Part shown: positions 1-64,000 of the stretch, in pieces
How positions within the stretch are numbered: position 1 is the first letter of the stretch
Layout: each line of letters opens with the position of its first letter
DNA from: Brachycybe producta
Lineage: Eukaryota > Arthropoda > Diplopoda > Playtdesmida > Andrognathidae
Assembly (NCBI GenBank): GCA_036925085.1
Contig: JAUPFP010000046.1
Span: forward strand, 565,501 to 629,500
Direction of reading: 5' to 3'
Length of the DNA: 64,000 nucleotides
The notes under the pieces: generated by a model
What the model was told of the DNA's origin: nothing
Database searches by the model: none
Seen by the model: only the letters and a program-made list of their open reading frames with translations
Program-made: the position numbers and the translations under genes

Positions 1-25
1 TTTTTCCATCTGTGGATCCGATTAG

Positions 26-226
26 GTGAATCTGGATTCTACGACCAGAACTCAGACGATCAACAACCTGACAAATCCAACGAGACATTCCTTCGATCAG
101 GCTCAACGTCGTGTTCAGGGTCTGATGGAAAGAGATGCTTATCTTCGCTTCCTTCAATCCGAACTATATCTGGAACTTCTTCATCCAGAGAACCACAACA
201 ACCACGGTGGTGCATCATCCAGGTGA
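26..226 (+). CDS. RGS: RGS-domain protein, terminal coding exon (partial gene)
   Basis: This exon encodes the C-terminal 66 residues of a regulator of G-protein signalling, a GTPase-activating protein for G-alpha subunits. It opens right after an acceptor (ATTAG at 21-25) with VNLDSTTR, then carries [20 protein letters not shown] and [11 protein letters not shown]. These are the last helices of the RGS fold, matching the known pattern EVNLDS...CFDxAQ...LMExDSYxRFLxSxxYxxL of R4-type RGS proteins (RGS4/5/8/16). In those genes the last exon commonly also begins at the VNLD position. The tail after the domain is short ([14 protein letters not shown]) and ends at TGA 224-226. The rest of the gene lies to the left of the window. 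The domain call is firm; the subfamily is inferred from this fragment only. The next gene, RXR, is on the same strand 3.2 kb downstream. Confidence 0.88.
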
Positions 227-870
227 ATCCTTCTCTCTTCTTAGAGAAACCGTTCGAGAAGTTTCATCTTTCGTACGGAAACTCCAAAAAAAAAACAAAA
301 AACAAATGTGGATTTACAAAGCGGAAGACAAGTCAATGTTAAAAAGACTAAAACAAAAAAACGGTGGTCGGAAAGAGTTAGAACCTATTTAGTGCCTCCG
401 AAAGAGAGAGAACTCCTCCTACAAAAGAAAAATCGAACTCTCATCAAGGCTTTCGTCGAAGTCTCGAAACCTCCTCTACAAAACAAAACCTCGTGTAGTC
501 ACTGATCGGTCAAGTGAAGGACTGACCCCGACTTAACTCTCGCGACCAAAGATCCGAGAGGACCATGAAAAGGACCTCTCAGAAAATAAAATCGAACCGA
601 ACTCTGCAGAGAGTGGAACTCGGATTCCGAATCCTCGAACTGAGCTGAAATTACGAAGGCAATAAGGAGGGAAGAAAACAACAAAAACCAGGATCTTTTT
701 CCCCCCTCAACTCCTCCCCCTTTCGGCTCCACCTCTTCCCCCTCCCCCCAAATCATGAAGTGCGTGATGACGTCAGAGTGTGACGAAATTTTGTTATATA
801 TTTAAATAATGCACGTGTTTTTTTGTGTGGAAGAAGAGAAAAAAACTGTACGAATGACGTCATAATAAAT
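227..870 (+). other. Probable 3' UTR of the RGS gene
   Basis: Non-coding sequence after the RGS stop. AATAAA hexamers lie at 585-590 and 864-869, and either could serve polyadenylation. The part to about 750 is less AT-rich than the following spacer, which fits transcribed UTR. The true end cannot be fixed from sequence alone. Confidence 0.45.
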
Positions 871-3239
871 ATTTCTGACAATAATTTATTTATTACGAGT
901 TTCTATCTAGTCACGAATTTTAAAATTTCTTGCATATATTATAATAAAATATAAATAAGCCCCGCCCCTTTATAATATTCAACAGCACGATGTTTTTTTA
1001 TTACGAAAATGTATATAATAATTAAATCAGAAGACAAAAAAATATTTAAAACTGTGTTGTAAAAAAAAATTATGAAAAATAAATAATTGTGTAATTTATT
1101 AGATGATTTTTTTTTAAAAATAATTTTAAAAAAGTGTAATTTTTATATTTAAGTAGAAATTGTCTGTTGGTAATTTAAATTAATTTTTAAAATAAATTTG
1201 AATGTGTAATAATTTATGATAAAAGTACTTGTTTTGCATAATTAATTCATATCTCACACAAAAGTTATCTGTCATTGGTTTGATTTTCAATGTGACGTCA
1301 CAGACTTTTATATTCATTAGTACACATGGCTAAGCTACGCCCCCTTCTCATAATTATGTAATTATTATTATTATTATTGTATTAAATCAATGAAAACTTT
1401 CTATTTGTAGAAAGACAACGATTAAGAGCAGCTTTTTATGTATTATTTAAATATAATTATTAATTATAAATATATTTATCACAAAATCGTGAATAAAAAA
1501 CATTTGTATAATTATTTAAGTAATCATTGAAAATAAAAAATAACTGTTCACACAAAGAATTGTTTTTTGCATATTTTTATTTCACTCAATTTCCATTTTT
1601 TGCATCTTTCTCTTTGTAAATTTCTTCTTCTTCTTCTTGGATACTTCAACTATTTTCGCCATTTCCTCCTCTTTTTCTAATAATAAACAAAATCAAAATG
1701 TCGACAACCAATTAAGAATATGATGGACGCCATGTTTGATTACAAATTGAACATCTCTTCAAACTTCTTCCAGATGACATTTACAGCGTTTGTTTTGAAG
1801 CCTAAACAAGTTCTCATAAAGGCGCACAAATATGGCGCCGATAACTAAAACATGTATTGCCAAGACGCCATATTAGTCTCCACTGCAAGTCATTGAAATT
1901 ATGCATCAAAACAGTTGGAATACGATGTATGTACATGTCATCTCTGGAACTTTTCACCTTCTTTTAGTTATTTACCTTGTTTTTCAATAATCTCTCTAAC
2001 TTCTATCGCCATTCCTTGTTCTACTTTCCTCCTCTTCTTGTTCGACATTGTTACTTCTTTCAATGCCTTTGCTTGTAATCTATATATAATATATGATTTT
2101 TTAACAATATTTTACAGTTCAGTTATAATTGTTTAAAGAAACCACCGCCAGGTGACAGCGTCGTACGGCGCCAAAATAGGCGGCGGGGAATGTGTTTTAA
2201 TCCCATTTCAGCGCCAAAATGACTCATTTTGAAACGGAAAAACAACTCATAACATGCAAAATGTTTTATGATGTACTTAACCACAATTTCCGACCATTTA
2301 AACACCAGAATTACGTGCATTCGTGCAAAAAGGTATGCGGGATAAAGCTTAACTCCCACCCACCCCACCTCCGTTTGACGTCATGACTTACTTTTTCTGT
2401 TTCTTTATTCTTCTATGTTTAAGCCATCCATTAACTGTGTCTCTGTAGCTCGGTTTTCGTGGCTTTTGCCTCTTATTGTAAACGCGTCTCATTCTTAATT
2501 ACTAACGGAACCAAGTTCTATAAAGAAAAAGACGCGATGACGTCATTTGTTACCCTCCACGTGGTCGACAATAAAACGAGTGAGAAAACAATTATTTCTA
2601 AGAAAATCGACCAAATTCTTACCGTTTCTACGAAATCGAATCACTTTCTGATGCAAATTGAACGTTCAAACGTTATGAGTTTGATATAATTTTGTAATAA
2701 AGACAGAAAAATACGAACACTGATGACGATTATCAATGAACAGAAAGGCTTAATTTCTTAAATGGCTTCTAACACCAGAGGGAAGCACGTGACACAGTGA
2801 CGGCACTTATTTTATTTTAGTATCAGTCCTCAATAATAGATGGCGCCAGTTGGTCCGTAATCGTCTGCCAGCTTTTTTTTATCTACACTATTTACAAAGA
2901 ATATATTTTTGTGGCACTAGAAATGTCTATTTAAATTATAAAGATAATTTTGCTTTTAATTGTGTTTGAAATGATACGTATTCGTTAATCTAACAAGAAA
3001 TCGGACTTCGTGAATGAAAACAGCCATACTGAAAGTTTACTAGGGCATAAGCAAATATTTAAATATTGAAAATGTGAAGTACGGTATCGTTATTTGTAAA
3101 CGAATATGGCGTCGTATTTTAATACGTATCAATGTAAAACCGCCATATTAGTACGCCCTCGATTCTCAGAAAATATGGCTTTAGAAACTTTTACGTCACG
3201 TCGCCACTTTTACAGATCCGTGTTTAATATAAAAGTTGT
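871..3239. other. AT-rich spacer between RGS and RXR
   Basis: No gene seen. It holds TGACGTCA octamers at 1293, 2376 and 2538, a TTC-rich run near 1625-1640, an ATT run near 1360, and repeated ATATGGCG / CGCCATAT motifs facing each other (1810-1875 and 3103-3155) that look like remnants of a small palindromic element. Confidence 0.4.
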
Positions 3240-3423
3240 TTTACCGCCAAATTTGACGTCATCGTCCATAGATATGACGTCACACTGACTTCTCCACCAA
3301 TAAAAATCGCGCGTTTTTTTCTTATTCGTCGGCCATGTTGGATGTTTTAAGTGTGTTTTAATGTTGTTTCGTTCTCTGATTTTCGCGCTTTGAAAAGTGG
3401 TTTCATTTTAAAATATACCATAA
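3240..3423 (+). promoter_or_regulatory. Candidate RXR promoter 1 and 5' UTR
   Basis: Two TGACGTCA octamers (CREB/ATF-type sites) at 3254-3261 and 3275-3282 are followed by CCAAT at about 3297, a GCGCG cluster, and the initiator-like GGCCATGTTGG just before the first coding exon. No TATA box is evident. The transcription start is inferred, not seen. Confidence 0.4.
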
Positions 3424-3442
3424 ATGGCGTCATCAGAAATAG
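3424..3442 (+). CDS. RXR: RXR exon 1 (start codon exon)
   Basis: ATG GCG TCA TCA GAA ATA G encodes MASSEI plus one base, followed at once by a strong donor GTACGT at 3443. The phase-1 end fits the phase-1 start of both the 51-nt exon at 7325 and exon 3. It is chosen as start because it follows a promoter-like stretch and restores an ATG for the A/B domain. At 19 nt it cannot be confirmed by homology here. Confidence 0.5.
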
Positions 3443-6400
3443 GTACGTTTTGATGTTGCATTTCCTTAAAATGATTGTATTTAGAGGCTAAACAAGACTT
3501 TTATTTGTATTTATTCGTTCGCCGCCGCCGCCTCTTTTTATCATCGACCCCCTTTCCCCTCTTAGAGGGGGGGAGGTTCAGTGACCGCATTCAAAAGCCT
3601 CAATTAAAAACAAAGATGGCGCGCGAAATGACGTCAAATCAACTTAAAACCTTCATCTCTAAATCATTTTATGCTTTTCTCAGCTTTAATTTATCCTAAA
3701 TCATATCAATTTTAGTTATTTTCATGAAAAATCGTCAAAAAATTTTCATTTTTATATATAAAAAAATAAGAAAAATAGAATGAGGTCGTTTTGTTTCTGT
3801 GATTCGTCGCTACGTGGCGTTACCGTCGCCGTTGGCTTTTTTCTTTCTGTCTCTTGATGTCAATGGCACCCACTCCAATGTTAATCAAATAGGGAATAGA
3901 TGGAGAGGGAGAGCGAGACAAACTCCTGAGCGTAAATCAATGTTTTATCAGCAGTTAGTTGACCTCAATTCTAGTTTTTATCACAAACACAAGTCACACA
4001 TTACATAGATAGATAGAATATTATTACAAGAGACGAGTCTTCTGATTAAAACTGACCTCTCAACGTGTTTATAATAAATAAAACACACTGGTCAATAGAG
4101 TGGAGTACAGCTGCTGCTATTAATATACTAAAAGAACGAGTTCAAGGATGAGCCCTTGAACCCTATGACCCCCTTTTTTTCTACTCATCCTCTCTCTCTC
4201 TCTCTCTCTCCCTTGGAAAAACCACGTGAAGAAGCTGAAAAAAAATACTTGATAGAAAAAAAAAATGCGCGCGCGCATGCGTATTTCTTATTGGCTGTTT
4301 GAGAAATTTAACTGTTCAGCGATTGGTTAATGGTGGTTTTAAAGTTTAAACGGCATTTATAAAACTTCTGTCTTTCTGAATAATATACCTTGTACACAAC
4401 ACATGAGTTAAATGAATTCAAATTAAATGTGTTTAGGTGATTTATACGGAATCCAGTTAAGGACATGAACACCAAATAAATTAATAATTATTAATATTTT
4501 CAAAATTAAAATACTAAATCAATATTTAATGTCAATAGTTTATATATTTTAAGTTAATTAACTCAATATTTTCAGATTATTAACTGAATAAATTGAATTC
4601 GACATATTGTTTGTTTGCCCTTCACGGGGCTCTGTAGAACACGTTTATTGCATTTAAATGCATTTAAATTATCAGGTGAGAACTAGGTATAAGAAAATTA
4701 AGAGAAACTAGAAAGTGTTTTAGAAACTAGAAGGGTAGCTTATTCACTTAAGAGAGTATTTTCTTGTTTGATATGATTTAAATTAATTAATGCATTTAAA
4801 TAATAACCGTGTTCTACAGAGCCCCGTGAAGGACAAGCAACTAATATGTCGAATTCAATTGAATTCAGTTAATCTGAAAATATTGAGTTAATTAACTTAA
4901 ACATATAAACTATTGACATTAAATATTGATTTAGTATTTTAATTTTGAAAATATTAGTAATAAAGTCAATTTTTTATTTGGTTCATCTGTCCTTAACTGG
5001 ATTCCGTAATAATTCACACCTAAACACATTTAATTTGAATTCATTTAACTCATGTGTGAGTACAAGGTATTAAGGTGACTGAGCTACCCTTCTAGTTTCT
5101 AAAATACTTTCTATCTTAAGTTGAGAAATGAGTTGAAAACTGAGCTGATCATAATAATAATAATGGTGAATGACGTCATTCGAAGAGAGAGAGAGAGCAC
5201 GTGATAACAGTTTCTCCTCAAGGTGCGGCCCGCGAGCCACTCTTATCAAATGATGAAATGTCAATGTGCCGCCCTTTTAATATTAATAACCTTGAGCTTA
5301 TTTTTGATTGGCTTCAAATATTATCTGAGACTATAAACTTAAAATATATACAATCTGTCAACAACCCCTTTTCAAACGCAGATTTATCACTCGTTTTTAT
5401 ACGGCATATTATATATCCGATAATAAATCTCTGGGTGGATTAAAGCTGAGCCGTTCATTAGGTCGAGTGACGCGACGCGACGCGGAGGAAAAACGGGCCC
5501 CACAAACAAAATGCATGTAAATAAATGGAGCCCCTTCTCCATTAGGAGCGGAAAAGTGCGGCACCGCTCTGAAAAAAAGTATGGAAGTTCTTTAAAGCTG
5601 AGCGTCAACTCGGTCGGTAACGCTCCATGGTGCGTCACCGACCTAGTGGATACAGGCAATTAGAAATCGGGACATACAGAAGTTAGCTCCACCCTTTTTT
5701 ATGACGACTGGCAACTTCTAATTGGTTGGTTATGTAGTCTGACGTCACATGCTCTCCGCCCCTTTTCAACGTGGAACCACACAATAAACCAATTAGAAGT
5801 TGTCGGTCGTCATAAAAAGGGCGGAGCCAACTTCTGTTTGTCCCGATTTCTAATTGCCTGTTGTTCTAGTGGATTGATCACTCTTTAAAAGAGAGAGAGG
5901 ATTTAAATCTTATCCCCTTTTTGTGGATTAAAATCCAGAGTTTACATTTCAAGAAGAAATAAGAGGAAAAAAAAAAAAATGGCGATTGTACGGAGCCTTG
6001 TAAAGGACAGGCGTGTTTTTTTTTAAATCTCGACATTTCTACTTTTAATCTCTCTTATTCGGCCATGTTGAGCGTAACATACTCTAATAATTAAATATTT
6101 GCAAGCGCCCTCTTGTAGCAGCAATAATTTAGTTATTAGAATATGGTGCGCACAACATGTCATAATTAACATGGCGGAATAAAAGACAGGCAGTTAGAAA
6201 TCGGTCAGAACTTTAGTTGGCTCCGGCCTTTTTATGACGACTGGCAACTTCTAATTGGTTTGTTATGTAGTCTGACGTCACATGCTCCGTGCTTTTCAAC
6301 GTGAGACTACATAACCAGCCAATTAGAAGTTGCTAGTCGTCATAACAGGGCGGAGCCAACTGAAGTTCTGACCGATTTCTAACTGCCTGTGAATAAAAGA

Positions 6401-9400
6401 TAAGTCGACATGTAGAAATTTTAAACAAACGTGGCATGTCCTTTACAGGGCTCCGTACGGAATGAACAAAACGGCCTTGAAATTATCAAGGCTCCGCCCT
6501 CCCAGTTTACACAAGTGAAATAATAATAGATCAAAATTAACATTGGCCTTGGATCCCGATCTCCATATGGTTTTTTCTAAGCCCAATTCATATGCAAATG
6601 AGGAGGAGCCTCTCTCTCTCTCTCTCTCTCTCATTTGTTTGTTTAACTGGTCTAAGTAATCACTCAGAGAGAAATGGAAAAGCCATTGACCGATTACGCC
6701 GCTGTGAGGCGCTGCTAACAGTCAACCACATTACAATCTACAATGCGGGCGCTTTTGGCGTGATGATTTTTTGTTTTGATATAAATCTGATTAATTATCA
6801 ATCAATCAGATAAGATCGAAGCAAATGTTTCTCAATCTATGGCCCTCAAAGAGCCAATTGTGAATATAAATCATCATCAATCACTAACTTGCTTTTTTTA
6901 ATAAAAAAAACACTGGTTAGAGGCTAGAACTCTGGTTGGCAACTTGTAGTAAGCCTCTAAACAACCTTTTTTTTATTAGAAAAAACATAATTGCAGTTGT
7001 TTTTTTTAATGATGATTATACTTGGACAATTGGGCCAATAAATGGGCTCTAATAATAAATATAATTACGATTTTCTCTTAATTACTTTGACATTAAAATA
7101 AGGTTAAAGAATAGATATGTTACTTGTCAATCTGCAGATTGCCTAGGCAATCTGTAAAACTACTATATTGCTAGTGAATCTGCAAAATTCAATACATTTT
7201 AGGTGTTTGAATTTTGGCACATTTACTAACAGGTTGGTTGTTTTGTGGATTGCCTAGGCAATCTGCAGATTGACAAGTAACATTATCTAATTTTTGGTTG
7301 TGTTTTTATTTATTTTTTCTATAGGAAGCACCGGTGGAGACATTGATGACTTCAATGACCAATCAAACTCAGTGGGTAAGGAGAACAGAATTAAATTAAT
7401 TAACTTTTAATTGAATTATGAAATTTTTCCCTTTAAAAAAACCCCCCTCTGATTCTGTTTACTTCAAAAACGATATTATAATTATTAATAAATTGGAAAA
7501 TAATTACAATTTGATTCATTTTTGAGAGATATTTTGTGAAGTGTGTGGGCGGAGCCTAATAAATGTCAATCATTTCTTGCTCTGACCACGCCCCTCTTTC
7601 ACAGTCTTAATTATTACATAACTGAATTTGGTAAAAGAAACTTCTTTTTTTCCCATGAAACAAACTTAAATGTTTGTCAGACGCTAGGTGGCGTTGTAAT
7701 CGGATCCGCACTCTAATGATGAGTTTTGTAAGTAAGGAGAGGGGGGGGGGGGTGGTTGGGTGGCAGGTGGGTGGATTCTGTTAACATTTTTCGAGGTCGT
7801 TCATTTTTTATTTAAACAAACAAAAAAAGGGCGAGTTTTTTTCTTCTTTCTATTTGTATGAATGCAAGTTGTCGTGTAGGTGGCGCTGCGATAGATGTTT
7901 TCTTTTATTTTTTTTTCAAAGAAGAAGGTTGTTTTTTCTTTCCGTCCGGTTTATTCAATTTGTGATACATCACAGGACCCTCCCCCCCCCCCCCATTTAT
8001 CTCCACCTGTGATTTTTTTCACCCCCTCCCCCCCTTCTTCCTATTAATGTAATAATAAGGACCCCACTTTAAAAGGGAGTGGAAGGAGCCATCTGGTGGC
8101 CATTCTTCCCCCTCGTTGATTTCACTACTGACCCAATTTTCATTCTTGTCAACCCCTTTACTTTTAACCTTGAATAAGTCGAATTTCAAGGTTGTGCGAC
8201 TCTATAGAAAGAAAGAAAAAATTAACATAAAAAAGGGCCCCAAAATCTCCTGATAAAATATCAATTAGTGCGCATGCGCAGAACGCACATGCAATTAAAT
8301 TTGGGGCTTTTTTTAACACATAAGTAGAGATTTTTTAGTTTTTTTTAGCATCTTTTTTGGTGGCGCAAAATGAAGAGAAACTGAAAAGGTTGTTTTACAA
8401 ACTAGAAGGGTCACCTGAAGATTATTTTCATGTTTTCTTTCAAAAATCCAATTTTAATTAGACTATTTTTTATTTTTTGTTTATAAACGTTTATTTTAAA
8501 CGATATTAAGAAATTTTTTTGTCAAAAATGACAAAAATGAATGTGCTTTAGAAACTAGAAGAGTAACTGAACCACTTAATGGTATTTTTACCATTAAGTG
8601 ATTCAGTTACTCTTCTAGTTTCTAAAGCACATTCATTTTTGTTCTTCTAAAAGAGAAGAATAATCAAAGACTTCCGAAAACTAGTTGTTCCTAAACATGA
8701 GATAAACCAACAATTGATAGAAAAGATAGTTCATTATTGCCGCCAGGTGGCGATCTTGTTGTGTGGTCACGTGATAATGGCGGTACACTGAATACACAAC
8801 ATAAAAGAGTTGAGTTTGAGAACCTTTTTTTTTATTACAAGGTGGAGGAGACAGGCAGTTAGAAATCGGGAAGAACTTCAGTTGGCTCCGCCCTTGTTAT
8901 GACGACTGGCAACTTCTAATTGGTTTGTTGTGTGGTTCGACGTTGAAAAGGGGCGGAGCATGTGACGGCAAACTACATAACCAACCAATTAGAAGTTGCC
9001 AGTCGTCATAACAAGGGCGGAGCCAACTGAAGTTCTCTCCGATTTCTAACTGCCTGTGGTGGAGGAGGGGGCGCCATTTAAAAATGTGTTCATCACATTT
9101 TCAGGGAGGAGAGGGTTGTGGGCCTTTTTAGTGTATTGTGACGTGTCCTTATAATATGAATCATCACATTTTGAACTTGGTTCGGTGCCAATTCGGTTCG
9201 CTTCACTCATTTGAAGGGACCTTAGGGTGGATGGAGAAAGAGGAGGAGCAGCGGCTCCACTTTGTTACTGGAAATAAATCAACAGCAAACTTTTTTCAAC
9301 TCAAAACCGAAATTATGTTGAAAATTTGGCTGAATTTTTAAAGTTTCTAACCTTTTATGGATTTTTTTTAAGTGTTCAATTATCTTTTCTCTCATTGGTC

Positions 9401-12400
9401 ACCGTTTTGGTGACCAATGAGAGAGGGAGAAAAAGATAATAATGATTTGGCTCATTATAATAACTTAACCAAGTAATCTTCAGTTGACATTAAAGGTTGT
9501 AATGATCTTCAGGTGTTTAAAAGGATTAGTTAAACATTTAATTCCTCCGTACAGTGTTAGACGGCGCCACCGTCTCGCCCTAGAAATACCTTGTCATGCT
9601 GTCAATGTATTTCTAGGGTGAGATGGTGGCGCGCGCCTGTTATCTTTCAAAATAAACTTTTTATAGAAAAATATTAAAATATCGTCTACTTTTTAAAGTT
9701 AGATCATTTTTTTTAACAGAAATAAAAAGTTTATTTTAAAAGATATCAACAAACATTAAAATCAGTCTTAAGTTCTAGTTTTTAAAAACACTTTCTAGTT
9801 TTTATTCTGAAAAACAGAATAATAGTTTCGAAAAATCAGCTGTGTTTCAGTAAACCATCTTTAAAAGTACGATTAGTGTTATATATGGTGAACTATAAAC
9901 GCGGCTTTAATGCCAAAGTGTGACGTCACATATAAAAGGGGGCGTCTATTTAATTAACACACGTAGACAGAGAGAGAGAGAGAGGTCCATTAATATAACA
10001 CAGAATCAAATGACTTTCTCCCATAGCAACAACAACAACAACATAATTCCAATTGAGAGAACGAACCCCATATATTCAAAGGACACATTCACACTGGGGG
10101 GTGGTGGCCCCTTAATGAATGACTGGCCTTCAACCAAAACGCGTGACGTCATCGGAGTCACAGTATATTGGCAAATCAATCAATCAATCAATCATTCAGA
10201 AAAGAGAGAGAAATACAAGACTAAACATGAGAGAGGAGGCTTAATGGGCCCATATTCAAAGAAGAAAACATTGAAACTTCAACTTGTAACCTCTCAGCAG
10301 GGCTCTCTCATTGTAAAAACCGTTTTCAGTTTGTAGACTGTTTCAGTTTGGCGCTCATTCAGTTTGGACTTTGTTCCAATTGGCGCTCATTCAGTTTGTC
10401 GACTGTTTCAGCTTGGCGCTCATTCAGTTTGTCGACTGTTTCAGTTTGGCGCTCATTCAGTTTGTCGACTGTTTCAGTTTGGCGCTCATTCAGTTTATCG
10501 ACTGTTTCAGCTTGGCGCTCATTCAGTTTGTCGACTGTTTCAGTTTGGCGCTCATTCAGTTTGTCGACTGTTTCAGTTTGGCGCTCATTCAGTTTGTCGA
10601 CTGTTTCAGCTTGGCGCTCATTCAGTTTGTCGACTGTTTCAGCTTGGCGCTCATTCAGTTTGTCGACTGTTTCAGCTTGGCGCTCATTCAGTTTGTCGAC
10701 TGTTTCAGCTTGGCGCTCATTCAGTTTGTCGACTGTTTCAGCTTGGCGCTCATTCAGTTTGTCGACTGTTTCAGTTTGGCGCTCATTCAGTTTGTCGACT
10801 GTTTCAGCTTGGCGCTCATTCAGTTTGTCGACTGTTTCAGCTTGGCGCTCATTCAGTTTGTCGACTGTTTCAGCTTGGCGCTCATTCAGTTTGTCGACTG
10901 TTTCAGTTTGGCGCTCATTCAGTTTGTCGACTGTTTCAGTTTGGCGCTCATTCAGTTTGTCGACTGTTTCAGCTTGGCGCTCATTCAGTTTGTCGACTGT
11001 TTCAGCTTGGCGCTCATTCAGTTTGTCGACTGTTTCAGCTTGGCGCTCATTCAGTTTGTCGACTGTTTCAGCTTGGCGCTCATTCAGTTTGTCGACTGTT
11101 TCAGCTTGGCGCTCATTCAGTTTGTCGACTGTTTCAGTTTGGCGCTCATTCAGTTTGTCGACTGTTTCAGTTTGGCGCTCATTCAGTTTGTCGACTGTTT
11201 CAGTTTGGCGCTCATTCAGTTTGTCGACTGTTTCAGCTTGGCGCTCATTCAGTTTGTCGACTGTTTCAGCTTGGCGCTCATTCAGTTTGTCGACTGTTTC
11301 AGCTTGGCGCTCATTCAGTTTGTCGACTGTTTCAGTTTGGCGCTCATTCAGTTTGTCGACTGTTTCAGTTTGGCGCTCATTCAGTTTGTCGACTGTTTCA
11401 GTTTGGCGCTCATTCAGTTTGTCGACTGTTTCAGTTTGGCGCTCATTCAGTTTGTCGACTGTTTCAGCTTGGCGCTCATTCAGTTTGTCGACTGTTTCAG
11501 CTTGGCGCTCATTCAGTTTGTCGACTGTTTCAGCTTGGCGCTCATTCAGTTTGTCGACTGTTTCAGTTTGGCGCTTATTCAGTTTGTCGACTGTTTCAGT
11601 TTGACGCTTATGTCCCAATTAACCTCGATGTTGATGAGATGTGAAACAACCATAAAAGAATTTTGGCGCTTATTCAGCGGCACTTGTTAAATAATTATTA
11701 AAAAAAGGAGGTTTTGTTTCACAATGAGGAGGAGGAGGAGGAGATTCAAGTGCCAATTTTTCTTCTTGAATTCGTGCCTTAAATATACTCTCTAAATGAC
11801 CTTCACACAAACACACACACACAAGATACGTAATTTAATCTATAATTTACTATTATAATAATAATGGATATTTGATGATGGATGGAAAAAGATCGTCGGC
11901 CTCGACTTTTCTATTTCAACACACGACGACGACGGCGATAACACATAATAAAGACACCCCATATTATATTAGATTGGTAACATTCAACTTGAAACATTGG
12001 TTGTTGGCCCATTTATTTGGCACTCACTCAATAACCCCCCCCCCCCCCCCCCCTATAAGTATATTATTCACACGATTTATTATTATATACCGATTCTGCA
12101 AAAAAAAAAAAAAAAGATCGATATTTAATCGATTTAGATGATTACGGTGAGAATCGGTTTATAGAAATTGTTGCTTCCAAAGCCTTCATAAAAATGGCTG
12201 CCCACAAAAGAATCGATTAAAAAAAATGGCTGCCCACAAAAGAAGCGATTCAAAAAAATGGCTGCCAACAAAAGAAGCAATTAAAAAAAAATGGCTGCCA
12301 ACAAAAGAAGCAATTAAAAAAAATGGCTGCCAACAAAAGAAGCAATTAAAAAAAATGGTTGCCAACAAAAGAAGCAATTAAAAAAATGGTTGCCAACAAA

Positions 12401-15081
12401 AGAATCGATTCAAAAAAAAATGGTTGCCAACAAAAGAATCGATTCAAAAAAAAATGGCTGCCCACAAAAGAAGCGATTCAAAAAAATGGCTGCCAACAAA
12501 AGCAATTAAAAAAAATGGTTGCCAACAAGAGAAGCAATTAAAAAAAATGGTTGCCAACAAAAGAAGCGATTAAAAAAAATGGTTGCCAACAAAAGAATCG
12601 ATTCAAAAAAATGGCTGCCCACAAAAGAATCGATTCAAAAAAATGGCTGCCCGCAAAAGAATCGATTCATGAAAATGGCTGCCCACAAAAGAAGCGATTC
12701 AAAAAAATGGCTGCCAACAAAAGAAGCGATTCAAAAAAATGGCTGCCCGCAAAAGAATCGATTCAAAAAAATGGCTGCCAACAAAAGAAGCGATTCAAAA
12801 AAATGGCTGCCAACAAAAGAAGCGATTCAAAAAAATGGTTGCCCACAAAAGAAGCGATTAAAAAAAATGGTTGCCAACAAAAGAAGCGATTCAAAAAAAA
12901 TGGTTGCCAACAAAAGAAGCGATTCAAAAAAATGGTTGCCAACAAAAGAATCGATTCAAAAAAATGGCTGCCCGCAAAAGAATCGATTCATGAAAATGGC
13001 TGCCCACAAAAGAATCGATTCAAAAAATGGCTGCCAACAAAAGAAGCGATTCAAAAAAATGGCTGCCAACAAAAGCAATTAAAAAAAATGGTTGCCAACA
13101 AAAGAAGCAATTAAAAAAAATGGTTGCCAACAAAAGAATCGATTCAAAAAAATGGCTGCCCGCAAAAGAATCGATTCATGAAAATGGCTGCCCACAAAAG
13201 AATCGATTCATGAAAATGGCTGCCAACAAAAGAAGCAATTAAAAAAAATAGTTGCCAACAAAAGAAGCGATTCAAAAAAATGGTTGCCCACAAAAGAATC
13301 GATCTTTTAAAAGATCAATAAAAAATCGGTATGCCTATTTTACAGTTCTCTCTACATTGTAAAGAGAGCTGAAATACGGCTTCTAGCCTCTATGTGTGCC
13401 TCAACAAAATATTCAAAATAAGCTTTTTTTATTGAAAAAAAACTAGAAGAGTAAAAAAAAGTTATATTTGGGATTTTAATAAAAAAATACCTTTCAAAAT
13501 AAGCTTTTTATATTAATTTTTGATTGTCAAAACTTCAATAAAAAGTTTTATTTTTTTTAAAGACAATGAAAATATCCCACATGAAACTTGATTTCCTTTT
13601 TCTAGTTTCAAATATATTTTAAAATTCTAAATATTAAATAATAAAACATTTTCCTCCTCAAGTAAAATACTCCACCCCCTCCCCTATGTCCATTAAATTT
13701 TATTATTATCAATTTATTAGGTAAATTTGGACATCGCCAAATAAGATTTTGACCCTGAAACATGTTAACAAGAGAAAAAGGGTGTTAAGTAGTCAACTTC
13801 CGGTCTCATTTCCGTTACTTCGTAATATTAAATTGCTAGTCATAAAAAAAGGGTTGAAAATTTACACAAAAAAACGGACTCAGTGAACAACAACAAAAAA
13901 AAAGTGTCGCTTCAGGGTTTTATTTTAAGGCGGTGGTGACCTTGAAGAGAGGAGATAAACCGCCTTTCAAAGGATCGTAAGTGGGTTTGAATCATAGAGG
14001 GCGCTGTCTTCTTTTTTTGGCACGTGCGCGCCAACCATAATTGAAATCCGCCCACTCAGCGAGAGAGAGAGAGAGAAATGCCAAGAACTCCACCCCATTT
14101 TTTCGCTCTCACTCTTTGGATTGATGACCTCTCTAGTCTATAAATGTGTTTTTTTACCTTCAGAAGAAAAAGGAAGGAAAAAAAACCCCAGGCATTTTGC
14201 GAATACACTAGTCAGTTTGCGAAACTACATTTAATACCATAGGCATAAACAATTTCATGTGGTAAGTGATTTTATAGATTGGCTTGTTGGTAAATAGCCA
14301 TTCTACACATTGCCTAAAAATCCAGAAAAAAAACCCAGGCATTTTGCAAATACACTAGTCAGTTTGCGAAACTACATTTAATTCCATAGGCAATTTCATG
14401 TGGCTACACATAAGTGACATTTTCTAGATTGGCTTGTTGGTTCATTAGCCATTCTACACATTGCCTAAAGATTTAATACCGAAATTGCTGCGGTTTTTTT
14501 GTTAATCAAAAGATTGTCTTGGAGGCTAGAAGTTAACCATGAGTTGACCAGATTTTAGCCTCTAAAGCATTGAAAATCCTGGCTTAAAATAAAGTTAAGC
14601 TTAAAAGTTTAGCTTTGTTTAATTTTCATTTTGCGTATAAGCGCATTGTCATGAGCAGCTGATTTTTGAATTTAAAAAGTGTGTTAGAAACTAGAAGGGT
14701 AACCTCTGAATTTAATCATCTTTCAAACGTTTTTTGATGATCGATATCTTTCAAAATAAACTTTTTTGAAGAAAAATATCTCTTTACTTTAAAAAAAAGT
14801 ATTTTAAAAGATATCAACGTGAAAAATACAACTGATATGTGATTTTGAGCTACCCTTCTAGTTTATAAACGGAGAGAGTTCGAGCTGCGTTTACACTCTC
14901 CATTTAAGGAATAATGGCCGTTAGTGATTCTTCAAAATGACTGATTTTTTTTCACTTTGACTTATAAGGTAAATTATACAAAACAAAAATAAGAAAAAAA
15001 GCTCAAAATGAGACATATTTTGGCAGATTGCCAATTTAAAAACCCAACCAAGGTCTATGTAACCTTAGTCATTGTCATCCC

Positions 15082-15114
<33 letters not shown>

Positions 15115-18100
15115 CTACAAAAAACATGACGCAACCAAACCACTAATAATAATATTTCAAAACGTGTATTTTAAAAAATAACTGTTTCAAAATTCACTTT
15201 TTTCTTTCTTTCCAAATTGTAGTTATTTAAACGCCTTTCTGGGTCCATTTCGAGAGGGTCTTATTATTATTAAAATGGGACCCCCCCCCCCCCTTTCCTC
15301 CTCTGTTGTGTCGAATTTCACAGGCAGTTAGAAATCGGGGAGAACTTCAGTTGGCTCCGCCCTTGTTATGACGAACGGCAACTTATAATTGGTTGGTTAT
15401 GTAGTCTGACGTCACATACTCCGCCCCTTTTCAACGTCGAACCACACAACAAACCAATTACCAGTTGAAATTTTCACCGAGTAAAATTTTTCACCACAGT
15501 GGAAACAAGGCCTTAAAACGACTAAAATAAACGAATTAATAAAAAAATTGATGCATGTCCTGAAAGGAGCTCCGTAGAGACCTGAGTTGAACTACCTCTA
15601 TATATGTTTGAAAGTAACTTCTGAAGCAAATAAGTTGAACTTCACACAGGTGCAAATATTTCAGAATCGAATTTATCTTCTTTTTTTTTCTGCACTTGGG
15701 TTTTAACCTTGAGTTTTTAGCAACTGAAATTTTTTTTGTAAACTTCTTTCTCTCTTTCTGTGTATTTTGTATGAGTTTCAGTCTCTCAAGGTTGTTTTAT
15801 TATTATTCGTGTATTAAACACACACTTCAACAAACAAGACATTAAATTTATATGAAAAGAGAGAGAAAAAAAGAGATTAATTTCTCTCTTTTTCATATCT
15901 TTTTTTTTCCATTTCATTTCATTTATTTTCTCTCTCTCTCTCTCTCTCTGCTCCTTTCACTTCAGGTGATTCTTCTTCTTTTCAGGTGATTGATTAGTTT
16001 ATTGACACAATTGAGGTCAATAGTCGCAGCAGCCATTTTTGTTCAACCTAACAACAGTGGGTCACTGGGTCAACCCCCCCTTTTTCCATCTCTGAAATCC
16101 ACACTTGGAAGACCTTTCAAGAGTGGAAAAAACACAGGTAGTTAGAAATAGGGGAGAACTTCAGTTGGCTCCGCCCTTGTTATGACGACCGGCAACTTCT
16201 AATTGGCTGGTTATGTAGCCTGACGTTGAAAAGGGCGGAGCATGTGACGTCAGACTACATAACCAACCAATTAGAAGTTGCCGGTCGTCATAAAAAGGGC
16301 GGAGCCAACTGAAGTTCTCCCCTATTTCTAACTACCTGTGTCAAAATAACCTTAATTCTGCATTTCATAAGAGCAAAACACAGAAGAAATTGAAAGTGTT
16401 TTAGAAACTAGAAGGGTAAAAATGAAATTAAACTGGTTTTAAAATCTCGGAAGTCTTGTATATTATGTGTATTTCAAAAGAACAAAATTGAGAAAAGAAA
16501 AAGTGATTTAGAAACTAGAAGGGTAAATCACTTAAACTAGGTTGGTTTTCATGTTGATATATTTCAAAATAAGCTTTTTTTGTGTTAGTTTATTATTGCA
16601 AAGGACAGGAAATTTCAAAGTTTTTAAACATTATATCAGAAAAAACAAGAACTTATGAACCGATTCATTTTACTCTTCTAGTTCTTAAGAACATTTTCAT
16701 ATTTTTGATATCTTTCAAAATAAGCTTTATATGTAAACAATTCAAACTGACATAAAAAGCTTATTTTGAAAGATATCAATCATTGAAAATACAGGTCTTT
16801 AAATGATTGAGCTACTAAACTACCCTTCTAGTTTCTAAAACACTTTCTAGTTTCTCTTAACGTTTCTCTTGAAGAACAGAAATAACCAGAATTTCAAAAA
16901 CCACCTTAAAATAAATTAAAAAGTGTTTTAGAAACTAGAAGGGTTACTAAATCATCTTTAAATCATCCTTAAATGATATATAACTACCCTTCTAGTTTCT
17001 AAAACACTTTCTAGTTTCTTTCTTCTCTGAAAAAGACACAGAATAAACGAGGTTTTTTTGTTCTATTTTCATTGGTTCTTTTTTTGCATATTTTTTTCTA
17101 AATTAAGTTTTAGCCTAACAGACCTTAAAAATGGTTGAAAATATCACCGTCTATTTTTGGATTATTCAAAGCCAATGATCCCCACATATCTTGTTTCCCC
17201 CTCCCCTTCCCCTCCCCCTCCCTTAGGGCACTTAATCCCCTTCTTAGCCCTTTCAACCACACCCCCCTTATGGTGGTTCTTGTGACGTCAACAATCTTGA
17301 AATCGAGAGAAATGTTTGATGTATTTTTCCAATTCTATCAATTTTTTTTTTAACTTTTCCCACTGAAATAGTTTAAAATGAAATATCTCCATAGGACACA
17401 ATTAAAGGGAGTTGCCTTTTAGTTAATATTATTTCAACATCCAATTATGTGTTGTTGTAGCGTGTTAAATCTAATATGTTCGTGTTTCATCTTCATTTAA
17501 TTAACATCCTAACTAATAAATTATTTAATTAAATAGAAAAATCCCCCAAAAAACCATTTTTTTTTCTGAATAATTTCATAATTTCAGTCATTATTCCGGC
17601 AACAATAAGAATGAGATCCTGGTTCACACATACGTAAAAAAAAAGACCAGAAAAGTCGAAATAGATAATTTAAAAAATCCAAAATAGTTTCAGGTTTTAT
17701 TTCTGCTTTCTGTCGCGTACAACATTACAGCAGAAAACATTTCAAGGTCCCGTTTGTCTTTATTTATAAAAAATAAAGAGGAGGAGCCATAAAGAATGAT
17801 GGGTATTAAAGGACGCCTTTCTATTGGCTGATAGAATGTAATTCTGCTTGGCAGAATTCACTTTTTCTGCCAGACTTTTCAGCCAAATTGAGTGGAATTA
17901 TTCAGATTTAGATAAAAATTCCTTTTTCAGTTGACTTTTTCTGCATGTGTGTCACCTTTACTGTGACTGATTTTTCAATCAGTCATTCTGTAAAATCACT
18001 TGTCATTTTGCAGAACCACCAATTTGTTTTAGTCAATTTGCAGAATTCTTTTTATGACATTTTTGTTGCATTTTAGAGGGGTTGATGATAAAAGTGAAAG

Positions 18101-21100
18101 CACCCTCTAGCGGTGGGGAAAAAAAAATCACATTTTGTTTTGAGTGACAGAACCTTGTTAGAGGATAGAATTCAGAGAGAGAACTTGAACAAGTCTTATA
18201 CCTCTTGTACTCACACATGAGTTAAATGAATTCAAATTAAATGTGTTTAGGTGTGAATTATACGGAATCCAGTTAAGGACACGAACCAAATAAAAATTAA
18301 CTTTCTTATTAATATTTTAAATTGAAATTTACTAAATCAATATTTTGTCAATAGTTTATATATTATTATTTAAGTATTAACTCAATATTTTGAGATTATT
18401 AAATGAATAAATTGAATTCAACATATTGTTTGTTTGTCCTTCACGGGGCTCTGTAGAACACGTTTATTATTTAAATGCATTTAAATTATCAGCTGTGTGT
18501 TGTACTAGGTATTATTCAGTATTAACTGAAACACAAAATGTAATTTTATTTTTGAAGTTTGCTGAATAAAGTGAGTGCGCCCTCTAGCGGTGGTAGTAAT
18601 GTGAGCTGAAAGAGGATTAGAAAAGGGGGGGGGGAGCACAAATCCTATCTTAAAATTCTAAAAAGAGATTTTTCAGTTTGGAATTCACTTGGATTTCATC
18701 CAGAAAAACCGTTTTTCTTCTTTTTTGTAAATAAAAATTACAAACTTGACTTTGAGAAAAATTTTCGGAATATTTTTGTTGTAAAATTCCAATTAAAAAA
18801 CTGAGAACAAGTTCAATGTCTACAATTTTCAACACAATTTCAAAGTGTAGGTCAATTTTTTCTCTCTAACTGACCTACTAATGGAGAGAGAGAGAGAGAG
18901 ATCGAGAGGGGGGCTTCTCAAAAAGGCCCCCTCGTCCCACTGAGAGATAAGACTAGAAGGGTCACTGGACTTCACCTCATAAAGATAGATAGAGAAAGAG
19001 AGAGGTCAGTGACATACTTTTTAATAATAACAACAACAACAACTAACAAAATGGGAAACATGAAAAATAAAACCATCCTAATTGTGATAAGTAGGTTAAT
19101 TAATAGGTAAGTTCTTCTTCTTCTTCCGAGTGGACCAAATGTGAACCGAAATTTCGTCCCTTTTTTTTAGTGTATTATTTTTGACCCACATTTGTACATT
19201 TTTTTTTTGTATTATTCGAACTCATTTTCAGTGTCAGTGTCAAATACACAAAAAAAATGTTATAAATTATACAATAGTTTAAATTATAAATAGGACACAG
19301 CGGTTATTTGAGAAAAAACAAAACGAATTCCACATAATTATTGTGTGGTTTCCGGAAATCCGGAAATATAAAACATAATTTCAACTAGAAATTATAATTA
19401 AAATGAAAGAATCGTCGTATTTCTGAATCGATTCATTCGATGTGACACGTTTACTCTTCTAGTTTTTTAAACACTTTTTTTAATTTCTTGTTAAGATGGT
19501 TTTTTTTATAAAGTGTAAAAATGGCGTCGCCTCTCGAACTCGTGATTATTTTTCTGTCTTTCAGGGTGCAAAAATGAAGAGAAACTTGAATATGTTTTAA
19601 GAAACTAGAAAGGGTAACTCAATCACTTATAGGTGTTTTCATGGTTGATATCTTTCAAAATAAACTTTTTATGTCAGTTTGAAAACGAACCAACTTTAGG
19701 TCAGTATTTATAAAAAGCTTATTTTGAGCTTAAGTGATTGCACTACCCTTCTAGTTTTTAAAACATTTAAGTTTTTTCTTCATTTTGTACTTGAAAAGAT
19801 AAAAAAAACCATCTTAAGGTGGTTTTAAATTTATAAACTAGAAGGGTAGTTCAATCACTTTAAACGGTTTTTTCATTGTAAGTTTAAAATAATCTTTTAA
19901 AATAAACTTTTTTCATTGTAAGTTTAAGATAATCTTTTAAAATCAACTTTTTTCATTGTAAGTTTAAGATAATCTTTTAAAATCAACTTTTTTCATTGTA
20001 AGTTTAAGATAATCTTTTAAAATAAACTTTTTTCATTAAAAACAATGAAAAAAGTTTATTTTAAAAGATTATCTTAAACTTACAATGCAAAAAGTTTAGT
20101 TTCTAAAACGTTTATTTTGAAAGATATCAACAACATGAATGAAAATACTATTAAGTGATTGAGCTTATTTACTCTTCTAGTTTTTTTCTCTCCCCATTTT
20201 GCATCTGTTTAGAAAGAACCTTAAAGGTTCAAGTTCAAAGTTTCTCTTTCTTGAATTTAGACCTTAATTGAGAGAATGAAAGAGAGATTTTCTCTTTCTC
20301 TCTGTCTATCCCACCCACATTGACTTTAAATGTCATGTTTTCTTCTTTCAATTGATTAGGTTTTTCTATTATGAACGTGAAAATCCAATCAACCTGATTT
20401 CTAGTTCACCTTGAACAGGTATAAACACCCTCCCTCCCCCCACCCCTTTACCAACTTAATCTCTTGTCTTATCGAAAAGATAGAAAGAGAGAGAAAGTTA
20501 TTAGTGGTTAGAAGGTTTGGTGGGCCAACTAGGGCCACCAAATGGGCCACACACATCTAACAAAAATAAGTTTGGCTTCAAATTTTAAAACAAAACTATT
20601 TCTGGTGTTGAGAACTCCAAGGTTGAAATTAAACTTAAAAAGAGACAATTATTCAATTAATTTCTTTTTTTTTTTCTGCTGGAAAAAACTGAAAACAGAA
20701 AACTTTTTGTGTTTCTTCCATTTTAAACTTTTTTTTACCTTGAGATTTTTCAAAGGGAGTTTTTTTTTCCGGATTAGAGTTAAAATAACTGCAAAAGATA
20801 AGAATAGCGAAAAATGCAGGCGATTTTTCTTTTTTTCCACTTTATAAAAATTATTCTAAGGCCGGGTGCAAATTAGGGAATCAAATGCAGCGGTGGCGCT
20901 AGTGTAGTGTTACCAGCAAACATCGGGGAGAACTTCAGTTGGCTCCGTCCTTGTTATGACGAACGGCAACTTCTAATTGGTTTTTGTTGTGTGGTTCGAC
21001 GTTGAAAAGGGCGGAGCATGTGACGTCAGACTACATATCCAACCAATTAGAAGTTGCCGGTCGTCATAAAAAAGGGCGGAGCCAACTGAAGTTTTCACCT

Positions 21101-24100
21101 ATTTCTAAACTGCCTGTCAGCAGCAACAGTTGCTGAAGATTGTTGCTGGTTTGCATTGCTTGCATTGTTGCCTAATTTGCGCTTCGCCTAAAGCCCCCCT
21201 TATCACACTAGCAACTTTTGATAAAACTTTGATGCAATAAAACTTGCAATGTGACATGCAACTTATTTGTTTATAGCTGTGAAACAACAATGCAACTTGA
21301 TAAAACTTTCTTTTCAACTAGTTTTGAGACTCAAGTCTCCCCTTGTGTTCAACTTCTGAGAGACCTTTTTTTATGAAACTTTCTGACAAACAAATGCATT
21401 TCCGGTTTATGAAACTGATCATAATGGCTTCTCCACAAATGTGAACAAACAAAATAAGTTTTGAAAACTTGAGTTGTAAAACTAGTTTCATGTGTGATAT
21501 AAGAAGTTTCTTACAAAGTTCTAGTTGCAAGTCACATCACAAGTTGCACAGTGTGATGGAGGCTTAAACTTACAGAAACAACTTTGAGGAGAAATTTAAA
21601 AGTTTGTTAGAAACTAGAAATGGTAACTGAATCCCCCCCCCCCCCACACACAACAGTATTTTCATGTTGTTGATATCTTTCAAAATAAACTTTATAAATA
21701 AACATTAAAAACAACAATATCGTTTGTTTGATGTTGAATCATTTTCAAACTGACATAAAATGTTTATTTTAAAAGATATCAAACATGAAAAATACTCTTG
21801 TTTAAAAGTGATCTAGTTACCCTTCTAGTTTCTAAAACACTTTCAAAAATAGTTCTTAATTTTCCTTTCCTCAAAGATAGAATTATAACCAGACTTCGAG
21901 GAGGAGTTTTTTTTACATTTTTTTGAATGCAAGTAGATCATTATGTAGCCTTTAGATGGCGCCACTAGCCCTCCGTCCATAGTAATGCACTGCTGACACC
22001 CTTCAACTCTATGACTTCCCTTCCTTTTTTTTTGCACGTGGCAAACTTTTAATTGCGTCATCGCTATTTCTTCTACACGTGCTGTCTTCAATTATATTGT
22101 GTTCTGGGTTTAAGTTTGTCCACGTGCTCTGATAATTAAGGTTGTTTTGGACGCACTTTTAAGAGGCTAAAAGGGTGCATTCGATTTCAACTAATTGGCG
22201 ACGAGTGTAGTTGGCCACCCCCATTGGAAGGTTGCAGGCGCCATCTACCTTTTTCTCTATGGAGCCTCCTCTTAAATTTCATCTTATAAGTAAATAAAAA
22301 AAAGATGAGGCCGGCAGAGGGCGCTGCTTTCTTTTTCTAATGGGTGTGTGTTGTTCTCTCGTTGTTTTCCGATGTAAATTGCTAATCAAATGTGGGATAT
22401 AAAATAAAATATATTACAACATAATAAAAATAAATAAAACCGAACTTTTAAATTGACATTTTTTTTTAAACTCTTGAATGTTGATGTTGAAACACAGGTG
22501 AAAACACCTTAAATGGCATTTTAAATACACATTTCACTCGACTAAACAACAACAAAAAAATAAGCTATTTCTCTCTCTCTCTCTCCATCTCTTTCTACAA
22601 ATAACACAAAAATAAGATGGAGAGAATGAAAGATAGAGGGCCCCAACCCCCACCTCCGGGCCCCCTCCCCTCCTCCTCCAATATATCACCAAAACATTTC
22701 AATTTGAGAAGTTTCTCACGGTTGTTTACGTCATAATTTATAATAAAGCATTGAAGAAGAAGAAGAAGAAAAAAAAGCCGAAAACAAATTTTTAAAAAGG
22801 TGGGTGGGTGCCGCCGCCGCCGCCGCCATTTCACACCAAAAAACAACATAACAATGAATAATAAAATAATATCATCATCATCATCATCGTCACCTTTTCA
22901 TTATTCTTGTTGAATAGTAACCGAGTACAAACACGTGCGTCGCACGTGCAACGAGAACAAGGAAGGAGGAGGAGGAGGAGGAGGAGGAGGTTAAAAGGAG
23001 GGGGAGAGAGGGAGAATTTGTGACACGTGATAAGGAAAAACGTGACGTCATTTTGCTTTTCCTTATTCTGTCTTTCAGGTGTTGTGACAGAAATTAAGGT
23101 TGAAAATTTTCTAGAAAACTAGAAAGGTGTAACTTCAATAATCAAATTAACGAGGGTATTTTTCATGTTAATGATATTTTTCAAAATGAACTTTTATTAA
23201 AAAATATTATTTTTAAAAAAAAAGCACATCATGAAAATGGATGGGCCCTTAAGTAATTGAGTTACCCTTCTAGTTTTTAAAACCACGTTCAAGTTTTTCT
23301 CTTTTATTTCACACATTAAATTAAGGGTATTTTAATATAAGGGTAATTTATTATAAAGACTAGAAGAGTAAAAAGCGATGATGTATCAGTTGTTTTCATT
23401 TCAATATTTTTTAAAATAAACTTTTTATGAGTTTTTCGTCGAAGTGAAAAACGTAAATTATCTTATTTTAAAATATCATAATTGTCTTAAATTACGGTAT
23501 TTTAAAATAGACGATTTTCAACATTTTGCACTTCGAATTTTCTAAAAAATAACGAATCATGAATTTACTTTTTACTTAATTTTCGTTTTAAATTACTGTT
23601 GTGGATCTTAAGGATGATTAAGTAAACAGTGTTGCCAATTTTTCCGCACTTCGTTAATCGGTGTAATTTGGCAACACTGTTAAGAATGTGGGGGTGTTTT
23701 TGATATATTTTTTTTTAATATTTTAATACAAGTATAATTTATTAATATTTTTTGGAGGTCAAATTATGTTAAAATGAAGGTTAAAGGAAAGAAAAAAATT
23801 AAAAATTCAAAAAAGTGACTTTAAATGGAATAAGAAAAAGTTTAAAATAAAACATTTATATTATAAAAGGTGTTTTTTTTATTCTCCTCTTCTGTAATTG
23901 GAGGAAAAAGCTTTTTTTTTTAAACAAAAAACAATGGACTCATCAATTAAAAGTGTGATCTACATTAATTATCTCCTGTCGCTAGAGGGCGCTGCTTCTT
24001 TTGCGCCCTGAGGTCTTAAAACTCCATAATCTAGTTTCTTAATCAGATTTTTTTTTAAAAAAAGCGACTACTTTTCAAGGTTGATGCATTAAGCGTATTT

Positions 24101-25555
24101 TATAAATGTGCAACAAGAAGAAGAAGAAAAATGCCGAATGATTCGTCATGGCGTGACCAGAGGGCGTGACGATAATTATTACATTACAACAATGTAATAA
24201 CAATAACAACCAAGAATGCGTTAGATCGTGATATGACGTCATCAGTTACTACAGGACTGGTTCTCATATAATAAAGGAAATGCAAGGTTACCCTTTTTCT
24301 CTCAACTGCGCATGTGTACTGAATACCAATCGGAAGTCACTTCGACAACCTGCATATGCAGCGCATGCGCAGCAGAATGCTCCCCCCCTCTTTGCATTAC
24401 TTTTACTTTAAAATGTAGATGGCGCCACTTAAACTCAATTTTTCAGGTGTAAAATCTTAGAAACTAGAAGAGTAACTCAATCTCTTAAAGTGTCTTATTT
24501 TTCATATTGATATCGTTCAAAATAAGCTTTTTATGCTTTATTTTGAAATATATCAACATGGAAATACCCTTCTAGTTTCTAAAACACATTCAAATTTCTC
24601 ATAATTTTGCTTCAGAAATGGAATATGAGTATCGTATGATAGTCATATCTAGGCTCAGAACTTTCTAACAGTCACAAAATCAATTTATGACACATACTGA
24701 CATATGACTGCCATTCTTCCAGTGTACAACTTAATTATGACAAGTCCTAAAAATAATAGCGTATAAGCAATGGCATCATAAGGTATGACTGTCACAATTT
24801 TATGACTTTTTTTTCGTATTGAGACGGCCAACTGTTCATCATTTCTACTATTGTAGTGTGAACTGGGCCTAATGATTGATTTTTGTGTGGCTCGCGTGCC
24901 ACTCGCATTTCTCTCTTTCCATCTATCATAATCTCATATCTCTTATGATAGAATTTAAGAGAAGCGATAACAAGTGTCAATAATACCACAGAATGAGTGA
25001 AAGAAAAGACATTGAATTTTAAATGATAACAAGCCATAAATAAACACATTCACATATTTTTATCACAGGACAGTCACACTTTTTTTTTTTAAGTTGAGAA
25101 ATGTAAACAAGTTTAAATAGAGGGGCACGGGCCCCCTCTTATATTAAACTTATGGACAACAAAATAACTCATTGTTGTATAATAAGAAGAGTGAAAAAAG
25201 TAGCACAAAGATTTCAACAGGCAGTTAGAAATCGGGGAGAACTACAGTTGGCTCCGCCCTTGTTATGACGATCGGCAACTTCTAATTGGTTTGTTGTATG
25301 GTTCGACGTTGAAAAGGGGCGGAGCATGTGACGTCAGACTACATAACAAACCAATTAGAAGTTTCCGGTCGTCATAACAAGGGCGGAGCCAACTGTAGTT
25401 CATCCCGATTTCTAACTGCCTGTAACATTTCACTTTTCAAACAAAAGAAAAACGACTCATCATAAGGTTGTTGTAATGAGAGTCATTTGACTAAAAATGG
25501 CCCACCCACACACCATTTTATGTTATTTGCCCTCCTTTCTCGCTCTCTCTTTCTG

Positions 25556-25593
<38 letters not shown>

Positions 25594-28500
25594 ATTGATT
25601 TTCATTGGAAAATAATGTCAACGTCACAATAGAAAGAAGGAGAAAATGATGAAAAATAAACAACAGCAAAATAGAGAGAGAGAAAGAGAGAAAACTGGGT
25701 CAGTTGGTACAATATGTAGAGGAGGGAGGTCATAGGGTTCGACCAAATTAATTGCTCATATTTCACTCTATAGTAAAAATATATTTATGCAAATTTAAGG
25801 AGGAACTAATATTAGAAACTAGAAGAGTAAATTCACTTCAAAGTGTAAAAAAAGGCCTGTCTTGAACATTACAAAATAGTAATAAGACTATCACAAACTT
25901 ATAACAAGTTACGGAAGCAAATCATTATGAATAATACTGTTGTCATATTTTTATGACTGCCGTTGACTGCTTTACAAACTTAATATGACAATCATAAGCA
26001 GTAACATTATACTGTGTGACTGTCATATCTTTATGATATATTTTTTTGTAATGAAATCTCTTAGCAAAATTTAAAAGATTTTGAAAGTTTTTTTTAAAAA
26101 AACTAGAAGAGGTAAAAGATCACTCACTTAAGGGTTATCTTTTAAAATAAACTTTTATTTCCGTTTGAAAATGGTCCAATTTAAACAATTAACGATATTT
26201 TTTAATCTTTCGTTTATAAAAAAAAGCAACCCGTTCTAGTTTCTAACATATTTTAAATTTAAAAAAATCACTTCATAATAAAAATAATAAGTTGATATCT
26301 TTCAAAATGAACTTTTTTGATGACAGTTTCATAAATTCTGCAATTTTTTTTTCGCTTTTTTTTTAGTAACAGCCACACAAAAAATGCCATAAAAGTTTAT
26401 TTTAAACGATTTTGTATCAACATGAAATGTTTTTTTCTAAGCAATGTTATCATATTTTTTACCCTTCTAGTTTTAAATAAAATACAAAATTCTTACAAAT
26501 CACAATAACAAAAATTGTGACTGTAATAAAAAAAAATAAGCGCAACAATTATATCAAAATGACGTCACAATTTTCCATATTTTAGTAGAAAAAACTCCCT
26601 AATAATTTATTTATAAGTGTGATTTAGCCTCTCCCCACCCCCTTAACTACCACCCCCCCCTTAACTCTTGTTTAGAGAATTAGAGCAAACAAGAGATTAA
26701 AGGGGGGGTGAAAGGGAGGAGGAGGGGGGTTGAGGTTGTAATCACCATGTGAATGTCAAGGCCCAACCCCCACCCCTTTTAACCACCTCACCCTCCCCTT
26801 ACCACCCCACACCCACCCCCTCTACACACAAATTGTAAAAAAAAAAGGTCATTTTTATTACACAAGAAACAACTTAAATAGAACAACATTATATAACTGT
26901 TTATACAGTTAAAGGGGGGGGGGGAAGAGGGTTGAATAAGGGGGAAGAGGGTGAGGGTAATGTCCGTATTATAGCCTCCTCCTCCTCCTCTTTATTTTTG
27001 ATGGTCAACGTTCTGGTAACCCACTTATTTTTTTTTTTGTTCTTTTCATTGAAATACAACAAGTAGAGAGCCTTGCCCTTAAACTTCATATTCTAACAAA
27101 ACTAACGTCCAGTTACTTCATTATTCATTCGAAATAATATTAAAGATAAAAAAGTAACCAGTTACTTATATAATAAATAAATAAAGCTCGTATTTTTATG
27201 CAATATCAAAGCAATATGGTTCTCAATCTGTGGCTCATGAAGTAATCATCATCATTATTATCATTATTATTAGAGCTCGGATTTTCATGCAAATTCAAGC
27301 AAAAGTTTCTCAATTTGTGGCCCTCTAAAGGGCCAATTTTGTAAAATAATCATCATCATCATCATCATCATCATTAGAGGCAACGGCAATTATGTTATTT
27401 GTAATGAAAAATGGTGGTTAGAGGCTAGATCTCTGATTACCATCAGTTTTCAACTAAGAGTTCTTAGCCTCTAACCAGTATATTTGAGTGAATAAAACAC
27501 AAATGTTGAAAATGGCCCGTGGGCCACAGATTGAGAAACATTTCCTTAATATTTGCATAAAAATCTGAGCCCTAATCATCATCATCATCATTAGAGCAAC
27601 CAACAATTAGACTTTTTCAATCAAAAACACACGTTAGAGGCTAGAACTGTGGTTGTACGTGGCCCTTTGTGTGCTTCATGTTCTTCGTGGGTTAATGTTT
27701 CTCAATCTGTGGCCCAAGAGCCAATTGTGAAGTAACAATCCCTCCGTTTAAGACATCAACCAACAATTATGATTTTTTTCAATCTAAAACACCTCATTAG
27801 AGGCTAAAACTTTCTAGTTGACAACTGATTGTCATCTTAGCCTCTAACCAGCCTTTTTTAATTAGAAAAAAAAAGCATAATTGTTGCTTAGATGATGATT
27901 GGAGCCTCAAATTGAGAAACATTTGATATTTTGCATAAAAATTCGGTAAGACGTTAAACGACAAGCAACCAATCGACATCCACGTCCCATTTTTGTCTAA
28001 AGCCATACATATTTGCATAATATGCAAATGAAGCAAAATACTAGAAATAGAACTCTATGGTCATGAGGTCCCTAGGGTTTTATAAACTAGAAGAGTAAAA
28101 TAAACGAATCTCATAAAACATTTTCACGTTGATATATTGTAAAATAAATGATCTATAGATAATTAAAAAATAATGTTATTTTATTGAACTGAAGTGATTG
28201 AACTACCCTTCTAGTTTTTTTAAAAAAAAACTTTTCAATTTCAATTTAAGTTGTTTTCAAACCAAACAAACAAAACTTTGTAAGAAAATCAAGAAGTGTT
28301 TTACAGGGTGAGTCAGAAGAAAACCCTTGTTTTCTTGTGTTCTTGAAGAAAGAACACAGGAGGATTGGGGAGTGAGGAACAGACGGGATGAGGGAGAGGC
28401 TAGTTTAGGGTATCCTACCTCCCCCACCCCTTTTTAGTATTGCGCACTAGAAAGAGTCAAGAATCTCGTATGTTTCTCATATTAGTCAAGGTCATACACG

Positions 28501-28594
28501 GCAACTGATGTATATATCATAGAGATAGGCTTATTTTATTTTCCCATATGGCGCTCTCTCTCTTTCTTTGCCTGCATCCTCATACAAGGGAACC

Positions 28595-28626
<32 letters not shown>

Positions 28627-31600
28627 TAGCCAGAAAAAAAAGGGGTGGGGAGACCTATGAAAAGAAATGTGTGCTATATATTGGGGGGGGGGGACACATA
28701 GTGGACTATAAAACTGGGGCCGCCCCCTTTTTGCCTTGGCATTTTTAGGCGGCTTGTGGATCGATAACACGGTTGAAAGACAATATCCAGATAGAAATAC
28801 ATAGAAAAATACAGGGTGAATCACAAAATAACTTAAATACATCATCATGATGGCACCCCAGAAAAATTATTTTTCAAGAGGAGATATTTTTAGAGGCTAG
28901 AGTTTCAAATTAGCATCATCAGCCTCTAACCAGGTTCCTTGACTGAAAGATGCGTTATCCTGGATTGCCTTAATCATCGTCAGCCTCTAACCAGGTTCCT
29001 TGACTGAAAAAATGCATTATTCTGGGTTGCCTTAATCATCGTCAGCCTCTAACCAGGTTCCTTGACTGAAAATGCGTTATTCTGGATTGCCTTAATCATC
29101 GTCAGCCTCTAACCAGGTTCCTTGACTGAAAATGCGTTATTCTGGATTGCCTTAATCATCGTCAGCCTCTAACCAGGTTCCTTGACTGAAAAATGCGTTA
29201 TTCTGGGTTGCCTTAATCATCGTCAGCCTCTAACCAGGTTCCTCGACTGAAAAATGCGTTATTCTGGGTTGCCTTAATCATCGTCAGCCTCTAACCAGGT
29301 TCCTCGACTGAAAAATGCGTTATTCTGGATTGCCTTAATAATCATTAGCCTCTAACCAGGTTCCTTGACTGAAAAATGCGTTATCCTGGATTGCCTTAAT
29401 AATCATTAGCCTCTAACCAGGTTCCTTGACGGAAAATGCGTTATTCTGGATTGCCTCAATCATCGTCAGCCTCTAACCAGGTTCCTTGACTGAAAATGCG
29501 TTATTTTGGATTGCCTCAATCATCGTCAGCCTCTAACCAGGTTCCTCGACTGAAAAATGCATTATTCTGAGTTGCCTTAATCATCATCGTCATGAAATGT
29601 GTGCGTGTGAAGCCCATTATAATTGCCCTGGCATTGAGAAGATCATCAATGGGTTTTCCTTTGACCTTCCTTGTCCGGTTCCTCCTCCTCCTCCGTGTTT
29701 TAAAACCCCCCAAGTTAAGAGGGGATGATGGGGGATGAGGATACAAGATGCCTGTTTAATTTAAGGTTGGACTATTAGCAATAGACCACACCATGGTTCT
29801 CATTGGTTGTTTTATTAGTTGTTGTGGCGCCGCCGCCGCCTTTTCAACAAACAAACGCACAAAATTTGCAATTGCTACAGTTTTTTTTTTTAAAAACATT
29901 TTCAAACTTTTCAGCTGAAAACGTTAACAAAAATTGCATTTATTCCACCAAAAAAACAAAAAACAACGTCCATATTATGTGTGTGTAACGCACCATTACA
30001 GTCTAGTGTGATAAGGGCCCTAATTGGTGTCAATATCAGTTATCATTAATCAGTTCGATTTGAGTGTCTTTTCTTCATTTTGTAAATACCTCCCCCCCCT
30101 CTAATGCAACCTACACGTGGATTTAAAGAGGGCGGGGTTTCTTTTTGTGCACGTGCAATATATATAATAGTATGGCCATGTGTGGTGGTGGTGGTGGCGG
30201 CGGGCCACGTGTCCTCTTCTCTCTGTCGCGCGCGGGTTAAGTGACTTAAAAATTTTGCAAACCTGAACAACTTGTTGAAAAAAAAAAAGTTTGCAACAAA
30301 TATATGATCGTATTATTATTATCATAATATAGTTGTGTTTTGTTATGACGACGACGACGACGATCATATAGTAGACGCATGTGCAGAGAGAGAGAGAGAG
30401 AGAGAGAGATCGTAATGCATGACGGGTAGTAGTAGTACTGACTCTTGAAGAAGAGGAAAAACAGTTCGGAGTACATTTCCAGTCAGACACACATACAGAT
30501 ACACTTAAGGCAGGAGCACACATGTATAATAATATGTGGATCGTATGTGTGTGGTGGTGTTGTGGCGGGGTTTCTCTCTCATAGCCTGTCGTCGTCTACT
30601 TGTGTAATATATATGTTGTTATTCAAAGAGAGCTCCCTGAAGTTTTTTCTACTCTCATTCAACAAAAAAAAGGAGCAGCTGCGAGTTTAGTTGTAAACTT
30701 GCTCTCAACTGGAACGGACGCAATTTTAATAGTGAGAGAACGGTACCCTCTCTCCTCTTTTGATTTTTTTTTTTGCAACCGTGCTGAAGTTTTGCTGGTT
30801 CCATCAAGAAGAAGAAGAACACGAGGTTCGGGTTGGATTCCAACCAAACTCGTAACGAACCAAGTATTATTTTTTTTTTTGGTTTGTTTGTTGCAACCGT
30901 GCTGTGTCGGTTTGATTAAGAAGAAATAGAACACGAGGGTTCGGTGGTTCGGAAGCAACGAAGTTCTGGAACCGGAGGGTTCCCTCCTTAAAATCTGTCA
31001 TCGTGGCCGGGGGTCAAGCATTTGTACTGTCTTTAGGGGCGACGGGTGGAGTTGAACCGTCGTCCCTTTTGAAATCAGTCGGTCGCAGCCACAATTTAGG
31101 TGGTCCTTTAAGTGGACCACCTCATCATCATCATAATAATAATAATAATCCAACATCAACCGGTTGTTTCTATGATACGGTTGTGGATGCAGCCGCCGCC
31201 GCCGCTGCAACGCACAAATTCAGACCGAGTAATAAGTTCGATTTCTTCAAACGGGACCATTTTCATTATAATCATCCTCATCATCGGTATTCTCCGTCAT
31301 CGTCATCGTTAAATTCATCATCGTTATCTTCTTCAACGTTGAAACCGGTCAAAAATAACATCATGAGGAGAGAAAAACCGATGACATCGGTGACTGCGAT
31401 TATTCAAGGGGCTGCAAATGCACCTTCACCCTGGGCCAACAACAACACTCAAGGTATCAGAAAAAAAACCACGTTTATAACGTTAAAACTGAACAAAACT
31501 AGAAAGGCTATAAACCCTAACAAACATGACACAGATCTTTCAAAATAAACTTTTTTGTGGCACTTTTTATTTTTTTTTCATTTCAAACTGAAAAATATTT

Positions 31601-34600
31601 TTAAAACTGACATAAAAAGTTTATTTTATAAAATATCTGAAAAGGAAAACTTAAGAAAACAATGCTTGTTAGAAACTAGAATAGCTAAACGTAGTATAAA
31701 CGAATATTTTGCAAAATAAACTTTTTTGTAGCATTTTCAAATGTTACCATTTTTTCAAAAAAAAGTCTGAAACTTTAAATCGTAAATAACGTTAATTATT
31801 TACGATTTAAAGTTTCAGATTTAAAAAAAAATGCAACAAAAAGTTTATTTTGCAAAATATGCGCCTACTATTCTAGTTTCTAACAAACATTTATTTTCTT
31901 AATTTTAATTAAGCTAATAGCATATTATCTTTCAAAGTAAATTTTTATAGTAGCTTCAAAAAAAAAAAAAAATTGTGAATAATTATAATTTTTTTAAAAA
32001 AAAGTTTAGTTTTGAAAGATATCGAATATCGATCGAGCTCCTGATTCTTCTAGTTTTTAACCAACTTTTTTGTGTTCTAAAATTTGTAACTCCTCTAGAA
32101 AAAGTAACTGTTGATTCATCAATTTTAACGTTACTTTGGTATATAATATGTAGAGAAGAGAGGGGGGTATGAGGAGGAAAAATAACTGTACCATCCCTTT
32201 CCTCCCCCTTTAGTAGTTAAGGGATTTTACAGGCTAAAAAGAGGGTAAGGAGGGGGAGGGTAGAAAGAAGCTGCCCCTTACAAAGTGTTATTCCCGTTTA
32301 ACACCATCTTTCCCCCCTTTTTTTTTCTAAAGAGAAATTCTCTTTAAAAAATATTAAAAAACTGCGAGTTTAAACCACAAGAGGGCGCTATACAAAATAC
32401 ATTTATTTTTTAAAATAATTATATTTATTTACAAAACTGTTTTCAATTTAATAAATTTTTAAAGTTTTGTTTTTGTTTTTTATAGAAAAAAAAAACAGAC
32501 AAAATAATTCTCTCTTTCTTTCTTTCTCATTTATTTATCTCTCTTTATGTCTTTCTCTCAGTCTCTCTTTGAATTTATTATTATTATTTGGCACGGTTCC
32601 AAGAAGGCTCCGGTTAATGGAGTTTGAGCCCAGACTCAAAGTCAAAGTGTCTATGCCCCTTAATGTACTCATATAATATTATATATAGATAGAGAGAGAG
32701 AGAGAAAAACATCTCTTCAAACAAATAAACAACACAAAAGAAAATAGCCATTTGAGGGAGGGAGGATGGTTACTAGATGCGCACGTAACAGCTCTCTCTT
32801 TCAACTCTGCGCATGCGTCAGTCTCATTCCAAATCTTAAACCAATCAGAGAGAGAGAGAGAGAGCCCTCCTACTCCGCCGCCCGAGTGACTTCTCTATAT
32901 TTATATCAAAAGGGCCTCAATGTAAATGAACGCTTAAAAGGTTGCAAATGACGTCATCATTGAATCTATATTATTAAAAAAAAAAGCCGCTAAAAACTGT
33001 TTATTTGTTTTAAAATAAAACTTTTGTGTCAGCAACAAAACAAAACAAAAAATAAATGTCACACATTCTGTTATTCATCGATTTATATTCAACAAATTGT
33101 GACGTCACGTCAATAGATTTTATATGGATGTGTGACGTCACATAAATCCTAGAAATCCATAAGAGACAGCGGACAGTTTTTTTTTAAAATGAAGATTAAA
33201 AAAAACCGCGAATGCGAAAATAATTTCCTTCAAAGGAAATTATTTCGAGATTGAATTTAAAAACTAGAATAGTAAAACTATGATGATGTATTTTTCATAA
33301 ATAAACTTTGAACAATAAATGTTATTATGATCGAAAATGATCGAAAATTTGCAGATTTTTAATGAAGAAAACCGAAATTTCAAACTACTATAGAAAGTTT
33401 ATTTAAAATATATATTTTCGTTTACCCTTCTAGTCTTTAAATTAACTTTATAAACGTTGCTTTCAAAATTTGTGTTTTTCTTGACAGCTATTTTTCGCCC
33501 AATTTTTTTTACTTTAAGTAAAAAAAAATGCTTTTAAGGTGTAAAAAATCTGCAGGCGCAAAAATAAAGTAAAACTTAAATGTGTTTAAAAACTAGAAGA
33601 GTATTTCCATGTTGATGATATATTTTAAAATATGCTTTGTAATGTAAGTTTGAAAATGATTCATACGTTCATTTTCAAAGATATCAAGAACATACTATTT
33701 GCATATTCGTTTACTCCTCTAGTTTTTAAATAAATCTTGACATTTTTCAGTAAGTTGTTCAAAAAATGACCAAAATCCAAGGGTAACAAGAGGAAAAAAT
33801 AACTTATGTAAAAAAAAAGATGGTGGATGGACATTATGACGTCATTCTTTTGTTACGTTCAGCCTTATTATAATAGAGAGAGAGAGAGAGGGTGTCACGA
33901 GGTCAGTAGTGTTACGTTTCATTGGAAACGGACACACTTTTTCAGTCATTGAAATGACCAGGAAATGAGGGGGGGGAGAGAGAAGAAAAGTGGGAGGGTC
34001 ATTATACATGTATAAAATGAAGGTGCGTGTGTCCATCAGTCGGAAGAGAGGGGGTGGGGATGGTCAACTAGCGCCCTCTGGTTGTGAGATGAAAAACAAA
34101 ACAAGTTGTGAACTCGAAAAGTAGGTCAAGAGATTATTGACGCATTATTACGAAATGGGCGGGAGGGAGAGGCTATCAGTGGGTCATCATCATCGTCATA
34201 ATCAAAGGGAAGAGGGGTTGGAAGAGGAGGGTGGTGGTGGGGGAGGACGATTGTGTTCCAGTCCAATTGTGGTTTTGGGTGCGTCTGTACGCAAAACATA
34301 CACGTGTTGTAAAAAAAAAGGTGATGTAATTAAGAATTATTGAGCAAATGATTCATTTTTATTTGATGACGCCATTTTTTTTGTTACCCTCTTCCCACCC
34401 ACACAATTACATTAAGATTTAATGACATTAAGAGGAGGAAAAAAACCTTGGGTCTAATTTGTGTCTAGAGTCTAGACCCCCCCCCCCCACAACTCAATTT
34501 ACTAATTGCCTTTAAATTGCGAAATCCAATAGAAATTTCTTCACCTTTTTTTCCTTTTGGTGGTGGGTTTCGTTATTATTTATTTACTAGAATATTGAAG

Positions 34601-37600
34601 ATTTAATATTTTTAATGATGAAATCTTTCAAAATAAACGTTTTCGGAAAAGTTTCATAAGCCACCACCACCACCACAAGGTAACTTAAGTTTGACCACCT
34701 GTTGGTTTTTTGTGGAACTAGTGTTATTTTGACGTTATAGAAGAGCAACACTCAAATTTAGAAACTAGAAGGGTAACTGGAATTACTTAATAGTATTTTA
34801 ATGTTGATATATCTTTCAAAATAAGCTTTTTATAAAAACAAAAAAAATTTAAATTACTGTTTTGTTTCAATTTGATTTTCATAAATGATATTAAAAAAAA
34901 GCTTATTTTAAAATATATCAACATAAAATTACCGTTTAGAGATTGCGTTACCCCTCTAGTTTCTAAAAAAAAAATTAATAAAATATTTCACTTTTCACCT
35001 GAAAAGACAATAATAATTGAAGAGTTCGTTCGAGAGACTTAAAAGATGCTTTTTTTTCGTAGGATTAAGAATGCAAGTAGATCATTTATTTTGTGCGTGT
35101 AGCGTTAGATGGCACCACTAGCCCTCCTCCCATAGAAATGTACTGCTGACACCCTTCAACTCTATGACTCACCCTTTCTTTTTTTGTCACGTGGCGAACT
35201 TAATTGCGTCATCGCTATTTCTCTACACGTGCTCTCTTCTTCACTTATAATTATGTTCTGGGTATAAGTTTGTCACGTGCTGAATAATTAAGGTTGTTTT
35301 GGACGCTTTTATAGCTAAAAGGGTGCATTCGATTTCAACTAATTGGCGACGAGTGTAGTTGGCCACCACCTATGGAGTTTGCAAGCGCCATCTACCTTGC
35401 ATTTACACAAGTATTTTTTTTTTATGAAACTAGAAGAGTTAAAATATCAAAATTTTAAATAAAATAGCTTTTTTATTGCCATTTTTTGTTGTAAAAAAAT
35501 GGTTTTCAAACATTTTTCTGAAGAAAAAAGGTGCATTTTTATTGTTCTAGTTTTCAAATAAATCATAAAATTTCTTGTTTAAATGGAATTTCTGTTTATT
35601 GTTTTTTTTCAAAGTTTAAGTTGTTTTTAAAAACTTTTTTAAAAAAAGTCATAAAAATAAGGAAAAACATTTTTTTTTTGGAAAAAAAAGGGAGAGAAAA
35701 GTTTTAAACTCCAAGTTTAGTTTCTTCTTAAGGGTTTTTTTTTGTGTGTTTAAAAACCTGAAATGGCCAAGGTTAGAAACTTAAGAACATTTCTCCAAAA
35801 TAAAAAAGGTCTGGCAAAGTAAACTAGTTTAGGTTTCTAACCCCGAGACAAAAAAAACAACATGTGAGTCAAAATAACCCAGATGATAATAAAAACAAAA
35901 TGGCGGCCATTCATTGGTGGTGGTGGTGATGCCCTTAACCCTCAAAAATACAGGAGCTCCTCTCCCTCCCTTTCAATCCATAAAAAAACAACTGAATCGA
36001 TTACATCCATATGTGGTACCATATGGTTATATTGATCTCACAATTAACTGTCAATAGAGGGCGCTGTTACACTACATAGCTGTAGGCGGATTTTTTTTTT
36101 CTTCTTTTTAATCTGAATTTGGCAATCGTTCATCAGACCAAAGTTGCCAAGTGTTAGAAATAATGACTTGCCTGGCATTGACTTTTTTGAAAATTCAGGC
36201 ATATAATAAAAACATGACATCCTCCTCTTAGGCGTTTCTCTTTTTTTATAGAACGCTAGGTGGCGCTCTAGTTTAAGCTACCTCGCTTTTTTTACTATTA
36301 GAAAAACACATACAAAATGGAATAATTTTTTTTTCTTCTAATCTATTATTTGAAAAGTAACAACAATAAAAAATACACAATAGTTTCTCTTCCACCTCCT
36401 CCCCCCCCCCCCTCTCCGGTATTATTAACAAATAAAAATGGCGGCGGCTGTTGTTTTTTTGTTGTTGTCCTTGGAATGTCAAATACCTTTTTTTTTTCTT
36501 CCCATTTTTCTCCTCCTGAACTTTCTCTCTTTTAAGATTCCTTGTAGAGGATGATGGGTTGAGATTGAAAAGGGGGACCTTAGTGGGGAGTTAGGGGCCC
36601 GGGCCCACCCACCTATGATAACAGGAGCCAAATTCTATAAATGTCCAGGCGCAACTAAAGGAGTTTCTTTGCCCCAACCTTTTTTTTTTCTTCAAATGCC
36701 AAAAACCCGTTTTTTTTTTGTTCTTTCATTTGGAAAATCCAGATTCAAATCCTGGTTTCAAATTCTCAACAAGTTTTTTTTAAAGTTTCGGTCGAGAAAA
36801 CGCATTTCTGGGTGTGTATACATGCCCCCCCCCCTCTCTCTCTCTCTCCCTCGAAACTTTGAAAGTGTTTTAGAAACTAGAAGGGTAGCTCAATCACTTG
36901 AGGGCGCCATACAAAAAAATCTTTGCGTCAATTGAAGCTAGATGGCGCCATGCAATCTCTATTAGGTGGTGCAAACTACACTCGTCGCCAATTAGTTGAA
37001 ATCGAATGCACCCTTTAAGCTCAAAAAGCGCGTCCAAAACAACCTTAATTATCAGAACACGTGGACACACTTAACGCCAGAACACAATATAAGTGAAGAG
37101 AGAGAGAGAGAGCACGTGTAGAGGTAAATAGCGATGACGCAATTCAAAGTTTGCCACGTGAAAAAAGTGTCTGTATGGGAGGGTTAGTGGCGCCATCTAA
37201 TGCTACACATACAAATGATTACTTGCATTCTGAAAGTTGGGTCATTTTTCAAGCTGATATAAAAAGCTTATTTTAAAAAATCTCAAACATGAAAACACCT
37301 GTAAGTGATACAGAAAATTAGAAAACGGGATGAACAGAAGTTGGCTCCGCCCTTTTTATGACGACCGGCAACTTATAATTGGTTGGTTATGTAGTCCGAC
37401 TTCACATGCTCCGCCTTTTTCAACGTCGAACCAAACAACAAACCAATTAGAAGTTGCCGGTCGTCATAAAAAGGGCGGAGCCAACTTCTGTTCATTTCGT
37501 TTTCTAAATTGCCTGTTAAGTGATTGAGTTACCCTTCTAGTCTCTTAAAATATATTCAAGTTTCTCTTTATTTTACACCTGAAAACACAAGAATAAGCAA

Positions 37601-40600
37601 AGGAGTTTGAGGCGTTTTTTTACACTAATAATTTACTTTTCTAGTTTTTTGTGTTTAAAAAAAAAAATCAATCATGAAATTTGTTTTCCACTTCCGGTTG
37701 TTATTTTTTTTCCTTGTTCTATTGTTAACCCTCAATTTTAAAAGTAAGAAAGTTGTTTCTTAAATTAAATTATTAGCCTTGAAAGACGGACGCGGCATTA
37801 TTATTATTATTATTAATTCATCAGAAGAATAGAAAAGTTCCTTTTCGTACCTGGAACCAACTAGTTCGGTTATTCAACATATTGGACACGGGGTTCGCGC
37901 GCACCTGTCTCCCCTCGCCCCCTCTCTCCCTCCTCGGTAAAACAAGGTCCTTCTTTATTTCACCTGTTCCCCAACAACATCCCTATTTATTCCAACCGGA
38001 AATGACAAGTTAACATTATTCATAATTACCCCCTCTTCTCCTCTCCACGTTTGTGTTCGTTAAATGCAACCGTCAATGAGGGTTGGATATAGAGGCTAAC
38101 AACTTTGGGTCTAAAACTGGGGTTCGTGAAAATATATTAAGGTGGTTTTCAAAGTGTGAACGGGGCTTCTTCCAACTGTTGTGATTCATCTGTTTTTCAG
38201 GTGCAAAATGAAGAGAAACTTGAATGTGTTTTTTTTTTAAAACTAGAAGGGTCAGAGCTCATTGTTTATCGTAATATCTTTCAAATTAAACGTTTTAAAA
38301 GATAACATAAAAATATAAGCAGTTAGAAATCGGGGAGAACTTCAGTTGGCTCCGCCGTTGTTATGACGACCGATAACTTCTAATTGGTTGGTTATGTAGT
38401 CTGACGTCACATGTTCCGCCCTGTTCAACGTCAGACTACATAACCAACCAATTAGAAGTTGCCGGTCGTCATACCAATGAAGTTCTCCCCGATTTCTAAC
38501 TGCCTATCATAAAAATACCTTCTTAAACTGAGCTGAACCTTCTAGTTTCTAAAATACTTTCTCTTCTAATTTAAATCCTCTTAAAAAGGCTAGCCTCTAC
38601 CGCCAACCCTCGTTGTTGTTTAAGGTAGGTACACACCTGACCTTCAACCCTTTTTTTTCGGGTTTTGTTGCTATGGTGTGTCCATTCGATCTTTAAAAGG
38701 TCTTTTGACCTCCTCGATTAACAGACGTTTAAGGTCAGGAAGGGAACACGATAAGGGGGTCAACCGGGGGTCCAAGAAGTCCAGTTTTAGTTCTATTTTT
38801 AGTAACACATGCACCACTAAATCACACTTTGAACCCACTTTATCATGGGGTCACCCCGTTTACAGTCAGCATTTTTGGTGATGACGTCATCCAAACTAGT
38901 AAAGGTTTTACAGATTCACTAGCCAATGTACACAACTAGACCAACTCGCTTAGCAGCGGTCGTTTTTAGGCAATGTCCAGAATGCCTAATGAGTAATTTA
39001 TAAACCAATAAGTAAATCTAATGGGTGCATTCGTATACCAAACGTTATGAAACGCCGTTCAGGTCGATAAACTAGGCCAACCATTTTCCAATACTCAATT
39101 TTGATACGAATGGCGTCTCATAATTATACTTGTGGTTTAATGATATTGTGTCACTTGCTGGTTAAGACAAGTTAGTTGTGTAATTTGTGAAATTTTCATT
39201 GCTCATTCAGTCAAAAAATTGAGTGACTCTCCACTATCCGCCATGTTTGTTTGTAGGCTAAACTTGTTTGAACCACAGGAAGTGACGTATTTAACCCTTG
39301 CAATAATAGTGGTGGTTAACCACACACACACACACACACACACTGGTGACAATTTAATCATGGTTAATGTAACCACATTTGTTTCCATTTAGAAAATTAA
39401 CTGTGATTAACTTTTGAAACTTGCAGTTAATTTTTGTAGTGAAAACGGAAGTTTTCAAGTAAACTGAACTTAAATCTCCATTTTATGATGGGGTTTTCAC
39501 ATTGCCTGAAAACCGAATCGGTGATTGTGTACATTGACTAGTGAATCTATGTTATTTTTTTTTAGTGCAGTGACTTTCATCATCATTTTGATGACATTTT
39601 TTTACAAATAAGATGATAATTATGAGTGTGGTGTCAATAATACTACACTACAGGTGGGAGAGGCTAGTAGGGGTGGCGGCCACCTCACCTGTTTCTACTC
39701 TCTAACACAGGCTCCTCTCTCCCTTCTCTTATTTTAAAAAAGGGAGCTCTCAGAAAGAAAGAAAACTTGTTTCTTTTTACTTAATTACTTTTGAAAGTTT
39801 TATTACGAAACTGAAGCTGAAGACTAAAAGAGAGAATATTTGGGCTAGATGCCATCTTGGTACAACAACAAAAAAGACAGAATGAAATATGGTTGCAACT
39901 TGCAAGCAGCAGCCGCCGCCGCCATCATCATCATCATCCGCGTTCAATATCAAGTGAATGTCAATCACTTCCATAACACGCAACCCCTCTCTTCCCATTC
40001 ATTATCATAGCCAGACACTGTTCAGTGTTCACCCCCTTTTATTATGACGTTCACCTTATTCCGAGTCTTGCGTGCTGATCACGTGGTCAGGGTATGAGGT
40101 TTGAATGGACAGGAAGCGCCCTCTGTATTTCCCTCCACGTCCTTCTCACGAACACATGATGCACGCGCGCGCGCGCACACACGTGTTCAGGTCTGAGTAC
40201 ACTTTGCAACGCGCAAATGGGTTATTTTTTTATTAAGAAAATAAATTTAATGTTTGTTAGAAACTAGAAGGGTAATAGGAATCAGCTCAAAAAGTATTTT
40301 CATGATGATATCTTTCAAAATAAAACATTTTATGGTTGTTTCATTAAGACGTCCCCCTGTGCAGTTTAAGAAGAAGCAACACTTAAACAGAAATTGAAAG
40401 TCTATTAGAAACTAGAATGGTAATTGCACTAGAAGAGTAGCTGAATTACTTAATAGTATTTTCATATTGATATTTTTCAAAATAAACTTTATTATAAGCA
40501 AAAAAAATTATAATAAAAAGTATTGTTTTCAAATTCACACAAAAAGCTTATTTTGAAAGATATCAGTATAAAAAGAGCTTACCATTTATTGAGCTAACCC

Positions 40601-43600
40601 TTCTAGTTTCTAAAAAAAAACACGTTCAATTTTTTTTATTTGACTTTTAAAAGACAGAAGAAATATTACAATTTAATTTGCACTTAAATTTTTATAAGCT
40701 GTGGGGCCATATTTTATTTTGAAATTTGTGTCAAGTGATTCTCTCCCCCCCCCCCCCCCCCCCCCCCCCTTTTTACTTTTCTAGTTTTCTAATAAAACTT
40801 TTAAATTGTCTTTTGATTATGATGAACAGGATATCTGGGTCTTCTTCTATTTAGAATACAAAAGGTAGTAAGTTGTTTTTTTTTTTTTGATGAAAATGTG
40901 TGTCACCATTTTTGTAGGCCAACCAACATCTTATATTTTTGAGAGATAGACTGAAAGAGTGAGAGAGATTATTAAAAGAATGAAAAGGAGAACGAACGAA
41001 AAGATGCACAGTTATAAATTGGTGAGAAAGAGAGAGAGATGGATAGAAAGAGAAGAAGGAGGAGGAGATTAGAATTTAGAAAGAATGAGTGAGTGAGTGA
41101 TTGGGGGAGATTTTTTTTTAGAGGCGACAGTGACGTCAATTGAGTTCACTGCCTTTCTCTCTCTTTCTATTTTTTTTTTCAGGAACTTTCCATTCTGAAT
41201 TTTCAAGGGGTGAACAGAGTAGTTAGATTTTCATTGTGCTATTTTCATTTCTATCTATCTATCTATCTACCCTTAGTTATTATTAGCTTCCTGAGCCCCT
41301 CTCTCTCATCCCCCCCCTTTTAACTGAAATCTCATCCCTAATTCCCCTCCCCCTCTTTTTTCTGTCTCTCAGTCTTTCTAGTTTCTATCCTCTTACCCTG
41401 GAATAAGTTAGTTCTGTCTATTATTTAGAAAAGAGAGAGAGAGAGACAGATAGAAATGGGAACGTCATTGAGTCGGTGTGTTGTTGTTGCTGCTGCTGTT
41501 GCCGTTGTTTCGTGTTTCACCTGGTGCCCTTGATTGATATATAATTATTAGCAAAAAACCCACAGTGTATTGACTTCTTCTAAGTGTCGTGTGATACTTT
41601 TTCTGTGTGTCACTTGTGTCTTGTGTGTGTGTTTGTATGGAAGTTCAGTTTATAGTTTGCAGGGGGGCCGCACAAAACGCAAACTTTTTTTAGGGGGGAG
41701 AAAAAGGTTGGATGGGGGAAAATCCCACCCACACTTTTTTATTGTTTGCAATAATATTTTTGGACATTATCTGGATTAATTAAGTTTTAATTAATTGCAA
41801 AATACTGTATAAAAATGGATTTAATGGACTAAAAAAAAATTCCTGAAAAACAATTAAAAAAAATACAGGTAAATGAACTAAAATCATTTAATTAATTTGG
41901 TGGTGGAATTTTATTAATCACATAGAAAAAAATAAAAGAGAAAAACCTCAGCTGCTTCTCATAATAATATAAAAGTGGGGTAGTAGTAGTGGGTTAGAGG
42001 GGGGATAAAACTGGGTTAGAGAGGGGATAAAAGTGGGTTAGAGGGGGAAATAGGGGGGGGGAAAGTGGGTCATAAAGTCTCTTGGATCAAATTGAACAAA
42101 AATGCAGCCACAAAAATTACTTTTATATATTTGTAATAATTGGTTTTCTATATAAAATGATATTTACGTGGGTGGGTGGGTGGGAGGAGGGAAGGTCCCA
42201 GGGTTCAGACCCCAAGTTCAATGACCATGTGACGTCATATCTCATTTTCCATTTTTTTTCATCAATTACTGAGCTGTACTTTTATCGATTCAATCACCAT
42301 TTGAAATCGATGTCAAGATTTAAATTGGTTTTTATTTTTTCTCTCCTGTTATTTTTTTTTTACGGTTATTTTCGAAGTTTTTCCTCCCAGCCACCCACCC
42401 ACTTCAATAGAAAAAAAATCTCTCATATCAGTGCGCATGCGCCGCAAGTACTAACAGTCTAGCCAATAGCCTCACATGCAAGTTACTGTGATGCATAAAG
42501 TGAGTTAGAGGTGGATAACAATGCAATTTCATGTGAAAAGAACCTGTTTAAAGGCTATATAATTTTCACAATCTAAAGCTACTCAAAATTTTAGCCTCTA
42601 AACAAGGTTCTTTTGTAACTGATTAATGATAATTCATTTTTCTGGTTGCTGGGGGGGGGGGGGGTTCTCTTTTGTTAGCCGTAGGCCACAACAGGCTAAT
42701 TTAATAGGCCTATTTCTGCAATTAAAGATGGCCGCCATCTTTTGTGTCATTATCATCGATTATATTCAGCTGGAGGTTTTTTTGTTGTTGTTGTAATAAT
42801 TATTTTCTTATCATTATTGGGTGGAGTCTTACAAAAAAAAAAAAGATTTAATTTGCAGAATAATTTATCTCAGGTCTTTTCGTTGCGCTTTTTTCAGTAA
42901 ATTCCGATATTCATCGATTAATTCAACAGCAGTGTGACCGTTACGTTTTGTGTCTCAAAAGTTCAACTCTGAACTGAAACAGTGACGTCACGATTGATCA
43001 ACCAAGTTCAAGTCCCAATTCAAGCACACTACTAACCAGGAAGAAAATAAAGACTGTCATAACAGTAAATTGTCATATCTAGCTAGCGCATAAACCTTGT
43101 TAACAAGTCACAAAGGCAAATTACAAAAAATATGACTGGTGTACAGAATAATATGACAGTCATAATATAATAGTGCACAACAAGTGACATCATATAACCT
43201 GTTACAATTTTATGACAACGGTTACAATTTAATGATCAACACCTATTCTTCCTCAGCTTGTTACATGTTCCATTGGAACCCTGCACAGAGAGTTCAAGTT
43301 CAAATTTCAAATTTCCTTATTTTAACTTAAGCCTAATGAGCTTTTGTGTCCTAAAAACGTCACATAAAACCATAATAAATAATTAATTAAAAACTGATTA
43401 ACTTGTAATGGTGTTATGGCTTTTTTGCGCAGCGCCTCCTAACGGATAAAGATTAAGTCACACAACACACGCACCACTGGGCTACTGACCCCTATTTTTT
43501 ATTTTCCCCATTAGAATAATGATAAACGAGACTTTCTTTCTGGTTGCTTAGCAACCAAAGTACAAACAACACACAGACACACTTTTTTCATTCGTGTCTA

Positions 43601-46600
43601 TTTATTCAATATAAGAATAATATAGAGGAAAAAAAACTCATTTTTAAAACTCCACCAGAGGGCGCGTTAACAGCTGGCGTCCTCGAACAGTACACGTGGT
43701 AGGAGAAAAAATAAACCGCGAAAACACAGCTGTTGTCATTAGTTGTAATCCCTCCCTCTCATTAGCATTATGTTAATGACGCAAACACAAATGACATTTT
43801 TTATAATAACTCTTTGATTACTCAGTTACAAGTTACTTGATTGACCCTCACAGTTACTATTTATTCTCTCTTTCTCTGGTGTCATCTCTCTATCTCTCAT
43901 TTTCAAGGACACACATCCCTCCCTTTATTTAATCTGCTGTTATTTTTATTGCCATTTCACATGGGGAGGGAGGGGGAGAGAGAGAAGGGGAGACGCCTAC
44001 GCCCTCTATCGGTCTCTTTAATCTATATCGTCCACCCCCTCACTTTTCTTGTTTACGTGAAATCGATAACAACAGAACGATGGCCTTGCCCTTTATGAAA
44101 TAAAAAAAATAGGCCCCTAAAATAAGGCACGAGATGTGGGAAGGGCGCCAGTGCATTTAGAACGGGAGGGGGTTGTTTGCTAAAACAGAATAGCGGAAGG
44201 AAGGGAGGGGAGGTCAGGGGAATTCTCCATTGACATTCGATCGATTACTGGCAAACATCGATTAATAAATAATCGGTTAATTAAAAGTCACTCTCGTTTG
44301 AAGGTCATTTCAAAGTCAAATTTGAAATGGAGGTCAACATCATCATAATTGATTGATCTACATTTCTAGTCATTTTGTAAATAATCTTTCTCTCTTAACA
44401 ATAAGGGAGTCTAGTCCTATATAAATGGTTAATGTTCACCCACCCACTCCCAGGGCGCGTTGTTATCGCCGAGTGCGCATTTTGGTTGTCAATAGAACCA
44501 AGGTCAGTGGCCGATGCGCAACTCGACGTTTATTTATATAATGGGTGCCGTGTTTGTACTTTATGGGGGAGGTAGCGCCCCCCTCTCCTCCAAACACATA
44601 CAATTCAATGGCTTTTACGCTTGTTGACGCAATATACATATCTATATAGAGGAGCTTCCCCCCCCCTCTAAGAATCAAATGGTTGCTATGGCAACCGCCG
44701 TACTTTTATAGTTCGGCATTATTATTATTGCCGTTTTTTCATTCGCCATCTCCGCTTTTAGCACACATTGACATCGTCAATGTGAGGAGGAGGAGGGGTG
44801 GATTGAATTGGATTAAAAAATATAACCCAGTCATTTTACACATTGCCTAGAAGGAGGTTATATATGGCAATATGCAAAACACCAATTTGAATAACGGGCA
44901 ATTCAAAAGAGAAACTTTCTAAGATAGCCTAGTTAATGTAGCAGCAATGTAAGAGTAGCTTTAATTATTGCGCATGTGCAGGCGTATACAATTAACATTA
45001 GTTTTATAACTTCCTGCTGCTGTTGGCGTCATGGTGTGCAACCTCTCAACCCCTAATTTGAAGCCTCTAACAAGGTTCTTTCGATTGAAAAAAACGGCAT
45101 TTTTTTGAAGTGATTTTGTTTCAGAAATGCAACACAGAAATTGAAAGTGTTTTTAGAAACTAGAAAGGTAAATATAATTTAGTTCTATTTTCAATGCTTT
45201 TTGGTTTATCTTTCAAAATAAACATTTTATAGACAATTTTTTTAAAAAAAAAGCTTATTTTGAAAGATATCACACAATATGAAAATACTTCTAAATGCGA
45301 CCATTCTAGTTTCTAAAACATTTCAAGTTAACCACTAGCGTTTGCCCCATTAGAATTAGTAGAGCGCATGCGCATTACCATCTTATCGTTTTATATAGGA
45401 AAACTAACCTAATAAAACCTATGGTGATCAATAGATGGCGCTGCTAACGCAAATCTGCATTCACTTTCCTATATAAAACGGTAAGATGGTAATGCGCAAA
45501 CGCTAGTAAGTTAACCTTAACTCTTCTGAAAAAGAATGTGCGGATATGAAAGGGGCGTGTTTACACTTTAAAACCAGCTTTCATAAAACTTTCTTCTTTT
45601 TCTCATCTCTTATAATAAAAAAAAATAACAATGGGTTTTCTTCTTTCTCTGAAAGTTAAAAAAGTCTCAAGGTGAACCGGGTAATCTTTCCCAGATGGGC
45701 ATCTAAAGGGAGGGAGGAGGGGTGCTGAGAACAGCGTTTTAAGGGGTTTCAAAGATAAGGGGGGGGGGGAAGAGTGAAGGAAGAAACCCCCGGGATTGAG
45801 GTTTTAGGTTTCACCTGCCCCACCCCCCCTCCCCCCGCCTCTTTTAAATCCGTGTTCAGACCTTGAAATAACATCTATTATGGATTTTAGGGTAAAAAAG
45901 AAACAAAAGAAAAATCGTGATTTTGTGATGAAAAATTATCCGCCATCTTGGTTTTTTTTTTTTAAAAAAAAAAGACTAAAACTTGTTTCTCAAGATTCCA
46001 AGAAATGATATCAAGAAATAATTATTAAGGAAAAACAACTTTAACTGTCTCAAAGTTGTGGGTGTTTTTGAAACAAAGTTAAAAACATCTGGAAATTTCA
46101 GCTAAAAAATGTTTGCTTCCAGGTGGCGTTACTTGTCATTCTTCAATAAGAAAAAGGTCCTCTCCCCCCATACTTTATAAATAAAGGTTAATTAATGCGC
46201 GGCCATTTTCGTTTTGTCACGTGGTGAAGTTGATTTACAAGAGGAACCTATATGAGTTCGTAATCAGCTGGATCACATGACAAAACGAAAATGGCCGCCA
46301 TTCTTTGTCTAAACTGTGTTTTCACACGGTGGCGCTGCTAATGAGCTTTATTGCGCATGCTCTGTGCACTATTTTGAAACAAAGCAAAATATTAACAATG
46401 ATGAATATTAAATAAAAGTAAAACTAATATTTGAAAAGTCCTATCATCTCCTGCACATAACTACTATTTATTTTAAGTCCATGTTTACAATGAATTTATG
46501 CGTTCAAACGTCTGGGGTTCAAGGGCGCAGGCGCCGTACACACATCAGTCTAGATAAAGCAAATGGCCCCAGCCACGTGTGGTGGCGCCACTCTCGCACT

Positions 46601-49600
46601 TGCTCCACTTTTTTTTATAACACCGTAAAAGAAACAAATTTAAAAGTTTATTAAAAACTAGAAGTGACCCATTTACTTATCTTTCAAACTAAAACATTTT
46701 ATGGCAATTTTGATATTTTCTAACTGTAATTAAATCGTGTATTTTGAATGATAATGTCAATGTTACTATTTCTCTAACTCTTCTAGTTTTTAATAAACTT
46801 TGAATTTTTCTTTCCACTTCACTTCAAGATTACTCCGATCAAAATCGCTGTTTTATAATAAATTATGACCATTACTCTTCTAATTTTTAAATTTTACATC
46901 AAAATGGCTTCTTTATATAATAAATTATGGCCATATTGCTCTTCTAGTTTTTAAGTTTTGCGGTTTTTGTTGTTTGTTTTAGGAAGTGTGATCTTGGACA
47001 ACAACAACGGTGGTGGTTTGACCACAATGTCTTCGTCCGTTTCACCTCATTCTCCATTGACCATTCAACCGGACGCCATGTTGAGTTCCTCGTCATCCTC
47101 CAACAACGCCGGTGGTGGCGCCACCTACAATCCACGAAGCAATGGTGGCGCTGATTCCAACTCTCCGAATGGAATTCAACAATCTCCTTACATTGGTCAC
47201 AGTGGTTATGTGTCACCTAGCTCACCAGTGACTCAGAGGACCCCTCAATATCCACCTAACCACCCCTTAAGTGGCTCCAAACACTTGTGTTCCATCTGTG
47301 GAGACAGGGCATCTGGAAAACACTACGGTGTATACAGGTAAACAGCGCCCTCTACCTCTCAATGTCTCCTCGAACACACATTCCACCTCCCCACCCCCAG
47401 AAATCATTCAAAATGGCCTTGAATTAAATACACACAAAAGAGATAAAAGAAAGTTCTCTGTTAAATACTAGAAATGCCCTTGAGTCTTCCTCCCTCTTTA
47501 CCCCTTTGGAGCAATTTCTCGCTCTTTTCGTGACCAATGAATACACTTTCTGAAAAATTCCACAAAAAAAATATGGATTTTTTTTACAGTCGCCGCAAGT
47601 GTAAACTTCAAACTTTATGACGTCAAAGGAGAAGGGGTTGACCCAAAAGTTCCTTTTTTATTATGAAAAAAGGAAATTTATAGAATAAAGTTCTCAACAA
47701 GTTTGAAATACAAAAGAGGTTTTTCTTAGGCCTTGTTTCCATTGAGGCAAAAATTATAACTTTTTGAAAATTTCAACTGGTGAAAAAATAGATGAAACGT
47801 GGCCTATGTTAGTGAATGGGCGGACCGGGGCCTGGTTTCTTCTACTTTTCACCAGTTGAAATTTTCAAAAAGTTATAAGTTTCACCTAAATTGAAACAAG
47901 GCTTTAAAGTACTTTTTCAATCAGACAAACATAACTTTTTGGTCAACCCTCTCCCCCTCTTCTGACGTCATAGTTCTAAAATGAGGCGAATATAAATTTA
48001 CCTTTGCCGAAAATTCTGCCTAGAAAAGCCCATTTTGAGCTGAAAAACAGGTTTAATTGGTTGGTTGGGGGGGGGGGGGCGGAGCTCAAATTCAATAAAG
48101 GAGAAACTTTTAAGTTCATCTTGAAGCCTCTCTCTCGAGGTGCCTTTCAATCATGAAATTTTAAGCTTAAATTGTTTTTAGCTGATTTTTGATTCTCTCT
48201 CTCAATTTTACCCGTCTAGTTTCTAAAAAAAAACACTTTTTTAAAGATGAAATTTAAAAGTTTTTATTTTAGAAACTAGAAGAGTAAATTTTGAAGGACT
48301 TCAATCAAAAATATGCTGAAATTTGAGGTTAAAATTATCTTTTTTTTGCTTTAATAATGAGAATTTTGGGTTTAAACTCTTTTTTCAAGAAAACACTTGA
48401 TAAAAATAAATCCCCCCCCCCCCAACAGTCTTCCCCTTAAATCCCCTTCCTCTACCCCCCCCCCCCCCCCACACACACACACACCTTGATCCCTCTTATT
48501 TTGACCCACTTTCTGTTCAAATCTCGATCAAACTCGAAGTTTGTCCTAAATTTCAGTTTTTAGGTTTTTTTTTTCTCCTAATATTAAATTAATAAATAAG
48601 CGAAAACAAAGCCCTTTCTTTTATTAGGGGTGAAAGGGGAGAAGGGGAGAGTGCAAACAATAAGAAAATGCGGAAGTTTGACTAAGAGGGGAGGGGGGGA
48701 GGAGGAGGGGACAAAACTAGTTTCAGTGGTGGCGCTCAAATCATCTTTTATATTAGAAAATGGGGAGAAAATGACATAAGAAAGGGGTTAGAGAAGGGGG
48801 GGGGGGGTAGGGGTTGCATATGGTTGTAAAGAAGTAGGTCAAGGTAGTAGTTTCTGAACAGGGATTCAAAATTCAACATTATTGGAGCACCTCCCCCTCA
48901 TTTATATTAAAGATGAACCCTCCCTCCAGAGAAAGGAAACAATTTCGAAAAGTAACTAGCCATTTTGCAAAACCACTAATAAGGCATTGGTAGTCAATTC
49001 TGCACACTGGCTAATGTATTTTAGACAAAAATGCCGAAAAGCAACAAGTTACTCTAGATACTGTTTAGGCATTTTGCATATTGCCTAAACTATCAAAGAA
49101 ACGAAACATTTTGTAGATTGTCTTGTTTGTTTAGACATTGTGAACATTGTCCTAAAGAGACTTAGGCCCGAAGTAAAAGGCTAAATACCCTACTATAAAC
49201 GCAGCAGTACAGACTGTGTTCTAAGAAAAAAGGGTTGTTTTTCCCCCAAATAAAGTTTATTTTGAAAGATCGAATAATTACCCTTCTAGTTTCTAAGTGT
49301 TCAAATAAAATAATCTTTTAAATTTACGAATTAAGTGTTTTTTTTTTGGTTTCACAGTTGCGAAGGTTGCAAAGGTTTCTTCAAGAGGACGGTTCGAAAG
49401 GACCTTTCTTACGCTTGCCGAGAAGACCGTAATTGTATCATCGACAAGAGGCAAAGGAACCGGTGCCAATACTGCCGTTACCAGAAATGCCTTTCGATGG
49501 GAATGAAACGAGAAGGTGAAGAAACCGTTAAAATTAAGAAGAAACCCTGGGTTTCGGGGAGAGAGGGAGAGCGAGGGATGGGGGAAATGGATGATTCATT

Positions 49601-50820
49601 GATTCGTCGAGTTTTAATTCACAGCTCTGGGGCATAAGGGGTTGGTGGAAGGGCTAACAACAACTACTGACCATTGTCCATCCTATTTCGCAGCCGTACA
49701 AGAGGAAAGGCAAAGGACGAAAGAAAGATGCGACAGCGAAGTCGAGAGTACGAGCAGCAATCAGAACGACATGTCACTAGACAGAATACTAGAGGCCGAG
49801 GAAAGGTCCGATCCTAAGGATTTCGGAGAGGAAACAGAGGTTTGGAATTAGGAGAAGGAAGAGGAGGCTAGCGAGGCTAACTCTCGTTCTCATCCCCATA
49901 TGTTTTTTTTTTCCCCCGTTAAAGCAGGACTCAGTGAAAAACATCTGTCGAGTGGCCGACCAACAGTTACACCTCATGATCGAATGGGCCAAGAACATTC
50001 CTCACTTCACGGACCTTCCGATATCGGACCAAGTGGTCCTTTTAAGGGCCGGATGGAACGAACTTCTCATTGCCTCTTTCGCCTACCGATCGGTTGACGC
50101 TCGAGATCGGATCATTCTGAGTCTCGGTGTCGAAGTGCCGAGGAGTGCAGCTCAGACAGCAGGTGTCGCCACCATCTTTGATCGCATTCTAACCGAACTG
50201 GTGGCTAAGATGAAAGACATGGAGATGGATCGCACCGAGATCGGATGTCTAAGGGCCATCATACTCTTCAATCCAGGTCTCTTTTTACTTCGCGGAACAT
50301 CGGGCCTCTTCGGACACGCACAGAACCCTATTTTAAAAACCTGCTTACAACGCCATCTATTGACTACAATAAAAAAAACTCATACAAAATTTTTAGTACT
50401 CTTGTAATTGATTTGAGTTGTACTCAATAGGTGGCGTTGTAAGCATTGGTTTCTTTTAATAGTATGTCGGAAGAGAAGCGCCCCCTATCGAGTGTTTTCT
50501 TCAACTAAAGGTCCTTATTTTGTGTATGTCTTTCGTTTACAGACGCAAAGGGTCTTCAGAATGGGCAACAGGTCGAGGCCCTTCGCGAGAAAGTGTTCGC
50601 GGCCCTCGAGGAACACTGCCGTACAAACTATCCGATGGATCCGGGCCGTTTTCCTAAGCTTCTTCTTCGGCTTCCGGCTCTCCGTTCCATCGGACTCAAA
50701 TGCCTCGAACACTTGTTCTTCTTCAAACTGATTGGAGACACTCCGATCGATAACTTCCTACTCGAGATGCTCGAAGACAGGAGAGAGAGTATCTTCACAC
50801 AACCGTCGAGTCAACTCTAG
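3424..50820 (+). CDS. RXR: Retinoid X receptor (RXR / NR2B nuclear receptor), full gene span
   Basis: Ligand-regulated nuclear receptor and common heterodimer partner of other receptors; acts in the nucleus on direct-repeat elements. Proposed join: 3424-3442, 7325-7375, 46983-47337, 49358-49515, 49694-49839, 49928-50276, 50543-50820. Every junction keeps phase and the total is 1356 nt, or 451 residues; vertebrate RXRs are near 460. Residues 1-125 form a low-complexity A/B region rich in Ser, Gly, Asn and Pro. The zinc-finger domain is at about 126-191, with all eight zinc cysteines and P-box CEGCKG (143-148). A hinge follows to 243 with the RXR signature VQEERQR. The ligand-binding domain runs 244-451, with [29 protein letters not shown] and AF-2 core FLLEML (431-436). 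The first two exons are the least certain; exons 3-7 are very secure. A second N-terminus may come from 31.0-31.45 kb. Confidence 0.9.
4385..4690 (+). mobile_element. Family C TIR element, copy 1
   Basis: About 306 bp, from ATACCTTGTAC to GTAC-like AACTAGGTAT, with central block CCTTCACGGGGCTCTGTAGA. Ends are inverted repeats of about 12-20 bp. Flanks fit insertion at TA. Six copies in the window; no coding capacity. Confidence 0.7.
4691..5125. mobile_element. Family A foldback element split by a family C insertion
   Basis: Left arm 4691-4773 carries TTAGAAACTAGAAGGGTAGC; right arm 5071-5125 carries GAGCTACCCTTCTAGTTTCT. A reverse family C copy sits between them, so the C copy is younger. 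Confidence 0.65.
4774..5070 (-). mobile_element. Family C TIR element, copy 2 (reverse, nested in A)
   Basis: Reverse complement of copy 1; central block TCTACAGAGCCCCGTGAAGG; ends GAGTACAAGGTAT at 5070. The left terminus is diverged or truncated. Confidence 0.65.
5652..5861. mobile_element. Family B foldback MITE, copy 1
   Basis: TIR ACAGGCAATTAGAAATCGGG and its inverse at the right end; the whole 210 bp folds on itself. CTAGTGGAT occurs at 5643-5651 and again at 5866-5874, with four extra bases before the right copy. Contains TGACGTCA at 5740. Confidence 0.75.
5988..6458. mobile_element. Family D TIR element, interrupted by family B copy 2
   Basis: Left end GTACGGAGCCTTGTAAAGGA and right end TCCTTTACAGGGCTCCGTAC are inverted repeats; similarity continues inward through TTTCTAC...GTCGAC. 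About 266 bp without the B insertion at 6186-6390. A related fragment is near 15553. Confidence 0.65.
6186..6390. mobile_element. Family B foldback MITE, copy 2 (nested in D)
   Basis: Perfect 9-bp target duplication GAATAAAAG at 6177-6185 and 6391-6399. TIR ACAGGCAGTTAGAAATCGG. Contains TGACGTCA at 6273. Confidence 0.85.
6825..7050. mobile_element. Family E (hAT-like) element, degraded copy
   Basis: Carries GCAAATGTTTCTCAATCTAT, TTAGAGGCTAGAACTCTGGT and AGCCTCTAA, as in the intact copy at 54710, but the outer termini are eroded. Confidence 0.5.
7119..7281. mobile_element. Family H palindromic element
   Basis: Arms of about 34 bp: GTTACTTGTCAATCTGCAGA and on through TTGCCTAGGCAATC at the left, the exact inverse at the right (7248-7281). 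No coding sequence. It ends 43 bp before RXR exon 2. Confidence 0.6.
7325..7375 (+). CDS. RXR: RXR exon 2 (51-nt symmetric exon)
   Basis: A good acceptor (a pyrimidine-rich tract ending TTTTTTCTATAG) and donor (GG|GTAAGG) bracket 51 nt that read (G)[16 protein letters not shown](G). Phase is 1 at both ends, so it can be skipped or included without changing frame. It lies just after palindromic element H (7119-7281). It looks like a real small A/B-domain exon, but transcript proof is absent. Confidence 0.6.
8361..8520. repeat. Family A copy, degraded
   Basis: Left arm GCGCAAAATGAAGAGAAACT followed by an AAACTAGAAGGGTCACC block and a weak inner palindrome. Confidence 0.5.
8531..8642. repeat. 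Compact family A hairpin, 54-bp arms
   Basis: 8531-8584 and 8589-8642 are inverse copies with one mismatch and a 4-nt TTTT loop. The arm contains TTAGAAACTAGAAGAGTAAC. All internal element sequence has been lost. Confidence 0.85.
8851..9057. mobile_element. Family B foldback MITE, copy 3
   Basis: TIR ACAGGCAGTTAGAAATCGGG. Flanked by GGTGGAGGAG at 8841-8850 and 9058-9067, a 10-bp match in a GGA-rich context. Confidence 0.8.
9381..9441. repeat. Short hairpin
   Basis: Inverse arms TTATCTTTTCTCTCATTGGT plus CACC around a small GTTT loop, with a 1-2 bp slip in the right arm. Single copy in the window. Confidence 0.6.
9566..9633. repeat. Short hairpin with GCGCCACC arms
   Basis: CACCGTCTCGCCCTAGAAAT and the inverse ATTTCTAGGGTGAGATGGTG pair over about 26 bp with two mismatches and a 17-nt loop. 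Confidence 0.6.
9636..9830. repeat. Family A copy
   Basis: Inner palindrome ATCTTTCAAAATAAACTTTT ... AAGTTTATTTTAAAAGATATC, then the right arm CTAGTTTTTAAAAACACTTT. Confidence 0.55.
10326..11611. repeat. 33-bp minisatellite, about 38 units
   Basis: Unit CAGTTTGTCGACTGTTTCAG + Y-state + TTGGCGCTCATT. Units differ almost only at one site (AGCTTGG or AGTTTGG). Because 33 is a multiple of three, open frames run through it in three forward frames and one reverse frame. It sits in RXR intron 2 and none of these frames has an ATG start that makes sense as a gene. Confidence 0.95.
12189..13303. repeat. ~32-bp minisatellite, about 35 units
   Basis: Unit ATGGCTGCCAACAAAAGAAG + CGATTCAAAAAA, with CCAACA/CCCACA/CCCGCA and GAAGC/GAATC variants and A-tract length changes. 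Length varies between 26 and 34 bp, so frames break often. Confidence 0.93.
13395..13625. repeat. Family A copy, degraded
   Basis: Contains AAACTAGAAGAGTAAAAAA and two CAAAATAAGCTTTTTAT inner blocks. Confidence 0.45.
14183..14475. repeat. Tandem duplication, two units of about 145 bp
   Basis: CCAGGCATTTTGCGAATACA at 14190 recurs as CCAGGCATTTTGCAAATACA at 14335; both units end CATTCTACACATTGCCTAAA. Related TTGCCTA-type fragments lie near 38910-39010, 39490-39550 and 48955-49150. Confidence 0.75.
14668..14872. repeat. Family A copy
   Basis: Both arms: TTAGAAACTAGAAGGGTAAC and GAGCTACCCTTCTAGTTTAT, with ATATCTTTCAAAATAAACTT between. Confidence 0.7.
15320..15462. mobile_element. Family B foldback MITE, copy 4 (3' truncated)
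   Basis: Starts ACAGGCAGTTAGAAATCGGG; TGACGTCA at about 15408. It stops inside the second arm at CAAACCAATTACCAG and passes into a family I fragment (about 15461-15513). Confidence 0.7.
16134..16339. mobile_element. Family B foldback MITE, copy 5
   Basis: TIR ACAGGTAGTTAGAAATAGGG at both ends. TGACGTCA at 16255. No clear target duplication left. Confidence 0.75.
16388..16870. repeat. Cluster of family A copies
   Basis: Left-arm blocks at 16400 and 16505 (TTAGAAACTAGAAGGGTAAA), right-arm blocks near 16672 and 16825, and a good inner palindrome near 16700-16780. At least two overlapping copies. Confidence 0.65.
16915..17032. repeat. Compact family A hairpin
   Basis: AAGTGTTTTAGAAACTAGAA and TTCTAGTTTCTAAAACACTT face each other about 50 bp apart. 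A short derivative of the family. Confidence 0.7.
18198..18512 (+). mobile_element. Family C TIR element, copy 3
   Basis: ATACCTCTTGTACTCACACA to TGTACTAGGTAT, with CCTTCACGGGGCTCTGTAGA inside. Flanks fit a TA target. Confidence 0.75.
19562..19795. repeat. Family A copy, near full length
   Basis: GTGCAAAAATGAAGAGAAAC left terminus, both arms, and TTCTTCATTTTGTACTTGAA right terminus. It defines the long outer inverted repeat of the family. A further degraded arm lies at 19440-19480. Confidence 0.75.
19830..20200. repeat. Family A copy with internal tandem expansion
   Basis: Arms near 19838 and 20160. Between them about four ~41-bp units (TTTTTTCATTGTAAGTTTAA + GATAATCTTTTAAAATCAAC) at 19866-20030 are followed by one inverted unit to about 20095. 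Confidence 0.75.
20860..21190. mobile_element. Unnamed TIR element interrupted by family B copy 6
   Basis: Ends GGCCGGGTGCAAATTAGG and CCTAATTTGCGCTTCGCC are imperfect inverted repeats. A B copy sits inside. Confidence 0.45.
20921..21117. mobile_element. Family B foldback MITE, copy 6 (left TIR eroded)
   Basis: Begins at CATCGGGGAGAACTTCAGTT, lacking the outer left TIR; right TIR ATTTCTAAACTGCCTGT is present. CAGCAA-like sequence flanks both sides. TGACGTCA at 21021. Confidence 0.7.
21190..21566. mobile_element. Family K TIR element
   Basis: Left CCCTTATCACACTAGCAACT and right AAGTTGCACAGTGTGATGGA are inverted. A terminal fragment with TAGTGTGATAAGGGCCCTAA is at about 30003-30022. Confidence 0.5.
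21588..21846. repeat. Family A copy
   Basis: Left arm TTAGAAACTAGAAATGGTAA, inner GATATCTTTCAAAATAAACT, right arm AGTTACCCTTCTAGTTTCTA. A poly-C/CA run has expanded in the left arm. Confidence 0.7.
21926..22252 (+). mobile_element. Family G element, copy 1
   Basis: About 327 bp from GAATGCAAGTAGATCATTAT to GGCGCCATCTACC. Carries three CACGTG E-boxes, GCGTCATCGC and TAGATGGCGCCACTAG. Copies at 35069 and 36930 (reverse) define its limits. Confidence 0.65.
23085..23310. repeat. Family A copy
   Basis: TCTAGAAAACTAGAAAGGTG left arm, GAGTTACCCTTCTAGTTTTT right arm. Confidence 0.6.
23352..23510. repeat. Family A copy, degraded
   Basis: AAAGACTAGAAGAGTAAAAA left arm and an inner TTTTAAAATAAACTTTTTAT block. 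Confidence 0.45.
24447..24605. repeat. Family A copy, short
   Basis: CTTAGAAACTAGAAGAGTAA and CCCTTCTAGTTTCTAAAACA around CAAAATAAGCTTTTTATG. Confidence 0.65.
24618..24812. repeat. Family L repeat, copy 1
   Basis: Rich in TATGACTGTCA / TGACAGTCATA motifs in both orientations. Similar stretches at 25855-26050 and 43050-43250. Confidence 0.45.
25217..25423. mobile_element. Family B foldback MITE, copy 7
   Basis: TIR ACAGGCAGTTAGAAATCGGG. 9-bp flanks AAGATTTCA (25208-25216) and AACATTTCA (25424-25432) differ at one base. TGACGTCA at 25329. Confidence 0.85.
25800..26250. repeat. Family A copies with a family L insertion
   Basis: Left arm TTAGAAACTAGAAGAGTAAA at 25812; family L sequence at 25855-26050; then further A arms at 26100 and 26230. 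Confidence 0.5.
26255..26490. repeat. Family A copy, degraded
   Basis: Inner GATATCTTTCAAAATGAACT and right arm TTTACCCTTCTAGTTTTAAA. Confidence 0.45.
27271..27574. mobile_element. Family E (hAT-like) element
   Basis: TAGAGCTCGGATTTTCATGC at the left and AAATCTGAGCCCTA at the right; inner TTAGAGGCTAGATCTCTGAT and AGCCTCTAACCAG; ATC microsatellite inside. Flanks are ATT/ATC microsatellite, so a target duplication cannot be judged. Fragments of two more copies adjoin it (27184-27262 and 27583-27945). Confidence 0.65.
27583..27945. mobile_element. Family E fragments
   Basis: TTAGAGGCTAGAACTGTGGT, AATGTTTCTCAATCTGTGGC and AATTGAGAAACATTTGATAT mark two broken or merged copies. Confidence 0.45.
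28076..28240. repeat. Family A copy, short
   Basis: ATAAACTAGAAGAGTAAAAT and AACTACCCTTCTAGTTTTTT arms. Confidence 0.6.
28914..29592. repeat. ~60-bp minisatellite, 11 units
   Basis: Unit AGCCTCTAACCAGGTTCCTT + GACTGAAAAATGCGTTATTC + TGGATTGCCTTAATCATCGTC, 59-62 bp. It starts beside a facing TAGAGGCTAGAGTTTC, so the seed appears to be the right half of a family E-like palindrome. Confidence 0.93.
30100..30900 (+). promoter_or_regulatory. Possible internal RXR promoter 2
   Basis: Upstream of the alternative N-terminal exon is a stretch less AT-rich than its surroundings. It has CACGTG E-boxes near 30113, 30150 and 30207, a TATATATAAT run near 30160, and a GA microsatellite at about 30385-30410. 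It ends in a diverged direct duplication containing GCAACCGTGCTG (near 30775 and 30893). It might be a second promoter with its 5' UTR; this is inference. Confidence 0.3.
31003..31453 (+). CDS. RXR: Alternative RXR N-terminal exon (A/B-domain variant)
   Basis: An open frame of about 150 codons ends at CAA G|GTATCAG in phase 1, which is exactly the phase needed to join exon 3 at 46983. The frame reads with coding-like codon use: [17 protein letters not shown], a run of seven Ala, Ser-rich [15 protein letters not shown], then [20 protein letters not shown]. Such homopolymer-rich sequence is common in nuclear-receptor activation domains. No in-frame ATG occurs before 31363. So the 5' part is either reached by an upstream splice or translated from a non-ATG codon, or the protein starts at ATG 31363 (458-residue isoform). 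The frame is open back to a stop at 30913. A family A copy begins about 35 bp after the donor. Confidence 0.55.
31486..32065. repeat. Three adjoining family A copies
   Basis: Arm blocks at 31496, 31671, 31870 and 32045; inner palindromes at 31535-31635, 31705-31860 and 31925-32020. They start just inside the intron after the alternative RXR exon. Confidence 0.6.
33240..33445. repeat. Family A copy
   Basis: TTAAAAACTAGAATAGTAAA and GTTTACCCTTCTAGTCTTTA arms around an AT-rich core. Confidence 0.55.
33540..33745. repeat. Family A copy
   Basis: GGCGCAAAAATAAAGTAAAA terminus, TTAAAAACTAGAAGAGTATT left arm, GTTTACTCCTCTAGTTTTTA right arm. Confidence 0.6.
34755..35005. repeat. Family A copy, well preserved
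   Basis: TTAGAAACTAGAAGGGTAAC to GCGTTACCCCTCTAGTTTCT, inner ATCTTTCAAAATAAGCTTTT, right terminus TTCACCTGAAAAGACA. Confidence 0.72.
35069..35398 (+). mobile_element. Family G element, copy 2
   Basis: GAATGCAAGTAGATCATTTA to AAGCGCCATCTACCTT. Same three E-boxes as copy 1. Lies about 60 bp from a family A copy. Confidence 0.65.
35425..35560. repeat. Family A copy, degraded
   Basis: GAAACTAGAAGAGTTAAAAT left arm; TTGTTCTAGTTTTCAAATAA right arm. Confidence 0.4.
36930..37228 (-). mobile_element. Family G element, copy 3 (nested in A)
   Basis: Reverse orientation, from TAGATGGCGCCATGC to TTACTTGCATTC. Carries the same CACGTG sites and GATGACGCAATT. Confidence 0.6.
37310..37516. mobile_element. 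Family B foldback MITE, copy 8 (nested in A)
   Basis: Diverged left TIR ACAGAAAATTAGAAAACGGG; right end CTAAATTGCCTGT. Target duplication TAAGTGAT at 37302-37309 and 37517-37524 (8 bp visible), cut from the A arm. Confidence 0.8.
38196..38575. repeat. Family A element interrupted by family B
   Basis: AAAATGAAGAGAAACTTGAA left terminus, arm AAAACTAGAAGGGTCAGAGC, right arm TTCTAGTTTCTAAAATACTT; B copy at 38315-38507. Confidence 0.7.
38315..38507. mobile_element. Family B foldback MITE, copy 9 (nested in A)
   Basis: Perfect 9-bp duplication CATAAAAAT at 38306-38314 and 38508-38516. Outer TIR bases changed to ATAAGCAG / CTGCCTAT. TGACGTCA at 38402. Confidence 0.85.
40250..40640. repeat. Two family A copies in tandem
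   Basis: Left arms at 40258 and 40403/40428, right arm CTAACCCTTCTAGTTTCTAA at 40594, inner palindrome at 40470-40562. Confidence 0.6.
40745..40769 (+). repeat. Poly-C tract, 25 C
   Basis: Longest homopolymer of C in the window; others of 10-18 C or G are near 7740, 7983, 12038, 28683, 42650, 48410 and 48455. Confidence 0.9.
41000..45120. other. RXR intron 2, repeat-poor and microsatellite-rich stretch
   Basis: No exon or gene seen. Holds GA, TC and ATCT runs (41000-41280), a G-rich tandem (41980-42072), family L sequence (43050-43250), three TGACGTCA sites and a strong CTCF-like site at 43652-43665. Confidence 0.4.
41980..42072 (+). repeat. GGGTTAGAGGGGGATAAAA short tandem repeat
   Basis: Three to four imperfect units of about 22 bp, G-rich on the plus strand, with GGTTAGAGGGG runs that could form G-quadruplexes. 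Confidence 0.65.
45130..45333. repeat. Family A copy
   Basis: TTTAGAAACTAGAAAGGTAA, inner TATCTTTCAAAATAAACATT, right arm CCATTCTAGTTTCTAAAACA; family F has inserted at its right end. Confidence 0.65.
45334..45507. mobile_element. Family F palindromic MITE, copy 1
   Basis: ACTAGCGTTTG to CAAACGCTAGT; perfect 9-bp target duplication AAGTTAACC at 45325-45333 and 45508-45516. Inner GCGCATGCGCATTACCATCT arm and AGATGGCGCTGCTAACGC. Confidence 0.82.
46625..46960. repeat. Family A copy adjoining RXR exon 3
   Basis: TTAAAAACTAGAAGTGACCC left arm; right-arm blocks CTAACTCTTCTAGTTTTTAA (46771), TTACTCTTCTAATTTTTAAA (46872) and GCTCTTCTAGTTTTTAAG (46938). The last ends about 25 bp before the exon. Confidence 0.6.
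46983..47337 (+). CDS. RXR: RXR exon 3 (A/B region and first half of zinc finger 1)
   Basis: Acceptor TGTTTGTTTTAG at 46971-46982; donor AG|GTAAAC after 47337. It encodes [15 protein letters not shown], then Ser-, Pro- and Asn-rich activation-domain sequence, ending in [18 protein letters not shown] plus two bases of the Ser codon. The split inside YS|CEGCKG is a position I recall from other RXR genes. The right arm of a family A element ends about 25 bp upstream. Confidence 0.93.
47727..47906. mobile_element. Family I palindromic element
   Basis: Arms of about 60 bp: GGCCTTGTTTCCATTGAGGC, then ATAACTTTTTGAAAATTTCA, inverted at the right end. Lies in RXR intron 3. A fragment of the same family is at about 15461-15513. 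Confidence 0.65.
48200..48290. repeat. Family A arms, inverted order
   Basis: Right arm TTTTACCCGTCTAGTTTCTA at 48207 followed by left arm TTAGAAACTAGAAGAGTAAA at 48270, probably remains of two copies. Confidence 0.5.
49230..49300. repeat. Family A right arm before RXR exon 4
   Basis: TAAAGTTTATTTTGAAAGAT followed by ATTACCCTTCTAGTTTCTAA, ending about 60 bp upstream of the exon 4 acceptor. Confidence 0.55.
49358..49515 (+). CDS. RXR: RXR exon 4 (DNA-binding domain)
   Basis: Starts after TTTCACAG and supplies the T of the Ser codon. It encodes [19 protein letters not shown], then [20 protein letters not shown] and [13 protein letters not shown], with donor GAAG|GTGAAG. P-box and second-finger cysteines are intact, so RXR-type half-site (AGGTCA) recognition is expected. 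Reading through into the intron meets a stop at 49635. Confidence 0.96.
49694..49839 (+). CDS. RXR: RXR exon 5 (hinge)
   Basis: Acceptor TTTCGCAG; completes Ala of KREA and continues [20 protein letters not shown] and [19 protein letters not shown]. The donor GAG|GTTTGG is weak but is the only one in phase with exon 6 (phase 0). The linker before the ligand-binding domain is shorter than in vertebrate RXR. Confidence 0.88.
49928..50276 (+). CDS. RXR: RXR exon 6 (ligand-binding domain, first part)
   Basis: Begins [20 protein letters not shown] after a T/C tract and AAAGCAG. It encodes helix 3 to about helix 9, including [19 protein letters not shown] and [18 protein letters not shown], ending FNP plus G at GTCTCT. 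The Arg after AY (residue 297) matches the Arg that binds the retinoid carboxylate in human RXR-alpha. The beta-hairpin after it (299-320) is strongly diverged. Confidence 0.95.
50543..50820 (+). CDS. RXR: RXR exon 7 (ligand-binding domain end, AF-2, stop)
   Basis: Acceptor GTTTACAG; completes Asp of FNPD, then [18 protein letters not shown] and [22 protein letters not shown]-2 helix is DNFLLEML, followed by a polar tail [15 protein letters not shown] somewhat longer than in vertebrate RXR. TAG at 50818-50820. The three introns before it are only 178, 88 and 266 bp, unlike the huge 5' introns. Confidence 0.96.
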
Positions 50821-53800
50821 ACTAGAAAAAACAAAAATCTCGAGAAAATCAAGAAACAAACAAAAAAGGCTCAAAATACGACGATGGAGAAGAAGAAGCG
50901 GAAAAACAAAACAAAAAAAACTCAAACTTTTTTCTCTTTTCATAAGAAGACGGGACCGGAAGAAGAAACTTACGAAACCGGAAGTGTGAGAGAGAAAGTA
51001 TAAAATCAAAAATATATAAAAAACATCTTGCCCCTCCTTATTAAGGAAAGAAATTTACGAAGAAGAAGATTCCCAACGAGATTCCTCATAAAAAACACCC
51101 ACAAAACAAGTGTAATTTATCGATTAAGAAGTGTTAGCCTCCAAGCTAAAGCTACGAAGGAGCACAATGTGAAAAGAGCTTGTACATAGAGGCTAAAACT
51201 ATCTTCTAATCGAAGGAATAGGAGAAAAATGAATGGATTTTATTTAAAAACCGGTGACCTTCCCCCCCCCCCCTTTATAAACTTGCCATTTAAACACTCA
51301 AATTTGACCACTTGACCATCACCTGAGAATTCCTTTTTAGCATTTTATACTTTTGATGACTAGAAGGGTCGCTTAGCCTCCTCCTCTAAGGCAAACGTCG
51401 AAGTTATGCAAATTGCATCCGAACGGGAAGACAAAAGAGCTCTTAACATATAGAGGCTAATCTCCTTATTAAAAAAACGTTGCTTAAAATAAAGCTAAGC
51501 TTAAAAAGATGACTTAAGACAAAACTCTTTAGTAAGCCTATTAAAGAGTTTTTAAGTTCAGCTTTATTTAAGTAACGCTTTCGAATGTCTCGTGTCTCTC
51601 TAGGAGAGACTTTAGTGGAAAGGAGTCCGTTTAGCCTCTATGTAGGAGGAGCTTTTACTGCTGTCTTTGGTGCAACCGCTTGGAGGCTAGCGACTCTTAA
51701 TTCAAATGAAAATACAACCGAAATTTTAAAACTGCCATCATTCTCATCATAATCGCACAAACCACCAACACAACAAGAAAACCAATACTTTTCCCCAACG
51801 TTGACCACTAGTGACCACACGTGTGTCCACATCCAGGTTAGAAACAGAGAGAGAGACAAAACACGTGGGGTCAGTGGGGGTCAAAGTGAGGCTAGAATTA
51901 TAAATCACAAGTCGAAAATTAAAAAAAAAGATCTGATCAACTTAATTACATAATTTAATTGAAAATCAAAAAAAAGTTGCATTATTATTAATCAGAAATC
52001 AACGAAAGACAAAAAAACAGGGGGTCAAAGGTTAAGGTGGAAAAAAACCAACAATGTGGAAGCCATCTTAATTGTCTTACCTTTCTTTTGTCTTTTTTTT
52101 TTAAGAAGAACAGTTAATTAAAACTTTTCACAAAATAACAAAAGACGCGAAATCAAAACTTAATTAAAAAAAAATAATTGAAAAAGCCACAGAACACAAT
52201 TAAAAAAATACATTAAAAATGACTGAAATTATTATCCATAAAACGCTGTGGATGTCCACAGATTAAAAATTAATTAACTAATTGATAATTAATCACAAAA
52301 CAAGACACACAACAAAGAGAGAGAGAGGAAACAACACTAATTGTCACGTGAGAAGGTGTTAATTAACAACCTCTCATCAATCAACTATTAATAATTGGTC
52401 ATTTAATGGGACTGTTTAGAGGCTAGATTACCTGACAATTGGCTCTAGGGTTCTAACCTCTAAACAGTGTCATTAATTGTAGGGAGACCAAATAAAAAAA
52501 CCCCTCTTTAAATAGTAATGACGACACATTGTCCTGTGACACCCTCGAAAGGAGGCTACAATTAGCACTGAAGATGACGTCACATTAATTAGATGCATAA
52601 ATTCCAACCCGGAACTTTGATTTTAAACCCTCTAAACAGGGTTTCAATATCGGAGAGAGAAATCCCTCCTAATGTTGTATTGTTCTTGGGTTAGAACACT
52701 GCTTTGAGGGTTCAAGTTGAAATTCAAGTGACAAGTTATATTGGAAATTGGGCATTACCAACTTGAACTCTCTAAACAGGTTCTAACCTTAAAAAAAGGC
52801 CTTGTTTTAGGACAGGGTTAATGACATACATGCTTAAAATAACTTGAACCCTCCAAGCAGGGTTGCACCGTGGAACCATTTCTGTGTTCAAACTCTTGTT
52901 CTGAGGGTTCAAAGTTCTTGAATTCAGACCCTAAATTACAGTTGCATCCAAAAAGAAGTATACTATTTGCAATAAAAGAGGCTGGGTTAGAGGTTAGAGC
53001 TCTGTATTGTTAATTAATATTCTAGAAGAACTCTAGCCTTTAACCAGCCCATCTTATTGCAATAACCACCATTTTGGAATTCTAAATACAAAATTGAAAT
53101 CTTAAAAAGAGTTCAGTCCGCCCTCATTTAGCATTATAAACTTTTAATGATGGGGCCACAATTACTCAATAGGAGGAGGAGGGGGCCCAATGGAGGGCCC
53201 TCTGACCCTTTAAATAAGACAACCCAATTAAACCCCCACTCACTTCATTAAAAACAAAAAAATATACCAACAGGAAACGGAAACAATTTCGGCTTCAGAA
53301 AATTAAGATGAAAAAAAAAAACTTATGCAATTTTTTTCAAACTTAAGGGACTGCTTAGAGGCTAAATTACTCTAACTTCTTCTCTTTTGTTTAAAAATTG
53401 CTGATTTTTTTTTAGTAAAGACAGAAAAGTTGTTCTTTTTTCATTCAATAAAGATCTGTTTAGAGGCTAGAATTTTTTTACAATTATTCGATAGGTACTT
53501 TAAAGTTGTAGCCTCTAAACAGCCTCATTGATTGAAAAAGGCACAATTTTTTTTCTGATAGCTTTTTGTGATTTTAAGTAAATTGTTAAATTTTGATGGT
53601 TAATGATGTTCCCTTGTGTTCACTGCCACATTTTTTAAAAAAACGAAACCAATGTCCCCACTTTTTTTTTCTTCAAATCTTTCTCTTAATCTTTTTTTAA
53701 TTAATTAATTAATTATGCAATCTACACATAAAAAACACTTTTTTAAGTTGAATTTTTTAATGGAATAAGATTCTTTTTTGAAATATTATGAGATTTCAAA

Positions 53801-53930
53801 TTTTTCAAAATGTAAAAAAACAAAATGTCTTCGTTGTGTCTTAAAATGAAAATCAATTTCCTCCCCCCCAAAAAAACCTCCCCTCATTAGATAAATACAT
53901 AGAGGTAGCTCAACTCTATATTAAACAATA
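50821..53930 (+). other. RXR 3' flank, 3' UTR and intergenic DNA
   Basis: No gene seen. The first few hundred bases are likely 3' UTR; no AATAAA stands out as the end. The rest holds several facing TAGAGGCTA / AGCCTCTAA motif pairs (for example 52417-52464 and 53459-53522) and one TGACGTCA at 52575. Confidence 0.4.
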
Positions 53931-53952
53931 AAACCTTTTATGAGTTAGTATT

Positions 53953-54253
53953 ATACCTTATTGAGGTATGATAATTTAAATGCATTTAAATAATGTGTTC
54001 TACGGAGCTCCGTGAAGGACAAACAATGTGTCAAATTCAATTTATTCAGCTAATTAATCAGAAAATATTGAGTTAATACTTAAATATATAAACTATTGAC
54101 ATTAAAATAATGATTTAGTATTTCAATTTCAAATATTAATAATTAAAGTCAATTTTGATTTGGTGTTCATGTGTCCTTAACTGGATTCCGTATAATTCAC
54201 ACCTAAACACATTTAATTTGAATTCATTTAACTCATGTGTGAGTACAAGGTAT
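53953..54253 (-). mobile_element. Family C TIR element, copy 4 (reverse)
   Basis: ATACCTTATTGAGGTATGAT to GAGTACAAGGTAT; central TCTACGGAGCTCCGTGAAGG. Confidence 0.72.
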
Positions 54254-54709
54254 TATTAGCCTCTCTATATTTAAAGAGGTTGCAACCGAACCGATTCAAC
54301 TCAGTTCGGAACCTGCTGTTCTTATCAGTTCGACCTATACTGGCGAACTGGTTCTATCAGTTCCAGTAATTGGCGAACCGTTGACTATCTACACGGTTAA
54401 TATAACAACTACATTTGTTTCCATTAGGATAAATTAACTATGTTTAACTTTAACTGCAGTGAAAACGAGGTAATTAGGAAAATAAGCTATTAAGTAGAGG
54501 TGGCGCCATCTATTGGCCACACTCAAGTCTCTTTAAATAACATCTCTTATTTGAGCTTCTTCTATGTATTTATCCTGAATTTATCCCTTTTTTTTTGTAA
54601 ATGTTATTATTACAAAAGAACAATTAGAAAGAAAAAAAATAAGAGAGAAAAAAGGACAATTGTTTTCTAATTCAATTGTCCTAATTCTCTAATCAATTAA
54701 AGTAATATG

Positions 54710-55045
54710 TAAGGCTCGGATTTTTATGCAGTATTAAGCCAATGTTTCTCAATCTGTGGCCCAAGTGCCAATTGTGAACTCATCATCATCATCATTATTA
54801 GAGCAATCAACAATTGTTTGTTTTTTTTTCAATCAAAAACACTGGTTTGAGGCTAGAATTCTAGTTGACAACTGATTGTAATCAGATATCTAGCCTCTAA
54901 TCCAGCCTTTTTGATTAGAAAAAAAAAGCATTATTGAAGTTGCCTCAAGACTTTAATGATGATGAGGATGAATTACTTCATAGTTGGCACTTGGGCCACA
55001 CATTGAGAAACATTTGCTTGAAATTACATAAAAATCCGAGCCCTA
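54710..55045. mobile_element. Family E (hAT-like) MITE, best copy
   Basis: Ends TAAGGCTCGGATTTTTATGC and TAAAAATCCGAGCCCTA; perfect 8-bp target duplication GTAATATG at 54702-54709 and 55046-55053. The 8-bp duplication and YARGG-like end are hAT features. Inner GAGGCTAGAATTCTAGTTGA / AGCCTCTAATCCAG palindrome. Confidence 0.82.
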
Positions 55046-55371
55046 GTAATATGGGTGTCTCATCATTTATATAAAATATTAATATAAAGAGTGCGTTGTT
55101 GTACTAAACACACACACACCCTGTACCATGTTCTTAACCAGCGGGGTTTTTTTTCTTCTTCTAAAAAGCTCGAAATTCAAGAAGTTAAAACTTAGAACTT
55201 GAACTCTCTTTTTTCAACAAGGTTTTTTTTCTCCAACATGTGAAAACCATGTTCAGGAATAATATTCTCAAGCAAAGGTTTTTTTTCTATGTTGGGACCC
55301 TTGTTTAGAGGGTACAAGTGCTAAATTTCTTTCATGAATTTGAGGCTCTCTATCTCTCTTTATACCTAGTA

Positions 55372-55660
55372 CATACACAACTGATAATTTAAATGCATTT
55401 AAATGCAATAAACGTGTTCTACAGAGCCCCGTGAAGGACATACAAACAATATGTCGAATTCAATTTAATTCAGTTAATAATCTGAAAATATTCAGTTAAT
55501 ACTTAAATATAAACTTATTGATTTAGTATTTTAATTTAAAATATTAATAGTAAAAGTCAATTTTTATTTGGTGTTCATGTCCTTAACTGGATTCCGTAAT
55601 AATTCACACCTAAACACATTTAATTTGAATTCATTTAACTCATGTGTGAGTACAAGGTAT
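55372..55660 (-). mobile_element. Family C TIR element, copy 5 (reverse)
   Basis: ATACCTAGTACATACACAAC to GAGTACAAGGTAT; flanks fit a TA target. Confidence 0.75.
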
Positions 55661-56340
55661 AACTTGGTCAACTTCTGCTGAAATTGTAATTAATGTTTGT
55701 TGTCATCACAACTAATTAACCTTAAAACTTAAATAAGACAATTAATTTTTAACTCGAATCTTAATTTAACGAGGTTTTAAATACAAAACAAAAAGCAAAC
55801 CAAAAATGCATAATTTTTTTTTCTTCAGAAATTCAACTTTCTAACCTTTTAATTTTAAGGATTAGAAAATTGAAATTCCGAAAACACAAACTTACAAAGT
55901 GAAAAGAAAAAAACCGTTTAACACGAAATATTTTTTTGTCCGCCTTTCGATTTCATCATGTTAATCAATTTTCTATTTTATAAGAGTGAAAACTGTTTTA
56001 ACAATTTTTTTTTAAAGAAAAAAACGGATAACACGAAATATCCTTTTAGGCCTATTCTAGATCACTTGGAATAACAAAATTAACACGAAATTCGTTTTTT
56101 AAACAGTTTTCACGACTTGTATATTTTTGAAAAAAGTAAACTATTTCAAGCTCCATCCATCCATCCAATTAATGTGTTTTCATGTTGTTTGTAAATATTA
56201 TTATGAATATTATTAATTAAGGAAAAGTACCCTTTTTTTTTGGAAAAAAAAGAGGAAAAGGGCCTTTTTGAGTGGTTTTTATATTTCTTTTAATTTAAAC
56301 TTTTAAGAAACTTTTTTGCATTTTTTTGTTGGCTTTAAAA
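55661..56340. other. AT-rich intergenic DNA
   Basis: No gene or clear element seen. TTAACACGAAAT-type motifs recur at 55920, 56030 and 56085. Low-complexity T and A runs dominate. Confidence 0.4.
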
Positions 56341-56344
56341 TGTA

Positions 56345-56600
56345 ATAAAAAGAAATCTAAATGTGTGTTTTAGAAACTAGAAGGGAAGTTCCAATCATTT
56401 AGAGGTAATTTCCTTATTTGATATCTTTCAAAATAAGCTTTTTTTATGACCCAATTTTTAAGCAGAAAATATTTTAAATTTTGTCTAGATCAAAAGTTTA
56501 TTTTGAACGATAATAATCAACATGAAAAATGCATCTTTGACTAATTGATTGATTTACCCTTCTAGTTTCTGAAACTATTTTTCAGTTTCTTTTAATTTTT
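56345..56600. repeat. Family A copy
   Basis: TTAGAAACTAGAAGGGAAGT left, GATTTACCCTTCTAGTTTCT right, inner GATATCTTTCAAAATAAGCT. Confidence 0.7.
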
Positions 56601-57322
56601 TGCCTTTTTTTTAGTTTGAAAATCGGCTGTTTATAAACCATTATTATTAAGCAAAATCGTGAAATTTGAAATTGTATTTTATGTGGACTGTTCAGTTTTT
56701 TTTAATTATGTACAGTTTTGAATGTAAAAAATTTAATATTTGAAAGCAAGAAGAAAAAAAAAATTGGTGAAAAACAAAAGATTTTAAAATTGTTACTTAA
56801 ATTAAAAAGAAGAAAATTTATCAAAAATCTCAAATTTTGTTGAGAGTGAAAAATAAAAAATAAGTGTGTTTTGTACAGTAAATTTTACAATTTTTTTTCT
56901 TTTTGTGAAAAAGAAAAAGAGTGAAAAGAATATCAATGATGTTAGAGAAAATTAATAATTGTTTGTTTTTGTATAGAATTTTAATTATTGGAAAAGAAAA
57001 ATGGGTGAAATTTGTTTCAAAGTGTTGGAGAGAAAGAAAAAAAAAATGAGCGAAAATAACAAAATATCGATATTTTTTAATGTTTTTCATTTTTTTTCCA
57101 CCCTTTTGTTATTTTCTCATCTCAAAAAGGCGTTTGTTCGTAGAAAATTGTATAGAAAAATCACCTCGGGGGGTTTTAATCATTTTGTTGTGTATAATAT
57201 CTTTTCAAAAAGCGTAATTAAAACAAATGTTTAATAAATATTACAATTTGCTTCAATTTCAATTATTATTTCAAAGATAAATTTCTAAAGATAAATCATC
57301 GGAATGTCACTATCATTTGGAT

Positions 57323-57481
57323 ACTAGAGTTTTGTTAGCGCATGCGCATTGGTTTATATTAGGAAAGTGATAGCAAGTGAAACGGCAGTTTCCATTTGTG
57401 ATCAATAGATGGCGCTGCTAACGCAAATCTGCAATCACTTTCTTATATAAACCAATGCGCATGCGCTAACAAAACGCTAGT
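57323..57481. mobile_element. Family F palindromic MITE, copy 2
   Basis: ACTAGAGTTTTGTTAGCGCA to GCGCTAACAAAACGCTAGT. Two GCGCATGCGC-type sites and one AGATGGCGC. No target duplication seen. Confidence 0.72.
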
Positions 57482-57549
57482 AAGCGCAACTATCTTAATC
57501 CGAGCATTTCACTAGAAAAGCGAACATTCGCTCGCTCTCGCGTACATTT

Positions 57550-57655
57550 TTTTTTAAAAAACTGTAATAAGTTTATTTTGAATTAAATGTAAGCTCATAA
57601 CATGAAAATCGCCTGAGCTGCCCTTCTAGTTTCTAACACACCTTTCAAACACACT
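57550..57655. repeat. Family A right half
   Basis: TAAGTTTATTTTGAATTAAA and CTGCCCTTCTAGTTTCTAAC; the left half is missing. Confidence 0.45.
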
Positions 57656-57768
57656 AAGCTAGAGCTTTCGAGATATGTATTCAGTTCTTCCCAATTCGAA
57701 TAATTACTTCAGGAAGCTCAAAAGGGCCAATTGCAAAGGGATAATTTAGTTAAAAAAAAAGCTGTCTT

Positions 57769-58076
57769 ATACCTTGTACTCACACATGAGTTAAATGAAT
57801 TCAAATTAAATGTGTTCAGGTGTGAATTATACGGAATCCAGTTAAGGACACTTCAACCAAATCAAAATTGACTTTAATTATTTTAAATTGAAATACTAAA
57901 TCAATACTTTAATGTCAATAGTTTATATATTTAAGTTAATTAACTCAATATTTTTAAGATTAAAATTAACTGAATAAATTGAATTCGATATAGTTTGTTT
58001 GTCCTTCACGGGGCTCTGTAGAACGCATTTATTTTTTAAATGCATTTAAATTATCAGCTGTGTGTGTACTAGATAT
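57769..58076 (+). mobile_element. Family C TIR element, copy 6
   Basis: ATACCTTGTACTCACACATG to GTGTACTAGATAT, central CCTTCACGGGGCTCTGTAGA. Confidence 0.75.
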
Positions 58077-58584
58077 ATGAAATGCATTTTTAAACCCGTT
58101 TCCGGAACAAATTAAGAACGAAAAAACTACTTAACTGACATGTCAAATTACGAACTTCTCCAGTAAAAAGATGACATAGATGTGTGTGTTGTCTTTCGCT
58201 CTCTATTGGTCCGCATTTAAGCGTAAAACCTTTCCAGTACCTGAAATGCACACGCGGTTAACGCGAGCACAAAACAAAAAAACGATGGGACGAAATCAAA
58301 CCTGAAAATATCCACCCACCCACTACTTTTCTTCAAACTACGAACTTTTCAATTCAGTCCATTTGAAAAATTCGTTCCTTCAAAAATGACACCAAAAAAA
58401 AATTGACCCATTCAAACTGTTATAAACAACTAATGGCCCTTTAATTTGCCAAAAGTAATCAATTAATGTGATTAAAATTACTTCTTAAAAGTAATTAACT
58501 ACATTAATTATGAAACTTCTTAATTTACTAATTTTAAATTAACTTTAAGCTGTGTTTTTGAATTGCAACTTCAATTGTTCCATC

Positions 58585-58890
58585 TTTCAAAGTGCAAAAA
58601 TGAAGAGAAACTTGAATGTTTTAGAAACTAGAAAACGGGTAACTCATTTATTTCAATTTAATTTAATGTTTGGTATCTTTCAAAATAAACTTTTTATGTA
58701 ACTTTGAAAATTAATCAAACTAAGCTGACAATATTTGTTTAAATTTTAGTCTAGAAAAAGCTTATTTTGAAAGATGTATCAACATGAAAAAACTTTATTC
58801 TTAAGTGATTGCGCTACTCTTCTAGTTTCTAAAACACATTTTTCAAGTTTGTCATCATTTTTTTTTTTTTTGCACCTGAAAGTTCAGGAT
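58585..58890. repeat. Family A copy, near full length
   Basis: GTGCAAAAATGAAGAGAAAC terminus; arm TTAGAAACTAGAAAACGGGT; right arm GCTACTCTTCTAGTTTCTAA; terminus TTTGCACCTGAAAG. Confidence 0.72.
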
Positions 58891-59410
58891 TAATCACAAG
58901 TTCAAGCTGCGTTTTTACAACTTAAAACTACAAAACTATTAATTTTAGCCTCTAACCAGTTGTTTTTTTAGATTAAAAACTAATTGTGGTTGTCCCTAAT
59001 TTCGCCTTACTTATTAGTAAACAAACAAATTATGAAGTTAAATAAAACTGAGCAATAACTGGTTAGAGGTTAGAATTAATAGTTTAGAGGCTAATGACAT
59101 TAAAAAAAGTTTGCAATTAAAAACACTGTTCAGAGGCTACAATTTTCCACCACGTCATCATCCCTTAACCAAGAGTTCTCCTAGATTTTAGCCTCTAAGC
59201 AAGTCCTATTTTATTGCAGAAAAAACTTTGCCTTGTTTATAAAATTAACAATGGTTGGTTAGAGGCTAAAATTCTTTTATAGTTGACAGGAGAACTAAAG
59301 CTTTTAACAAGCCTTAGTTAATAAAATTAAATAAGGTGGAAAAAATTGCACTTTTTTCGATAAAAAAAACTGTTTCGAGGCTAGAGTTGTCCCATAGTCA
59401 AGAGTACTCT

Positions 59411-59840
59411 TAAGCTGATGCTACACGTAGCAACAGTCAAGCAACAATACTAGTTGTAGCAACAGTAGTTTCCTATTTGTTGCAAGCAACACCTATGATA
59501 CATGTTGCAACGTTCATGAAAGCAACAACCAATGAAACAAAGAGGTTGTGAGCCAAAGACTGTAGTAGACATTTTGCTTCGTCTTCCTCTTCTTCATCAG
59601 TTGAAAATTTGAAATAGTCATGTGATTTATTCAAGCCGTTTTTATTGGCTGTTGGCTGAAATGGTTGCTCGAAAATAGAACCAAGTTCTATTTGATAATT
59701 CTGTTGCTTTCAATCTGTGAGCAACAATTCGGGTTTGTTGCTCTTATGACAGGTGTTTCAACTTTCATGAAACAATAGAGCAACACAGCTTATGTTGCTC
59801 TAAAGTTGCTGGATTGTTGCTACGTGTAGCATCGGCTTTA
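59411..59840. mobile_element. Family J TIR element
   Basis: TTAAGCTGATGCTACACGTA and TACGTGTAGCATCGGCTTTA form a TIR of about 36 bp including GCAACA repeats. About 430 bp, no coding sequence. Many GCAACA/TGTTGC motifs inside. Confidence 0.65.
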
Positions 59841-60521
59841 GATTTTAGCTTCTAAATAGTAATTTTCATTAATAAAGCATTTTTCCCTGCCTTATTAAGT
59901 ATTGATAGTTTTTTAAACTTTCTCGCTCCCCGAAAATGTGCACGGATTCCAAGAGTCGAAGAAAAATCTTATTCAGCATTTTTTTTAATGGGTTACACAC
60001 AATTTCTTCAATCAACGGAAGAAGAAGAAAAAGCTCAAAAAGAGAGAAAAAGTGAAGAAATAAATAAATTACAAAAGAGAGTAAGAACTAAACGTCCGAA
60101 GAAAACCCTAATTAAACGCACCACAAAAAATATATCTCAATTTGCAAAAATAGCTGCACTGTACATCATAATTATATAAACAGTTATTAATTTTGTTGTT
60201 CGTTCTCCGTTTTTTTTTTCTTTCTTGTCGACATTTTTCCGAGATATTTACTGGAACCCGTTAATTAATGCTTCAATATTAATCTGTTCCCGATTAATCG
60301 GAACCAAACCATCTTCGAAATGAGAATCATCGCCGTCAAATCCGTAAAAAATCACAAATTCCAAATGTTTGTTAGTTCGGAAGAAAGAATATTGTTTTCT
60401 CTTCCCGAAGATACTTTTGATTTTTCCTTTTTTTTTTGTTCGTTAGTTTTATGAGTTTTGTAAATCAAAAGTAACGAGAGCGAGAGAAAGAAAGACAGAG
60501 AGAAAGAGATAGAAAGTAATT
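59841..60521 (-). other. Likely 3' UTR and flank of the FATP gene
   Basis: Downstream of the FATP stop on the minus strand. The part near 60200-60520 lacks the repeat families. A 63-codon ATG frame on the plus strand (59988-60179) is lysine-rich with no recognised domain and is not taken as a gene. Confidence 0.35.
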
Positions 60522-60679
60522 TTAGATTCTGACACTTCCGGAACAGATTCCAGCGTAAGTCGCATCGTCGAGCGGAACGTATTTACCATTGTTAAGATAA
60601 TAAAGTTTACCGTTCTGACAACATGATGCAGGATCGAAACCATCCTTCTGCAAGTCGATCTTTTTCAGCTTAAACGTAC
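60522..60679 (-). CDS. SLC27A: FATP exon i (C-terminus and stop)
   Basis: Encodes [40 protein letters not shown] and SGSVRI, stop TAA at 60524-60522. Lys in TFKLKK aligns with the Lys region of human GTYKFQKTELRKEGFDP. The preceding 78-nt intron (60680-60757) stays open in frame; see findings. Confidence 0.93.
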
Positions 60680-63600
60680 CTAAAAGATAACGAGAAAGAA
60701 CGAGACGAGAAATTATCGCCACGGAAATTCCAAGAAGGAGGAGGAGATTGAACCGACCAGTCATCGGAATGGAATCTAAAATGCGGACGAAAAGAGGTCG
60801 AGCGTACATCGGAAGGCACTTCTGGAAACCGAGGGCCAAATCGTTCAGATTCAAAGAGTGTTCTTCGTCCAATATGGCTGCCATTCCGGCTCGTCCTTCA
60901 GAACCTTTTTAAAGTTTTTAAAAAATAAACAAAAATTTCGTCTTTTAAATTTCTTCAAAGCAGATATTTTATTTTGAAAAATGTGCAAATGAAGGAAACA
61001 TAATTCAATTTGAACTTTTTTTGTTCATTCCTTTAAAAAACATTTAAAAAGAAATTGTGTTTTAGAAACTAGAAGAGTTGCTCAAAGTTTATTTTAAAAT
61101 TAACATTAAAATATATTTAAGTGATTAAGCGACCCTTCTAGTTTCTAAAACACTTTCCATTTCTACTCTTATGGTTTTTTATAAATAGCTGATTTGTGTT
61201 TCATAAAAGGAACAACACTAAGAAGAAATTGAAAGCGTGTTTTAGAAACTAGAAAAGTAATATTAATCTATGAAGGCGCAAAATGAAGAGAAACCTGAAC
61301 GTGTTTTAATAATTTTCAAACTAACATAAAAAGTTTATTTTGAAAGATATCAACATGAAAAGTGACTGAAATACCCATTCTAGTTTCTAAAACACTTTCC
61401 GGTTTCTCTTCATTTTGCTCTTTGAAAAATAAGTGACGCATTTACTTTTCTAGTTTTTAAAATACTTTCAATTTCTTTTAGTAAAACATTGTTTTTGTCT
61501 CTGAAAAGACGAAGAGCGAATCTTGAAAAATACAAACCGGGAACTTCGACGCCGTAAACAACAGAATCTTTGAGACCAGCGATGTTACTTATAACACCTT
61601 CAACTTCAGCCGTCGAAACGTTTTCTCCTTTCCACCTGAAAGTGTCTCCGCGTCGATCAACGAAATACAAATAACCGTAATTATCCATAACGAGAACGTC
61701 ACCTAATTTATCGAAAACGCCACATTTCAAACTTACGAACAATTCAGTTTATTATAAGGAACAAACCAGACAAGAAACATTCGTCTCCTTTCGAGAAAAC
61801 ATCCGTCACGACCTTTTTCTGAGTTGCCGATTTGTTGACGTAGCCATCGAAAGCTCTCACGGGATTATTCCGAGCGATTTTTCCGACAAATTCACCCGGT
61901 TCTCCCGGTTTACACTTGACACATAACCCTTTCGAGTTACGTTCGACTTCACCGGTCTCGTCCACTTTGATTAAAGTGCACGGATAAGCGAAAGGAGCAA
62001 TACGAGACACGAATCCGATGGCTCCGATCTTGTTTTCCGTGTTCACTGAAAACAAAAATCAAAAAGCGGTTTAAAATTAAAGACCCTTCTAGCCTCGACA
62101 AACAAAGGAGGTTAGAAAAAAAGAACAAACGTATGTTTGCGTTTCCTTCTGTCGCTCCGTAAAGTTCTCCCATCTGTTTGACTCCGAACCGATCTAGAAA
62201 CGCCTGCCAGTTCTGAGGCCTCAATCCATTTCCGAACATCATTCGGACCGAATGTAATTTGTCCTGAGGTTTTTCCGGTTGAGATAACAAATAACGACAG
62301 ATCTCACCGATGTACTGAGAAACCTTTATTTTTAACGATAAAAAAAAGGAAAAACAAAACTTCCAAAATGAAATAACGAACTCGTAAAAAATGGTTTACG
62401 AATAGCTGCTTATTTTGCAGTTGCAGACACGTGTTTTAAAAACTAGAACGGGTTAGTGGATCCACTTAGAAGTATTTTATATTTTGAAATATGTCAACAT
62501 GACCGTTTCTAGTTTCTAACACTTCCATTTTGTGCCTTATTAAGTAGAAATTTAACGTATTTTTAGAAACTAGAAGAGTATTTTCATCATTTTAATGTCG
62601 TAATTTTTAAAAATAAACTTTATAAACTTTAAAAACTACAACAATAAAAATACTCTTCTAGTTTCTAAAATACATTCAATATCCACTTACTAAGGCGTAA
62701 ATTAAAGTGTTAGAAACTAGGGAACGGTCAGGTCATATGTTGATATCTTTCAAAATAAACTTTTTCTAGACAAAATGTTTTTAAAAATATCGTTTGCCAT
62801 AAAAAGTTTATTTTGAAAGATATCAAATTTATAACTCTTCTAGTTTCTAAAACACTGTATATAATTTTCGTTAATTTTGCTCTTCTGAAAGACAGAAATC
62901 TAACCTAAAACAAAATTAAATAGAAACTAGAAGGGTAACTTAATCACTTTGAGCAATTTTCATATTTTGGTATCTTTCAAAATCTACTTTTTCCCCGGAA
63001 AAATTTCAAATTCACAATTAAAAAACTTATAAAAGGTTTATTTTGAAAAATACCAATAAGAAAAAAAAAAAGGATATTCTTAATTATTACTCTTCCAGTT
63101 TATAAAAGTGTATTTACAATCTGTAAAAAGAACAAGAAAAGTTCAAATTAAACCGCTTACGGTGCATTTATATTTAATGCAATCGTCCCAGAATTTGCTG
63201 GCCGAAAACTTCCGCCTGATTGCGACCGTGTTTCCAAAGAGAATCGCCTGTCCGATCCCTAAGATTCCGCCAGCGGAATGATAAAGTGGAAGAGGATCGT
63301 AAAGAACGTCGCCGTCAACTATCTTGAAGAAACATCGGACTCCACCAGCCATAAATATATATCTGAAAAATTCAATTTATAATTAGTAATTAGCCTCGGG
63401 AAGAGGCTAATTGAGAAATAACAACAAAAAAAACCTCAAGTGAGTTATGACGGCCGCTTTTGGAAGTCCCGTCGTTCCAGATGTGTAAATAAGAACCAAC
63501 CGATCTGAACGGAAAAAACGAAAACAACTTCAATAAACCACTGTTTTAGAAAACTAGAAAGGAAGTTAACCGGTTAATTTGACGTCTAATTTCGGAAGTT

Positions 63601-64000
63601 CTCGATCCAAAGCGGATTGTAATTTGGCGTCTAGAGATTCGACCGTAAATGTCACTTTCTCCGAAGAACCGTGACAGTAGAAAAGCATGTCTCCGGGAAG
63701 AAATTCTTTGATTTCGTTCACGGCTAAAAAAAAAAAAAGAAGACGATTTTAAATAAGCGAGAAGTGAATATAAAAGACGGCGGCGGCGGCGGCTTCAACC
63801 TTCGCTGAGTTCCGATCCGAATATAAGAGCCTTCGCATGAGCCGAAGTGATCGAATGAACGAGAGGTTGTTGCCTGAGATTGAAATTAATCAGAGCCGAA
63901 ACGACACCGATCTTCGAGAGTCCGAGCCAAATGCAAACGAATTCCGGACACGATTCCTTAAAAAGCGCCACCACATCACCACTTTTGTAACCGGAATCCA
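60522..64000 (-). CDS. SLC27A: Fatty acid transport protein / very-long-chain acyl-CoA synthetase (partial, N-terminus off window)
   Basis: Membrane acyl-CoA synthetase that couples fatty-acid uptake to ATP-dependent CoA thioesterification. Proposed join on the minus strand: 64000-63800, 63723-63571, 63504-63435, 63362-63161, 62323-62131, 62045-61767, 61702-61538, 60904-60758, 60679-60522. All junctions keep phase and give 521 residues plus stop. Motifs in order: [20 protein letters not shown] near the start; AMP-binding loop [14 protein letters not shown] (about 123-135); [36 protein letters not shown] (263); and the family signature [17 protein letters not shown] (384-400). It ends ICSGSVRI. 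Family proteins are about 620-650 residues, so roughly 100-130 are missing beyond the right edge. The sequence best fits the FATP1/FATP4 class; the exact paralogue is not decided. Confidence 0.93.
60758..60904 (-). CDS. SLC27A: FATP exon h
   Basis: Encodes [20 protein letters not shown] and [20 protein letters not shown], ending PMTG at donor [18 protein letters not shown] and YARPxFxR match the C-terminal domain of FATPs. Confidence 0.93.
61040..61165. repeat. Family A copy in FATP intron
   Basis: TTAGAAACTAGAAGAGTTGC and GCGACCCTTCTAGTTTCTAA arms. Confidence 0.65.
61225..61470. repeat. Family A copies in FATP intron
   Basis: TTAGAAACTAGAAAAGTAAT left arm, then a terminus GGCGCAAAATGAAGAGAAAC and right arms at 61375 and 61447. 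Confidence 0.6.
61538..61702 (-). CDS. SLC27A: FATP exon g (VLACS/FATP signature)
   Basis: Encodes [39 protein letters not shown] and VVYGVEVPG. [14 protein letters not shown] is diagnostic of the SLC27 family and holds the hinge between the large and small domains. Confidence 0.95.
61767..62045 (-). CDS. SLC27A: FATP exon f
   Basis: Encodes [40 protein letters not shown] and [15 protein letters not shown], ending [12 protein letters not shown]. Matches human CQPGEPGQLVGRI and RRFDGYLNQGANNKK. Acceptor TTTTGTTTTCAG, donor TCTG|GTTTGT. Confidence 0.94.
62131..62323 (-). CDS. SLC27A: FATP exon e
   Basis: Starts after AATAAAG with GTT TCT CAG TAC ([16 protein letters not shown]) and includes [16 protein letters not shown] and [20 protein letters not shown] is the adenylation-domain motif that closes over the acyl-adenylate. 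The acceptor lacks a strong pyrimidine tract. Confidence 0.92.
62420..63120. repeat. Four family A copies filling a FATP intron
   Basis: Copies at about 62420-62535, 62540-62700, 62700-62880 and 62915-63120, each with facing AAACTAGAA / TTCTAGTTT arms and often the CTTTCAAAATAAACTTTTT inner block. Together they make up most of the 837-bp intron 62324-63160. Confidence 0.65.
63161..63362 (-). CDS. SLC27A: FATP exon d
   Basis: Encodes [38 protein letters not shown] and [18 protein letters not shown], closely following human FATP4 [18 protein letters not shown]. Donor ACC|GTAAGC in phase 0. Confidence 0.94.
63435..63504 (-). CDS. SLC27A: FATP exon c (AMP-binding loop)
   Basis: Only 70 nt, encoding [20 protein letters not shown] and THL. 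The signature YTSGTTGxPK binds ATP phosphates. Acceptor CCGTTCAG, donor TTGAG|GTTTTT. Confidence 0.93.
63571..63723 (-). CDS. SLC27A: FATP exon b
   Basis: Poly-T tract and TTTTAG acceptor, donor ACCG|GTTAAC. Encodes [19 protein letters not shown] and [15 protein letters not shown], the variable stretch before the AMP-binding loop. Phase 1 at both ends. Confidence 0.85.
63800..64000 (-). CDS. SLC27A: FATP exon a (runs off the window)
   Basis: Encodes [20 protein letters not shown] and [20 protein letters not shown], ending SELSE plus G at donor GAAG|GTTGAA. Corresponds to the early adenylation domain (human FATP4: [20 protein letters not shown]). The upstream part is outside the window. Confidence 0.9.

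Follow-up and report, generated by a model that had tools for sequence, protein, structure and literature searches.

An old TTAA-bounded foldback repeat family, probably of Kolobok type, in and around the RXR and FATP-like genes of Brachycybe producta

Foldback elements consist for the most part of long inverted repeats and carry variable tandem modules. Among TTAA-targeting transposons, piggyBac termini generally start with CC(C). Members of the Kolobok superfamily duplicate a 4-bp TTAA target and are moved by a DDD/E transposase. The Kolobok signature, as given in PMC9587614, is TTAA followed by a purine-purine start (5'-RR ... YY-3' termini); the same source describes KolobokE, which combines a transposase with an exonuclease, and the Kolobok relative KolobokP, which forms multimers and solo terminal-repeat units and whose internal coding part is flanked by long direct repeats. 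The Xenopus T2-MITE family (Xmix, with its array form Xstir) is thought to be non-autonomous Kolobok, and its description (PMC6004289) reports a TTAA target, a purine start (AGGRR after TTAA), many old copies, and an inner segment amplified into arrays. Tetris of Drosophila virilis, as outlined in PMC4079207, is a modular foldback element in which arm tandem repeats grow into satellite-like arrays.

The hairpins in the 64,000-nucleotide stretch of B. producta DNA analyzed here (the window) are decayed remnants of one old family. It is likely an apparently non-coding family of foldback DNA transposons. The enzyme that mobilized it would have targeted TTAA and most likely belonged to the Kolobok superfamily. 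The family resembles T2-MITEs in the features listed above, with TTAA as its apparent target, but the letters that follow TTAA are GGTGG or GATGG here instead of AGGRR. Nearly the whole element is palindromic here; the comparison with T2-MITEs covers target, start, copies, and arrays. With KolobokE and other Kolobok elements it shares TTAA and the RR start, and frames in this genome match the transposase-plus-exonuclease layout; however, the family itself is seemingly non-coding, and its ends were not observed on any autonomous element. Multimers and solo units recall KolobokP, but the arms here are inverted rather than direct. The likeness to Tetris, which belongs to another host, is one of description, without sequence or target-site comparison. 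A literature search returned no match for the core or the type A end sequence. The family is a fairly ordinary find, and it may already be named in Repbase or Dfam.

The element is a near-palindrome of two ~180- to 190-bp arms around a short center, bounded by TTAA and a purine-purine start. Each arm contains the core AAACTAGAA, which is strongly conserved, and an inner block. The two-arm copies that were read measure 334 to 436 bp, and the family is apparently non-coding and has terminal inverted repeats and thousands of ends, as expected of MITEs, and the facing half-arms and tandem arrays (loci L009 to L011 and L044) are those of foldback elements of the FB and Tetris type. Copies were found singly, in tandem hairpin arrays with unit periods of ~125 to 300 bp, and back to back on one common TTAA. 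The exact core 19-mer occurs 2,320 times in the 295-Mb genome, and 42-mers with up to 3 mismatches occur 2,938 times (reversed controls, 0 in both cases). This spread rules out local duplication in the two genes as the origin of the copies.

Type A ends (TTAA then GGTGGTTTTAAAGTGTAAACG) were found at 3,701 places genome-wide and type B ends (TTAA then GATGGTTTATGAACAGCTGAT) at 2,967. TTAA preceded 62 of the 100 exact type A ends listed from contigs C1 to C7, with TTAA bearing one change before another 27, and the upstream 10-mers of the 62 TTAA-preceded ends were all distinct. For type B, the corresponding numbers were 38 and 10 of the 57 exact ends shown with letters (C1 to C6) among 100 listed. 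The base just beyond TTAA was at background for both end types, and in loci examined separately TTAA was present at 22 of 35 ends. A hairpin satellite spread by recombination or replication slippage, with no transposase involved, would agree with the tandem hairpin arrays and the many copies that have no ends, but is hardly credible in view of the sharp TTAA boundary, the distinct flanks, and the thousands of dispersed ends. Joining of the flanks of eight clusters yielded no empty site in a comparison among the examined loci only. Duplication of TTAA is thus only presumed, and these four letters might conceivably belong to the inverted repeat itself.

Directly after TTAA, the termini read GG (type A) or GA (type B), which are the 5'-RR ... 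YY-3' termini of Kolobok. TTAA with a purine-purine start fits a Kolobok-type element better than piggyBac. The genome does contain 93 piggyBac transposase matches, several of them intact and alike, and these could have moved a piggyBac-type MITE with the same TTAA boundary. This alternative is nevertheless improbable, as the family has no CC-type termini after TTAA: its GG/GA ends differ from the CCC of the genome's own piggyBac ends. The latter were identified where a TTAA-flanked inverted repeat could be recognized, in 3 of 12 piggyBac loci (L055, L056, and L059). The piggyBac copy at L056 splits a foldback copy in two and is a guest there, not the source. The non-autonomous foldback DNA element of the original prediction is supported, now narrowed to a TTAA boundary and Kolobok-type ends.

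Under a Kolobok-type origin, a transposase from elsewhere would have bound the element ends, and perhaps the core too, excised the element, and inserted it at TTAA. Insertion would sometimes have hit the TTAA of an existing copy and, together with local duplication, may have built the arrays. Candidate sources of the transposase are KolobokE-like frames: PF20700 and PF09588 have 53 and 27 matches in the genome, respectively, and occur together in one open frame of 903 to 1,530 amino acids at 10 places, with intact examples on contigs C107, C259, C134, and C385. We infer the tie of these frames to the family, as no autonomous copy with its ends was seen. The Pfam name of PF20700 is 'Mutator', and no paper joining PF20700 with Kolobok was found. 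No transposase gene flanked by the family ends was detected among the loci read; these include the 12 piggyBac loci, in none of which the family ends form the borders of the piggyBac element itself. THAP proteins (106 matches) were rejected as the transposase, as none lay within 5 kb of 100 exact 27-mer ends when inspected by eye. Two THAP matches lie ~10 and 14 kb from ends (contigs C115 and C16), distances that chance could give.

Two ends on one TTAA were found at at least 139 sites genome-wide. With the strict end count, 3 to 8 such junctions are expected, but the expectation is 14 to 162 if the genome has 15,000 to 30,000 recognizable ends, as the examined loci allow. Ends fitting the looser junction pattern were ~1.6 to 3.5 times as numerous as strict ends in these loci (25 versus 14 in all examined loci, reversed control 3; 7 versus 2 in 164 kb selected without regard to the core, reversed control 1). 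The seemingly clear excess was weakened by this end recount; an excess is not established, as the expectation hinges on the true number of ends. It is accordingly doubtful, though conceivable, that the transposase prefers a TTAA that already borders a copy and so builds multimers and arrays, with the core as a putative binding site for mobility and self-targeting. If self-targeting at shared TTAA were true, the way in which a lone copy becomes an array would be directly testable. Hairpin satellites may plausibly arise from transposons by way of foldback Kolobok relatives.

In the window, a half-arm profile, which was trained in part on window copies and lacks the type B end, detected 73 half-arms covering 7,007 of the 64,000 bases (Table 1) and none in reversed sequences. 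The facing blocks and inner palindromes reported previously were recovered, with 59 core matches of up to 3 mismatches (7 exact; shuffles, 0.03) and 47 matches to the inner palindrome motif (0.09 by chance). The proposed outer-end motif is also present (6 matches versus 0.07 by chance) but is a minority form, and the true element ends lie further out than the limits of the blocks. The unit is a ~180-bp half-arm, mostly incomplete; just 4 of the 73 extend close to the outer end of type A, with a model start at or before 11. Adjacent half-arms face each other in 26 of 45 pairs in the window, in 110 of 232 pairs in other loci, most of which were picked for carrying the core or arrays, and in 5 of 11 pairs (not significant) in ten 10-kb stretches that are all from contig C1 and need not represent the genome. 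The window is rich in the exact 19-mer (7 copies versus 0.5 expected from genome density), although a Poisson probability for this richness is too small, as copies cluster. In line with the original prediction, neither coding sequence of the family nor a matching autonomous element was seen in the window: no stop-to-stop frame of at least 70 amino acids lies mainly within half-arms (17 frames reach at least 50, the longest 68), and nothing longer was seen with the half-arm profile and the list of open reading frames.

Table 1. Family copies and gene exons in the window
Feature	Position	Strand	Basis or detail
Facing half-arm pair, cut short, wide center	4694..5116		Profile matches 4694-4786 (+), 5071-5116 (-)
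One + half-arm plus near-perfect hairpin	8352..8682		Hairpin 8528-8682, 54-nt arms, 98% complementary, 4-nt loop
Half-arm extending near type A outer end	9703..9857	-	Model 5-175
Weak lone half-arm	13440..13519	+	E 3.6e-4
Facing pair	14672..14869		Profile; stem z -10.1
Six half-arms in cluster (+++-+-)	16339..17054		Profile
Facing pair, left side with much of type A outer part	19517..19810		Profile
Back-to-back junction, two element ends on one TTAA	19806..19825		AAACCATCTTAAGGTGGTTT
Second element past the 19806..19825 junction	19780..20207		Inner 40-bp tandem array 19868-20037
Facing pair	21569..21907		Profile
Facing pair plus one more half-arm	23056..23435		Profile
Facing pair	24423..24623		Profile
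Three half-arms (++-)	26063..26474		Profile
Facing pair, predicted stem not beyond chance	28074..28280		z +0.8
Four weak half-arms (-+--)	31599..32080		Stem 31645-31904 strong, z -15.5
Facing pair	33551..33782		z -1.7
Three half-arms (++-)	34610..35029		Profile
Lone half-arm	36855..36905	+	Profile
Two profile matches (model 21-121 and 106-180), probably one half-arm split by a palindromic insert	37236..37617	-	Flank another palindromic family at 37310-37509
Copy with left TTAA outer end at 38137	38137..38563		Outer end TTAAGGTGG; contains copy of second palindromic family, 38316-38506
Four half-arms (+++-)	40234..40663		Profile
Facing pair	45116..45348		Profile
Facing pair directly 5' of first recognizable RXR exon	46634..46812		Profile
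RXR nuclear receptor exons	46955..50820	+	Pfam zf-C4 and Hormone_recep; best PDB match RXR; open-frame bounds
Two core sites, diverging	48208..48287		RXR intron, between exons 46955-47341 and 49335 on
Half-arm	49244..49296	-	RXR intron, between exons 46955-47341 and 49335 on
Facing pair between genes	56330..56604		Profile
Lone half-arm between genes	57551..57647	-	Profile
Facing pair between genes, right side keeps type A outer part	58565..58930		Profile
AMP-binding (FATP-like) exons	60522..63376	-	Pfam AMP-binding; open-frame bounds; FATP is the name in the original prediction
Six half-arms, FATP exon span	61009..61520		Profile
Eight half-arms (+-+-+-+-), FATP exon span	62398..63107		Profile

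Half-arms are 81 to 83% identical to the consensus at the median (the best of 40 scored half-arm matches reach 87 to 96%), and TTAA beside exact ends is kept at ~86% per base. Both values argue for an old family. The notion of a very active element consequently holds for the past but not for the present, given this consensus identity and the ~14% per-base decay of TTAA. The core AAACTAGAA is kept at 0.88 to 1.00 per base, versus 0.32 to 0.63 for the nearby stretch CTCAATCACTT, which follows after a few bases; the contrast persists when only the inner part serves to find half-arms (41 of 66 were used), although placement of the core by best match inflates its level. This contrast and the richness of the window in exact copies could reflect a host-selected hairpin, i.e., a regulatory site or RNA stem retained in introns. 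Such selection is very unlikely, however, since most copies lie outside demonstrated introns and constraint on mobile source copies explains the core equally well. Transcripts of the RXR and FATP introns were predicted to form many long double-stranded stems. Predicted stems reached z of -3.6 or lower in 23 of 26 facing window pairs, but the two arms of a pair have a median identity of only 77%, barely above the 75% for arms of different loci; the difference is small but significant. This low pairing identity also speaks against host selection. Most predicted stems are therefore imperfect, with no clear sign of upkeep, and maintained RNA stems are unsupported.

The repeats had been described as filling the introns of two genes. 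This is borne out for the 14 of 73 half-arms in the FATP exon span and the single one in the RXR exon span, which additionally holds two core sites (48208 and 48269), but not for the rest: 5 are situated between the two genes, and the other 53 precede the first recognizable RXR exon, in a region where a long 5' intron would look no different from intergenic DNA. The analysis accounts for the hairpins in and around RXR and FATP as remnants of a mobile family bounded by TTAA, not as a feature of the genes. AMP-binding was matched in 2 of 5 exon translations of the FATP-like gene (E 3e-6 and 5e-5, both under the curated Pfam cut-off). The ligand-binding part of RXR is nearest to 3eyb (RXR), followed by the RXR-like protein 1xiu and by vertebrate RXR; ultraspiracle ranks lower.

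The facing-block repeats of the window belong to a foldback family that is real, old, dispersed and apparently non-coding; it is bounded by TTAA, and its ends are of the Kolobok type. The recurrence of facing blocks and of an inner motif, as described in the original prediction, was borne out: allowing up to 3 mismatches, the core block matched 59 times in the window (7 exactly) and the inner block 47 times, compared with 0.03 and 0.09 matches in shuffled sequences. The outer block was likewise a real motif (6 matches versus 0.07), but copies read from the genome extend outward beyond these blocks to true ends lying farther out. A profile search detected 73 half-arms (one of two inverted arms, ~180 bp each) in 7,007 of the 64,000 bases, and none in reversed sequences; this profile lacked type B ends and was built from fetched copies, with the window copies as part of the training set. 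Adjacent half-arms faced each other in 26/45 pairs in the window and in 110/232 pairs at other loci, which were mostly picked for the core or for arrays; the proportion in ten 10-kb stretches of contig C1 alone (5/11) was not significant.

Two types of outer end directly follow the TTAA. From the outside in, type A copies read TTAA-GGTGGTTTTAAAGTGTAAACGCC, GATTATTCTGTCTTTCAG, the core TTTTAGAAACTAGAAGGGTA, the inner block ATATCTTTCAAAATAAACTT and a short centre, beyond which the inverted arm follows, while type B copies begin with TTAA-GATGGTTTATGAACAGCTGATTTTC. With up to 2 mismatches, type A ends occurred 1,899 and 1,802 times on the two strands of the genome and type B ends 1,464 and 1,503 times (controls, 0). 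TTAA preceded 62 of the 100 listed exact type A ends, and a one-change TTAA preceded 27 others; for type B, the numbers were 38 and 10 of the 57 seen with letters among 100 listed. The base just outside the TTAA was at background in the listed ends, and the upstream 10-mers of TTAA-preceded ends were distinct in 62/62 (type A) and 37/38 (type B) cases. TTAA was also present at 22/35 ends in fetched loci; in the window, only 4 of the 73 half-arms lay near a type A end, one with TTAA at 38137. No stop-to-stop frame of ≥70 aa fell mainly within half-arms in the window, in line with the predicted absence of coding sequence there. The predicted non-autonomous foldback DNA element is supported. Neither the core sequence nor the type A end returned a match in the papers searched. 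The nearest known systems are the Xenopus T2-MITEs in habit (PMC6004289) and Tetris in architecture (PMC4079207).

In the 295-Mb genome, where the window occupies C46:565501-629500, copies are dispersed. An exact 19-mer matched 1,138 and 1,182 times on the two strands (2,320 matches; reversed control, 0), and, when 3 mismatches were allowed, a 42-base arm matched 1,439 and 1,499 times; such counts for large families are lower bounds. The window held 7 exact 19-mers, versus 0.5 expected from genome density. The ten stretches, sampled from contig C1 only, contained 17 half-arms (1,876 bp) by profile.

Median identity to the consensus among half-arms with ≥70 aligned bases was 83% for all matches (n = 318) and 81% in the window (n = 57), and the best 40 scored genome matches of 2,408 candidates reached 87 to 96%. 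The TTAA beside exact ends of both types, with small shifts counted in, has decayed to ~86% kept per base, which argues that insertion is mainly old. The claim that the element was very active thus applies to past but not to recent times. The two arms of one hairpin were 77% identical (median, 99 pairs) and arms from different loci 75%, a small but significant difference; as these values are nearly alike, decay of the two hairpin arms is largely independent. Same-direction minus-strand neighbours, mostly in arrays, were 87% identical (32 pairs). The core AAACTAGAA was kept at 0.88 to 1.00 per base in the 41 of 66 window and C1 copies located via the inner block alone, versus 0.32 to 0.63 for CTCAATCACTT, a few bases beyond it; for copies located via the outer part alone (18/21), the values were 0.89 to 1.00 and 0.39 to 0.67. 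Copies with <18/32 core matches were dropped, and placement of the core by best match raises its level while leaving the contrast unaffected. We take this retention as constraint on mobile source copies.

The hairpin unit forms tandem arrays at four fetched loci (L009, L010, L011 and L044), and some ends adjoin another copy. The pattern AAACCAYC-TTAA-RRTGGTTT, in which two ends have one TTAA in common, matched 128 times on the plus and 139 times on the minus strand (≤1 mismatch; control, 0). As it is nearly palindromic, these represent at least 139 sites, one of them in the window (19806-19825). Such shared-TTAA junctions are real. Random use of TTAA sites would yield ~3 to 8 junctions, counting only the 6,668 strict ends. 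However, ends fitting the looser junction pattern outnumbered strict ends by 25 to 14 in all fetched loci (reversed control, 3) and by 7 to 2 in 164 kb not picked for the core (reversed control, 1); 15,000 to 30,000 ends would raise the expectation to 14 to 162, so the observed junctions do not clearly outnumber chance expectation. Junctions with the inner TTAA of an arm (CAAKTTTCTY-TTAA) gave 25 and 21 matches versus 1 and 2 in the control. Our reading is that the junctions arose when elements inserted at the TTAA of copies already in place, aided by later duplication. Within the element at 19780-20207, a 40-bp unit repeated 4.2 times (19868-20037) forms an inner array grown inside one copy.

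The genome contains 93 matches to piggyBac transposases; of 12 such loci fetched, 3 yielded identifiable ends, and these were CCC. At L056, the two halves of a foldback copy flank a piggyBac copy (887-3490) that has CCCTTTCAGT ends. PF20700 matched 53 times and PF09588, presumably a lambda-exonuclease-like nuclease, 27 times, and both shared one stop-free open frame at 10 places (C107, C259, C49, C134 [twice], C119, C385, C148, C3 at 12.70 Mb and C184). These frames match the layout of KolobokE, in which a lambda-exonuclease-like nuclease comes after the transposase, and TTAA with a purine-purine start is a Kolobok mark, in contrast to piggyBac (both from PMC9587614). We infer a link between these frames and the foldback family. 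A literature search for PF20700 together with Kolobok found nothing. Contig C1 (22.2 Mb, 7.5% of the genome) carried 63 of the 93 piggyBac matches, whereas all 100 listed exact 27-base ends of type A lay on other contigs; as exact 21-base type A ends do occur on C1, this lack may be a subfamily matter.

The family was predicted to fill the introns of two genes, RXR and FATP (a name from that prediction). Half-arms do occur in the FATP span (14/73) and the RXR span (1/73), but 53/73 lie on the 5′ side of all recognisable RXR exons and 5/73 between the genes. When the 26 facing pairs were folded as RNA, z ranged from −19.1 to +0.8, with 23/26 at ≤−3.6; such folding predicts that stems could form in RNA.

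Other repeats lie nearby. A second palindromic family, with ends like ACAGGCAGTTAGAAATCGGG, has 9 copies in the window; one (38316-38506) lies within the foldback copy at 38137-38563, and another (37310-37509) probably splits the half-arm at 37236-37617. A 336-bp palindromic element (TAAGGCTCGGATTTTTATG) at 54710-55045, with relatives at 6817-7038 and 27272-27945, is flanked on both sides by the identical 8 bases GTAATATG, suggesting an element that duplicates 8 bp of its target. Two copies of yet another palindromic family, with arms like GCGCATGCGCATT, lie at 45357-45506 and 57323-57481.

Genes and neighbouring repeats in the window
Feature	Position	Strand	Details
RXR exons	46955-50820	+	Pfam zf-C4 and Hormone_recep; best PDB match RXR
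AMP-binding (FATP) exons	60522-63376	-	Weak Pfam: 2/5 pieces, below cut-off
Second palindromic family	5652-5861, 6186-6391, 8851-9058, 15319-15467, 16132-16341, 20919-21117, 25217-25423, 37310-37509, 38316-38506		
Minisatellite	10325-11608		33-bp unit, 39 copies, 97% alike; open in four frames
Minisatellite	12185-13303		32-bp unit, 35 copies
Minisatellite	28914-29585		61-bp unit, 11 copies
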